A stretch of DNA of 64,000 bases. Origin: Paramacrobiotus metropolitanus. Its lineage: Eukaryota > Tardigrada > Eutardigrada > Parachela > Macrobiotidae. A model generated the notes under the pieces. It was not told the origin of the DNA. It did no database searches and was given only the letters and a program-made list of their open reading frames with translations. Location: positions 1 through 64,000 of the forward strand of contig NW_026570317.1 of assembly GCF_019649055.1 (NCBI RefSeq), read 5' to 3'. A program made the position numbers and the translations under genes. Numbering within the stretch: position 1 is the first letter of the stretch; each line of letters begins with the position of its first letter. Below, one piece after another: positions 1 through 64,000 of this stretch.

Positions 1-2
1 AT

Positions 3-278
3 CAACTCCTCCAGGAATGGAACAGGATACGGAAGTCCCTACCGTTACAGATTCCTAGCCTACCGAAGGTAAACGTCAAACACCCGACGGTGGCCATTAA
101 ACGTGCTCATACTCTACCCCCACGCGTCTCGGAATACGATCCGGGATGGATGTACACCTTCGCGGCCTTGAAGGCCCTGGCGACCTGTGGACCGAAGTTT
201 GCGACACCGAAGATCGCATTCCAGCTCCTCAGGCACCATAAGATCGGTGACATCGGGGTGGAGGTTGGAGGCAACTAA
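3..278 (+). CDS. C-terminal end of an unidentified retroelement ORF (runs off the left edge)
   Basis: The reading frame is open from base 3 and closes at the TAA near 276-278, giving at least 91 codons with no clear start inside the window. It is proline- and basic-rich and ends IGDIGVEVGGN. No catalytic motif is visible, and I do not recognise the family. Its base composition matches the downstream ORFs, so it probably belongs to the same element. The next ORF starts about 80 bases on in a different frame. If the element has a pol gene, this could be its tail, but nothing in these residues proves that. Confidence 0.35.
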   Translation, partial: QLLQEWNRIRKSLPLQIPSLPKVNVKHPTVAIKRAHTLPPRVSEYDPGWMYTFAALKALATCGPKFATPKIAFQLLRHHKIGDIGVEVGGN

Positions 279-358
279 GCCAGAGCAACGTATACCGGTA
301 CTGTAACCTTGGGTACAACGAAAGTAAAATCATACGGACATACACCAGCAGCAAGCGG

Positions 359-805
359 ATGTATTACGAATTCCCACCGGAGAAACGAGATCCGGCGCCG
401 ACCACTTATGAAGGTTGGGTACATGCCATCGAAGCGTGTATGGAAATGTCGTGGCACCCGGAAGGACTGACCCGCGGCGAAGTTCTACATCAGCTGGTAG
501 CTAGGTTCGAATTTGAATGGGAAGCTAAAAAACCCCAGCTGGTCGACCCGAAGTACAAGCCCGTCAACAGAACGAAAGGAGGCGAGAAGTACATGTTGGG
601 TGACGACTTGGACTTCGTCCTGAGCAAAGGATTCTTCCAAAAGAGATTTGGCATCAACCAGACTCGGGAAGGAGAACGATACGAAGCCCTTAAGCCATCA
701 ACACACCGACACGGACACTTACCGAAGCATCCACCGACCTCGGAGCAACAGAATGAGCCAACCGACTCTCTCCAGGTGAACCGGGTGGAATCGACTAACG
801 GATGA
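359..805 (+). CDS. unidentified retroelement ORF, 148 aa
   Basis: An ATG-started ORF of 148 codons in the same compositional block. The central part (about residues 15-110) is mixed helical, with several aromatic and acidic residues (for example GWVHAIEACMEMSWHPEGLT), and the last 40 residues are polar and histidine/proline-rich. I see no zinc knuckle, protease or polymerase motif. The helical part, with TRGEVLHQLVARF and later GFFQKRFGI, could be a small winged-helix-like fold, but this is only an impression. It may be a separate small protein or the remains of a longer ORF joined by frameshift to its neighbours. Function unknown. Confidence 0.4.
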   Translation: MYYEFPPEKRDPAPTTYEGWVHAIEACMEMSWHPEGLTRGEVLHQLVARFEFEWEAKKPQLVDPKYKPVNRTKGGEKYMLGDDLDFVLSKGFFQKRFGINQTREGERYEALKPSTHRHGHLPKHPPTSEQQNEPTDSLQVNRVESTNG

Positions 806-1066
806 GGAGACATGGAATACGTCGGAAGAGTCGTAGAATCGACCTCTTTCATGAGTGCCACACAAGTACTTGTGATCACCGACCTCCCCTCGGACACAAC
901 AGAATGTCCCGACCTACCTCATTAGGCACCACATAAGTGCCTTGGACCAGCTCGAGAACCGACCCGGCCCGACCGTTGTAATCATAGGATGTAACACGTA
1001 TAGGCTAACGAATCCGAGAAACGGATCGTCTAATTTTTCTTTTAACAGCCGCGAACGGAGGCGTAC

Positions 1067-2266
1067 ATGGCGGACTGCCGACATTGCAGAGAGAACTCAA
1101 CTCCGCAGGGCAACAGACTCCCATGCGCGGACTGCATCATTTCTTTCTCGGATGAACATACCCCACAAGTCGGACGTCGTGACGCGATGCAAGCAGCGGC
1201 GTTGTACATAAACGTCGTCGCTGGGAACATCAGCGCATACCGACGTTTAGCCCGCAGCGAACGTCTGATTAACCAGTTACGGGCCTACGAACAGGATCAC
1301 TTGTCGGAAATCCAACGCAACCGCGCTTCCGACCCCGGATGGACTAACACAGTGCCACCGACCTTGACTCATCGGCTTCTGGAATACCGTCAGCAACAGG
1401 ACCTGCGGCGCCAGGAGGAGGACCGTGCGAAACTTAAGGCAGTCAACGAAAGAATTGCCACCATGAAGGTCCATCCACCACCAACGAAGCACGAGCCACA
1501 AATTACTGTTCACCTACAGCAGCCCACACAAGGCCGCTCAGAGTCGGAACAGGTGCTCCACGACGTGAGAGAAGTGATAGTCGGAGACATCCACCGACCT
1601 CTTCAGTCCGCATCAATCCAAATGATGATGCGACAGGACGACGGAACCATGAAAATGGTCACTCTTTACCCTGCAACGGCGGAGCAGATGGCAACGATCC
1701 CACAGAAGGTTGTTCCAGTGGTTACACAAACCCAGCCGGCTGCTCCCTTAGAGATTCCTCAACCTGGATCCTCGGCACAACCAGTTGCCGCGTCGTCGAC
1801 TCAACAGCAGCGCCGACCTGCCAAACCATTGGCCGGACACGACCTTCGACATAGGCTCGGACACGACGCTCGACACAGAATCGAGGAACGACGAGCCTCT
1901 GCCGGACACGGCAATAGCGAAGCAACCCGACCTTCACCTGGTAAACGGTCAAGTCCGGAAAAGACGAGCATGGGACTGGTCGTCGACTCAACTAGTAAGT
2001 CGAAACGGAACTTCGTCCCACCTGAACACCAACCAGAACCGGAAGCCCACATGGCGGAACCGGCAGACAAACCCGAAGAAATGGATGTGGATGTGGCAAA
2101 TCAGATGGCCTCGATGCCAACAGTGCAAGTCCCCAGCCAGGACGACCCTCGCTACGATAACGCCCGACGACAGGGAGTCGAAGTCGTTATGCCACATCCG
2201 ACCGAACGGACGAACTACATTATGAATACCCTGGGATACGAGGAACGACACCGACCACACATTTAG
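1067..2266 (+). CDS. gag-like ORF, 399 aa, with N-terminal CxxC...CxxC
   Basis: This begins with ATG and ends at TAG (2264-2266). Residues 4-25 contain two CxxC pairs (CRHC and CADC), which would suit a small zinc-binding fold. Residues about 80-140 are charged and helical and look able to form a coiled coil (RQQQDLRRQEEDRAKLK). Residues 170-340 are low-complexity, rich in proline, glutamine, serine and arginine. Such a layout suits a structural, nucleic-acid-binding protein such as Gag, but no CCHC zinc knuckle is present. The TAG is followed two codons later by ATG in the same frame, so the next ORF could be made by readthrough, reinitiation or a separate message. Assignment to gag is an inference from position and composition. 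Confidence 0.5.
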   Translation: MADCRHCRENSTPQGNRLPCADCIISFSDEHTPQVGRRDAMQAAALYINVVAGNISAYRRLARSERLINQLRAYEQDHLSEIQRNRASDPGWTNTVPPTLTHRLLEYRQQQDLRRQEEDRAKLKAVNERIATMKVHPPPTKHEPQITVHLQQPTQGRSESEQVLHDVREVIVGDIHRPLQSASIQMMMRQDDGTMKMVTLYPATAEQMATIPQKVVPVVTQTQPAAPLEIPQPGSSAQPVAASSTQQQRRPAKPLAGHDLRHRLGHDARHRIEERRASAGHGNSEATRPSPGKRSSPEKTSMGLVVDSTSKSKRNFVPPEHQPEPEAHMAEPADKPEEMDVDVANQMASMPTVQVPSQDDPRYDNARRQGVEVVMPHPTERTNYIMNTLGYEERHRPHI

Positions 2267-2269
2267 CGA

Positions 2270-3193
2270 ATGGTAGAAAACCTGCGTCAGTTCCTCATCC
2301 GATCCGGATTCCAGACCAGATTCCAATTGAATAACTGGATGGGCGAGTTCAACATGAACGACCACCCCAACGTGGAACACCCGATCAATCGAGCGAACGC
2401 TTTGCCTTCGGTGCATGATCCGGCACTGTTGGACGTACCCTTGTCCACACCGGAGAGGACGAGTCTAAGTCAGCTCGGACCTCAGGAGTACTCACGCGAT
2501 CAAATGGAAAGCGTGGCTCAATTCGTCATTACCGACGCCCACCCGGCCTTCATTATCGCAGCGGCTCGAGCGGCCCTGGACTTACTGCAGTACTTGCCGG
2601 AAGAAGAACCGGGACCAGAAGATCGAAATGCAACCATTTTGCGGTACGTCTTCGCAGCAAGGCTAGGCAACTACTTTTGCCACTACACGCTGTGGGGAGC
2701 ACGTCGCACGGCACGTATCCCACCAGAACTGGATACGATTGTCGTACAACTTGGTTCACCCATGCGAAGTATCATCTTGGCAGTTTGGTTACGCGACCTC
2801 CTCTACATACAGGAACGGCATGCGGCCAGATACGCCTTCCGCAAGGACTTCAAAGATCCAGACGACGATGCGGCCGAATTCGTGAAGTGGTACCGCGAAG
2901 AAAAAGCGTTACCTAGCGGATTCACCTCTAGACCATATGGAGAAGGGATGTCGGACGACTTGGCACCCGGCGCAGTACCTAACGCGCATAAGCTCCGTAG
3001 GAAGGTCCAGAAAGCCAAGAAGGCGCGGGCGGAACAACCTGGCCAGGAAGACACCCCACAACAAGATGGGCAACCACCAGCAACATGTAAGCCTGACGTC
3101 TTCCGGCGCCTTGGTCGACCACCACCTAAATCTGACGATGACGAGGAAGATTACTTCGGCGGAGACCCGCCGATCTCAGTCCCCTTGGGATAA
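2270..3193 (+). CDS. gag-like or capsid-like ORF, 307 aa, in frame with the preceding ORF
   Basis: This lies in the same frame as the 399-aa ORF and is separated from it only by TAG and one codon. The first two thirds are helical and hydrophobic enough to fold as a globular domain (for example AHPAFIIAAARAALDLLQYL and GSPMRSIILAVWLRDLLYIQ). The last third is basic and then acidic and proline-rich (KLRRKVQKAKKARAEQ, then PPKSDDDEEDYFGG). A globular helical region followed by a charged tail suits a capsid protein, but no family signature is visible. It stops at 3193, and after it no long ORF is found in the rest of the element. Confidence 0.45.
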   Translation: MVENLRQFLIRSGFQTRFQLNNWMGEFNMNDHPNVEHPINRANALPSVHDPALLDVPLSTPERTSLSQLGPQEYSRDQMESVAQFVITDAHPAFIIAAARAALDLLQYLPEEEPGPEDRNATILRYVFAARLGNYFCHYTLWGARRTARIPPELDTIVVQLGSPMRSIILAVWLRDLLYIQERHAARYAFRKDFKDPDDDAAEFVKWYREEKALPSGFTSRPYGEGMSDDLAPGAVPNAHKLRRKVQKAKKARAEQPGQEDTPQQDGQPPATCKPDVFRRLGRPPPKSDDDEEDYFGGDPPISVPLG

Positions 3194-3199
3194 CAGGTT

Positions 3200-6140
3200 C
3201 CCACATAAGGAACCTGTGGTCCCACTTCAACAGTAAGGAAGGGACATCGAGCTGAGAAACAGCGAAGTCGAGAACCGACCTGGCGGAGAACCTGCCCGGC
3301 TGAGAAACAGCCACGTCGAGAAACGACATGGAAAACATGGAACGGATACTTTTCTTTTATGGACCCTAAAGCAGACGTGAACCACGAATAAGCCAGAAGC
3401 GCCAACCACATAAGTTGGCCGGATTCTTTGGTCGGACCCGGAAACGTGTGGTCAGACCTGGGTAGTTCGGTTCTTTCACCGTACCGTTACGTCCTCCAAG
3501 GAATCCCCTGGAAAGAACTGGGCAACCGACCTCAGTTCCCCAGCATGGCATTAGCAGATCGCGAACCAGATCACAACCACATCTGCTATAACGGAGCCAA
3601 CAGACGCCCCGCCTTGCTAACATAGCATATCGTGAATCACGTTCTGCTACCGAAGAAGATTACTCCGGCTAACCGACTCTGGAGAACAGACCGAGAGGAT
3701 TACGCTAACATGGTGTCGAAAACGTTGTCACGTTCTCGACACCATGCTCGCCTGGCACCCGTGGCCGACTTTGGGACCGGGTAACCGACCAGTAACTTTC
3801 ATCACCGCAGACAGTGGTATCCTCATCGCCCCGCAATGTCACATGGTTCGGAATTGACCACAGAAGTTAAAACCGACCTGTTACGACATGACGCACTGAA
3901 TTAACCGAAGGCAGGAACGAAGAACCGGATTCCCGCCCAGAGACCTAACTTCGCAGACCGCGACCTCAACCATGTCTCGCTACCTCAGTCAACCACGGAA
4001 GTTGACCATTCCCGAGGTAACTAAAGGCAGTGACGCAGACCGTGTCACAGAACCATGACCTACTACCTTCGTTGACCACGGAGTCAGCCAATTTTAAGGT
4101 AGAATTTGGACCTTTCCTCATCACGACTCGGATAACTTAGCCGACCACAGAAGTCGGTGAAGTTTCAACCTTACATCCGAAGAACACCTGGTATAGAAGG
4201 CGCACCCAACGCAGACCGTGTTGGTTAATTACGATCTACGACATCAACACTCCGGCAACCGGACTCCGGAGTACAAACCAGCGAGGATTCCGCTAGCATG
4301 GCCCGGAACACAGCACTGCGGTGTGTTCAGGACCATGCTTGCCAAGGCACCACGGTTAACTCCGAAATCGGATGGCCGAAAGGATAACAAGTCCGCAAAC
4401 AACACGGAGTCACTCGGACCGCAACGGACCGGACAGTGTCAACTACGACCTGCTACCTAGAATCGACCACAGAAGTCGATTTTTCAACGGTAGCCGACCT
4501 TTGAGATGTCGACTAACCGACGTCGGCCTGACGGAAGCACACGGAAATTACAAACGGGATGGCTTTATCGTAGCCTTTACTGACCACAGAAGTCGGTAAT
4601 GGTGACCGCAAACCGCGACACCCGACTACGATTTTAGTCTGGACGGATTCTCCGTTTGAACCCGGACCTACAGGCTCTCAACCAGGAACCTGTACCTGGA
4701 GTCCAACCGCAGTCTCCCCCGGAGGATATCGGATAAACCAACCGATTCACCGGTGACCACGACTACGCGCGGCTTGACCGTGCTGCCATTACCTGAAGAG
4801 GAACAGCGACGGTGATTTGGCTACTGACGTACCAACGACTCCGCCGCGACCTGCTTCCCCATGTCTCAAATGGAACATCCTAGGCAAACCGTGTTAGAAC
4901 ACACGGCCTGCACCCCCATACAGATCCCTACGGACCTGTGATGTCTTTCCATAACAGAAGTGGCAAGGCGTCACAGGTTCGCGGAACCGAACGAAGGAAC
5001 TCCAAACCAGGGAAGTGAAGTGATCTGATTTTACCTCAGTTCGCATGTTGCATGGGGATGGGAACGGGCAGTCTGACATAAGTCGGGGCCCGAGGCACAA
5101 CGCTGCCAAGGCGCGAGAATTGTACGCCGGTCTGAAACCAAAGAGTCTGTCTTGTGGATTGGGACCACAGAAGTCCCTTGATGCCACAAGCGACCTGGAT
5201 TACATGTTGAATGGCCAACAGACGCCATGGAATCGCCGAACCTGATGGGACTCGGACCCGTCCAGAGGCAAAGTTATCGACCCGAACCAGGGCATGTTAG
5301 AGGCATGGAAGAGACCATCGCTCCAAACAAACCTCGCAGAGATCGGATGAGTGCCCAGAGGCTTAAACCGACCTCCTGACATACGGAACCGACCTGGACG
5401 AAGAATCACCGACCTCGGGTTGGATAACACTATGTCCAACCTCAGGTCGGATGAAGTGGAATAACCGACAACAGGTCGGTTATGAGGATGATTCCACCGA
5501 AACGGATTTGTATGGCTCCACTTTGAGCCTGCATACCGTAACTCACTTCGGTTGAACACGGAATTACGGAATCACCGACCTCAGGTCGGATAACGTTGTA
5601 ACCGACCTCGGGTCGGACATGAGAAGTAACCGACAACAGGTCGGTGGATGGAAACGCCATCGTAAGGATTCACGGAAAATGACTTCCGGATGTAAGAATT
5701 CGACCTCAATCGACCTGGGACTTGGAGTAACCGACCTCCAGTCGGATAACATTATTACCGACCTCAGGTCGGTCCAACCGACCACAGAAGTCGGTTAGGA
5801 ACACCGGATCGCTCGGTTCCGCCCGGAACATCAGCGGCTTAGCCGGGATACGACTTTCGAACGGACCAGTCACATGGTCGGACATCAGGAGTCACCGATA
5901 ACAGGTCGGTGAAGGACGACTAAACTGAAGATCAGAACTGGAAACGACCTCGGAATGGACGAATTCGACCTAACGGGACTTGTTTGGCCCCACATGGGCC
6001 TAAATAACACGAGTTACCGAGGTCGACCATGGAGGTGCGTTATCACCGACCTCAGGTCGGATAACATTACAACCGACCTCAGGTCGGATACCCATCCTCG
6101 ACCGACAGAAGGTCGGATGAACTACTATTGGATGGAGGAG
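3200..6140 (+). repeat. long non-coding stretch with many CCGACC...GGTCGG hairpins
   Basis: No substantial ORF is present. Short inverted repeats built on CCGACCT / AGGTCGG recur, mostly as 15-base near-palindromes of the form CCGACCTCAGGTCGG. Examples lie near 5446, 5465, 5577, 5602, 5632, 5728, 5758, 5882, 6048, 6073 and 6100. A related form, CCGACCACAGAAGTCGGT, occurs near 4141, 4449, 4578 and 5779. Each could form a 6-7 bp stem with a tiny loop in RNA or DNA. The clustering is far denser between 5,390 and 6,120 than elsewhere. Possible roles are a structured 3' UTR, a packaging or binding array, or simple amplification; the sequence alone does not say which. Confidence 0.6.
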
Positions 6141-6145
6141 CAACA

Positions 6146-6579
6146 AATTCCGACCGGACCTTCGAGCCAGTTCGCCTCGGAAAAGTCTTAACCAGGCTCG
6201 TGGTAGCAGATTTAACGGTTTTAAACCGACCACATTCCATCGGCGTTACCACTTGGCGACCACGGAAGTTGCACGACACAAGTACGGTTTTGTCCGACTT
6301 GACTTTTGGAATTCGGGACTTCGCCGAATTCCCTTGCCGCCGGTTAACTTGCCGGTAGGCCGACCTTGGTCCGACGACCTTGGTCCATTCCCCCTAATCA
6401 GAGAGGATGCTTCGGCATTCGCAACAGCGACAGTGCCTCTCACTCCGGAACGGATGAACACGAGTCGGATGTAAGTGTCAGCCATGCTTACCCGACCTCG
6501 TACGGATTTACCGGTTACGTTAGGTAACCCGGGAATTGACGCCCCGGACCTGACACACCGGACTGCATTTAGACAGGAG
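6146..6579 (+). repeat. 434-bp direct repeat, copy 1
   Basis: This copy is followed after an 11-base spacer (6580-6590) by a second copy at 6591-7024, offset exactly 445 bases. Every part I compared is identical, including the short shadow ORFs inside. Homology stops sharply at both ends (AATTCCGACCGG at the left, TTTAGACAGGAG at the right). Near-identity points to a recent duplication or to an assembly artefact. The units do not start TG or end CA, so they are not LTRs. Confidence 0.9.
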
Positions 6580-6590
6580 GGTCAACGCAC

Positions 6591-7024
6591 AATTCCGACC
6601 GGACCTTCGAGCCAGTTCGCCTCGGAAAAGTCTTAACCAGGCTCGTGGTAGCAGATTTAACGGTTTTAAACCGACCACATTCCATCGGCGTTACCACTTG
6701 GCGACCACGGAAGTTGCACGACACAAGTACGGTTTTGTCCGACTTGACTTTTGGAATTCGGGACTTCGCCGAATTCCCTTGCCGCCGGTTAACTTGCCGG
6801 TAGGCCGACCTTGGTCCGACGACCTTGGTCCATTCCCCCTAATCAGAGAGGATGCTTCGGCATTCGCAACAGCGACAGTGCCTCTCACTCCGGAACGGAT
6901 GAACACGAGTCGGATGTAAGTGTCAGCCATGCTTACCCGACCTCGTACGGATTTACCGGTTACGTTAGGTAACCCGGGAATTGACGCCCCGGACCTGACA
7001 CACCGGACTGCATTTAGACAGGAG
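6591..7024 (+). repeat. 434-bp direct repeat, copy 2
   Basis: Second copy of the repeat at 6146-6579. After it the sequence changes to ACCCCGTGGAAACTC and then to a T-rich stretch that leads to the putative 3' LTR. Confidence 0.9.
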
Positions 7025-7521
7025 ACCCCGTGGAAACTCAAGACCCGTGGACGTCATCCTAGTCGGAATAAGCCCCCGGACAGATCTTTTTTTTAGTATT
7101 TTTGTACATTTTCTAACAAACGGAATTGTATTTTACTTAGAATCTCTAACCAGATCTGTTTTGCATTTACTTTTTGCTCACTGGAATTGTGATTAAACTT
7201 TATTACTCTTTACTTCGCGCTGTTTAACCGTCATTACTTTTCTTTTACTTTCTCCGCGAGCCAACAGAAGCAAGATGCCAGGCCAACAGAAGCAATACCG
7301 GTCCAACAACGAACCCCGAGCGGCTTCCAGATTTGCGGCCGTGAGTTGCTTGCCTCTCATGGGTCTGGAAGTGATGGATGGGACGGTCAACAAGACACCG
7401 GACTCCCACTGTAAGAGGACGCGTACCGGCGACCCCACATGGGTCGACCGGAGAGGTGCGACGCTGGCGCGGTACTGAGTCTGAGCATCCTCGCAGGAGC
7501 TCGGATTCCCGCCCAGAGGCA

Positions 7522-7972
7522 TGTTAGAGGCACGACAGCCTGCGTGATAGATACGCCACTTTGCGTATGCGTATCACTGCACACATGCTGATTCGCCCTC
7601 TCTCGTACGTACGTGAGTGGCTGCACTGCACTCTCCGCCTATGCGGATACACCGCGGGCGCACTCACTGAGCATACTTGCTCTCTCGCTCCTCTCTCTCG
7701 CTGTATGACTCAGCGTATATTCGCTCGCGTTGGATACGAGTCCAGTCTGCGCACTCACATTCCATGTGTCTGGACAGCGTGACGCCGTTGCCGCCAGCAC
7801 ATTTCTTTCTCTACATTTCATTACGCTCTAGAACTAGCTCGCAGCAACTTGACTTGCTGATTTCTGCCAGACACTGGCCTTTGTTGTGTTTTTCCCCGCA
7901 TTCACGCGGCATTTGCTCCACTTTATTTGTACAATAAAGTCATCTGTGAGCTCTCTGTGCTTGCCTGTCACA
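7522..7972 (+). mobile_element. putative 3' LTR of the left-edge element
   Basis: This begins TGTTAGAGGC and ends near CTGTCACA, about 451 bp. It has an AATAAA near 7932 with a GT-rich stretch after it (CATCTGTGAGCTCTCTGTGC), as in the R-U5 part of an LTR. The DNA after 7980 changes abruptly to AT-rich. The matching 5' LTR is outside the window, so neither the ends nor a target-site duplication can be confirmed. The motif GGCATGTTAGAGGCA at its start also occurs near 5292 inside the element. Confidence 0.4.
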
Positions 7973-7979
7973 CACGAAA

Positions 7980-9400
7980 TCAGAGATTCTCTTTTCGTTT
8001 CAAAAATTCCGCAGTAGTCCGTTGCAAGTGAAAATTATGGCGAATAATTTCATTCTTTGCTATGCACAAAACTGTTGCGCATAACAACTCTGTAACTTGT
8101 TTTCGCACCAATTTTAACGCACCAATCTTGCATTTTATGAATCTGAAGCACTTCCCCTGCAAAAATCGTTCAATATACTCCCTAAATAATGCCCCATGCC
8201 CGCATGCCGGACACCTAAAATTCGATCCCGACAAAAATGTTTCGAACGCCGAACAGAACTAAGTACAATCCTGCAAGATTTCTAGAGATATAAAATGCTG
8301 TTGGCAGTTTTTCAAAGGTCACTAGTGGACTGGTAAACTACCTCATCTGAAGTTGCTGCTTGCGGTAAAAACCGTAAAACTGATGGACAAGCTACAATCA
8401 CACTCCGACCAAAGTATTAGGGTGCAGCTCATGCTCAAATCAAATTGCCTGGGCTGAAATAATGCTCCGACCAAACTGTGCGGCTCGAAAAACCTGTCAA
8501 AAACAAATGGCTGCATAGAGAACGCGAAAGCAAAGGGTGGACAAAATTTACGGAGGACGTTTTTTTGACTCCGGACGGTTTGGTCGGTTTAACGACCCAA
8601 TCGTCCGCCCGAATTCAGTCTTGCACTGTATGTTAAAATTAAATCTGTTTACATAATGTGATTATTGTCGTTCTCTTTTATCATTACTTGAAACTGCCTA
8701 CTTGTGTAAATATGGTTGCATTACTTCAGTTAAACTTGAAGACTTCTTAACGGAACCAAAACGAGTGGGAGAAGGTAAACGGTTTCATGTTTTGTAATAT
8801 AAAAAGTGAACGACAGGATGTACTGTCTGACATCACTCACCAGTCACAAGAAACAAAAATCTAACATGCCGACTGTTTGTATACCGCTTTGCCGCCAGGC
8901 TGCCGGCGCAGCAAGAACGGAAATAATTCTTTCCTAAGGTAATGCGGAAATAATGTAATTTCGTGTGATCCCACGGTTCTTCGAATATTCTGATATGTAG
9001 TACTTCTAACGAGAAGCTATAATATTTATTCGGCAGAAGTCACCGAAACAACAAAACTGCATTCGTCTTCAAATTGCATAAAACGATATAAGAACAATTG
9101 TTTCATTAGCATTTCAAGCATATTATTCCGCACTATTCCTGCACATGGATGCCACTATTTATTCTGTGCTAGCACAACAATAACAATGCATCCAAAAAGG
9201 AAGCGAGCAGAAATGCGTGGTAAAAGAGGTCGTCCAGCTGGGTGCTTGGGTCAGACCTGATCAGATTGTAGGCACAAAGCGGCGCGAACCAATGTCCAAG
9301 CAAATAATAAAGGAAAATGCTTCTCTCCGGGAACAAAAAACATCAGAACATAAAAAACAAAAAAAGCCACTCGACAACAGACGTCCAATGCAACGTAAGA
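7980..9400. other. AT-rich intergenic DNA with a degenerate MITE fragment
   Basis: No convincing gene. Bases about 8535-8620 resemble, in reverse complement, part of the foldback MITE at 27067-27308: both share the order GGACAAAATT / GGACG / CCGGACGGTTT. Short ORFs here are not supported by composition. Confidence 0.5.
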
Positions 9401-9410
9401 GTGCTTAACG

Positions 9411-9989
9411 CTATCTTGACACCATTCGTCGTCGCATGAACTCGCCACGCATTTGACAGTGGAAACGCGGACGCCGCACCTTCTTCCACAACCAGACTGT
9501 TCCGGCGATGCAAGTCAAAAGCGTCATCGTCTGCACCGGCAGCCATGCGCGCTCAGGAATAAGGAAATCCAAGATCTTTGGCGTTGCATTGTACCAGGCA
9601 CCACACAGGACATAAGAGCCGGTCAGCATGTAAACCACGCTGATCTCCAGTGTTATTGTGCTTGGCTCCACTGGTTGGTCGGCTGCTGGGACAACTGGTT
9701 GGTCCGGTGCTTCAGCAACTGGTTGGTCCGCTGCTGGTTCGGCTTCCACGCGTGAAGAGTACCAACGACAGCCGCAGAGTATCGGAACAGCTAGCCCCAC
9801 CAGCAACAGAAAATGGTCAGTGATTATGTCAATCGGCCCCGAGATACAGTAGCTCAACAGGGCGACATATTTTGCGCCCCATGGGGGATCGCTAGTGCCG
9901 TCTGGGAAGATGGTCGCATAAGTGGTGTCATCGAAGTGCGGGCGCATATCTGTCCAGTAAGCCATACGGGCGGTAATCCCTTCCAGGGT
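9411..9989 (-). CDS. last exon of a multi-pass membrane protein gene (minus strand)
   Basis: On the minus strand the frame is open from beyond 9989 to the stop at 9411. A good acceptor (GTGTTGCAG) puts the exon start at 9989 in phase 0, which fits the phase-0 donor of the exon at 11048-11280. About 192 residues: an extracellular-looking start (WTDMRPHFDDTTY), hydrophobic segments around HFLLLVGLAVPILCG, SVVYMLTGSYVLCGA and TMTLLTCIAGTVWLW, and a basic tail. Between the first two membrane segments are three imperfect repeats of the type ADQPV, encoded by the GGTTGGTC repeats near 9670-9745. It could be a chemoreceptor-like or lineage-specific membrane protein; I do not recognise a family. Confidence 0.5.
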   Translation of the reverse strand, partial: TLEGITARMAYWTDMRPHFDDTTYATIFPDGTSDPPWGAKYVALLSYCISGPIDIITDHFLLLVGLAVPILCGCRWYSSRVEAEPAADQPVAEAPDQPVVPAADQPVEPSTITLEISVVYMLTGSYVLCGAWYNATPKILDFLIPERAWLPVQTMTLLTCIAGTVWLWKKVRRPRFHCQMRGEFMRRRMVSR

Positions 9990-10439
9990 CTGCAACACGA
10001 GTACTCGGTATATTTTGGTACAACGGGAGCAGTTTTCCATACTGACTTGTCTAAAATCCGACGTTTAATCTGAACGTTACGCTGTACGCAGGAGTACAGT
10101 TTTGTGGGCTGATTTTGAGCTGGTAAAAATACGAGGAACGTGAGATTGTAGTGTATCCTTTAGCCCATGTAAATCCGTCCTGGTTTAGTTATCATATGCT
10201 GCGGTATCCACGTTAATGTACACTTGAACACCATATTGTTAAATTGAGCAGAATGAAGTGCTAGGGACAGCGCGAAGGACATCTTCAGTGCATTCATTTC
10301 AAAAATTTATTGGTAAAACGTTCAAGTTTTCTTTATTGCATAGTATAAACATGTGGTGCAGTTGTTTTGGCAATCATTTGGAACCACGTGAATTCTCTGC
10401 TTTCCTCTCGTCTTTCTTCGTGCCAACTATCTTCGCTTC

Positions 10440-10570
10440 TTCTCTTTCAGCTACGCTCTTGTTTGCACCGAGCGCGAAGCGCGAGGTGCTGCAATTAACT
10501 GATCGTCAAGAGCATAAATTTGTCTGACGCCACGAAGAGCGTCACCGCTCACTTTTCCAATTCCACAAAC
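10440..10570 (+). repeat. dispersed repeat, copy 1
   Basis: It contains GCACCGAGCGCGAAGCGCGAGGTGCT, whose core is a near-palindrome, and further on CTTTTCCAATTCCACAAA. Both segments occur in the same order in reverse complement at 61745-61925, so this is a dispersed element rather than chance. A shorter piece (GCACCGAGCGCGAGCGC) is at 60835. Confidence 0.6.
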
Positions 10571-10817
10571 CCAGTACCACTACTGAGTGGTATTGGCGCT
10601 CGCGCTCGTGCAATAATGTGGTTAACAACCACCGCTAGTTATCTTAATAATTCATTTGGTTGTTCAAACCTGGCTACGATACCATTCAGAGAAGATACAG
10701 TTACAAACTATTATCCTCGTACTACATCAGTGTTGTTAGCAACTCGAATTGCTACTATTGTCTAAGTTATCTAGCCCCCTAGCCAGAACCGGCATCCAAG
10801 GATAATTTTTAGGAAGT

Positions 10818-10900
10818 AAAATGCATGTGAACCGTCAACAGTTTAAAAAATGCATGTGAACAGTCAACAGTTTAAAAAATGCATGTGAACTTCTAAACAG
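10818..10900 (+). repeat. 29-bp tandem repeat, about 3 copies
   Basis: Units of the form AAAATGCATGTGAAC(A/C)GTCAACAGTTTAA start near 10818, 10847 and 10876. The third copy decays after the first half. Confidence 0.85.
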
Positions 10901-11047
10901 ATTCTGAAAATGCTGAATGTGATGGCGTTAGCAGCTTTTCTCATTATGCTATGGTTTTCGTTGCCTCAGAGTTTTTGCAGTTATATTGAAGATCTTGTTC
11001 TTTAATTAATTTGGAAATATAGTCATTAGCCATGAGTGTAAACGTAC

Positions 11048-11280
11048 CACGAGAGAAGTTTTATTTCCGGCGATGTGTCCCTCGTTAAAATTTTTTGTGC
11101 CCATGGTCGCACTCCATGGTGGAATGAACGGTACCGCATCTTGCAGGAAAATGTAGATGTTATAGGGATAGCTCAAGTGGAGTATCCGTCCCAGGCCGCA
11201 TAGTAAAAAGGTAAATATCAATCGTCGTAGTATTACCGCTATGATGACTGCGGACCTTCGCTCGGTGGCGCTTCTGCCTT
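11048..11280 (-). CDS. internal exon of the minus-strand membrane protein gene
   Basis: On the minus strand this exon is bounded by an acceptor (GTGTAG) at 11281-11282 and a donor (GTACGT) at 11046-11047. It reads ERRSAVIIAVILRRLIFTFL..., one long hydrophobic segment, followed by a probable loop (IFLQDAVPFIPPWSATMGTK). Its 3' phase is 0 and matches the exon at 9411-9989. The 5' phase would need a preceding exon ending after one base, which I could not place with certainty. Confidence 0.45.
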
Positions 11281-11849
11281 CTACACTGCGGCTTTTTCTG
11301 TAAGCGGAAATTAACGTGATCGTCAGAAGCGCCGTAATCACTTTCTAAAATTTCCTTAACAGGCTTCACCAGTTGACGTAGAAGATATTATGATCAAAAA
11401 ACGCAACCTTACTTTGCGATTGCTTTATCCGGCTAATTTTTATAAGATATTAGAACAGTCCTTCGATGTTTCTATAATCAGAAAAAATTCTCTCCACGAA
11501 ATTTCTCATATAATTGTTTCTAATATTGTGCTGACATTGAGTAACATTTTATGTACATATATCGTAATCAGGATCGCTAAGAAAACGAATTTACAGGAAC
11601 GAATATTTTTCAAACGAATCTCGCTGACGAACTTCGAAGTATCCTTAAATCTCCGTAAAAGAGCAAACAGCAGAAGCTATGTAGTGTATTCGGTACTTTG
11701 TTCGGGATAAATCTCTCTTTACAGTCCCAGTATATTTACCTATGCGTAATTAGTTGCAATAAATCATTTATTGTGCAGGAAAGCGGTATAAATATGCATG
11801 ATAATTCTCTGCTACGTTTTAATTATTGCAAATTCATAATACGAGAAAC

Positions 11850-12165
11850 AGGAGGCAAATAACCAATGTAATTCTACAAGGAAAATGCCTTATTCGTGCA
11901 GGTGCAACTAACAGCCATGGCCGAAAGAAAATCCCGGTCCGCGATGGAATTCTTAACATCCCCGCGAGATTAAGCACGCAAAACACTGCCGATCCGCCCG
12001 CCGCAAAACAGGTGAAGGCAATACCACCGTCAGCCGGGCCAAACGTTTTGGATACCCAAACAGAGGTATTGACCAGTAAAAAAGGTGGAAAATAGATGGA
12101 CGCGGCGTACAAGAAAATGGCGGCTGCACCAAGGAGCCAGGTCCAGAGCGAGCGGCGGACGACTT
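11850..12165 (-). CDS. probable upstream exon with two membrane segments (minus strand)
   Basis: A GC-rich open stretch on the minus strand encodes two strongly hydrophobic segments (SLWTWLLGAAAIFLYAASIY and GGIAFTCFAAGGSAVFCVLN) separated by a short polar loop. It probably belongs to the same gene as the exons at 11048 and 9411. I cannot find a donor with the right phase, so the 3' boundary is approximate and it could be a separate or decayed gene. Confidence 0.4.
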
Positions 12166-12193
12166 TAATTTACAGAGTATATTTAAAAACTAC

Positions 12194-12669
12194 TTTTATC
12201 GGCAACGGTCCAGTGGGCGTGGCCAAACATGAATTTAATTATTACTACGGTAGTATTCCGTGTACTGAATATCATTGCCTTATTAAGCCGTACTAGATGT
12301 TACTTATTATAATGACACCAATTTTATTTTTACAAGTTTGGTTATCCGTGTAGCCTTTGCGCATCATTTGGTTTTGTTTCCTAAACACAGTTTTGACAAT
12401 TTAAAGTTTTAGAAAAAGTTGCCACTTATTGAGCTCTAATTTAAGTATTTGCACCACCCACCACATGGACGGTTCAACACTGTCGATAAATGGCGAGATT
12501 CCCTTAAATTTTAACTTTTGGAAAGGTCGGTTAGAAAATAAAATAAAAAAATAAAAAACCAGTGATCAGAAATAGTGCGGCAGTACGGCAAAGATAATAC
12601 GAGTACATGCAATACCGTTGACAATTAAATTCGTGTTTGGCTACGCCCACTAGCCCACTGCCGATGAAA
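12194..12669. mobile_element. foldback/MITE-like element with about 47-bp inverted arms
   Basis: The left arm, 12194-12240 (ATCGGCAACGGTCCAGTGGG, then CGTGGCCAAACATGAATTTAATT), is the imperfect reverse complement of the right arm, 12622-12669 (AATTAAATTCGTGTTTGG, then CTACGCCCACTAGCCCACTGCCGAT). The 380-base centre has no ORF. I see no clear target-site duplication. Confidence 0.6.
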
Positions 12670-13440
12670 GTATTGACGACAATCCACAACAATGGGACAC
12701 CATGGATCTCCGTCAGTCAGATATTGTTTCTTTGATTGCAGTCCTGGATGGATGCTACAGAGTATTTTAACTGAGACTGGCACTTTTTAATGAAATGCCA
12801 GCTGGTATGTTGTAAACATCTCAGCCTTTTACTTATTTTACACTAATGCCAGGATCGTTTGTTGTGCCAGTATTCGAACCAAAAAGAGCGGATTTATCTC
12901 TACTCGTACCCATCATTGTTATAGGACGTACAGTACTGTAGTTGACGATGAGAATTATGTAAACGAATCTGTATTTTGGTGATTAACTCTTACTTTATTG
13001 ACGTTCGCTTCATCCGCGCAAATGCGGACTTCCATAATATTTTGACGTAGCTAGCAAAAACTATACTAATTTTATATTAATTTCTCCCTAATTTCTATTA
13101 GTTTCAACTGTTGAAAGACTGAGCCCATAAGAGCGAAGTAATTAAATACATTTAACGGCCCTTTCGTGCAACACAGAAGGCTGTAATCGAGTCTTTATCT
13201 TACCGCAGAAATATGACGGCATTTTGAGTCCTTCAATGCTATCAGTGGTAGCATCAAGGATGTTTATTATAAAAGCACTGCAATACAATGCAAACGCTGC
13301 GACCGCCGACCGGTGCTAATTATGTAAGTTGCTCGCATAGTCATTGGCTCATTGCTGTCAATTTAAAAAGAAAATGTATTTTCGATTTCGCAGTTATACG
13401 CGCATTGCAATATGAAATTTTGTGAAACTGTACATGGTGA
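12670..13440. other. AT-rich stretch with no recognised gene
   Basis: No ORF or repeat that I can support. The phrase ACAACAATGGGACACCATGGATCTCCGTCAG with TCAGATATTGTTTCTTTGATTGCAGTCCTGGATGGATGCTACAGAG near 12690-12763 closely resembles the last exon of the Agenet-F-box genes (compare 27549-27620 and 58366-58442), so this is a stray, decayed copy of that exon on the plus strand. Confidence 0.6.
12688..12775 (+). pseudogene. orphan fragment of the Agenet-F-box terminal exon
   Basis: The order TGGGACACCATGGATCTCCG, then ...GATATTGTTTCTTTGA, then GTCCTGGATGGATGCTACA follows the terminal exon of genes A, C and E (TGGGAC...ATGGAGCTCCGTCA...GACATTGCTTC...GTTGCTCTGGATGGATGCTTC in gene E). A stretch around ACCAATGTGACCTT is altered or missing. 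No upstream exons of the family lie in plus orientation nearby. This is a relic of an earlier family member. Confidence 0.55.
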
Positions 13441-13445
13441 ATTTT

Positions 13446-14030
13446 TCAAACTAATGTAGAAATGATGGATCTGTTATCTATTGAATTTTTCTTAACACTG
13501 GCTTGTTCAAAATACGGTTTTAAGAGTGTGTTGTGTGTTTCACGCAGCGGCCCGTATTGTTTCACATAGCGTATCTGGTTCGCTGGCAACAGTTCGCACA
13601 CGGTCCCCTGCTCCAGCTGTACCTCCACGATTCCGTAAGAATAAAATGCGTGCATGCCCACGATAACGGTCAACAATTCGGCGGGATACCATGTCCAGAT
13701 GCCGTCCGGATGGGAGCGCATCAGTGCTTGCACTTCGTATCGCTCAGTTTCATTAAATCTCTTGGGGAGCAGCGCACGGTGGTTACCTTCAAAGGGCGCG
13801 AACCATCGAAAATGCTCCCGTATTCCACGAAAACCGGCGGCTTCATGGGGCAGAAATCGATCATCAAGTCGTTCGGCACTTTATCAACGACACGACCGTG
13901 CCGCAGCAAACCGTTGATTATCACGGTTACTGCGTTAAATGCACGCACTGAAGAGTAACTTCCTCCGTATGACTGCTCTACCGGCAAAATTAAGTCAAAA
14001 GTTGACCGATAACAGCGGAATATATTGGTT
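13446..14030 (-). pseudogene. frameshifted, Agenet-like pseudo-exon (minus strand)
   Basis: Two overlapping minus-strand frames each look coding. The upstream frame (about 14030-13790) has a segment like the first Agenet-like domain of genes A-E: GRVVDKVPNDLMIDF compares with LGYVQDIDGDYFFIDF. The downstream frame (about 13790-13446) has a second Agenet/Tudor-like stretch, TWYPAELLTVIVG, then VEVQLEQGTVCELLPANQIR. The two are out of frame by one base, with no plausible intron between them, and I find no in-frame start codon. It therefore looks like a decayed exon 1 of a diverged family member. The Agenet assignment is by eye and would need a profile search. Confidence 0.45.
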
Positions 14031-14089
14031 ATATAGTCGACACTGAATTTCGTATTTTTTTGTAGTGTAGAAATTTGCAGCACACCGTC

Positions 14090-14940
14090 AGAGAAAAAAG
14101 TAGAATGCAGGCAATGACAACTGTTTCATGAGCCTGGTGTCCGTGGTGACCACTGAATGTCAAAAGATTAACTGCGTCGACAGTCGACGGAATTATAAAA
14201 ATTGCTGCAAAGGGTAAAGATTCAAGACCGGTTGTATTGTCTGCTGTTCCATGCAACTGCCCGGTGAATAGCTTGCCCTTGTTGCGTACACGAGTAGAAT
14301 CCTGGTTCCGTGCGTGATCGGGTAGCCGTTAAGAAAATAAGCCACTTGAGACTGCGCCTGCCATGTATCACAAAACTACAAAGCAAGTGCTGGCGGGAAC
14401 CAAATTTCTATTTTACTTATGTAAATAGGCTGAAAGGTATCGAAGCACATATGGGCAGAGAAAGGATTCCGTAGCGCCATCTGTAGATAACCACTGAAAC
14501 GCAACATTTTTGAAATCTATTTATTGACTTTTATGCTAAAATTTAAGAAGAACCTACCGAAAAAATTTGGTTACATAATGTGCTGATCGCCTTGGGAAGG
14601 ATGTAAGTGCTTAAACCGACGTTATAAGTGGACCGTAACTGGATCGCCGCTTGGAAAATTTTCTACAATTTACGGTATATGTAAAGTACATGTAAGCTGT
14701 TATTGCTTGTACATGATGGTTTTTTAATATTCAGTGCGTTTTTTTGGAACAATTAAAAGTGAAACGTTGTGCACCCTTTACCGGCATTGCAGCTGCTTGC
14801 ACAGAAACATAGTTTAGAAAGTTCCCATTTACGAAAACCTATCATAGAAAAAATACATAAATATTTTAGACATCAAAGGTCGTAGGCAAGAAATTTTTGT
14901 TACTGTCCGAACGAACACGTTTTGCCGTTTCAACTTGGCA
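14090..14940. other. AT-rich intergenic or intronic DNA
   Basis: No supported feature. Short minus-strand hydrophobic ORFs here lack coding composition. Confidence 0.4.
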
Positions 14941-14953
14941 GGTCGCTAATTAC

Positions 14954-15286
14954 TGGTGGCGTTCCCGATGTCATTCATGAGGCCCGTTATCGAGTTGAGG
15001 GCGCATCCCGCCGCGGCATACTCTATCAGCGTGCAGAAGGGTTTACTGTCGGTGAATGTCTGCTGCGGAACGTCGGCAGCGGAAAAACAGTACGGGGCCA
15101 ATGCAGCATCGACGACGCTGTCGACGGATGCCAGCTGATCCGCCGTCATTTTATCCGGGCGATTGCGCGTCAGCACGTGGAACGATGGCTTGTCGCACAT
15201 GCCCGTCTTGTAGTTGGGGCTCAAGCAGATGTAGACAAAGTAGAAGATGTCGATATCAAGGGCGAGCATGTTCATGTCACTGGCAG
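14954..15286 (-). CDS. exon encoding a cysteine-containing ectodomain-like segment (minus strand)
   Basis: A GC-rich 333-base minus-strand stretch runs from an acceptor (ATATTGCAG) to a donor (CCA|GTAATT). The 111-residue open frame has five cysteines, spaced like a disulfide-bonded extracellular domain (for example CLSPNYKTGMC and APYCF...KPFC...AGC), and an N-glycosylation sequon near its end (GNATS). It may be the extracellular part of the membrane protein whose later exons lie at 12.1-9.4 kb, but it is 3 kb away and the link is only positional. Confidence 0.4.
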
Positions 15287-15299
15287 CTGCAATATTAGA

Positions 15300-16750
15300 A
15301 TTTAATTAAGGACTTTCTAATTATAATAACCACCAGTTTTTGCTGCATACTGTTTATTGCAGCACATACAGCTCACATTAAACTACATAAATGCATGTAC
15401 AAGTCCGGTGATTAATTTTTCTGCATAAGTGTGTGCGTAGTACATAATAACTTTGATGCTACCGTAGCACCTAAACTGCAACCGTGCTGCAGTTATGTTA
15501 AGGCCATGGCTAGTTCGGCTTTAATCATAAGGCGCCGTTTTGCAAAAAGAAGCGGCTCTATAGAATGAAGACTGCTCTATTAGATGGCAACATAATCAGA
15601 GCTATAAAACTGCAGGGTTATGAAATATGAATTTTTCAAGTTAGCTGCCTAAACTGAATGATGGTGCAAGCAGTGACTGGCCCGGCTCACCATTACAAAC
15701 GCTTATGCAAGTTAGCGCAGTTAGCGCACCTGCGATGAAATCAATGGAGAATGCAGAATTGTGATCCACATCTTTTGTTTTACTGACCGCCATAAAACCG
15801 AGCACTGGTCAGTGGATGAAAGCAAACATCGAAGACAATAGATTTTGATCACACCGACGAACCGTGTGGTAGGAAGCGAACAATCGGCTGTCTGGACAGT
15901 CACTATGGTTTGGTTTGTGTGGTGGACTGAGACAGTCAACGTGCCTTTGACTGATGTAAACTTGCCTGAACTTTCGAAAGCTACCGTTCGAAATGCGCCA
16001 AATGAGGTTTGAAAACTAACTCAAATCCAGGGCATATCAAAATTTTCAAACTTGATGCATTGGATTAAGAAAACCCATGGAAGTATACTTGCGAGAGCGA
16101 TTTTGAAAAAAATCGTTTTTACTCAAGTTATATACGAAAATCGAAACACTAAAAGTGTTTTTTTCAAGGTTTTTGAAGTTTAAAATTTTTTTATCAAAAA
16201 AAGCCCTCGCAAGGTGCAGGAGAACTACGTTTACGATTTTCTGGGTGGTTTATCTAAAATTCTGTATGGTTCCCTGCAGACTAGTTAATTTTTAAGCGTG
16301 ATTTTTTCGATTGAAACTTTAAACTGTGTGTTGTAAACCGATCTTATCAGTTTAAAATTGTGAATTTTTGTCGATTTAAACTGGACAGACAGATGTATCG
16401 AGAAAGAGATACGATTTTAAAAAGCTTATAAAACCGGCCTTCTTCATCTGAATTAAGCCGAACTAGCCTTGGCCTTAAGTAATCATAACTGATTTAATTC
16501 TGAGCTTAATTAATGTGTTCATTAAATTCGGTCGTCATAGTTTTCGATTTTACGATAAAGAGTAAATGTTAATACGATATCAATATAATTTTTATGTTCA
16601 TCCACCATGCTAAATGCTCGTACACGGAAAGTGCAGGGCGTGGCAGGTACGACGCTCGGCTTTACACACTATCTTAGCTCACAATTTGGTTGTTAATAAT
16701 TGTTGACTGTCGCTTCAGACAACAAACGAGCGTCAAGTAAGCAATTTTTA
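15300..16750. other. AT-rich DNA with no recognised gene
   Basis: Nothing supportable on either strand; homopolymer-rich stretches near 16100-16200. Confidence 0.4.
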
Positions 16751-16852
16751 TTATCTAGATTTGGTGTAGTGTCAGTATTGAGACCGGAAGTTGCTTACCA
16801 GGAACGTAACCGTCAACAGACGAAAGGACTTTAGCCGGAGTCTGTCCGTTAA

Positions 16853-17060
16853 CCCCGTACTTACCGACCTGGAAACGGTACGCGCACTGCGCATCATTCG
16901 GGGTGTTATACTGCGCAGCGCGCAGGATCATTCCCGTCGCGGAGGTCGTGGTGAACGGGAGAGCGGTGCGGTTCAGGACGACATGATCAACGAACTGGTT
17001 GGTGGTGTGGACGCCGGAATGCCGATATTTGTACCATCGTCCGGCAAACTTAAATTTAAA
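16853..17060 (-). CDS. possible exon (minus strand), family unknown
   Basis: A GC-rich open stretch reads ...NRTALPFTTTSATGMILRAA... and ends at a consensus donor (GTAAGT) near 16853. It has one possible N-glycosylation site. A T/A-rich acceptor-like sequence precedes it near 17050-17070. It could be the first large exon of the minus-strand membrane protein gene, or a separate gene truncated by the foldback element at 17169. Confidence 0.3.
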
Positions 17061-17168
17061 ACGGTTTTTATGAACAGCTGAGGGCAAAATAAGTGTTGCA
17101 ATTACATACGCGAGACGCATCGGGAATGGGCACCGTATTGACAACAACGGGAATTCCGCAGCCTTTAG

Positions 17169-17927
17169 CGGTCGTCCATGGCCGCACCCGGACATTTGGG
17201 AGTGTGACATTTCGCCGCAATTAAATCCGACGCACGACTTTTCGCCGCGAAGACATTTCGCCGCGGGACATTCTGACGCGGGACATTCTGACGCATCGAC
17301 ACTTCGGTTTGGGACAATTTGCACTGAGACATTTTAACTTTGCGACTTTTTGACGCAAGACGTCTGGTCGCAGACACTTCGCCGCAAAAGAGTTGACACG
17401 CTTAATTTTCCGGGTTACTTGTAAGGTTTTCTTAGGATTTTTAGATTTCTTAGGTTTCTTAGGTTTCTTAGGTTTCTTAGGTTTCTTAGGTTTCTTTGGT
17501 TTCTTTGGTTTCTTTGGTTCCTTGGGTTTCTTAGGTTTCTTAGGCTTCTTTGATTTCTTAGGTTTTTAGATTTCTTGGGTTTTTTAGATTTTTTGGGTTT
17601 CTTAGGTTTCTTAGGTTTTTTGGGTTTCTAAGGTTTCTTAGGTTGTTATCTTCAGTGTTCCTGAATTATTTTTAGGTGTTCCTAGACTGTTTCGATTGGC
17701 CTGATTGAAAGTTTGTCTGCTAAAGTGGACTTTTCGTCGAAACAGCCTCGCGGCGAAATGTATCGGCGTCTAAACGGCCTTGCGACGAAATGTCTCAAGG
17801 TGTGATGTCCAGCCGACTAAATGTCCCGCGACGAAACGCCGCGAGATGACCTCGCGGCGAAATGTCTGCGACCAAAAGTCCTGCGACGAGTTGTCGGCGG
17901 CGAAATGTCGCGGTGCCTCGATGGCGA
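17169..17927. mobile_element. foldback element built on GACATTTCGCCGC repeats
   Basis: The left part (17169-17395) is made of variants of GACATTTCGCCGCGG. The right part (17730-17927) is made of the reverse complement, GCGGCGAAATGTC. The outer ends also match inverted: GTCGTCCATGGCCGCACCCGGACATTT on the left and, read from the minus strand, GTCGCCATCGAGGCACCGCGACATTT on the right. Between the arms is a (TTTCTTAGG)n tandem array. No ORF and no transposase are present. I cannot identify a target duplication. Confidence 0.7.
17423..17645 (+). repeat. (TTTCTTAGG)n minisatellite in the centre of the foldback element
   Basis: About 20 or more imperfect 9-base units of TTTCTTAGG with variants TTTCTTTGG and TTTTTTGGG. 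It forms the loop between the two inverted arms. Confidence 0.9.
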
Positions 17928-17999
17928 CGATGGGGATTGCGCATATTGTCCTTGCGCAATTACCAACGCCAGAAATAATCCAGCTGGAAAAGCACGCGA

Positions 18000-19770
18000 T
18001 TATGAGCTTTCATTCCTGCTTTGTATTTTTTCGCATTAGAACTGTCTGCTTTATGCTGTAGAACAAATTCCGCGCATCGGTTCACCTCAAAAAGCGACTA
18101 ACTAAATACCTAATTAAAATGGAAATACCTTCAAAAACAAGACAGTTAATAGCTAATTGTTTGATATATGCTTAAGGTTAACAACTACAAAATATTCCGA
18201 AATAATTCTACAAATATGAGCAAATATTAATAAATGTCGAGATAACCAAAAATAGTTAGACAGGAAAAGTTCTTACCAATGAGGAAACTTCTCGTTATCA
18301 TTATCGTAGGCTGTGTCAATAAGAGTACTGCACGAACCCTGGAACCAGCCGACTGTAGTCAGTCGATAATAAATTTAGAAGCTTATTCAGTGTGGAGAAA
18401 ACGATGGACTGCTTGCGAATGATAAAGAACGTTTGCGATCACCAACGTTTTTCGTTCGCGCAACATGATGTTACGGTTATAAAATTATCCGCAAGGGATA
18501 TTCATCTATTACGATTTAATGGATTAACTGGTCGAAGGTCGATTGGTCCATTAATTGGCTGGTTTTGTCTTGCTTAATTGGTCGAAGACGGCGTATTAAG
18601 TCCGTCAGTTCGTTTGTATGGTTCTAACACAGTGATACGGCATGGCAGTTGAAGAAGTAATTGGTCCGCAGAAACAGCATACTAAATAGGCGGCGAAGAA
18701 ATGCAAAGTATCTGTAAATATTGGAACACATGAAGTGCAGTGGTTTCAGAAACTGGCAGCTGTCTCGTTCGCAACCGTCTCGCTCGCTGACTCGTTATAC
18801 TATGCCGGCACTGATAAATCGTTACATCTGGGAAATCTGTATCAGTAAATGTATCTGGGGAAGTTCACGAGAACTTTCTCTTTCACGCACCCTCAAGCGC
18901 ATTTTAACATTTCTTCATGGCATTATGCAGCCAGATGATCTGTATGTATGCACTGCCGTGAAAACCGTTTGTCCGTGCAAAATCCGACTAGGGAAATATG
19001 CGTAAAATAAAATTTTAAAATGTTTAACTCAAGGCAGGTGTTCCAGAAGTCATATCACGAAACCGATCTTCGTTAGCAATTACGCGGATACAGAAAAATT
19101 CTGCACTTGACCACGGCAATTTACCAAATTTACAGTGATTTATGGACGACTAATAACAAGGAAAACAAGCGAGTTATAAATGTTTCATGTTTAAGTTTTC
19201 GGACTCGTCCGTACATGTTGAAAAACATCCCCACCTGCTACGCGTGCCGATGACTGTAATTTCTGTAAAGTTTCTATTAGACCGGTTTGATTGGTGCTTC
19301 TAAATAAAGTTGTTTTCCAACGATCGACGAACTTGACTACCTAATGGCTAGACAAACGATGTCTGCACTTGATGTTCTAAGTGTTTTTGCGATGTTGCAA
19401 CGTTTTTTAAAAGGACATAATTATTATATGCTCAGCAAGTTGATGCTTTGCTAGTATATGTACTTCAATTATGCTGTACTGTACGGTGTGTACGCTATAT
19501 ACGGTGTGTACGCAACTGCATTGTATATGTACGGTATTGTACTGTACTGTATCTTATGCTATAATATTGTGCATGTACAATAGTCTGTTTCTACTTCCCG
19601 AAGCAAAATTATGAAACGTTGCAGACGTTGTACCAGCAATTATGACAATCTAAAAGCTGACGTCGGCTGACATTTAAAAATAGTCAAGTCCACCGGTCGT
19701 CGAAAACAATCAAGCATTCAGACGCATCAATCACACGGGTCTAGTGAAATTGTGTAGAAAGTAATAAACA
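18000..19770. other. AT-rich intergenic DNA
   Basis: Apart from one small ORF with a possible signal peptide (18279-18422) and a GTACTGTACGGTGTGTACG-type low-complexity patch at 19463-19560, I see nothing. No gene is supported. Confidence 0.4.
18279..18422 (+). CDS. possible small secreted peptide, 47 aa
   Basis: The ATG in CCAATGAGG opens a 47-codon ORF beginning MRKLLVIIIVGCVNKSTA, which has the basic start, hydrophobic core and small-residue end of a signal peptide. The remainder is short, with two cysteines (ADCSQ and the C-terminal TACE). It could be a short secreted peptide, a first exon, or chance in AT-rich DNA. No poly(A) signal was looked for in detail and no homologue is known to me. 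Confidence 0.25.
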   Translation: MRKLLVIIIVGCVNKSTARTLEPADCSQSIINLEAYSVWRKRWTACE

Positions 19771-19779
19771 TTACAGAAA

Positions 19780-20884
19780 CACATTCACGGTGATTTCAGC
19801 CTGGTTTCTATCCGTTAAATTACAGAAAAGCGCCCCGGAAGATTTTACTTGTGCATTAATCACTGTTTCAAAATGCGCTACCGTGTATTGACAATTTTCG
19901 TTAAATGCACAAGCGACGTCAATTAATACATAATGCCAAAACACTGAAATGCATAAAGCTGCTCCGAAAAGGTTAACCGCACTAGACCCCAGATCTTTAC
20001 CGGCAAATAAGGCTTCTCTTATCCATGATACCAGAAATAAGACCCTTAATCTATAGTTTATTTCATTCAGAACAAAAAGAAAAATTTTTATATCTACTTT
20101 GTAACAAAATACGCGTTTCATCTGTAAATAATGTAATACACGCCACTTGCCCTTTCGTCTTTGATTTAACGTCATAGTATTATTAATAATTATTTTTGCT
20201 GATTGATTGGTTAATTTCTTATATGTATTAGCTTCCTCCTCGTAGCTGTGATGATTACCAGAGGGTTTTTTGCCGACATGCCTGTTTTCCTTGCGTTATC
20301 ATTGTTTTTTCATACTCCACTTGTAATTTGAACAATTTTTAACCAACGAGAGGATTACGTTACCGAAGTACAGCCTTAACCAGGCTACATGCTCTGGAGA
20401 AATAGATTTCTATCCTTCCTTCCGGTAGACAGAAAAAGCAGTCTGCAGCGCTGTCTTTTGCGAACCACAAGGGCTCTGTTTCGCAATTGATGGTTACAAG
20501 TAACGCTAAAATACCGGTACTACAATCTGGGAAAGTTGTTATCAAACTTCTTCACGTTTTCATCATCTTTGAGAATATATAATGGAAAGAAAAGCAATGG
20601 GAATGACAGCTTCGTGTTTGGGTTTAAGCACTCATGCCAGGCCAGTTTCCAATGTTTTGACTCGCGGACTGCCGCCGGTAACATAGGTGATTCGGCTGGC
20701 CATCGTCTGCAGGGCCGCACGTTGCCCAGGTGAGATTCCCGTGACTATGTTGCCCAGACAATGTTTTGAGCGTCAGGAGAATTCCCGCCTCAGTAGCACA
20801 GGGAACGGTCGCAGACATATGCTCAGACAGAAACGTAATTAGTCTCTTAGGATCCCCAGTATCATCGGTGACGACGGTGAGCAA
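19780..20884 (-). CDS. possible multi-exon membrane or secreted protein gene (minus strand), tentative
   Basis: Three minus-strand open stretches have coding-like composition: about 20884-20640 (LLTVVTDDTGDPKRLITFLS, one sequon NLTW), 20505-20371 (ALLVTINCETEPLWF, then a donor CTTCG|GTAACG), and about 20045-19783 (GSSAVNLFGAALCISVFWHY, one membrane segment, then the stop at 19783). Acceptor-like sequences precede the second and third. The arrangement resembles the other minus-strand gene at 9.4-12.2 kb, but I could not confirm phases across all junctions. Treat as a hypothesis. Confidence 0.3.
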
Positions 20885-20999
20885 AGTTTATGAAACGAAG
20901 GTAAAGCAGGCGTACCAGGCAAATGCAAGTCACTTGTTGCCTGGTGATAAAAGGTTGCAAACCCGTTTTGGGAAGGAAATGTAAGTTAAACGGGGCTTT

Positions 21000-21840
21000 T
21001 TGAAGAAGCGAAATATATAGATGATGTAGATGTAAGCAGCAAAGTGGTCTAAGTCGGAGTCAGAGGTTGTGCGGGGCCGTAAAACGCAATGAAACGAGGT
21101 ACTGCTGATTCTGCAGTACCCCAATGCTATTCGCCACAGTTTTTTTTTGGCACAGTAAAAACGTAAAAGAAACTTTTTAGCATGGAGCAAAGATTTTATT
21201 AAAATAGCTTCTTTCTACGAATAAGGTGTTAAGCGAAATGAATATGTATACCAAATGACCGCATTCGTACGCTACGGTACATCCTAACGAGCTCGTGAGC
21301 TCGTAATGCTATACAAGCTCACAATCACTTTATATTATGATTGTGAGCTCGTATAGCGTGTTGCATTATGAATGTGGAATGTGGGTGTACTGTTTAAAAT
21401 TTTCAGTTCGCGGCTCACAGTAAAACAAAAAGCTTCCGCTCTGTGATAACTGCTTCACTTCCTGGGGCTGCCATACATATCATTGTCGGAGTGGCCAAAC
21501 TGAAATGCATCTGGTAGTCATCCTATACATAATCATACTTGGGAACGGCGGCCCGAATGTCGTTATCGCAACCCTCATCTGACGACGATATCAGGCTGCA
21601 TTAACAGTGATTCATACCGCTGCATTTACTAGGTGCAAAACGCTGTGTTCTGTTTCACACTGCCTAGAGCTGTATGATTCACAAACGGATGTTCCTTCTT
21701 GCGAGAGACTTAATAATATTTCTTTACGTGTCTGCTGTACTGCATTAACAGTCACAACTTGCTATCCTTTTTTATGTACTTATTTTGTTTATTGAAAAAG
21801 CGAGGACATCGCTTGCAAATCAGCCAATTTCTTTCCAGCC
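21000..21840. other. intergenic DNA upstream of the kinase gene, with a hairpin
   Basis: No gene seen. A 20-bp inverted repeat with one mismatch (21308-21327 and 21338-21357, arm GCTATACAAGCTCACAATCA) and a 10-base loop would form a stable hairpin. Confidence 0.6.
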
Positions 21841-23898
21841 ATGGCTGCGGCGATTCGTGCGCATGTTGACGGTGAAATCTGCCACCATCTTATTCTGCAA
21901 CTTCACCTCACTGATTACCGGCCACCATTCGAATACACTATGGGAAGAGTTTTAGGAAGAGGCGCATTAAGCCGCGGCGTATATTTAGCCACAGCCAAGA
22001 TTTCCAGAAGGCAGTTCGCAGTCAAACGGATCCAATTGACGTCATCGAGCGTCAACGAACTTCTCCGGGAAAGCGTACAAGAATTCAAGGCAGTCGTGGC
22101 CAACAACGCTCATCCGCATACAAATGTTGTCCGGTATTATTATATGGACATCGCGTATTTTGATAACGCACCGGAAGTCTGCATTTTCATGGAATATTGT
22201 GAAGGTAGTTAACACGGTTAAATTTTAAGCAAAAGTAGAAGTTCTTCAAAAATTTTATTCTTTTTATTTCATTACAAATTATAAGTTAAGTAAAATCTCC
22301 TTTTTTGAGCGTATTAATATCAATATAACTTTATTTATTTCATAATTATACGTTTTTTTATTTGATTTTAAATTGATTTTATTAACTTGCATTTCCGTTT
22401 TTTACATCAATTAATTTATTTATTTTACATCTAGTTATTTTAATTTATTTCTAGGCGGCACTTTGGAGCATAAAAACGATGAACTCAACGCAGCTGGCAA
22501 GCGGTATAAACAAGCTGACATCGTTCGGGATTTAACTGGCATCTTAAAAGGCATCGAATACCTGCACAAGAACGGAAAAGCGCACCGCGATTTAAAGCCG
22601 GCAAATATCCTTTTTGACGCCGACGGCACCCCAAAAATCGCGGACTTCGGCCTGATGATTCAGCTGCAAAATTCCGTTACCCGAAAGAACGAGCTGCCTC
22701 GCGGAGAGGGAACTCTTCTGTACGCAGCACCGGAAGTGTTCAACCAGGCTTTTGGTAATCTTGGTCGTGCCTGCGATATCTGGGCGTTGGGATGCATTCT
22801 GCTGGAGATGTTACAAGGACACGACCTGTATTACAAGCGCAAAGACGGGAGCGGAAAGCTAGTGAACTTGGCAACGACAAGTGAGATCATTGCGGCGCTG
22901 TCCAATGGCACTAAACCGTATTACACCAAAGACTTCGGACGACAGGGTTGTGGCGACACGCGGCAGTTTCTGGATGCAGCTGCAAATTTTTTGGAGCAAT
23001 GCTTTCATAGTCATCCAAGTAATCGGTCATCGGCGCACATGCTGCTGAATCATCCATTGATTCAGGTAATTGTGGCACACTGTTAATCGTAACACTGGAG
23101 CCTTTTGTGACATGCATTTCAATGCATGTCATGTGTGTCAAAATGACTCATGCATCAGCGGCATGACTGTTCCTAAAGCAACACTTTTTATATTACTGTT
23201 GTAGCAGGCAGTACATTAATATTATGTAACTAAAGAAACCGAGTGAAATAATCAATTTAAAAATTATTTATTGCCAATAAAATTGCATTACTGTATTGTT
23301 GATCTTACAGGGAAAATCGCCAACGAGTTCCAGCAACAGCAGTGACAGTGGCATTTCCAGCGAACTTGAGAACCGTCTTAAACTGAACGTCGATAACCAG
23401 TAAGAGCTTCATTTGCAACGTTTCTACAAAAAAATCAGTTTACCATTTGCACATAGCGAAATCATTCTGTCATTCATACCTGAAGATGTGATAATTATTT
23501 ATAGTGGTTATAAATTTTTTTCAAATTAACGGGAATTTATTTTTAGCGTGCTGTATCACGTGCATCCGAAACCACATTCCCCGGCAGAGCTGCATGCGCG
23601 TCACGCCGATCCATCGCCGCTTTTTCACAGGCACCATTCCAGACTGGATACAAGCGATGAAGCACCCTTCGTAACGCCCGCAGCTTTCATGCTTTTCCCT
23701 AGCTCGTTTCCGGTCACTTCGCCGCCAGTACTGCACGCTGCACACTCGCCAACCTCCTTTCCGAAAAGTCTGTTCACGGGGCCGCCGGTGGGTTCTGCAA
23801 TGCCTCATAATGTGCCAGTGGAAATGCTGTTTGGGGACGTTCCAATTGGCCGACATGGATGCTGCAGAAAAGTGCCGCGGTCGCCGTTTAACTCTTAG
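21841..23898 (+). CDS. serine/threonine protein kinase, 471 aa, four exons
   Basis: Exons 21841-22204, 22455-23065, 23311-23399 and 23547-23898; all introns are GT-AG and the frame is continuous. The kinase domain fills exons 1-2 (about residues 29-325): glycine loop LGRGALSRGVY, lysine in VKRI, hinge region EYCEGG, catalytic HRDLKPAN, DFG, then APEVF and DIWALGCIL. All catalytic residues are present, so it should be active. The glycine loop has S where the third glycine is usually found, or one extra residue. The C-terminal 146 residues are serine-, histidine- and proline-rich and probably disordered. The HPHTNVVRYYY stretch recalls IRE1/GCN2-like and MAP3K kinases, but the subfamily is not clear. 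AATAAA follows at 24167. The start is the first ATG after an in-frame break and lies in a good context. Confidence 0.85.
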
Positions 23899-23899
23899 T

Positions 23900-24700
23900 T
23901 GATGCAATGAGGCCTTACACTTAAAGTGCTGCTTCAGTGCTTCCAACAGCGGTTATTTGTTGTTATTGGTTATACCATGGATTAGCATGCTGCTTCAAAG
24001 TGCTTCGTTGTATAATTTGTTATGTAGAAAATATTTTTATTCGGCAATAATGTACATACTACATATACTTGTGTTCGGTACAACTAATTTCGAGCTTGTG
24101 GCCGCTTTACATGTTGTTTTCCAAATCACAGAATTAAATGCACTCACTGTATTTGAAACCGTTTGCAATAAAAAAATAAATTTCAATAAAATAACTTTTA
24201 TTCCGTTATTTTCAAGTCGAGAAGACCTTTGAAGTTTGAGTTTATTGTGGTGCGCAGTCCGATCAATAAAAACGTACGTAGCATTCATAGACCCTGATAG
24301 CTAGGATACGATATGTAACTTCTTTATTTAAAACAATGGAGATTTCCTGAAGCAGTTAAAAATTACAGATGCTTTTTTAAGCTTTAAACGTCAGTTCAAA
24401 TCCAGTTTATTTCAAGCTGTTCCAATACAGTTCGTACAGTATCACCCGAAAACTTTGAACTTCGATCATGTACTGGATGTCATACTAGGGGGATGCCGGA
24501 TGCGCATCGGTGCAACTAGTTACTACGCTGCAGTGGACCATAGCCGGCGTAGCGAATCCGGCTCAACACCCCACGATGTTCTAATCCAATTTGCCGAGAT
24601 CATTAATTTTTGTAAACATGACAATCTGAATGAACTAGGAGACCTACTTTAACTGTTTTCCTTGCTTCGCTTTTTTCTTTATGTTCAAGTTTTTTTCTTT
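23900..24700. other. 3' UTR of the kinase gene and intergenic DNA
   Basis: AATAAA motifs lie at 24167 and nearby. No other gene is seen before gene A. Confidence 0.6.
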
Positions 24701-24709
24701 ATTGACATT

Positions 24710-27634
24710 ATGAACGCAACATCCCTTTATTTTCGCCAGCTCTTCTTAAACACCCGCGTGTTGAACTACGGGAATACGGTGCTGGTGCAGCGCTACAATG
24801 GCCAATGGTGGCTGGGATACGTTCAGGATATTGACGGCGATTACTTCTTCATTGACTTCGATGCCAGCACAATCACTGCCCAGTGGATCCATAGCAGCCG
24901 CTTGTGGCCGCATCATTTCCTTTACCGAATTTTAGGGCATTCACGTCAAGGCGAATCGGTGTACGTAGCACTACGTGAAACCAATGGCGGCCCAATGGTT
25001 TTTCATGACGCTACTGTTGTTGAAGACAGGAACGATGAATTTTACACAGTGCTCCTGGATGATGTAGACCCTACCGAAATCAATCCGTCTCCTACGGCTT
25101 GTCATATCTTGCTGCGGAATCACATGACTAAAGAGTTACCGGATCCTGACGATGGCAAATGTTTTTTCGGCCGTACCACGGGGTTCCTGTACAAAAAATA
25201 TGTCGTCGGCTTTCCCCAAGCAAGCTTGTTGCCCGACGTGGATTGCATCATACCGTTTCTTGCCCGTACATGCCATCTGACGTGGGAATGGTATGATGGA
25301 GAGTGTGATTCGGAGTGTCAGTTTAGGTATTCACTTTGCGAGGACCAAATGGAGTTCAGCTGCATGGAAAAGCACGCACAGAACTGTGGGTACTACGAAA
25401 TAGTAGTCGGCTGTAGAGTGTTCGTGCGACTGGGTTCCGATACGGTCACATTTATCTGCGCGGAAATGCACTTGGACCGCAACGGTCGGAGTATGTTCTG
25501 GACTAACGATGCCCTGAAGAAAGCTTGCGAGTACTATTTCGCACAGAGAACTCTGGCGCCGCCGGTTAGCGTGGGCATAATTGCGTGCGGTGAGCGCCAG
25601 TTTGGTAAGGGTGAGGTTGTGTGCTTGTAGAGGCGACCTTTCCCCTTTTCGCCAGTAAATTACAAAGATAACGTCTCTTACAAATTGTAATACACTTTAA
25701 TCTTAACATATCTCAACACTAGCAAAAAAACTGCAGTTAATAACGTAACACGGCATACTCTTCCAAATAATGTCTTGACGCCCCACAAATGTATTCGCCA
25801 GTGGTGCCCCGTTTGCTGAATGACTCCCAACAAGTAGAAAAAAAAGAACAACCCACTTTTTGCAGATACGGCGGATATATCGATTAATGAACTTTCTCAT
25901 CCAGTTATGGGTGGGATACTGTGTTATCTCGATGTGGATTCCCAGTTTCGAGCGAGCAGGTAACTTTCAATATTATTATCATGTTCGATACTAATCCGCT
26001 TGTAAAACTTACCAGTAAACGTTGGATTGTATCGTAGCGTACGATGGCGATAGTGAAATTTCATTAAATTTTAGCTTCGGTAAGTCAACAATACTTCTGG
26101 GCCCACTTCTTTATTAAGATAAGGCGATAGTTATACTTATGGCAACTGGTTGACGGCAACACATGCAAATTCTTCTGACCTCATTCGGGATAACTGGTGC
26201 CATAAAACCAGTTTTTTCGATTCAGACCTTTGGAGTACCTTTGGTTTTGACTCTTGCATTCGTCGTTATCAGAGTATGTGCGCTGTGGAAAATGCTGTGC
26301 GGCCAGTATGTGGACAACCGAAGCATCTTTATTGACCTGGGTGCAGCGTGCCAAAACCAACTACCGAATTGCGACTTGATGATCGAATACGAATACCTTA
26401 CGTATAAACTGGTCAACATGCTACAGCGCTTAATCACCAAACGCACCCACACGCTGGCGTTTGCGGAGAATCGAACATGTCAGGGTTATCCGGCGCTTAG
26501 TCTAGAAATGATTATTTCGGCGATCATTACAGTGGTGCAGGCCACACCCTTCCGTCTGCCCTACATCATTGTGAAGGACGGCCGGGATAGCCTGGAGAAC
26601 CGGGATAATGCATTTGCTTCCGAATCCTTCCTGACAATCTTCCGCAGTTCCCGCACTGGCTGTTTCCAGTGCGCCGCGCTGTCGCAACTGATGAGCTTTT
26701 GCGATCAATTGGTGCTGATTAATTTCGCCGCTTCGTCAGCACTCGTCGAATCAGCGGAGCAAATATTGCTGGCCGATGACGAATCCCAGCTACCGGAGTC
26801 CGAACTAGCCTTTTGTCGCAATCACCCGTCAGATGACTTGGGAATCAACATTCCGCTTCTGCGCTTTCATTCCACGGAAACAGCCGCGGAGCACTGCCGA
26901 GTGTTGCTCGCAGCCGCTAACGATCATTGTCCGGCCGTCAGTCAGCGAGTCTACGAAAAGATCACAGCCCTGCATAAACGTTGGATGCGGACGGTGAGCT
27001 ATCCGGAACAGTGGAACGGTATACGAAGTTTTTTGCAACTGTAAGTGGCGCGCTCGTACACACGTGTGTAACCGGAAAATCGTCCGGACGGATGAACCGT
27101 CCACCGGACGCTTTTGCCTGTAAGCCGGCAAAACCGTCCGGCGGTCCAAGAAAACGTCCGCCGTGAATTTTGCCCACCCAGTTTTTTCTGCTCTATTCGA
27201 TCTTGTGGACATCCCGGACTGTATATTCGGGGGCGGACGGTTTTGCCGGCTTACAGGCAAAAGCGTCCGGCGGACGGTTCATCCGTCCGGACGATTTTGC
27301 CGGTTACAGTCGCCCTTAGTGGCGGCTGATATGCGGATCTTATGGAATTGATAAGTCTCATGGCCATTCTTCCTCTGTTCTGTTTTTCTCTTGTTTGGCA
27401 ATCAACTAATCTTTTGTGAGGAACCCGTTCCCCACAGCTTGGGGATAATTTTTCCTATCGAGACTGTACTAGACCAATTTCGTTATGTTATGGAATGCTT
27501 TGATTATTAGGTTCAACTGCCTTTGCCGGGATGACAATTCACAACGGTGGGACGCGCTAGATCTCCGAGAACTCGACATTGCTTCTTTAACCAATGTGAC
27601 CTTCGCAGTCCTGGATGCGTGGTACTACGACTGA
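24710..27634 (+). CDS. gene A: tandem Agenet-like / F-box protein, 626 aa
   Basis: Exons 24710-25604, 25866-25959, 26273-27040 and 27511-27634, all GT-AG, phases 1, 2, 2. Exon 1 encodes two Tudor/Agenet-like segments: NTVLVQRYNGQWWLGYVQDI to SSRLWPHHF (about residues 18-65), and ESVYVALRETNGGPMVFHDA onward (about 80-140), then a third conserved block ending GRSMFW...LKKACEYYF (about 230-285). Exon 2 plus the start of exon 3 form an F-box (ELSHPVMGGILCYLDVDSQF, then RVCALW). Exon 3 is a long conserved domain with no leucine-rich or WD repeats visible. The F-box predicts binding to SKP1 in an SCF ubiquitin ligase; the Agenet-like part could bind methylated or RNA-linked partners, as in FMRP. 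Both roles are inferred. Intron 3 holds a foldback MITE. The gene looks intact. Confidence 0.8.
27067..27308. mobile_element. foldback MITE in intron 3 of gene A, 242 bp
   Basis: The ends are inverted copies (TGTAACCGGAAAATCGTCC at the left; complement of GGACGATTTTGCCGGTTACA at the right), and the inverted homology continues inwards through CCGGACGCTTTTGCCTGTAAGCCGGC on both arms. TA dinucleotides lie just inside both ends, which would suit a TA target duplication. A degenerate relative is at 8535-8620. Confidence 0.8.
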
Positions 27635-28722
27635 AGCTGATAGGAATTCAATGGGCTTCTTTACATGACGACAGCTAGAAAAGTAGACTGACTCGGGCAC
27701 TGGCCACGGCAATGTATCGGCAGCTGACGTTTTCACACAGAAGTAACCTCCACCTTATAGCACAATCGGCCAAAGGACTGTCGTTCTAGGATCCGGACAC
27801 TTTATGAGCATCGTCTGTTTGCATAAACTCGCAATACCAGAAAGTTTAGTTCGCTTCGTCGAAATTTTGAAATTTTGTATTATTTTGTCTTCCCGCTCTC
27901 GTGCGTAACCTGAAAGATTTTGACCGGCGTTCTGTTGCTGTTCCAGTTATTTTAACGATACTGCTTAGGGTAAAAAGCTCAAGCGTTTTCTTTCGTAATC
28001 AGGACACTTCAGTAAACAACAAACACTGTAAACAATAACCTCTGGCAATAAACTGTGGCTGTGCGATTACTTATACGGAACCGATATGGACCCTGTGCAA
28101 CTGCAAGGGTAAATCGCTACTTGTTCCAGACCGATTTATACGTGTACTCAATGAAGGTACATATTAGCAAAACAATTTTCTCTAATAATGACGCAGTGTT
28201 CGGTCTGCGATATTGACAAATCAGTTCGTATATCAAAACACACAAGAAGGGAAATACATAAATACGGCTGTTGATAACCGTATTGAACGCAGATTTATTT
28301 AAAACATAGCATTTGCCCAGAGCGAAGATGCAGGTTGGAATCGGATAAGATTTGACGTTACCCGAACGGTCCAGTGTGCGGACTGCGGACCGCTACGTTA
28401 AGTGAATGAGCGATGATCGTATAAATGGACCACTTAAATAATAAATTGCACAAACTGATCCTTTTTATTTTCTTCGTCTGATTAAATAGGATGTACCCTT
28501 TACTTTACAGATTACCATAATTTAAAGGCACAGCTGAACCGCAACTGCGCCGTAAAAGATCAGTGCCGAAATCGCTTTAGCCAACCCCGCAGTGGCACAG
28601 AGACGACTGCAGACTACAAAATTTTCTGATTTCCATACTGTGCTTTGTCAGTGTCAGTGTTTAAGCTCTTTCCCGTGCTTTGTTTTTTTCTGTCAACCAA
28701 AGTTTAAATCTCCGCTGCTATT
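27635..28722. other. intergenic DNA between genes A and B
   Basis: No ORF or repeat that I can support. It should contain the 3' end of gene A and the promoter of gene B; no clear TATA box was identified. Confidence 0.4.
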
Positions 28723-31560
28723 ATGAATGCAACATCACTTTATTTCCGTCAGCTTTTCTCAAACGCACGGGTACTGAACTACGGGAACACGGTGCTGGTC
28801 CAGCGCTACAATGGCCAATGGTGGCTGGGATACGTCCAGAATATTGACGGCGATTACTTCTTCGTTGATTTCGATGCCAGCTCAATCAATGCCCAATGGA
28901 TTCACTGCAGCCGCTTGTGGCCGCATCATTTCCTCACGCGATGGGAGGATGGGTCGCGTGAAGGCGAACTAGTGTACGTAGCGCTGCGCGAAACCGATGG
29001 GGACCCCATGGTTTTCTATGAGGCCATAGTTGTCGATGATGGGAACGATCAGTTTTACACAGTCGTATTGGATGATCCCGATTCTGAAAAAAGCAATCCG
29101 CCGTCTCCCAGGTGCCGTATCGTGCTGCGGAATCATATGACAGAAGAGATGCCGAATCCCAATGATGGTGGAAGTTTCTTTACACGGACCACCGGGTTCC
29201 TATACAAGAAACATGTCGTCGGTTTTCCCGAACCACATTTATTACCGGATTTGAATTTTATTATGCCGTTTCTGGCGCGCACATGCCGATTGACATGGGA
29301 TCGGTTCGACGGCGAGTGCGATTCGGAGTGCCAGTTTAAATATTTTGTTATGGATGACGAAATGAATTTTCACTGCACTGGACGGCACGCGCGGAATTTT
29401 GAGGGCTATGACATAGAAGTCGGATGTAGAGCGTTTGCGCGGGTGAGTTCCGATACGGTGACTTTTATTTGCGCCGAAATGCACGTGGACGAAGAGGGAC
29501 GGAGTATGTTCTGGACCGAGGATGCCTTGAAGAAAGCGTGCGAGTACTATCTGGCAGACAGACTAACGGGAGTGCCTGTTAACACGGGCACAGCTCCTCG
29601 AAGTGCACGCCAGTTTGGTAAGTTCAACGTTATGTGAATTATGTTTTGTAGGGTGAATATTATTACTGAAGTACTCGTGTTATCGCATCCGGTTTTTTAG
29701 GTTTTTCCTTATTTTACTGTACTGAATAATCGTTTTTTCGTAGTCCTTTTCTATATCCCTTTCCAAGTTTCACGAACAAAAATTATTTGGGAATGAAATA
29801 AAAACTAATAATTGATTAAGCGAAAAATACAAAGAAGATTTCAGCAATTCCGAGACAGGGCAATAAACTTACTACAACCTAGCTTACGCAATTTATAACT
29901 CGGATAGCTCAGATAGTGACGGAATAACAGTAGTTTGCGCGTGCCGAGTAATTCACAAAGCGATAACAATGTCTGTTGTATGTAGTACGAGTTAAGATGG
30001 AAACTGAATAATACCCTGCAGATATGGAGAAATCGTCTATCAACGATCTTCCGCATCCAGTCCTGGGTTGTGTATTGCGCTATCTCGACGTGGAATCGCA
30101 GGTTCAAGCGATCAGGTGAGTCCCTGCAAAACTTAATTATGGGTAATAATCCGTGAGAGCCTACTAAGGAAGGTAGTGCACCTGATCAACTTCCAGAAGG
30201 GTAGAGAAAAAGCTAAGAAGCAATGGCAAAAGTAGCTGGGTTTTGGACGCAGGGCCGGGACCAGAAACCACACATCAGCCAAGGGGGGGGGGTATTCTAT
30301 CGCTTTTTCGATGACCTCTGCCGTGAAGAATTTTGCAATGTACCTGGCCGTGGCTCCATGAGCCCACCTCCCTTTAAGTTCACCACAGCTCAGAAGTGCG
30401 GAACAGCTGCTGTTTATGATAAATAGCCGTAAGCCAGCGCCCGTTTTACACGAAAATCCTGACATCCTGTGCTGAGTTTATCAAAAAGTTGAAGAAAAAA
30501 TAATGTGAATGGGATCTTACGTCATTCGCCACGAATCGGAGCTGATTGTGAAAAGCCTCTTAATTTTACAAGAGTTTAGCTATACCTTTCAGAGCGGCGA
30601 TTGGGCGGTTTCATGTACGTTGCAGGAATGCAGGCTATCCCGTGTAACTTGCAGCGAAAGCAAACTTTACGAGAGGTGTAAGCGGTTGCGCGCTTTCTAA
30701 CTGTTTTGAGCCGGGCACTTCGTCTGGCCACTTTGTCTGGCACACGACACCTTGTCCCGTAGCGAACAGTATCCCGGCTAATCGTTGTCCGTTGTTCTGT
30801 CCGGACGACTCATATTTGTCGATTATTTTTCACCACTTGCATTTTTTTTGCCAGAGTTTGTGCGCTCTGGAGAATGCTGCGCGATCATTACGTGGACAAC
30901 CGGAACATACTGATTGATCTGGGCGCAGCATGCGAAAGCCGTCCACAGAACTGCGAGTTGCTGGTAGATTACGAAAACGTCCTCACGTACAAACTGGTCA
31001 GCATGCTGCAGCGCTTGCTCTCGAAGCGCACCCATACGCTGGCGTTCACGGAAAACCGACAAGATCCCCGTCAACCTGCGCTGGTCCTTTCAGAGATTCT
31101 GTCAGCGGTCATAACAGTCGCGCGAGCCAAAGAAATTCATTTACCCCGCATCATTGTGAAGAACGGCGGAGATAGCGATGAGCTTCCCTCGAACTCCTTC
31201 CTGACGATCTACCGCAGTCCCCGCAATGGCCGCTTTGAATGCGTTGCGCTGACGGACTTGTTAAGCGTGTGCGATCAACTGGTGTTGATCAATTTCGCCG
31301 CGTCATCAGCCGTCGTCGGGTCGGCAGCTCAAATACTGCTCGCTTATGACGAATTAGATCTCCCAGATTCCGAAATTCCGTTCTACCGCACGGATGCTCC
31401 GGATAGCTTGGGTATAACGATTCCGCTCCTGCGCTTTAATTCCACGGAAACGGCCACGGAACAGTGTCGAGCGATGCTGGCAGCAGCCAACAAACACAGT
31501 CCGGCCGTCAGTCACGGGCTCTGTGCACGGGACAGTACCGGTAGCTCGGTCACTTGTTGA
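28723..31560 (+). CDS. gene B: Agenet-like / F-box protein truncated by a minisatellite, 564 aa
   Basis: Exons 28723-29617 (895 nt, the same length as in A and E), 30022-30115 (94 nt) and 30855-31560; phases as in gene A. Exon 1 has the same Agenet-like blocks (NTVLVQRYNGQWWLGYVQNI). The F-box reads DLPHPVLGCVLRYLDVESQV, then RVCALWRML. In exon 3 homology to the family stops after PAVSH (about 31513), where the codons run into a tandem repeat and meet a TGA at 31558-31560. The protein therefore lacks the last 32 or so residues of exon 3 and all of exon 4, and gains 14 residues of repeat-coded tail. Coding sequence before that point is clean, so it may still be made. It is either a truncated gene or a recent pseudogene. 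Confidence 0.75.
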
Positions 31561-32690
31561 CGTAACGAGTTCTGTGCACTGGACAGTAGTGTCAGCACGG
31601 CACCCGCTCACCTAACGGGCTCTGTGAACTGGACTCTAGTGGTAGCTCGGTCACCCATTCACCTAACGGGCTCTGTGCACTGGATAGTACCTATCGGTAT
31701 ATTTTGACCTAACGGGTTTTGGGCACTGCACAGTAGTGTCAGCTAGGTCACCCGCTCACCTAACGGGCTCTGTGAACTGGACGGTAGTGTCAGCTCGGTC
31801 ATTTGTTCAGTTGACAAATTCTGTGCTCTGGGCAGTATCGGTAGCTTCAGGAAGCAGCTTCTGCTTTGCCTCTGCGTTTCTTTTGGTTCACTGCCGGTCT
31901 ATTTCAATAATTTCATAGGTTTATTTTTAAAATCTTATTTCGCCAAACAGCATCAAAACGCAAATTTGGTATAAAATTCGGTTCATCGTTTTGAGTATTG
32001 GAAGGCATTCATTCTGGCTTTTAGATCTACGAATAATTTATTTTGAATCCGCGAAACGAACTTACCCCTGTCTTCCACGCACTAATCTACAAACTCCCAG
32101 AACCTTTGCACTGGACATAGTTCAGTCACTCACTGACAATTCGGTACTCCCTAACCTAGCGGGCTCTGGTGACCGGACATCCGTGGACGTGGTAGTTCGG
32201 TCGCTCGTTCACCAAAGGGTCTTGTTAACCGTGGTTCCGTCTTGTTAACCGCCCTTTGCCCCGGACAGTAGTGGTAGTTCGTTCACTCGTTCTCTAATGG
32301 ATTTTGTGCACTGGGCGGTAGTGACAGCTCGTTTACTCGTTCCCTAATGGGCTTTGCACACTGGATAGTAGTGACCGCTCGGGCACCCGTTCACCTAACG
32401 ATCTCTTTGCACCGGACAGTAGTGGTGGCTCGGTCACCGGTTCTTTAACGAGCTCTGTGCACTGGACAGTAGTGACAGCTCAGTTAATCGCTCGCTTCAC
32501 GAGTTCTTTGCACGGGACAGTAGTGACCGCTCGGTCACCCGCACACCTACCGAACTATAGTGGTCACTTACTGGCATAGCGGGCTATGTCAACTAGACTT
32601 TAGAGGTATTTCGGTCACTCGCCGAACTTATAGGTGTGTCACCATGGGTGCACCGAACAGTGGCGGTAGTTCGGTCACTGATTGAACAGA
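31513..32690 (+). repeat. about 50-bp minisatellite replacing the 3' end of gene B
   Basis: Units of roughly 50 bases follow the pattern TAACGGGCTCTGTGCACTGG, ACAGTAGTGGTAGCTCGGTC, ACCCGTTCACC. About six units span 31513-31840 and about twelve more, increasingly diverged, span 32090-32690. Between them (31850-32085) the repeat is not recognisable. The first unit begins inside the coding sequence of gene B. Confidence 0.85.
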
Positions 32691-33417
32691 CAATCATGGT
32701 CGTGACTAGTGATAGTGTAGCGATAGCTGTTGGGCCGGCACTCGTGCAGAAATTCTCCTTGATGACAACGTTACATACGTAGTTGTTATTGCCGTAATAA
32801 TGGTCTGGTAATTAAATCCATTTGATACATAATTTAATCAGTAGAGCAGACTTTCATTTTTTAACTATATTTTAGTTGGTTTACGTGGCAACATTGCCTG
32901 GTTAAAAATACCACGATGATAATTATTATTATATAATAATTTAGTTGCATTTGGGGAAGGTAGTCAAAACTCTTCCGCTTTGGCGTTCGAAGCGGGAGAG
33001 TTTTAAAAAGAAATGAATACTATCTGGCCGGGTTTTCGACTACGGGCTTTCAGAATATAATACTGGTATGGGTCAGTCTTTTCTGGTTTACCGGCTCTGG
33101 TGTATCCCATTCGTGGCAATATAGATCTGAATCTTGATATACAAATCATTTAGCTTTAGAATGACGTAAGGGATTACAAAAAAAGTGGTGCGCGAAACGG
33201 CGAAAGCGAAAGTATAGTGTATGTACCCCATTTTTGACACTATGTACCTGGCTATTTTCCTTTATTAGATCACGAACATTTTTAATTTTTTCCATTATTG
33301 TATTGCCCTATACATGTCAACATGTCGTGAGAATGTGCTGCATAGTCAATAGGTCCGACAGAAGATGTTCCCTCTTGTGATTGACTGAGAAATAACTTTT
33401 GGGTATACAGTGAAACC

Positions 33418-33564
33418 TGGTTACTAAATACACCTTCGGTTAAAGCAGAACCGTATGTATTATCCAGGTGTATGTATTACACAGAGCTATATTACAGTCT
33501 ATGGGACGCGCCGGTCAGGTGTATGTATTTACCGGTGTATGTACTTATAAGACAGGTTTCACTG
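33418..33564 (+). mobile_element. pogo/Tigger-type MITE, 147 bp, copy 1
   Basis: It starts CAGTGAAACCTGG and ends with the complement (CAGGTTTCACTG), flanked by TA on the left and CA (a decayed TA) on the right. The TIR sequence CAGTGAAACC is typical of pogo/Tigger elements. A related copy lies in inverted orientation at 59633-59813; shared internal parts include GTATGTATTACACAGAG and CTATGGGACGCGCCGG-like sequences. No coding capacity. Confidence 0.8.
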
Positions 33565-34100
33565 CATGTGTTTAAACTGATTTGCAGGATGCATATGTTT
33601 TATTCGACTGGATTTTATGCAGCCTCTACACTGCAAGTAGTGAAGTGCTTTGTTTATTTTCAGACTTGAAGCTATGGACTCATAATGCATTGACGACATA
33701 CGACAACAGCACCGGAATCTGCACCCACCTACTTGTTCGAAAATGGGTGTGCCGGTGAAAAATATTTTTTAACAACTGATACAGCATACAAGCACATGAA
33801 TACAGTACAAGCACTTGTTGCTAACTTTTATTTTTTATATCTTTTCGAGCGGTTTTTAAGTTTTCCAATCGGTATTTTATTGAGTAAGATTGTTCAAGTG
33901 CAATATTAAACGGAATATACCGGCACACCTTTACGCAAATATGGAATCACCGTTCGTTAATCTGATGAAGTTAATCAGTGGAGGCAGGCCAGTGTTTGTT
34001 TACCCAAAAAAGCCGCTGTGTAGATAGATGCTTGCTTATGGCAGTCACTGAAATTAGTTGCGGACACCAAGCAATTAAACTCAACGACTTGAACCATATA

Positions 34101-34187
34101 CTGTATTTACACGATATTAAGGGACAGAGAAATCCCCAGGACCGCCCGCACTAGCTTCGGTTCCTTTGACATATCGTGTAAATACAG
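34101..34187. mobile_element. TA-flanked hairpin MITE, 87 bp
   Basis: The first 17 bases (CTGTATTTACACGATAT) are repeated exactly inverted at the end (34171-34187), with TA on both sides (34099-34100 and 34188-34189). Such short TIRs with TA duplications suit a mariner/Tc1-mobilised MITE. Confidence 0.7.
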
Positions 34188-35115
34188 TACTGATGTACAG
34201 TATACTGAGCATAGAGAGAGGAGAAACAGCATTTCCAGAAGGCCGACAAAATAGCCGGCAATCCGGAGCAGAAGTACGATTCAACGCTGAAATTTCGTTT
34301 GTTACGTTTTTTTTTGCCATGAAATATGCTCTAAGGAAATCATGCATAAGGTAAGAGTTTCTCAGGATATTTTTCTGGGCCACAGCCGTGGTCGAGAGCG
34401 GTGAGAGCACACGTATCGCTGTCCGAACTATTGTTTGTTTGTAACCTATTGGTGCTGATCAACTAGGAACCAGAACAGAGTCACACTTGAAAGATCTGAC
34501 TTTGGTGAATCGCTAAAACAGTGATTCAGATTGGCAATCGCTTTAACCGGAAATGAAACCACAGTACCGCTGAACTGGTAGACACCGGCTCGCCGAAACA
34601 TATAAACCATGCAGTCGCATTACGCATTCCTGGCGTTCCATCTACCGTAGAAATAACAAACAGGAAAACTGGTCCCGTGCACTGCATTCATAGAAATAAC
34701 CATCGTGCTTTGCATATTGTGACATTTTTCTTCGGATACGCTTTCGCGTTTCGCGTTAACACCCTACCCTCACTTCAAAAAGAAAAGTTGCGAACATTTG
34801 CTAAATTTAGGAGTACATATTGATAAAATCATAAAGATGCCGTTTGAATCAGTGCTGACTCGCAGTTAAAAACTACCGCACTTGAGCTTAAGTATGTAAT
34901 ATATATGTGAGTGTGCGTAAAATGCCTCCTCATTTTCTCGCTCGGGTATTTTCATGAAATGCTAAAAAGTTCGCGATGTTTTTCGGGATTTTTGAAGCCT
35001 ACCAAGCACAATAAGTTGGAGAAAATCGCTGAACAGTTGTAATACATTTTGTGTACTTCTGTGTAATACTTGAAGTACATTTCGAAAAGACGACAGTTCA
35101 ACAATTCCCTTCAAG

Positions 35116-36896
35116 ATGACCACGCAACGGCATATTGTTATCAGCGAGCAAACTGATCAGAAGATAGCGCACTTCACACTGAAATGGACCTTCGACCACT
35201 TCGCCTCGTACCGCAACGACGCCATCACATGGTACAACAGCGGCATCACCATGGCCGAACTGGGGTTTGATGAGCCCATGCAGGGACGTTGGTGTATTGG
35301 CATAAAACCTTGCCATACAGTTGCGGACTGGGTGTGGCCAGCGGAAAGTCGTTTCCTGGGAATCGCGCTGGGTTTCGTCGACAGTACGGGTGAAGTTGCA
35401 TACAACGGCCCACGTCAACTGCACGCCGAATTCCACGTCCGGTGAGATTCTTTTAGCAGTAGTGGAACGTTAAAAAGTATGTGTTTCCTAGTTGAATTTG
35501 CCATCAACCTGGAAATGAACTGCTGCTGTTCATTCAGATATCGTACATTAGACAACAGACATACAACCACTTTCCTAGCACTGCATAGTGTAACCGAACG
35601 TGCAACAAGTCGTTCGAGGAAAAATAATAAAAAATAAATTTGACAAGATAATTAGCTTTGGCCCAATAACAGTTTAGACAGTCTTTTTTCTTTTGAACCG
35701 TTAACTTAAACGTTACACGACAAAGCCAGTTTTTTCCTTTTGTTACTCAAAGAACCGGTTTTTGTCCCATATAATCCACTTACTCTCACATGCGTAAAAT
35801 ACATTGTACAGCAAAACAAAGAATGCTTCGTCTGCATTTTAACAGGAAGTATGCTTTCGCAGAAATCTGTTTATTTCAAGTTAACTGGTAGTAAATTTTT
35901 CGGACTTCTAGACAGCTTGCTGCTACAGCATATAGTATCTGCTGATCTCAAGTTATTAAGCAAAACAACCAATACCGCAATGACCACGTAATAATTAAAA
36001 CAGTAACCGAAACGAAAATCGTCTTAAAATGGAGCGCGTTAATTCGGGTTCACAAGTCGGTCAGCTGCGTAACAGTTTACGACAATACTTACCACAACAG
36101 GATAGGCAGTTACCTAATTAATTATCATTGTAGTTTAACTACCGGCGAAGGCTCGACACTACTCCACGAGCAGCATGACGCAGCCGTATTCTTGAGAGGG
36201 CAGAATGTCTGGCGTAACGATTGCTTCATACGACAAGATCGCCTGCTGGGCACACGTTGGCGCGCCGGTCTCATCCGCGACAACTTGATCACGGTCGTAA
36301 TGGACATTAAGATGCATGACCAGCCCCACGTCATCCGCATTCCAGAGCTGGCGGTTACTTCGCTGTGCACCAAGGCCTTCCTGCAGCGCCAGCGCGAATG
36401 CTGGCAGTCCGAACAGCATCGGGATCTGGCGGATTTTGTCCTGCGCGCCAACGACGGTACCGTCTTCCGGACGCATCGCTTTCTGCTGGCGGCGCATTCG
36501 CCGGTCTTTGCCGCCATGTTTACACACGATTTCCAAGAGAAGCAGAATTGCGGCTGTGAAATGGCCGATATGGATAGGGAGTGTGTCGAAGTCCTGCTGG
36601 CGTACGTCTACGCGTGCGATGTTTCCAAGGTCACCGTGGATAACGCTGAGAAGATCCTGATCATGGCGGATAAATATGAGATTATGGATCTGCGCGGAGT
36701 ATGTGAAAACATCTTGGCGAGTAATGTCCTGGCGCAGAATGCCGACCACTTTCTGGAATTGGCTAGTCAACGGCAACTTCCTGTACTGCAGCATGCAGCT
36801 GGAAAAGCCGCTGGCCACGCATCATCACTGCAGCAAGCGAAAGAGAAAAAACGTGCTAATCGGTTGAGATCGCTGTTTCGTCATTCTTCTGCTTAG
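35116..36896 (+). CDS. MATH-BTB protein, 362 aa, two exons
   Basis: Exons 35116-35441 and 36134-36896, phase 2 at a GT-AG intron of 692 bases. The first 165 or so residues form a MATH domain (FTLKWTFDHFASYRND, GRWCIGIKPC, FLGIALGF, then GLIRDNLITVVMDIKM). Residues about 190-300 form a BTB/POZ domain (DFVLRANDGTVFRTHRFLLA, SPVFAAMF, ECVEVLLAYVY, ILIMADKYEI). This is the layout of SPOP and of nematode BATH proteins, adaptors that bind CUL3 through BTB and substrates through MATH. The C-terminus is basic. The exon border and phase are the same as in the minus-strand paralogue at 48.3-50.3 kb. Start at ATG 35116, after an in-frame break. Substrate unknown. Confidence 0.9.
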
Positions 36897-36899
36897 CGT

Positions 36900-37899
36900 A
36901 CCACTGCAACTTCAAAATTTTGTACTACTACTTATAATTATCAATTTATCATTATATCAATCTTTTTTGCCATTAATATGCAACTATGCTACCAACTTCC
37001 TCACATTTAAATACCTTATCTCGCAATTGGAAGATTTATTTTCTTTCTCTTGTCAAGCGATAACACAGTTTTCTTTTTTTTAACGCTTACTGCACAGTAG
37101 TTTGCAAATCGTACGAAGTACCAGTCCAATAACATCCGTCTCACAGAACATCGAGCTCGAGTGTCTAACCAAAGTCCTAGTGAACTTTTCAAGATGTTAT
37201 CAATCAACTAATTACCCAACTTTCTGGTTGAACAACCTGCCAGGCTTTTGCAAACTGTTACTGGCTGCTTTTTACCGTGCTTCTTCCAGCTAACAGTTGT
37301 TCAAGTTCCTCCACAAACGTTGTAGGTCACTTTGAATGACAGTCCAGTCCCGCCAATACATGTCGAAAACTCAATCCGCTGTGCATTCTCTGTCATCATC
37401 TTGGGAAGCAGCGTCACGGGATGTCTCATTTTTCCCAAAAATTCTGGCACGCCGTCAAAATTATTCGGCCAGATGACATCTTATTTTAATTCTCATCCTG
37501 GAATAGAACTTAGTAATGCCGCTGAGTGATATCTTTCTAACCTTCGGCCGGCGCTGGTACTTCCGTCGGGAAATGTGATAAACGAACAGAACGTATTCTT
37601 CGCACACATTTGTTTGCTCTTTTCGAATATACGAACTCTGCGCTGCCGAACGATATATAGATATCAAAGCTTTACCTTCTGTGTCGCCTTGAGAAGAAGA
37701 CACATGAATTTTGTGTACTGCATCTTCTTTTTCTTAATTACAGTATTACAAATGTACGATGTAAAGGATTACAATAGGATATGCAACCAGCGAAATTGCG
37801 CACAATTTGGTGTAACACAGTTCGCTCGCCTTCGTGGGGGCTAATGCAATTTGCGTAAGAAGGTAGATGTGCGGTATTAATAGTTCGTAATCACTGCTC
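36900..37899. other. intergenic DNA, no gene recognised
   Basis: AT-rich. No ORF with coding composition. No repeats beyond homopolymers. Confidence 0.4.
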
Positions 37900-39012
37900 A
37901 TCATGTGACCGTAGCATCATATTGTAGAATCCACCACTTAGAAATCTCACATGCGCTTGTACCTTGTGCCGATCTATCATCTATCCAAACATACTGTGTG
38001 TGATGCAAACAGCGTGAGCTGCATCGATCGGCTACGGAGCACCAGCTTTTCCAATTACGCACGTGGAGCATGGTATGCTGACATACTATCGTGTGTGCGC
38101 CCCATCTAAATCTTGTCATTACGCATATCACCGTGGACTGTGAAAGAGTCCAGGACGGTAGCCCAGACTGACAGGACTCCGTGGAGTGTAATACGTGACG
38201 TTTAAAGGAAGAAATGCACAACGCACGATACCCAGTCTACGTAGTACACTTTATTAACGTTCTCTATCGTGAAAAACCAACACACTGACGTTCAATGCTC
38301 GGTGAGCTAACGTCTACCAGAATTCTCACATATAAACTGCACGGCGCATAGTGAACACAGTGAACAGCAGCCGTCAGCCAATCAGAAGAGAGCCACGCCA
38401 CAGACGGCAATTCCATGGGGAATCCCCAGTGCGTAGTGCAACGAAGCACTCCCCCAACTCCAGTAGCGTCACTAAGGTGGACGCAAGGGAGCCATCGCCT
38501 CACACGCAGTTGGATGAGTTGTTTTATACGATGGAAGCCGTGTTTCTTGTCATAGAGCCGAGATATTAATATAATTTGATGTGAACGCAGGCTTCCGACT
38601 AAAAACAATTTCTGCAGGAACGCGAGCTGGCATTTAAATATTGTACTTCTACTGCTTTTTTCATGGCATAAAAGAGTAAACCTTGTTAATACTGCTTCTC
38701 CAATCTGGTTTTGCTTCCTTAGTTGCTATGATCTGTATTTGGCACATGCGTTCTGCATTAAATTTTAGTATTATGATTTCTATGTACAGGAAATCCATTA
38801 AGAAAACTGTTTAACCTTGGCAATTTCGTCATGGTAAATTTAACGGTGATAATGAATATCTACTGGGATATTTCCAGGACATCAATTCCGGCTCGGTATT
38901 TGTTGGTATTGAATGCGAGCACAAAGTCCCGCAATGTTTCTCCGCTTTCCTTGCAGCGCTTGTGGCATCATGACAAACCCCAGCTTATAAGTTCTATAAC
39001 ATATTACAACGA
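37900..39012 (+). repeat. duplicate of the upstream region of gene D, with an insertion
   Basis: Segments around 37920-38130 and 38560-39010 match 44290-44500 and 44520-45010 in the same order and orientation (for example CTGCATCGATCG, GCTTTTCCRATT, GAGCCGAGAT, GCAGGYTTCCGACTA). About 410 bases between roughly 38130 and 38545 have no counterpart in the other copy, so they are an insertion here or a loss there. The second half is a decayed copy of exon 1 of gene D. Confidence 0.7.
38815..39012 (+). pseudogene. decayed fragment of an exon 1 of the gene D type
   Basis: It encodes, across at least one frameshift, pieces such as LGN...MVNLT, GDNEYLLGYFQDINS and LWHHDKPQL, which correspond to gene D residues LGNTVLVNLT, ADEYLLGYLQDIN and VWHHDKPSL. 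The frame breaks near 38850 and again before 38960, and there is no downstream F-box exon of this copy. It lies just upstream of gene C. Confidence 0.75.
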
Positions 39013-39077
39013 CAGAACAAGCTAATCTCCTTCGTTTGGTTTATTCCTAGCGTTTGAATCTATTCTCTACTGACACT

Positions 39078-41554
39078 ATGAACGCGACATCGCTGTATTT
39101 TCGGCAGCTTTTCTCTAATACCCGCTTGCTGAACTACGGGAATACTGTGCTGGTGCAGCGCTACAACGGTCAGTGGTTGGGATACGTTCAAGATATTGAC
39201 GGCGATTACTTCTTCATTGATTTCGACGCAAGCACAGTCAACGCTCAGTGGATCCATTCCAGCCGCTTGTGGCCGCATCATTTCCTGTACCGACCGCATG
39301 ACGGAACGCGAGAAGACGAGTTGGTTCACGTAGCACTGCGCGAGGCCGATGGTGGTCCAATGGTTTTTCGTGAGGCCACCGTTGTTGAGGATGGAAACGA
39401 TGAATTCTACACTGTAAAGACTGGGGAAATACTGTAAATTCAACGTCTAAGGCCAGCCATATCGTGATGCGGAATCATATGACTGATGAGTTGCCGCAGC
39501 CTGACGATGGTGAAAGTTTCTTTGGGCGGACCACGGGGTTCCTGTACAAGAAATATGTTATCGACTTTCCCGCAGCGAATTTGTTGACCGAGATGGATTT
39601 TATCGTGCCGTTTCTGGCTCGCACCTGCCACCTGTCGTGGGAATGGTGTGATGGAGAGTGCGAATCGGAGTGTCAGTTTGAGTATTTCATTTCAGAGGAT
39701 GAAGTGACTTTTTATTGCACGGGACTGCACGCGCTGAGCGGTGAGGGCTATGTAATGGAACTCGGCTTTCGAGTGTTCGCCCGGCTGGGATCCGATACGG
39801 TAACTTTCATTTGCGCTGAAATGAACGTGGACGAAGAGGGACGGAGTATGTTCTGGACTGAAGACGCCCTGAAGAAAGCTTGCGAATATTATTTCGGAAA
39901 CAGGATGACGGAACCGCTTGTTAGCATGGTCACAACTCCGTGCGATAGAAACCAGTTTGGTAAGCGTAAAGCTGAGTTCATAGTCATAATGGACTGTTCG
40001 TTCTGTAATAAATCACTGGTACCATAGCTTACTGAAAGAAGCAATAAAAATCATTATTATGCTGCAGATATGGAAGAGTTTTCGATTAGGGCGCTTTCGC
40101 ATCCAGTCATCGGTTGTATTCTGTGCTGTCTCGATTTAGATTCCCAGTTTCGAGCAAGCAGGTAAATTTCAGCAAGTTTGACCTATCGGCAAGCTTTGCA
40201 GTCTAGTAGATTATTGGCTAAGAATATTTTGCCGCAGTAAGAACAATATGCGGCACTATAGCTGGTTGGCTAAGCTGTTCGTCACTTGGTAACCCATTTT
40301 GTTACAGATCGCGATTCCATAGTAAAGCAATTGAATATAAGCTGTTACTATTTTTGCTATCTAAGCTGTTTTCGTTGCAAGTTGCAGTGTTTCGTCAGTC
40401 GTTTACTTAGTAGGATTATGACCTTTCGCGGGAGTTTGTTTTCTGATCTTTGCATTGGTCATTGTCAGAGTGTGTGCGCTGTGGAGAATACTGTATCGCC
40501 ATTACGTAAACAACCGGCACATACTCATCGATCTGAGCGCGGCATGCGGCAACCAACCACAGAACAGCGACTTGTTGGTTCAGTACCATGACTGTCTCAT
40601 GTATAAACTGGTCAACTTGCTACAGCGCATCCTCTCAAAGCAAACCCATACCCTAGCGCTTACGGATAATCAGAAAAGTCGCCGCCAGTCGGCGCTTGTC
40701 CTGAAAGAGATTATGTCGGCGATTAATACATTTGCACAAGCCAAGAAAATTCGTTTGCCCCGCCTCATTGTGAAAAACTGTCGATATAGCGAAACGAGCC
40801 CTTTGCATTCCTTCCTGGCCATCAAACACTGTTCCCACGCGAACCGTTTCGAATGTGCCTCGCTGTCGCAGTTGATGAGCGTTTGCGATCAACTGATGCT
40901 GATTAATTTTGACGCATCGTCAGCACTCGTTGGATCAGCGGAGCTAACGCTCCTCACAGGAGACGAAACAAATCTGCCGGAATTTGAGCGAGCGTTCTGG
41001 CGGGAGTTTCCTCCAGATGACTTCAGAATATGCATTCCGTTTCTGCAGTTCAAATCCACGGAAACGCCCGCGGAACAATGTCGTATGCTGCTGGCAGCGG
41101 CCAACGATCGCTGTCCGATCGTCAGTCCGCGTGTTAACAGAAAGGTCGCAGCCATTCATGCGCGCTGGGTCCACAGGTTGAATTATCCGGAACAGTGGGC
41201 CCGTATTCGAATTTTCCTGAAACTGTAAGGGACACTTCTGGAAGAATGGCTCAACAGTCATTCAAATTGTTTTTGAATTGTACTTAAATTATACTTAAAT
41301 TTAAGTTTATTCTTAAATTGTTTTTAAATTGTATTTTAAATAGGGTTATCATGTAAATTTGTCTTGAAATAATATTGGTATTTTTTTATTCAGTATTTAT
41401 AATTGTATTTGGATTTCATAATAGGTTTAACTGCCTTCGCCTGAATGACAACGTTCAACGGTGGGACGCGTTGGATCTCCGAGAACTTAACATTGGTTTG
41501 TTGACTAATGTGACTTACGCTGTCCTGAATGCGTGCTACGAAGACTTATTCTGA
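39078..41554 (+). pseudogene. gene C: Agenet-like / F-box gene with a one-base frameshift in exon 1
   Basis: Exons 39078-39959, 40068-40161, 40469-41224 and 41425-41554, splice phases as in gene A. The codons of exons 2-4 are clean: F-box ALSHPVIGCILCCLDLDSQF then RVCALWRIL, and terminal exon ending CYEDLF. Exon 1 reads well to FYTV (about 39415), then shifts by one base and hits TAA at 39435-39437; after that the family reading resumes in another frame (SHIVMRNHM). Total exon length is one base short of a multiple of three. A triplet (one W of QWW) is also missing near 39175. Either the gene is newly broken or this is a sequencing error. A 38-base GT-AG interval (about 39414-39451) would also restore the frame, but that is too short for a normal intron. 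Confidence 0.75.
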
Positions 41555-43060
41555 CAGGAACACAACCATCGACTTAAACTCAGTGACCAGTGATATCTAT
41601 GTACTAAAATTATTTTGTTCGCTTATTTCGGCGCTAAATTGATGAATTCTTCTGCCGACCGATTCAAAGCAAAGCAGTTTTTGATACATAGAGTTTGATA
41701 TTTTTCTGTTTTCGTCGTAATCGTCGCTTAAATTACTACAACGCTAATTTTTGAGGAATACGTCATCGAAACGGATGATAAATTTTGGCTGAATAGCCAG
41801 CAATGCCGTACACGGAACTAAAGTTGCAGTTTTCTTCAGAATTTAAAATTAATTTTAAAATGTTTGAATTGCATTTTAAATTGAAGAAGACTGATAGAGC
41901 GGTGGTTCGGTGTAAGAGAAATCATCATAATTATTATTGCGCGATAGGGTTTGAAGGCGACCAGTACCGTACACAGTGCGATTTTTGGTACAGTTTAATA
42001 CATAAACTTTCTAAAAACATCCTTTCAGCTATAACTCCCTAACCGCGCGCAAAAAAACAGTTTCACGGCCAACTTAACAAATCATTCGCTTGCACAATGT
42101 TACGATGGAGGCAAAAAAGATTATGTAGCACGCAAAATCGAAATTTTTCGTGCGGGATTATGAATTTTGTACTATGTGCCGGTTCGGTTCCCTTTTGAAA
42201 AGAAGCATTAAATTTATACTACTCTGTAGGTAGACTATTATAATCTTGATAGTGGTGTACAGTACTTGTAGCCACGTTCGGCAAGAAAAAACTTTTATAA
42301 CTCCCTGGACCCACTTGTTCTGCTCTCTGTAACTTTGAAGGCCGAAGATTATCCATACATAACAAAACTGATGGTAATAACTTAATAGTAATTAATGTCA
42401 TATTAATTTAACATTAACGCTGCCCGGTATTAATTTAATATCGCGCTGCATTTGCATGTTAATGCTACTTGTTCTAATTAAACGCTGGATCAGGCAAGAC
42501 GCTAAAGTAATTTTTTGCATTCCTGTAACGAAGTTTCTAATATAAATTATAATAATTATAATTTATATTTAAAGACTTCATAGTATAATTATTACACAAT
42601 ACTCACCAAAAATTTATCGCATAACTCCGCTGCATAATTATTTATTATCGATGCACAATGCACATGTATGAAACGTGCTTCTGTTTTTGGTAAGCGATAC
42701 ACAAGTGGTGAATCACGACACGCATTCTCGTGGTCAACACTCAACAAAGTCTGCCCGCAGGCCACCACACTGGCACAAGCACATAACAATTCCACCGAAT
42801 TTCCGCGCCGAACGCAACAACAGCTCCGCTAACTCACGCTTTATATGGTATGCTTTTGTCGTTGGTAGCCGTAAACACCTTGTTTGGGTAGATCCCCGCT
42901 TGACACACTTACGAAACAGCAGACAAATAATGGAACTGTTCGTGAAATATATATAAGGAGACCCACCGACATTAATACTTATCAAACGAGCCTTACAGTT
43001 TCTAAACGCGTATCTTCCGCAAAGCTGCACGATCAATCTCTCCTCCCTTTCGTCGCAACC
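41555..43060. other. intergenic DNA between gene C and the secreted-protein gene
   Basis: AT-rich, no supported gene. The last 120 bases contain the TATA box of the next gene. Confidence 0.5.
42948..42957 (+). promoter_or_regulatory. TATA box of the secreted-protein gene
   Basis: TATATATAAG lies 104-113 bases before the ATG at 43061, which leaves room for a 5' UTR of about 80 bases. The spacing is usual for a TATA promoter, suggesting a strongly or specifically expressed gene. Confidence 0.6.
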
Positions 43061-43801
43061 ATGAAGTGCATCCTGGTGACCCTTCTCTTGGTAGCCTGTG
43101 TCAGCGCAAACGTCATCCGTGAACGCCGACAACTGACCGGTGGCAGCGCCAGCTGCACCGCTGCCCAGCAAGCTCAGTGCGGTAAGTTTCATCCATACGT
43201 TAAAAATAATATAGTGTTTTGTGATACACATTTTGTGTTGTGACAAACGTGCAGCGTGTAGTTTTAACTAACCAAGTTAGCAACAGAAAAAGTCTAAACC
43301 GTTTAAAAATTGGAGAAGGGTCTCGTAAAAATGTAGAAAATCAAAATTATTAATAATTTTACTATTTCCCATGGAAGTTCTAATAAATCTCACGGGAAAA
43401 AACGTGAGTGGCTTGGAGCGAAATCCGACACATTTATAAATTCCGCTTTGATTCTAGCATTGCACTATTTTGGTCCTTACTCTCGTGAACTTGAAATATG
43501 TGGTCAAAAGCGTAATAATTTACTATTTTTATTTAAAATTTTCTGGTGCCATCGCCATGCTATCGAGTTCCCTCGTACTAATATTGATTGGTACGTATTT
43601 ACAGGTCTTGCCCAGTGTCAGAACAACAATAACCAGAATACCCAGGTGATCACCGGCGGTAACCAGGGTGGTTCGCCCCTGATCAGCCTGATCCCCGTCA
43701 ACGCCCTTAACGGAGCCGGTGTTCAGGTGCCCGTCAATGCCAACATCTGCCCACCGGTTTCCGTCTGCAATGTCTGTTTGGGTGCTAACGTCCTCGGCTA
43801 A
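43061..43801 (+). CDS. small secreted cysteine-containing protein, 105 aa, two exons
   Basis: Exons 43061-43181 and 43605-43801, GT-AG, phase 1. The protein begins MKCILVTLLLVACVSA, a clear signal peptide, followed by RERR, a possible furin-type processing site. The mature part is about 82 residues, rich in N, Q, G and V, with six cysteines: two in CTAAQQAQC, one soon after (AQCQ), and three near the end (NICPPVSVCNVC). Codon use is strongly biased to C-ending codons, as in highly expressed genes, and a TATA box lies upstream. I do not recognise the family. Possible roles are a cuticle, mucus or other extracellular matrix protein, or a defence peptide; all are guesses. Confidence 0.75.
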
Positions 43802-44792
43802 AACCGTGTTGCCTGGAACTCTTTCTGATTTTGTAAAAAGGTCATCAGGGACTGCTTACAGATATCAGTGTTCATAATATTTATGAGCGCTGTTGAAAAC
43901 ATCGTCATGCTTTTCGATCGTGTCGGACAGTCGACAATTGTTGATTTGTTGAACTGATGCAATATAAAGAAAAAAAATGGAATTAAAATTAAAAGAACTC
44001 TCTTGGATGGCAATACGTTGTGGATCTTCTGTGAACTACACCAAAATCCTTGCAAACAACATTCACAAACACGAAAGCGCACACGCGGATACTTAAACAA
44101 ATTAACGAGTCCCAATCATGTCGTCGCGTCGGTGCAGTTTAAGCGGTAGCCGAACATTCGCTCTGCCTGTTTGCATTGGTGTTGGTGTTCTGTTTTTCAA
44201 TGCCGCCTGCAGAAGTGCGCCAACTCGAGTAACTCAGTTCTCACGCCTTAGGTCTGTGGAGTTTTATTAATAACATACCGGTAACATATTTTAATACTAG
44301 AATGATTCATCCACCATTTTAGAAACCGCATATGCGTTTGAACCGGTCTATCCAGCTGCGTGAAATTCATACAGTGTGAACTGCATCGATCGACAAGCAC
44401 AAGCTTTTCCGATTGTAAAAGCGGAGCAAGGCATGCTCATGTACTCTCTGCACCCCATCGGCTTCTAGTCATACCGCAGTTTTATGGGTACGGTGCATAT
44501 TGTGTTTTCCGTGATGCACGGAGCCGAGATGCTGATATGATCGATTTTTCTATGAATGCAGGTTTCCGACTATAAACGTTTTCTGTAGAAGTGGAGCTGG
44601 TATGTGAACGTTGCTGTTCGACTGCTTTTTTTCATTAAGATAAGATTAAATTCTAAATCTTCGCATTAATGCTGTTTTAACTGGCTCCGCTTTCCCATTT
44701 GCTATATTAACACATGCGCCTTGGTGCATGCAGTAAGCAAAAAAATCCATTGTTAACGGAGCAGAAATTGATTTAAAAATTGGTATTCAGCC
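43802..44792. other. intergenic DNA upstream of gene D
   Basis: Bases 44290-44780 share homology with 37920-38810 (see the duplicated region). No gene is seen. Confidence 0.6.
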
Positions 44793-47700
44793 ATGACTTC
44801 GTATTTTTCTTGTGGCGTCCGGCGTGGTCAGTTCAACTTGGGCAATACCGTTCTGGTGAATTTAACCCGTGCTGACGAATATCTGCTGGGATATCTCCAG
44901 GACATCAATGCCGACCAGGTGTTCATTGATTTCGACAGCGAGCGCATCGCACCGCAGTGGGTCCCGATGCAGCGCGTCTGGCATCACGATAAACCGAGCC
45001 TTATAGCGGAACTTCCCTGTGACGTCCATGTGGCCGTCCGTCGGGAAGCGGGCGGACCGTACATCTTCGGCCCGGCAAAGTTACTGTGCAGTTGCAGTTC
45101 TTACGACCAGTTTCTCTGTTGCGTGTCGTTGGAGCATGCTTCTTCTACGTCCGAGAAACCCAGCATTCGTATCGTGCATTCTTGGCAGCTTATTCACAGA
45201 CTGCCCAGTAATTGGCGACCGGACAGAATTTGCCGGTTGCCTATAAAAAAAGTGGTGTATGGTTCCGACCAGCCACATTCAATCAGGGATATCCAAGAAC
45301 GGCATATTGAGCGGATACTGGATGTGGGATTTCGCCACGGGAATCGCCCACGGGATCAGGGTCGTGATCGCGTATTCGTTCGGGTTACGGCAAAGAAATT
45401 TATGTTCCTGATTATGCGTATTCAGTGCTGTTGTCCGTCTAGTAAGACTCGGGAATGCCTGCAGTCCAGCTGTTGGTTGACAAGCACCACGAGAAAAGTT
45501 GCCGCCGGGATTGAGCACTGTTTGTATAATCTTTCGCGTAGGCTTAACCAGACGCATATGCTCAACCTGTGCTACGGTCAACGGCAACCGGTCATCCGTG
45601 TTTTACCTCCGCCTTCTGCCGGTAAGGATCAACGCGCTCGTTCACCGTACGCAGAGCTCCATAGTATCTTTTGACAATTTGAAACCTCTTTAATTGAAGG
45701 AGAGGAAGTACTGTAATATAGAAAAGCACACGGAAGGCGAACAAAATGCCCATATAGGTTATGAACCAAAATCTGCTGGTGCTGCTTCCTTCTGTATGTT
45801 GCCGATATGACATTTGGTACCAGGGATATCGCTCACAACGGTCTGATACTAATGGAATTTGGTGTCTTCTTTCATTTCAGGGAAAAAGGAGCTTGCACTT
45901 TTTAATCTACTGCCGGAGATTCTGTCCATAGTCATCTGTTACTTGGATATTGTTTCACAAGGAAAATTAAAACGGTATGTCGCACGTTTCGATTCAGAAC
46001 GTGGTCGGGATTACAACGCACCAACGAAATTTGAATACTCTTGAGTTTTGAACAACAAAAAGCAATCTTAAGTGTTGGTAAGCTCTAAAAAAATGTACGA
46101 GCCTGCTTATCGGTTACTGGCTTGCTTTTCGATTTGATTTTTTAATGCTCCGTTGTCCTCAACTTGCCAAAAGAAATTGCAGTTATAGGAAGTTCTAATT
46201 TGTTTAAATTTTATTATGTGGAAAACGGAATGCGACCGATCCAGTTACTGTGATTCGTAGTGTATACTTCGTAGTGATTCGTAGTGATTCGTAGTGTGAT
46301 TCGTAGTGCATGTATTGTATATTTCTAATTTGAAAAAAGTAGTGATCTTTATGCTTTGGAATGTACGTGCAACGTTTTCGCCATGAAACGTTTTCATTTA
46401 TGTTCACTTTTTTTTGTCAAGAAATTTTTACAAATGGAACCCATATGTAGGGTTAAATATAAATATGCAAGCGTAATTCAGTGACCAAACTTTTTCATTT
46501 GAAAAAAAGCCGACGTCCAACAAAAGGTGAAGCATGTGTATCACGACCCTTCCAGTTTGCTTGTAGTCGTAGATATTCTTTTTGCTCTAAGCATCCGCCA
46601 GATGTGCTGGGAATTGCATAAAAAATACTAAGTTCTGTAAAAGCGTTCCCTTCCTACAGAGTGTGCAGTGTATGGAACGCTGTAATTTGTGACCGGGCAT
46701 TTTCCACCTGCATTACAATTGATTTCTCCACACTTAGTCGACAGATACTACGGCGCGCGGAGACAGAAGGCTACCATATCGCACTCCTGCTCCATCGATT
46801 TGTTAATGCTAAAACAAAAACGTTAGCATTAATAAACATGGATTACCGGACGGAATGCAATAATCCCGTTATTTCGCTCGTTGCCAATTGGCTCATTATA
46901 GCAAGGATTATTCTCCCTCTGATTATTGTCAAGAATTGCCGGATAACTATTGTAAAAGCACCGTATGGAATATACACCGACTACACTTTGGGTCTCGCCA
47001 GAAGCGAACAGCGAAAGATCGATTTTCGGCCGCTCCAACTGAAACAAGCCTGCCGCCGTGTGGTAGTACTGAATGCAGAGATAAACTGCGGGGCATGGAC
47101 AGGCGTGGTATTCCCACATCGAGCGCGAAAGCGTATTAAACTGAAGGAGTGGACCAACCTAATTATTTCGGTACCGAAGCTGCAGTTTCGTCAGAGCCAG
47201 AGCGATGCGGATGTCATTATGCAGTTGAAACATGCGCTGGAGCGAAACTGCTATGGGGTTACTCCTTTCGTAAAGAATCGAATCAAGGCAGTGCACGCCG
47301 GCTGGGTCAGACAGTACCCGTATCATGGAACCTATCCTGCAAATGAATGGTATGGACTCCACGAACTGCTGAAGCTGTAAGTTGCTTAAGTTTGTTTGGG
47401 TTAGCTTTCGTAAACCAAGGAAACGCCTGAAACGTTTTCTGAACGGATATTCAAAAACCGGTTGTGTCTTGCGGCCAGATTTGCCATCGGCTTTAGCGCT
47501 GACTTTCTGATCCGCTGCCCTACTTGCTAGCTTTTGGATGGGAATTGAATAATGTTTTAAATTGTACTTATGGGGTAGTAAATTAATATTATGGTGACTA
47601 ATGGGATTTTTTGTTGCAGCTTTGGTGCCTATTCAACAGCGTCAGGTGTGGAATTTTGTAACGATTCGGATCATCAGGACTATGCAGAATTTTTTAGAGG

Positions 47701-47824
47701 CTTAGATTTGAGGGATTTCGAAAAACTTCCCATGGGAAATATCGTATATACGATACTTGCGTGCGGTCACCTTCGGCTTTTCCGACGCATAAATGGATAT
47801 CATCCTCCCCTTTTAATCTTTTGA
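44793..47824 (+). CDS. gene D: divergent Agenet-like / F-box protein, 614 aa
   Basis: Exons 44793-45621, 45881-45974, 46660-47376 and 47620-47824; phases 1, 2, 2 as in gene A, and total length divisible by three. Exon 1 starts MTSYFSCGVRRGQF and has the first Agenet-like segment (NTVLVNLTRADEYLLGYLQD, then FIDFD, then VWHHDKP) and a second (VHVAVRREAGGPYIF). The third block is poorly conserved and cysteine-rich. Exon 2 plus exon 3 give an F-box (NLLPEILSIVICYLDIVSQG, then RVCSVWNAV). The terminal exon is longer than in the other copies (68 residues against about 41) and diverged. It is the most distant of the five copies. The intact frame over four exons despite strong divergence suggests it is under selection. 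Confidence 0.75.
46250..46312 (+). repeat. short GATTCGTAGT tandem repeat in intron 2 of gene D
   Basis: About five imperfect copies of (T)GATTCGTAGTG in the intron between the F-box exon and exon 3. Confidence 0.8.
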
Positions 47825-48275
47825 ATTTAATGTCGATCTGCAAGAATATTTTGCTTTACTGTGAAGAAAATAAAAACTGTGCCTCTTGCAAAGTTTCACA
47901 GACCTGATGTACAACTTTCTTCTACCATTCACGTGCTTGGATCCTTTAAAGTCATCATACGTGTCTACGGAGAAAACTATTCTCAACATTACGGGCTGCC
48001 AACCGCCCAGATAGGTGTATACAGATAGGTGGTTGAGGCATTCGACTGCGCAATAATTTGTGTCTGTGTATAATCTCGGGCACAGCTATCAAAGTATGGT
48101 AAGGCAAATGCTGTCTCAGTAAAGGACACGCGTCTCATATATAATTACAAAAATTTTGAAGAGTAGTGGATATTAAACATATATTAAAATATATATTATA
48201 TTAAAATAGATATAATAAAATATAATGCAGTGTAGATATATTAAAATGCATCAAGCACGTATTAGTACGGTGAAC
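47825..48275. other. short intergenic stretch between convergent genes D and the minus-strand MATH-BTB gene
   Basis: It should hold both 3' ends. An A/T-only stretch rich in ATATTAAAATA is at 48160-48250. No gene. Confidence 0.5.
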
Positions 48276-50329
48276 TCAGGAGTGAGAACGAAGCGAGAGA
48301 AACCGACCACTGCGGGGGCAGCGGGGCTGCTTTGTCGTTCGCTGCACTGACGGTGCGTGGCAAGTGACATTCCGAGCGGCATCCTGCAGTATCGGAAGTT
48401 GCCGTTGGCGTGCCAGTTCCAGATCGTGCTCAGCATTTCGCTCCTGTACATTATTTGCCAAGATAGTTTCACACACTCCGCGCAGATCCATAATCTGATA
48501 CGTATCCGCCATGATCAGCATCTTCTCAGCGTTATCTACGGTGACCGCGGTAAGATCACCCGAATATACAAACGCCAAAAGGACTTCCACACACTCCCCA
48601 TCCATATCGACCAGGACAGGGCCGCCGCTCTGTGTCCCCTGGGAATCGCACTTAAACATGTCGGCAAAGACCGGCGAATCCGCCGCCAGCAGGAAGCGAT
48701 GCGCGGGGAAGACGTTACCGTCGTTGGCGCGCAGGACCACATCCGCCGAATTCCGATAGTTTTCGGCTTGCCAGTAGCGTTGGCGGCGCTGATAATGCGT
48801 CGTAACAGTCAGCTCGGGAGTGCAGTCTACGTAAGCCTGGTCGTGGATCTTGATGTCCATTAGTATCGTGATCAAGTTATCGCGGATGAGACCAGGACGC
48901 TGCCCGTTACCCAGCAGACGATCTTGGCGTAGGAAGCCTTTGTTGTGGCAGACATTCTTTCGTTTCGAAAACACGGCTGTCGTCTGATGCTCCTTGACGA
49001 GAGTCATGGATTTGCCAGTAGTTAAACTGCAACGATAATTAAATGCGCGTGATGATGCAATTAGTATTGTCCTCAACTTGGTGGCAGGTATCAAGTTTGG
49101 GAAAGTGTCTCAGCGATATCCTGCATGTGCTACGGGTAATATTATTTAGCGCATCCCACATTATCCTTCATGCACACACTTGATCTGTCCTCTTAGTTTT
49201 CTAATCGTTTCTAGGTTTCTTGGTACTCCTTGTATTCGAAGACGTTAAACATTAAAACTGCACCTTAAGTTTCTTGGTGGATTGTACGCGGGACACGCAA
49301 AAGGTTATTGTGGGCTACGGTAGTAAGTAAAACTAAGACAAACAATTACGATGGCATTTAAGGGATCCGTAGAGGATACCATAGGATACAGCGGACAAAA
49401 ATAAAAAAACGTGCCGTAAAACGTTTAACTGGTACGAAGTCGCACATATCTACGACGTAGTACTTATCTTTCTGCTGGGGCACCTGAATTGACTCGCACT
49501 ACAACTTCGGCAATATTTCTTGTTTCTTACATGCATTACAATTACTTGTTGATCCTAACCAGATAAGGTTTTTAGTGTCGCTTTGTAGCTAATGATTTCA
49601 GACCAACCTATACTATGTCTGACCAAAATATGTCTTGTAACCTGACAGAAGATCACAAAAACAATTAAACGAACTTCCCTTTAGGCGCTGCTAAAATATC
49701 ATGGAGCCGCAACAAAGCAAAGATGAGACTGAATGCAACATATGTGGCACAAAAACCATGCACAAAAAGCCGATGTTCTTTTTGTGGGCCAGTAAAAAAA
49801 TATTTTCTCATGTGCTCAATGACTCGTTGGCTCTTTGATTGCGACCTTTGTTAGCTACTGTATTGTGGCTTTTCGACAGAAAGGGATGAATGTCCCAAAT
49901 TAACGTTTACAGTTGAATGTTCGTATATTCGTTACAGCAAACGTAAAAGTTGTCCGCAGTATTTTTGCAGATTGATGGAAACCCGTTGGAAATGTTTAGG
50001 ATATCGTACCGGAGGTGGAAATCGGCATGCAGCTTATATGGTCCGCTGTACACGCTATAACTCGTAACATCGAAGAAGCCAAGCGCGATCCCCACAAAAC
50101 GTTTTTGCCCGGACGTTTCCACGATTTTATGACACGGTACCATACCAATACACCAACGTCCCGGCATCGACTCACGAAATCCCAGTTCAGCCATGGTGAT
50201 GCCACTGTCGAAGAGAGTGAAGCAGTCATTGCGATACGAGGCGAAATTATCGATGGTCCATTTCAGGGTGAAGCGAAATGCCTTTCGGCCGGTTTGCTCA
50301 TCGATCACAGTCTTCGTTTGCGTTGCCAT
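48276..50329 (-). CDS. MATH-BTB protein, 356 aa, two exons (minus strand)
   Basis: Exons 50329-50010 and 49026-48276, phase 2, intron 983 bases with GT-AG ends. It is a paralogue of the plus-strand gene at 35116, with the same intron position. MATH: FTLKWTIDNFASYRNDCFTL, GRWCIGMVPC, FVGIALGFFD, then GLIRDNLITILMDIKI. BTB: DVVLRANDGNVFPAHRFLLA, SPVFADMF, ECVEVLLAFVYSGD, MLIMADTYQI. It probably acts as a CUL3 adaptor; substrate unknown. A start 11 codons earlier (50362) is also open, but the ATG at 50329 aligns with the start of the paralogue. It is oriented opposite to the gene at 35 kb, so the duplication involved inversion or the two copies moved separately. Confidence 0.9.
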
Positions 50330-50362
50330 TTGGACGGCAATCGTTAACTCTCGCTTCTCCAA

Positions 50363-51867
50363 ACCCGGTTGACTTTAAAAAAAAATGTGCCTATTAAAGA
50401 AAAAATGTATTGCAAATGTGACAACTTTCTTTTGCTAAACAGACATCAAAATGAAGAAAAAAATTCGTTTACTTATTAGTAAGTACACACCGACATTACG
50501 ACATAACCCACAACGAAAAAGAGAGTACGTACAGATATGCCGCGTAAATGGATAAATGTTAATGTTGCACTCAGTAACTAAAAGCCGGTTACGTGTATTT
50601 GTACGTGCAAGTCAACAGCAGTTCTACGGCCGGCATCTTTCCACCGAACCTTAACACTAATGCCCAGTACCCTTAAAATGTGCAGAAGTGGGCAATTTTT
50701 CTTTTTGAAGTGGTTGTAACGGAAAACTGTAGATCGTATTCGAAGAAAAGTGACAACATGCAAGTCTGCAATTTCTACGAATGCAGTGCTGCACGAACCC
50801 GTTTTCCCTCTTGACTCGTAAACGGATGACTGCAAACGAGTTTACGACTGCACATGTAGGCTGTAACGAGCCGGCTGCTCGGCCCGGTGTCCGTTATCGG
50901 GCTGCGCATATACCTTCCGCCGGCGATGTTCGGGTCATAAATGAAGCGATATAAGGTAAACTGGAAGTCACCGCACTGGATGCCCCCTTCTTCGGTTATT
51001 AGACCGCAAACTGAATTTTAAAACGTACGGTTCGATAATAGAGCTGAGTAGCGTTCGCGAAGGCGTGACAACCTCTTCGTACATGTGACCACATGTTTAA
51101 GTCCCATCAATGATGCAGCAACAAAAAAAGATTTAAACAAATCATGTAAATGCACTGTTTGCCAAATAAATGCACCTCTTAGAATAAGCGCACCTGCTCT
51201 ATGGTATTCGAAGCCCAGTGCTGCAAATTCGATAATTACGGTACATGCGTTCCACGTGAATATGAAGTAATGGTAAGATCAACTTGCCGGTAAAAGTAGA
51301 TCAAATTGTTGGTTTTTTCGAGCAAATTCGAAAAATGTCGACAAGAAGATCAGGTACTCTAGTGATCTTGGAGATCCGTTGATGAACGAAGAAGCCTCGT
51401 TCGCGACGTCCATTATGTTCTATATGGCGTTCACACGTTATCAGAAAGAAACATGGATTTTAGAATGCTTTGAGAAGAAAGAACTGCTTCCCTTAAAATA
51501 GATGCGTCGGACTGCAGGCCGAGAATTGCCCGGATTTGTTACCTATCCACAACTGATGCGGCATTGTACAGCGCGTTGATATGGATGCAGCTGCGCAAAC
51601 AAACATTCAGTTATTTACGCCTCCGCGTTTCTTATGGTCCACGACCACTTCATTTCATTTCGAATGAATATTTGTTAGTGTAGGTTATGTCCATATTTCG
51701 TCGAAACATGATAAATCGAAGAATTGTAGTTCATTCTGATCCTTCGTACACTTCCGGATGGACATGTACTGTACCTCACGTTCATTTACCCTGGGCTAGT
51801 CACGGTGATTTCCATAAAACTAGTTACCTTAATAAGAAATTTACATGACAGTTCATGTTCGCACTTT
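50363..51867. other. intergenic DNA with a minus-strand pseudo-exon-like segment
   Basis: On the minus strand, bases about 51000-50800 read EEGGIQCGDFQFTLYRF..., NIAGGRYMRSPITDTG, with cysteines. The plus-strand region 50860-51130 is similar to 59170-59470, where the same segment appears with a frameshift. No complete gene could be built. Confidence 0.45.
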
Positions 51868-51875
51868 ACACGCTT

Positions 51876-53435
51876 GTAGCCGGCAGGAAGGTGGACGGGT
51901 GGATGGTGGATCCTCAATGAATGTCATCCACCTTTCTGGAAAGGTCATCCACCTTTCTTGAAAGGTCATCCACCTTTCTCAACCACCATTCTGTTAAGGT
52001 CATCTACCTTTCTAGAAAGGTCATCCACCTTTCTTATCCACCTTTCTGTCGGCTATATCCATTGATCTTACTACGAAGCCATTTTTCTCAATGTATTTCT
52101 TTGAAAGCAACAACTGGATAGATCAATGGTAGCCGCCATCAGATCGACAGATCGGTGGGTATGTTAATTCGTTTTTGGCAGTTTTGTCCTCTAATAGCGT
52201 ACAGTAATAACTTTTCGCTTATGTCGCTCGTTTTTCACTGATGATTTAAAATTAGAGGCGTATGGGACTTTCTCAATTTTCATTTCCTTAATTTACCCAC
52301 TAAAATATCTCGAAACATATTCGGCGCATTCGCAAATATACCAACGCTGGAAACAAGACAAGTAAGACTCAAGGAAGTTCTGAAATAGAATCCTAACATA
52401 CTATGTAAACTAAGTCACCGGGTGAATGGCCAAACGCAAAGCGCCAATGTTAATTTATGCAAGCGAGTCCGGCTCAGTCCGCTACACCAACTTCCCACAT
52501 TAATGGTTTTCCTTTTACCTACAAAACAAAGTCATCCCATCTTATAGTTCTCCATCAGCGTTTCGTGGCATTCAACATCCCGTGTTCTGCCGAAAATTAT
52601 CCAACTTCCTTCAAAGCTTATCCACCTTTTTTTAAAGGCCATCCACCTTTTTCAAAGGTCATCCACCTCTCTTCAAAGGTCATCCACCTTTCTTCAAAGT
52701 CCGTCCACCATTCTTTAAATGTAATTCAAAATTATGCAGGGGAATACCTCGATCTTAGCCTATGCGCACCAGCGTATTTGCCAGTCCGAATGGCAAAAAG
52801 CCTGCTTTATTTATTACAGTACGTCTGTTTATTGGATCAAGCAAGTAGGCTAACAGTATCACGCATGCAGCGCATATGAGCATAGTCGCTCTGTCGGCAA
52901 ATGCTCTTGCAGATGGTAGAAAAGTCCTTAACTTCCAAGTCTTCCATTAAGTAATTTTTTTCATGGCTAGCATTAATAAAATTCACGTCTTCTTGTGACT
53001 AATCGGTTACTATCGGTGGCTTTCCCATACGCCTCTAATTTTAAATCATAAGTGAAAAACGAGCGACATAAGCGAAAAGTAATTACTGTACGCTATTAGA
53101 GGACAAAACTGCCAAAAACGAATTAACATACCCACCGATGTGTCGATCTGATGGCGGCTACCGTTGATCCATCCAGTTGTTGCTCCCAAAGAAATACATT
53201 GAGAAAAATGGCTTCGTAGTAAGATCAATGGATATAGCCGACAGAAAGGTGGATAAGAAAGGTGGATGACCTTTCTAGAAAGGTGGATGACCTTTCCAGA
53301 AAGGTGGATGACCTTAACAGAATGGTGGATGAGAAAGGTGGATGACCTTTCAAGAAAGGTGGATGACCTTTCCAGAAAGGTGGATGACCTTCATTGAGGA
53401 TCCACCATCCACCCGTCCACCTTCCTGCCGGCTAC
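51876..53435. mobile_element. foldback DNA transposon, 1,560 bp, with 8-bp target duplication
   Basis: The arms are long inverted repeats: left about 51876-52272, right about 53024-53435. Both ends read GTAGCCGGCAGGAAGGTGG going inwards. Direct repeats ACACGCTT lie immediately outside at 51868-51875 and 53436-53443. An 8-bp duplication is typical of hAT and P-type elements. The arms contain many tandem CATCCACCTTTC units, and more occur in the centre (52600-52710). No transposase ORF is present, so it would need a partner for movement. The two arms are over 90 percent alike by eye, so the insertion is probably fairly recent. Confidence 0.9.
51925..52050 (+). repeat. CATCCACCTTTC tandem units in the left arm of the foldback element
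   Basis: About six units of (GGT)CATCCACCTTTC(TNGAAA) span the left arm. The right arm carries the inverse (GAAAGGTGGATGACC) at 53245-53395. Each unit itself has the near-palindrome CTTTCTNGAAAG. Confidence 0.85.
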
Positions 53436-53443
53436 ACACGCTT

Positions 53444-54328
53444 GCTAACGACTTTGAATGGATTGTAATGAAAGGTCAGCCGTTTGGACGATAATTATGA
53501 TCGAAAAGATTTTAATTTTTCAATCCAAGTTTATAGTTTCAAGTTAAAGCATACTAAATTATTGATTTTCCGCTCTATGCAACCACACTTTAAAAATCTT
53601 TTCAAGTCACCTTACGATTTATCGTTCTACCGGCACCGGTACTGGCATGTTTGAGAGGTGGTGGGTGCTGATTTTTTTAAAATCAAAATGCGTGGGACAC
53701 GGTTTCTAGTTTCGTGAGCAACAAACCGAATACCGAGACGCCCATTTTGTTCAGTCACCCGGTATACAAGTATCCTCGATTGCAAACTCTAAGAATTCTG
53801 AAAACATTATCAGTTTACAGTTGTAATACTCCAACGATATACTTGTATAACATTTCTCGCACGTACTTTTAGACGCAAAATGTGATTTCCACTTTGCTAA
53901 ACTAATGGTGCCCGGTGTTTTAAAACAGTGAAAATTTTTAAAACGATGAAATGCTGCTTCGCCTTAATGCATCGATCAAACTTTGTTTTAATTCCAGAAT
54001 CGCGCAATAGTAATTTAACAACAAAATATTATCATGCAAAATTAGGGCGCAACAATTTTGGTAATCTAGGGTAAGTGTTCTGACTGTTCTCGATAAGGCT
54101 AAAATAATTGTGCACAAAAAAATTCCATCAAGTAACCATAAGAGACGAGCTGCAGCGTACAATTATCAGTCGTACCTGATTTAAGTGCGCTCGAGGCGAA
54201 GAAGCCAGTGTTGCTTTACTTAGTAAACATTAAGTAAACTGGTAGTAAACAGTAGCCTAACCTTAAAAAGTAAATAAACAGTAAAGCCTTTTGAGACCAG
54301 TAAATGACAATTAACGAGTTAATTGATG
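53444..54328. other. AT-rich intergenic DNA
   Basis: No supported gene. An AGTAAA-rich patch lies at 54210-54310, just left of the solo LTR. Confidence 0.4.
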
Positions 54329-54332
54329 TTAA

Positions 54333-54796
54333 TGTTAGCTGGAGGACATGCGCTCCCGCTCTCTCTCCTTTCGCCGTGTGTTGCGAGTTACGTGAGTCTG
54401 TTGGTGGCGCTGCGCGTCGCCGTGGCGCTTAGATCAAAGCGGCCGCCGTCATGCACGGGCATGCTGTTTGCACTTGGCACTGTTTGTGTGCTCACATTGC
54501 ATGGTTCTGCAGTTCTCATCGCTGTCTGTCTTTGCTCCTTCGATATCGTGTGCGCGCGAGTGATCTCTGTTCTTTTACCACCCGCCATACCCTGCTGTTT
54601 TCTTCAGCTGTTATTTCGCACTTGCTCAATAAAGGGGACTTCGGTTGCGCAGAGCACTGGTCGCTCTCTTCCACCGACCCCCGGTCGGCCGGCTTCTCGC
54701 TTACCCACGGTCACCGCACGCAGCCGATCAAAGAGAGCACCAGACTCCCAGCAGCCGGGGCTCCAGTGCCCCCAGTGGATTCCGGAAGCGGTAACA
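54333..54796 (+). mobile_element. solo LTR, 464 bp, TTAA target duplication
   Basis: It starts TGTTAGCTGG and ends GCGGTAACA, with TTAA directly outside on both sides (54329-54332 and 54797-54800). AATAAAGGGGACTT near 54631 marks a probable poly(A) signal with about 165 bases of R/U5 after it. The interior is GC-rich and contains a 164-codon chance ORF. A 4-base duplication suits Ty3-like elements. The flanking context makes the perfect inverted repeat TGTTAATGTTA/TAACATTAACA when TTAA is included. No internal element remains, so recombination between two LTRs probably removed it. Confidence 0.75.
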
Positions 54797-54799
54797 TTA

Positions 54800-55534
54800 A
54801 CAGTAAGTAAAGAGTAAAAGTTTCTTCAAGAAACATCTCGTAAGCGCAGTTAGATCATGTAATATAAACAGCGTGCGATCGACAACAGATATCGTGTCCG
54901 AGAAATGAGTAAGAATCTCTCTGCTGAGAATCAGTTTATTATTGGCTGACAGTGATAGCCACTCCTTAGATCGACCGGCCACCGGTCATCGGAGGCGCAT
55001 GTATAATGAGCACGGCATACCGGTAACTTCCAGTTGCAGGCAGCAGCAGCAGCAGCAAGCAGAAACTTCATCGAACGAATAAAAATTTATTCTGGGATTG
55101 TCTTTAGTCGCTGTTAAATGCCTGCGGATACGTGTTAGCTAACACAGCCTAAGCCGGTCCCTTTGTTTACAACTTTACCTTACCATCACTGGTCCATCTG
55201 ATCAAGCCTGTACAGATATCTTACGCATAACATGTCCGTATGAATTACTCAATTTTCATAAAATCCGACCATGATTTATTCCAACCGTGATACTTTCAAA
55301 TGCTTTCGGCTGAAATTCTAGTAAATATCGGAGCAATGCAATTAAGCCTACAACAAAAGTGGGAAGTTCTTTGATATTTTCTAATCTCTTATTAGAATTT
55401 GAATTTTCTCTTGTATTCTACGTGATCATATAAACGTTATGTTTGCATTCCGAACGATTTTTATAAACTGAAGACGATATTTTAAATTATAGAACAGTAA
55501 TTATATAAATCGTTTTTGCTTAGCTAGATTCCCC
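54800..55534. other. intergenic DNA upstream of gene E, with a CAG microsatellite
   Basis: A (CAG)5 tract lies at 55041-55056. No gene is seen. Confidence 0.6.
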
Positions 55535-58454
55535 ATGAATTCGACATCATCCTACTTTCGCAACTGGTTCTCGGGTGCACGCGAGGTGAACTTCGAGAAC
55601 ACGGTCCTGGTGCGGCGCGACACTGGCCAGTGGTGGCTGGGATATGTTCAGGATATTGACGGCGATCAGTTCTTCGTCAACTTCGACGCCCCTACAATTC
55701 CCGCCCAATGGATTCACACGAAACATCTCTGGCCGCATCGCTATATCTACAGCAAGTTACGCTACGGCTACATCGTGCAGGTAGCTTTACGGCTTGCCCT
55801 TGATCAGCCGATGGTTTTCCAGCAGGCCGAAATTATAGAAGTGAAGAACTACTGGACCCTAACCGTGTGTGTGGATGATGGGGTTCCTGCTCTAAAGGTG
55901 CCTTACTCGAAGAACTACTACACTGTGGAATTGAATCAGTGTGCTGCGCAGCTTCCGGCATCGGATAACTGCGAGAATTTTTTTGGACGATCTGCCGGGT
56001 TGTTGTATGAAAAAATTGTCATCAGCTTCCCCGAAGCCCATTTACTGCCGGACCTGCATTTCCTGCCGCTGTTTGTGTCCCGCAACGTTCTGACAGATTG
56101 TCTGCGTGGCCGTGTTGAGTCGGATGGAAAATGCATGGTCGGCCGACCGGTTGCATCTGACGGGATAACTATTCCGTGTACCGGCACGCATCGGCGGACT
56201 AAGTCAATTTTCGAGTACGTTATCGACCAAGTCGGTTATCGAGTGTTTGCCCGAGCCGGAATGGATGCGATCACTTTCGTCTGTGCTGTGATACGCGGTG
56301 ACGAAGCGGGGCGCAGTATATTCTGGAACGAAGATGTCTTGAAGAAAGCGTCCGCGGAGTATCTTCTATGGAAACGAACCGCTGAGCCTAACTGCGCAGC
56401 GATGACTCCAAGCCAAGCGCTCGTGTATGGTCAGTGATCCAAATCGTGTTCGCGTTTTCCCAATCAGCTTTCTTCCTTAGCTCCAGTGACCTTTCCTAAT
56501 TTCTATGCCTACAATTTGCAGCTTTTGTAAAGAAAATGGTCCGATATTTAACATGGCGCCATAAGGGAGCAATTTTTGGAATTTTCATTTTATATACGTA
56601 TCTCGAAATCCTTCTTTATATCGTGTCGGGCCATTTAAATACGCAGCCAAATGATTTGCAGCCATATACATACAGACTGTATGAACTGTTTCTGCGCGCC
56701 GTTACGCGTTTATATGAAATTTTGTCAAATATAATGAGCATGAACTGCGCTCACAAAAGTGGGTATGACTTGCCGGGCCAACAGGCATTTATTGGCCCAG
56801 TGTATGCCGCCTTCTAACAGTGCAAGACAGATGTTACACGATGCGCGAAAGTTTCAGTGGATGCAGAAAGAATCCCTAGTCGTGCATTCATTAGCGCATG
56901 TCATTTTAAACTTCCTATATCCGGTAGGTCACGAAGAGATGTCCATCAGCGAACTTGCGCATCCGCTTCTGGCTTGTATAATACAAAATCTGGATGTGGA
57001 TTCCCGGTTACAGACAACCCGGTAAGGGACCGCACTTTTACAAATAAATAAAAATCAACAAATAAACACCGAATAATTAAAGAAAAACAAAATCAATTTC
57101 ATGGCTTATGGCAGTAATGGTAACAGCTCTTATGCGGCTTACATCGCGAAGTGTAATTGCTATTACGCGAATGCACTTTTCGTTATTTTGGTTGCTTTTT
57201 CTCAGTAAAAAATCAATTGTTGTGTTGCTATTGAATTTCATTAAAATCTTTGAACATCGAAAATTGGACTTAACAGCTCGCATCCGTAATAGAAACCAAT
57301 ATGTCCGCTTCACTACTGGTACTTCAGAAGTCCTCATACTATAGTTCAAATACAAATAAGAACGTACCTGTTTCCGGCAGAGGAGCTACAAAAATATGGC
57401 ACGCCAGGGCAGATTATACTACCGAAGTTTTCAGTTTTCAACATTCCAAAAGCGCTGTTACTTTTGCATGCTGTGCTATTGAAAAGAATAGGTGTGACTG
57501 TTTACCAGGGTATGCGCGCTATGGCGGCGGATTTGGCGAGAATATGTTGGCATCCAAGACATCCTCTTTGATCTCTGCACAACATGCAGAAGAGCTCCGC
57601 AAGGTCATTTACTGGGAGCGGAACATATTTCCTATCTCCGGTACAAACTGGTCGCCATGTTGGACAGCATCCATCCCCAACGCACTCGTTCCGTGTCGTT
57701 GCAGGAGGACGGAAACCACGCCCACCCTGCGCTCTCTTTTCAAACGCGAATTTTGGCGGCAAAACGAGTCTTGGAAGCCAGACGCCACCGTGTGCCCATC
57801 ATCGTCATAAAGAACGCTCCGGACCGGTGGAAAGCGCCGCTGTTGACCATCCACCGCCATAACACAGACGGAACGCTGGAATGCCCAGAGTTAGTGGCCT
57901 GGATGGCGTTGTGCGAGAAATTGGTGCTGATCAACTACGCCGCGTCGGAAGCCATTCCGGCATCATCACGGCAGATATTACACCGGGATTCAGGATCGGC
58001 TTTGCCGGAGTCCGAGTGGCCATTTATGCGCCTCACCTTGTATGACACACCTGACTACAAAATTAACGTTCCCTTTCTACGCTTTGTGTCCACGGAAACA
58101 CCTTCCCAGCAATGCCGAAACTTCTTAGCAGCAGCTAACGACCATTGCCCAGCGGTTAGCCAATCTGTATATGAAAAAGTCTCAAGAGTTCACGCGCGAT
58201 GGGTAGACACATTGGTCTACCCGGATCAGTGGACCGGCATTCGAATATTCTTGAAACTGTAGGTAGCATAATTAATTTCTCTGTGGGTGCTGTACTGTCT
58301 CATGAGTTCTAACGAGTTCTTGCTGATTAGTTTCAACAATCTCAGCCAGGATTCCGAGCCGCATCGATGGGACACGATGGAGCTCCGTCAACTGGACATT
58401 GCTTCGTTGACCAATGTGACCTTTGTTGCTCTGGATGGATGCTTCAAAGACTGA
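55535..58454 (+). CDS. gene E: Agenet-like / F-box protein, 620 aa
   Basis: Exons 55535-56429 (895 nt), 56928-57021 (94 nt), 57509-58258 and 58331-58454; phases 1, 2, 2 and total length divisible by three. Exon 1 begins MNSTSSYFRNWFSGAREVNF and carries the first Agenet-like segment (NTVLVRRDTGQWWLGYVQDI, FFVNFD, HTKHLWPHRY), the second (YIVQVALRLALDQPMVFQQA) and the third block ending GRSIFWNEDVLKKA. The donor is a weaker GTCAGT. The F-box reads ELAHPLLACIIQNLDVDSRL, then RVCALWRRI. Exon 3 follows the family to its end, and the terminal exon reads ELRQLDIASLTNVTF. Exon 3 starts in the frame set by G at 57509; the other frames there are shadows. It is moderately diverged from A-C and looks intact. 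Confidence 0.8.
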
Positions 58455-60270
58455 TGGCAGCTGATGTTAATTAAATAACTATCGACATATAGTGAGGGGA
58501 TATCTATATTTTGCAGCCAAATATTCCTGCTCCAGCTTTCGAAAGTTAACGGTACGCGCTCTGCCTTATCGGGAAGTGGGCGCTGAAAAAGCTTTTTAAA
58601 TAACCGAGAGAAGTTCTTAGCAACACTATTATCTCGACTAGGGTAGGGCGCAACGATTTCTGCGGTTAAAGGCCTGCACTGCATGCTTTGTTTAGTTTTA
58701 ACTGTGTGTTAATAAAAATATTAAGGTGAATTTAATAAACAAGTTCTGCGGTTTATAATTTAAACATGGAAAGTTGACGGATATTTTTGCAGCTGGGTTC
58801 TGAACGTTTAAAAAATCAAGCGTACCGAAAAATAAAAAGTAAAATCAGCTGTTCCTTGCCAATTTTCAAGGCATCGTGTTTGTGATTTGCCAAGATGTCT
58901 GTTGCTGTTGTTGTTTGTTTTGTTTCATCATGGAGGGGGCAAATAGGATCATCTTGAACGACGCAACATGGAAATCTACGAAGTAAATACCCTTTGTCCA
59001 CGGTGTAACGTGCTTTAGCCTACAAGTCGGCATTTCGTAATCGCCGTGGACGGGAAGGTACGACTGCCGTTGACAAACTTCCGGCTTCTGGCACGATGCC
59101 ACAGTCACTGCACAAGGTCCTTGTACACTTTGTGTGACGATAACAGCGTTTCCCCAACCAGGCATGTCCGTCTGCAGCACTGTTGTTGGTATTCGTTATC
59201 GGGGTGACCTGCGCATATACCTTCCGCCGTCGTTATTCTGATGTGGGATGCGTTCGGAGTTAAACCAAAAATCACAGCACTGGGTACCTTTAGTAAATAT
59301 CAAGCCAAATAGACCGGCAGTTTCTGTTGACCGCAGACTGGTTTTAAAACGTAAGATTGAATCATTACTGAGTACTACCGCGATCATTACTCAGCTGAGC
59401 AGTGATCGCGAGGCCTTGACAACATCCTCGTGAGCATGACTGCATGTTTGAGTACAATCAATGATGAAGCAACAGAAAATAAACGGGACGGGAACGGGTT
59501 AAGCCAAAGCATTGTGCTTCCCAATGGCATGATTTCCTTCAAACGTGGATCAAACGAAGTCTGAGGATACCTTAAGCCCAGTGAGACAGTGCTTGAATGC
59601 AACGTCAGTACATAACAAGAAAACTGCGTATACAGTAAAACCTGTCTTTTACATACACCGGTAAATACATACACCTTGAAAATACATACACCTGGAAATT
59701 AACCGGCGTGTCCCATAGACAGTAATATAACTCTGTGTAATAGGTACATACACCTGGATAACACATACGGTTTTGCATTAACCGAAGGTGTATTTAGCAA
59801 CCAGGTTTTACTGTAGAATCAACATTTACGAGCCCCAGATAACCAGAACTTTATCCTGCAGCCTGTGTTTTCTGTTGATTACTAATTCAGTGCTGCGTGC
59901 ACGGGCAAACACTGGCGTTGGCTGAGTTCACGGTGGTGGCGACGGCTTCGCTTCACTTTATACATTACGTAAGATATTCTTGAATTTTATTGCTCAGGTG
60001 ATGCTGTAGTTCCATCGTACCATAAACCGTTTTTCAAATTTTATCCCAGAATGACTAATTTATCGCCGTTAGGCGTTATAGGACATATTTCTTGGTATAC
60101 CACAACAGACGTGGTATTATTACAGAACCTTTTAGTCTGTCTAATCAGGCATTTGTCGACCCGACTGCCTGCTGGTGATCGGAGGAAATGGTTATTATTC
60201 ATAGTTTCGAATCCCTGATCCCTGGAAACGGTCCTCAATAGTGTAGGTAGACGGCCCCTAGTGATTCATA
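58455..60270. other. intergenic DNA with a MITE and a duplicated segment
   Basis: About 59170-59470 resembles 50860-51130 (see that entry): shared stretches include TGCGCATATACCTTCCGCCG, then GACCGCA and ATCAATGATGMAGCAACA. The minus-strand frame GTQCCDFWF, then GGRYMRRSP, breaks at a stop and resumes shifted. It looks like a decayed paralogue of an unknown gene. A MITE lies at 59633-59813. Confidence 0.5.
59633..59813 (-). mobile_element. pogo/Tigger-type MITE, 181 bp, copy 2
   Basis: Ends CAGTAAAACCTG and CAGGTTTTACTG, flanked by TA on both sides (59631-59632 and 59814-59815). Internal sequence is the reverse complement of the copy at 33418-33564 (for example CCGGCGTGTCCCATAGAC and GGTGTATTTAGCAACCAGG). 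This copy is longer by about 34 bases. Confidence 0.85.
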
Positions 60271-60271
60271 G

Positions 60272-60811
60272 ATGTTCACTTTCCGAACCCCAGTGAAAAT
60301 TAAATCAGCAGTGACCGTATCCGTGCCGTGTTTAAATTCTCTCAATATTTTTTTCCTACTTCAAAGGTTCAGCAGTGCTGTGAGAGGCGACCGTGTGCCT
60401 TGGAAGCATGGATTATTGGTGTGCTGTATAGCATCAGTATCTCGATCGGTAAAGAACTGTTCTAAGCTATTTTACTTCCTTTGGCAACGGATCAAATCAG
60501 AGCGTAGAAGTTCGACGCCGCGAGAACATGCCAACATCAGCCGGGAATCCCATAATTCTATACGAAACGTTTACAAAACCGAAATGCGGAAGCAGGCTGT
60601 CTGGAGGTTGGAGGCTTCCGATTTGGGTAAAATATCGCGCATGGTTATTTACTTGTCTGGATTGCAGCGCAGCCCTTTGTCGTGTGATACTTCGGCCCAG
60701 GGCGAGCGATTCCGTTCAAACCCGTCCGGCATTAACGTCGGGCAAGATAAAATGACCAGCTGTGCAATCGGCCTATTCGGATTTTATAGTACATACATAA
60801 TAAAAAACTAG
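60272..60811 (+). CDS. doubtful ORF, 179 codons
   Basis: An open frame of 179 codons with no recognised motif, a mixed low-GC start and a GC-rich second half. In the second half another frame (from 60528) also looks open, so neither is convincing. AATAAA occurs near its end (60798). It may be a decayed gene or chance. I would not call a gene without a homologue. Confidence 0.15.
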   Translation: MFTFRTPVKIKSAVTVSVPCLNSLNIFFLLQRFSSAVRGDRVPWKHGLLVCCIASVSRSVKNCSKLFYFLWQRIKSERRSSTPREHANISRESHNSIRNVYKTEMRKQAVWRLEASDLGKISRMVIYLSGLQRSPLSCDTSAQGERFRSNPSGINVGQDKMTSCAIGLFGFYSTYIIKN

Positions 60812-61239
60812 CGGTGGTTGTTAACCACATCATTGCACCGAGCGCGAGCGCCGGTCCGCAGGGAATGTGAAACTATGATTCGACATGGCGCACCGCGAAC
60901 CCAGTTCTGATGGCGCTCTTCGGGGATGGTGTAACCACCGTATATGTAATATAAGCTCGCTGGTGCAAGTTTTGCGCTGGCGTGTTCCAGTCTATTGTTA
61001 CGATCCCGTGATCTACTGTCAATCTGGGAAACTACATTCAGTAAAACACTACAGAACACTACATTTAGGAAAACATTAAAAAAGGATTTCGCTGTGGATA
61101 AAAACAAATGATTTTTATCGAAATTCTGACCAGAAAATTTCGTGCTAAAGTACGAGTATTTCTGATCGGCGCCGGACTTATATGGTTGCATGGCAACCGC
61201 CATAGACGTTGTTTCGCACGTCACCAATTACAGGAATTA

Positions 61240-61309
61240 CAGTGCGCCAAAATGGGAACTACGCATACACTACGTATCACGTAAAAATTGGCGCATGGTA
61301 GGCGCACTG
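61240..61309. mobile_element. TA-flanked hairpin MITE, 70 bp
   Basis: CAGTGCGCC at the left and GGCGCACTG at the right, with TA on both sides; the inverted match including flanks is 13 bases (ATTACAGTGCGCC / GGCGCACTGTAAT). The layout suits a mariner/Tc1-type MITE. Confidence 0.65.
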
Positions 61310-61577
61310 TAATACCGGGGCCACTAACTGACCGCAGATTTTACCGAGCACACTACTTTTTTATCATGCATGTGTCTTTCGCTTTGTAGACCTTAGTTTT
61401 CTGTTAATTTTCATGTGCCACCCGTATTTGCAGACAGCACGGTTTGCAAACGCGCCCTAATTAAAAAGTACAGTAGGAGCACGCGTTGCTATGGAGCAGC
61501 CACGACTTCCCGGCTACTCGAAGGCTACTGACTTCCAACCGCCCTCGTGCGGCGTGGCGGCGCAGATCAGAAATTAA

Positions 61578-61664
61578 CGTAGTCTAGCTGAACCCGCCTG
61601 CTCTGTATTACATCTCTGTCTGTACTCTACCTCTCTGTCTGTTTGTCTGTTCAGCTAGACTACG
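61578..61664. repeat. 16-bp perfect inverted repeat with C/T-rich loop
   Basis: CGTAGTCTAGCTGAAC (61578-61593) and its reverse complement GTTCAGCTAGACTACG (61649-61664) enclose a loop made of CTCTGTCTGT-type repeats. Confidence 0.8.
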
Positions 61665-61744
61665 GTATTAACGACACCCAGTATTGTGCGCTTCCAATAC
61701 CATTAGAAAACGATGTTAATGGCATCCTTGAAACAGCACGTACG

Positions 61745-61925
61745 CTATGAAATAACATTGCCAATGGAAATGAAAATTTGTGGAATTGGAAAAGCGTGAC
61801 TGACACTTTTCGTGGGCGACAGACAAACTTTGCTACGGGAAGCGTATACTCTGCTATGGAATGCTATGAATGCGTGTATCGCTTGACGAAGGCATAGAGT
61901 AGCACCTCGCGCTTCGCGCTCGGTG
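61745..61925 (-). repeat. dispersed repeat, copy 2
   Basis: Reverse-complement relative of 10440-10570; it shares the near-palindrome with GCGCTTCGCGC and the TTTGTGGAATTGGAAAAG segment. Confidence 0.6.
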
Positions 61926-62113
61926 CAGATAAACATACATTATACAGTACATAATAAATGTTTATATTTTGTCAACTGTCATTTAATAATTTATTTACAT
62001 TTTATTGTTTGTGTGATACCGTCTGTATGAGCGAAACTAGCTCTCGTTCATACGCTCGAGAACACCGACAATGATTTTGTTCAAAGGGAAAAGCATCTCG
62101 ACGCCGAACGACG

Positions 62114-63550
62114 TTGACGGAAGAGCAGAAACGGGAGATAACGGAGCTATTACACCAAGACGAACTCCCTCCATTACAAATAGCAAAACAGTTCAACATT
62201 GGCGTGTCGACCGTCAAGCGAATGCAGCTGATGGCCGGCCTGACTGAAGACCAGAGGGCAACGATGATCCAACTGTTCCGCCGCGGTGACTCCAAAACGG
62301 ATATTATGCGCCAAGTTAACGTCGACGATCTTACCGTCGAAGCGGTAGTCCAAAGCACCGGCGAAAGTTTTGCTGTGCGCGAGAAGGCGTCTGTCAGTCC
62401 GGAGCGACAAGAAGAGATATTGCAGTGCTTCGATGAAGGACGCAACCGAGACTACATCATGGAGAAGTTCGATCTGTCCAGCCAGTCGATCAGGATGTTG
62501 TTGCGACTGAACGGTCGATCCTTCCCGAAGCAAAGTACCTCGCACCGCCCAAGTAAAGTCCTGCAGCTCTGTGCCGAGGGATTGTCAGCGAACGCCATAG
62601 CGAGGCAGCTGAAAATGCGGAAGGAGAAGGTAAAGGAAATAGTGAAAGTGGCCCGTCAGAACGGAGCAAGTGTTGCCACGCCGAAAGCGCATCTGAGTGC
62701 GGAGCAACAACAAGAAGCACTGCAGTGCTTCGACGAAGGCCGTAGTCGCGGCTACATCGCGGAAAAGTTCGGTCGGTCCGGGGATTCCATTAGCAGGTTG
62801 TTGCGACGGAATGGGAGAGCAACATTCCCGGAGCTCTCGCTTTTAAATAACTCGCACAAGCCAGGTGCCATTTTGCGACTTCGTGCCGAGGGATTGTCAT
62901 ATCGAGCGATAGCGAAGCGGTTCAAAATGGGGCATAGGACGGTGATGGAAATAGTGAAAGCGGGCGCGAAGAAATCCACAATTCCCGAAGCGGGCTCTCT
63001 GGACACCGTGGAGACTGTCGAGCGATCCGGGCTGGAAGTTGATAGTGACGAAGAAAACCAAGTATTTCGGACTGCGCGAAAGCCGGAGGACGGCGGAGAG
63101 CTTTCAACAGTCAGCAGTCATGACGAGCCAAAGCTGGGTTCCTTCGATGATTTCTTCGGTGGAAAATATCATTTGGCCGAAATGGCCCAGGCAGCGGGTC
63201 TCCCGTCGGAGCGTGCCCGGAGTATTCTCATGTTCGGCCCACCGCGTCGGAAATGTGATACTCCAACAGCGTTCAACGTCTCTGCCACCACGCCACCCAA
63301 GGGTACATCGGGAACCAATGCGAACGGAGGCAGCGACTTAGTCCCTGAGTGTCGAAGGTCGGATCGCCTGGCGGCAGCGCAGCGTTATCGTCCAGCTTTA
63401 AGCGCACACATTCCGGTCATAAGCGCGAGAAAAGACCACATGCCAATAATATCATGGAGAAGGGTCGGAATATCACTGAGGAAACTCCCGGAATATCTAA
63501 CAGTTCCACATCTCAGCAGGCTACGCCCGGCAAACGCCAGTGCCATCTAA
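62114..63550 (+). CDS. protein with six helix-turn-helix-like units, up to 479 codons
   Basis: The open frame has no ATG at its left end: it starts after a TGA near 62073, and the first in-frame ATG is at 62222, so an upstream exon or a later start is likely. Residues 1-300 consist of six units of about 40 residues, each with a pattern of the type (E/Q)(E/A)(I/A)LQCFDEGRSRGYIAEKF(G/D)(R/L)S, typical of homeodomain-like HTH DNA-binding units. Units 3 and 5 (starting SPERQEEILQCFDEG and SAEQQQEALQCFDEG) match each other closely, as do 4 and 6 (LCAEGLSANAIARQLKM and LRAEGLSYRAIAKRFKM), so a two-unit block was duplicated. The C-terminal 180 residues are polar and probably disordered. No transposase catalytic motif is seen. 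It could be a domesticated transposon protein or a lineage-specific DNA-binding protein. Confidence 0.6.
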   Translation: MTEEQKREITELLHQDELPPLQIAKQFNIGVSTVKRMQLMAGLTEDQRATMIQLFRRGDSKTDIMRQVNVDDLTVEAVVQSTGESFAVREKASVSPERQEEILQCFDEGRNRDYIMEKFDLSSQSIRMLLRLNGRSFPKQSTSHRPSKVLQLCAEGLSANAIARQLKMRKEKVKEIVKVARQNGASVATPKAHLSAEQQQEALQCFDEGRSRGYIAEKFGRSGDSISRLLRRNGRATFPELSLLNNSHKPGAILRLRAEGLSYRAIAKRFKMGHRTVMEIVKAGAKKSTIPEAGSLDTVETVERSGLEVDSDEENQVFRTARKPEDGGELSTVSSHDEPKLGSFDDFFGGKYHLAEMAQAAGLPSERARSILMFGPPRRKCDTPTAFNVSATTPPKGTSGTNANGGSDLVPECRRSDRLAAAQRYRPALSAHIPVISARKDHMPIISWRRVGISLRKLPEYLTVPHLSRLRPANASAI

Positions 63551-64000
63551 CAGAGAGCAGACGCGCGTTGATGGTTTTAAATTGTCGTCTCCACACAGTT
63601 GCATCAACTTATATACCACATCAATATGCATACTCGCATAACACGCTCGTATTCGCATACAGCCACAAAGCTATAAAAACACATGCACCAATCTGACCAC
63701 TGCACATCCGCTCCTGCAGGCCAGATTAGTCCTGCCTTCCTCTCATTCCCACTTGACCATCGGCCACAAACACTCATGCATATAAATGCATAACACCACA
63801 AAGACATAAATGTCCCGCACAAATATGATCATAAACCATACAGCTCAGACTCGGCACAAACAATACCATAAAGATACATGCAGCCATGCAATCCACGCTA
63901 TCCAGTGTCCATGGTCGTAAACCTCCATGATCGTAACAAAATCGCGAGAACTTCCTGAACCAACCCCATCGGGTTCCAGCGCCTTTCGTCAGTTAGCCGT
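63551..64000. other. right-edge DNA, no gene recognised
   Basis: Low-complexity stretch with CATAxxxCAxA-type repeats; no ORF is supported. It should include the 3' end of the HTH-repeat gene. Confidence 0.4.

Follow-up and report, generated by a model that had tools for sequence, protein, structure and literature searches.

Paralogous genes of the tardigrade Paramacrobiotus metropolitanus carry an FMRP-type tandem Tudor pair in front of a predicted F-box

What do five related genes at the start of a contig of Paramacrobiotus metropolitanus, a tardigrade and an animal known to survive desiccation, encode, and could their products be ubiquitin-ligase adaptors with a front end like that of the fragile-X protein FMRP? 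The window analysed here, a stretch of 64,000 nucleotides, is the start of contig C97 (562,990 bases) in an assembly of 169.8 Mb and 533 contigs. We found in it five paralogous loci, A to E, all on the plus strand, which share one domain order (Tudor1, Tudor2, a third alpha/beta block, F-box, C-terminal domain) and one intron plan (a long exon 1, an exon 2 of 94 nt and a long exon 3, with phase-1 and phase-2 introns), the phase-2 intron at the exon 2/3 border splitting the F-box in all five models. The five paralogues of common order described in the initial annotation are borne out by this shared plan, with two qualifications, a frame break in gene C and a lost tail in gene B. The models are as follows.

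12669..12761, plus strand, lone piece of a family exon 4 (orphan); hit by the P0002 tail in tblastn at E 2e-8
24710-27634, plus strand, gene A locus
24710..25604, plus strand, gene A exon 1, with Tudor1 (residues 17-67), Tudor2 (83-135) and the KH0-like block (158-282); open reading frame and donor, fold pLDDT 87.4, top PDB matches FMRP/FXR
25866..25959, plus strand, gene A exon 2 (94 nt), N-terminal part of the F-box; 17.7 bits with Pfam F-box against a cut-off of 20.5
26273..27040, plus strand, gene A exon 3, end of the F-box and C-terminal domain
27511..27634, plus strand, gene A exon 4, tail and stop; tblastn with RefSeq tails, splice junctions
28723-31560, plus strand, gene B locus
28723..29617, plus strand, gene B exon 1, with Tudor1, Tudor2 and the KH0-like block
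30022..30115, plus strand, gene B exon 2 (94 nt), N-terminal part of the F-box; 19.3 bits with F-box against a cut-off of 20.5, and 23.6 bits with F-box-like against 24.3
30855..31560, plus strand, gene B exon 3, end of the F-box and C-terminal domain, with a minisatellite in place of the tail
39078-41554, plus strand, gene C locus
39078..39959, plus strand, gene C exon 1, one Trp codon missing and a frame break near 39410; RefSeq model P0001 starts downstream of the break
40068..40161, plus strand, gene C exon 2 (94 nt), N-terminal part of the F-box; 16.3 bits with F-box against a cut-off of 20.5
40469..41224, plus strand, gene C exon 3, end of the F-box and C-terminal domain
41425..41554, plus strand, gene C exon 4; matches the tail of RefSeq P0001 at 100%, with the junction taken from the bases
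44793-about 47380, plus strand, gene D locus
44793..45621, plus strand, gene D exon 1 (divergent, P0032-like), with Tudor1, Tudor2 and the KH0-like block
45881..45974, plus strand, gene D exon 2 (94 nt), N-terminal part of the F-box; 19.4 bits with F-box against a cut-off of 20.5
46660..47376, plus strand, gene D exon 3, end of the F-box and C-terminal domain
55535-58454, plus strand, gene E locus
55535..56429, plus strand, gene E exon 1, with Tudor1, Tudor2 and the KH0-like block
56928..57021, plus strand, gene E exon 2 (94 nt), N-terminal part of the F-box; 18.1 bits with F-box against a cut-off of 20.5
57509..58258, plus strand, gene E exon 3, end of the F-box and C-terminal domain
58331..58454, plus strand, gene E exon 4, tail and stop

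A small exon 4 is present in A, C and E, and was hidden in the list of open reading frames because the apparent stop is a splice donor (CT/GTAA.. or CT/GTAG..). The whole gene A protein has 626 amino acids, and position 58454, given earlier as the boundary of the region, is the final base of the gene E stop codon in exon 4. The start of exon 2 in gene E was chosen at an AG that preserves the 94 nt. For gene B, the final codons of exon 3 enter a 51-bp minisatellite (31514-31801) and the tail is lost; tblastn with RefSeq tails found no exon 4 for this gene. Gene C as assembled is not one open protein, because the Trp codon is missing and the frame changes near 39410, and RefSeq P0001 matches it from its second open piece onward. 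Gene D is the most divergent of the five copies, and a tail-like match past its exon 3, at 47675-47782, makes no clean join to that exon.

For the front end, a profile of the family searched against PDB sequences gave FMRP/FXR tandem Tudors as its six best matches (E 0.0027-0.031), and the ten best Foldseek matches of two AlphaFold models were likewise FMRP/FXR, the top one covering Tudor1, Tudor2 and KH0. The tandem Agenet/Tudor of FMRP type proposed for this region agrees with the profile searches, with Foldseek and with hhalign, and the beta-barrel Tudor folds on which that proposal had been staked are predicted for exon 1 with high confidence (AlphaFold; pLDDT 87.4 for gene A). In profile comparison, window-class Tudor1 scored 22.6 against FMRP Tudor2 and 21.8 against FMRP Tudor1, neither value being reached by any of 40 shuffles; since it fits both equally, the one-to-one pairing of the domains leans on hmmsearch, on the folds and on two further classes of relatives, B and C. 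Window-class Tudor2 alone gave a weak match to FMRP Tudor2 (E 0.038; 1 of 40 shuffles reached the score), and hhalign of the whole N-terminus of the window class against FMRP came to 3.6% probability, with Tudor1 paired with Tudor2. By Pfam, genes A and B stayed under the cut-offs of Agenet (PF05641, 12.6-18.2, cut-off 27) and Tudor_4 (PF18358, 14.2-15.3, cut-off 25.8), and exon 1 of D and E had no Tudor or Agenet match. At the level of sequence profiles and predicted folds, a tandem Tudor pair of FMRP type stands in front of the F-box.

A genome search with the FXR-specific Pfam Tudor model (Tudor_FRX1) gave 20 matches, four of them over the cut-off: the ordinary FMRP gene (contig C5, locus L009), which is one open frame of 610 amino acids through the RGG region, and three places on C106 and C209 that belong to class B, a divergent class. 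Another class-B gene, on C54, lies under the cut-off. Seven class-B proteins were scanned, two from models built here (L015 and L016) and five from RefSeq; the F-box was over its cut-off in three and Tudor_FRX1 in one, and both were over cut-off in one protein only, the spliced L016 model (F-box 28.2 bits, Tudor_FRX1 26.4 bits), with Tudor_FRX1 under the cut-off in the L015 model and in the five RefSeq proteins. Because P0039 is 67% identical to the L016 model, we take it as a paralogue on the same contig and not as the same locus. In the PDB, FXR2 headed the matches to a profile of the five class-B RefSeq proteins (E 0.0023), and SKP2-type F-box chains came next (E 0.056 and 0.092).

Class C was sampled through eight F-box matches picked from the 149 in the genome, a non-random choice of mostly long frames. 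In four of the eight (L023, L024, L028 and L029) the class-B Tudor pair and the F-box lie in one open frame (a search of ten frames put the Tudor domain at E 1.4e-10 to 5.8e-6), so that here the architecture needs no splicing inference. The Tudor match was weak in L025 (domain E 0.034) and in L030 (0.0007, in a separate frame), and two of the eight are F-box proteins without a Tudor pair. By hhalign, class-C Tudor1 matched FMRP/FXR Tudor1 with E 5e-7 and class-C Tudor2 matched FMRP Tudor2 with E 0.001, and in both comparisons 0 of 40 shuffles reached the score. With the class-C profile alone, a PDB search to E 1 brought up no FXR chain, and a ribosomal protein came first (E 0.2); the Tudor link of this class rests on hhalign and on the class-B profile. 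Across the genome, at least 17 class-C matches continue from Tudor1 into the F-box, eight of them without a stop.

The third block was modelled as beta-alpha-beta, inserted short strands and beta-beta-alpha, and occupies the position of FMRP KH0; a fold alignment with 4ova_C pairs residues 19-284 of the model with 1-199 of the chain, KH0 region included. By eye, the insertion is rich in cysteine. Identity with KH0 by sequence was expected, and topology and fold alignment fit it, but the profile-profile scores were not above column shuffles, 2 of 40 of which reached the KH0 score in the window class, 1 of 40 in class B and 26 of 40 between the classes. We therefore call the block KH0-like, an unproven assignment drawn from the modelled fold. 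The seven Pfam families matched by 27 members (E up to 0.1) include no KH and no FXR C-terminal family, and since KH1, KH2 and the RGG region are absent and an F-box is found instead, we do not file these genes as members of FMRP/FXR.

F-boxes follow the pattern LP..L..I...L....L....VC..W, and the reading ...LxHPVxxxIxxxLDxxSQxRxxRVCALWR... spans exons 2 and 3 exactly. All five window copies score below the Pfam cut-off of 20.5 bits, from 16.3 in gene C to 19.4 in gene D. Among 27 relatives, 18 match PF00646 at E up to 0.1. The cut-off is passed by P0002 (25.2) and P0036 (20.8), in class B by the L016 model, P0040 (24.1) and P0042 (23.6), and in class C by all of the five proteins scanned. Confidence in the predicted fold is lowest at the F-box (pLDDT 33-51, residues 281-340). 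Of the F-box that had been placed across the exon 2/3 border, the sequence is thus clear in the relatives, whereas the window copies remain under the Pfam cut-off and the fold is of low confidence. SKP1 is found at four places in the genome, and we infer that the F-box binds SKP1 and so CUL1.

Behind the F-box lies a family-specific alpha/beta domain, which had no Pfam match over cut-off in the 27 members or in the window sequences scanned. This domain and the Tudor module are the two candidates for a substrate-binding part. The substrate domains usual in F-box adaptors are WD40, LRR and Kelch, with FTH/FBA2 in nematodes. Pfam gave no WD40 or Kelch match and no LRR was confirmed. Among the 27 members and the window sequences scanned (A, B, E and exons 2-3 of C), Pfam matched none of FTH, FBA2 and Tc1/mariner HTH.

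The family is strongly amplified in the genome. A degenerate WWLGYVQD pattern, typical of window-class Tudor1, occurs at 205 places (98+107), and at 0 in the reversed control, which is far more than chance would give. Genome searches yielded at least 142 matches to exon 1, of which 130 are free of in-frame stops and 12 are not (scored: 138 of 795 candidates), at least 136 to exons 2-3, of which 28 contain a stop (scored: 135 of 768), and at least 142 to class C (scored: 118 of 1270). These counts are lower bounds, and matches are not equal to genes. Part of the stops in the 28 exon 2-3 matches come from a match that extends into the intron. Many matches are clustered, for example on C11, C46, C81 and C141. 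All 32 database relatives of gene A belong to Paramacrobiotus metropolitanus, and protein searches of 5.8 billion sequences, with other tardigrade proteomes perhaps not among the candidates, returned the family from this species only. Other tardigrade proteomes are present in nr. The database entries of the family are named 'uncharacterized protein', and none of the papers listed by literature searches deals with it. The initial annotation had remarked that no family with an Agenet front end on an F-box was known, and this holds for the databases searched, in which none was found outside P. metropolitanus. What is new here are candidate F-box adaptors with a front end not met before in database searches.

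By sequence and predicted fold, the FMRP-type Tudor pair, the F-box sequence, the order of the parts and the amplification can be taken as established. As to function, we consider it probable that these are F-box proteins with the FMRP N-terminal module in front (the Tudor pair and, with less certainty, a KH0-like domain), acting as substrate adaptors of SCF (SKP1-CUL1-F-box) ligases, with Tudor1 docking a shared class of ligands. The F-box would recruit SKP1 and, through it, CUL1, and the near-invariant Tudor1 would dock all paralogues on ligands of a single class. By analogy with FMRP, RNP proteins that are RG-rich and methylated, or methylated in another way, are plausible candidates. Individual substrates, which would then be ubiquitylated, may in turn be picked by the variable parts, namely Tudor2, the KH0-like block and the C-terminal region. 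The module itself probably arose by duplication and fusion of a fragile-X gene, followed by massive amplification.

The pocket residues bear on this reading. In the accessible part of PMC5430443, the pocket of FMRP is given as F32 in Tudor1 and Y96 in Tudor2, and FMRP with F32 and Y96 mutated binds RGG proteins, FUS and LSM14A among them, less well; according to the portion of PMC2970552 available, the binding of methyl-lysine by FXR Tudor2 is weak. FMRP F32, as assigned there, corresponds to F50 of the family, which is kept in 23 of 23 RefSeq members, and W33, W34 and W59 are invariant among the same proteins. The column of Y96 holds Leu in 14, Val in 5, Met, Pro and Ile in 1 each and a gap in 1, with no Tyr. 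The proposal that the proteins read modified arginine or lysine may apply to Tudor1, with its pocket Phe in all 23, and finds no support in Tudor2, with a pocket Tyr in 0 of 23; on this partial account of the pocket, methyl-mark reading by window-class Tudor2 is unsupported.

Pairwise identity within the set of 23 RefSeq proteins is on average highest in Tudor1 (0.70), followed by the tail (0.49), the F-box (0.45), the third block (0.41), the C-terminal domain (0.36), Tudor2 (0.35) and the linker (0.19), and, judged from these alignments, Tudor1 is a shared, strongly conserved surface and by far the most conserved part. The contrast between a conserved Tudor1 and a variable C-terminal domain also suits a reading in which the Tudor module is a handle for localisation or dimerisation, for example in FMRP-type granules, and not a reader, the C-terminal domain alone selecting substrates as proposed for nematode FTH. 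The accessible text of PMC12062965 indeed assigns the substrate part of nematode F-box proteins to the C-terminal FTH domain, and that of PMC5430443 reports that FMRP residues 1-200 with a mutated pocket still pull down FXR1 with similar affinity. Yet conservation is uneven within the front end, since Tudor2 varies as much as the C-terminal domain, and no fold has been identified for the C-terminal domain; we see a genuine but lesser chance for such a handle. That the Tudor likeness reflects convergence on a common beta-barrel (SGF29-, SETDB1- or Agenet-like) and not descent from FMRP seems improbable, since FMRP/FXR ranks at the top both by sequence profile and by Foldseek, and, apart from the FMRP gene itself, three places and one full model exceed the cut-off of the FXR-specific Pfam model.

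Selection on the copies bears on the remaining readings. Between A and B, dN/dS is 0.10 in Tudor1, 0.27 in Tudor2, 0.21 in the third block and 0.30 in the C-terminal domain, values that are rough because in several blocks dS approaches or exceeds 1; the third block of gene C gives 0.36 against A, 0.28 against B and 0.22 against E, and all usable estimates by domain for the window copies lie below 1 (0.04-0.53). At this coarse level there is no sign of positive selection, which speaks against a selfish or immune arms race in which the copies would be antidotes to toxin genes, or would degrade proteins of parasites or mobile elements, the FMRP module reaching foreign RNPs. The hundreds of places, many of them clustered, and the copies with stops or frame breaks would fit such a race, and the available text of PMC12680543 offers precedents in nematodes and plants for F-box antidotes and proposed F-box immunity; we nevertheless rate it as rather unlikely. 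Values well below 1 argue also against the view that most copies are dead, a graveyard of duplicated gene pieces without product. The frame break of gene C, the lost tail of gene B and the orphan exon 4 are what a graveyard would contain, as are the exon 2-3 matches with a stop (28 of 136, some from a match entering the intron), but 130 of the 142 exon-1 matches have no in-frame stop and RefSeq names several models as isoforms, and we hold this view to be very improbable.

The favoured reading, SCF adaptors docked through Tudor1, would if true couple a reader of RNPs or methyl marks to protein destruction, and the single-frame class-C genes make the presence of Tudor and F-box in one protein testable without splicing inference. 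A more ambitious version, in which a captured fragile-X front end in hundreds of copies dominates the F-box repertoire and forms an RNP-docked ubiquitin-ligase system, with Tudor1 directed to RG-rich, possibly methylated RNA-binding proteins or to foreign RNPs, strikes us as unlikely.

Several known systems share parts of this architecture. The N-terminal modules of FMRP, FXR1 and FXR2 (PDB 4OVA, 4QVZ, 3KUF, 3H8Z) are the best PDB matches by profile and by fold, and have in common with the family the tandem Tudor pair and, as far as the pocket is described in the accessible source, the conserved Phe32 of Tudor1; the best fold match also covers the KH0 region. Unlike them, the family has an F-box in place of KH1, KH2 and RGG, its Tudor2 has the pocket Tyr96 replaced, and its third block carries the insertion that is, by eye, cysteine-rich. 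SCF adaptors such as SKP2, FBXO22 and GID2 share the F-box motif, and SKP2-type chains follow FXR2 in the class-B PDB matches; in contrast to these, the tardigrade F-box is central, behind about 300 residues of Tudor/KH0-like sequence, and comes with no WD40 or Kelch. UHRF1 is a RING E3 with a tandem Tudor and with PHD and SRA domains, whereas here the Tudor pair is linked to an F-box, and Pfam matched no RING, PHD or SRA in the 27 members or the window sequences scanned. In design, the nearest precedent is the nematode F-box A2 family (HTH - F-box - FTH), in which, according to the accessible part of PMC12062965, a transposase HTH was put before the F-box and expansion followed. On that account, both families have a borrowed N-terminal domain before the F-box, a C-terminal partner domain and a large, lineage-specific membership, but the part borrowed in the tardigrade is an FMRP-type tandem Tudor and not a transposase HTH, and Pfam found neither FTH nor FBA2. 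In use, the nearest precedents are the F-box antidotes and the proposed F-box immunity described in the available text of PMC12680543. If the favoured reading is true, the tardigrade genes would be a further case, beside the nematode transposase-HTH F-box proteins, of a huge adaptor family built on a borrowed N-terminal domain.

The five F-box copies of the window, read as putative SCF (SKP1-CUL1-F-box) adaptors, are interspersed with two BTB genes, and therefore CUL3-type and SCF-type adaptors may be neighbours here. The window also holds the following features:

35946-36893, + strand, BTB gene (PF00651, 71.6 bits)
48279-49109, - strand, BTB gene (PF00651, 61.3 bits)
21796-23083, + strand, protein kinase gene (PF00069), split into two or more open pieces
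62075-63550, + strand, 491-aa frame containing multiple helix-turn-helix units (HTH_23, 70.6 bits; CENP-B_N, 48.5)
1046-2266, long frame
2267-3193, long frame
31514-31801, minisatellite array, 51-bp unit
32263-32553, minisatellite array, 51-bp unit

Upstream of the BTB genes, MATH-like stretches were recognised by eye only (35074-35445 and 49910-50374), and neither has a Pfam match. The kinase gene, whose pieces score 31.0 bits (slightly below the cut-off) and 128.5 bits (above it) against PF00069, lies directly upstream of gene A, one of the F-box copies.

The 491-aa frame is transposon-like. Positions 1-8000, which are GC-richer (0.52-0.54), show a strong AT skew across the first 6 kb and carry the two long frames, both without a Pfam match, are possibly a mobile element. 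A 445-bp unit, present in 2.0 copies at 100% identity (6146-7024), either was duplicated very recently or is an artefact of the assembly. Among the shorter repeats, the first minisatellite has overwritten the end of gene B, another F-box copy; arrays of a 21-bp unit (GGTCATCCACCTTTC...) at 51923-52719 and 53241-53391 run in mutually opposite orientations; and a nine-bp repeat (17221-17644, with 24 copies within 17428-17644) yields a Lys-Pro-rich frame on the - strand.

Elsewhere in the genome, another two divergent relatives (locus L017, contig C114, - strand) lie inside 7.5 kb, and Tudor1 of one nearly reaches the cut-off of the FXR-specific model Tudor_FRX1 (24.7 vs 25.9). The ordinary FMRP gene (locus L009, G000:C5:3432312-3435452, - strand) runs from Tudor1 through the RGG region in a single 610-aa open frame, and therefore has no intron over that length; in the window family, too, exon 1 is undivided.
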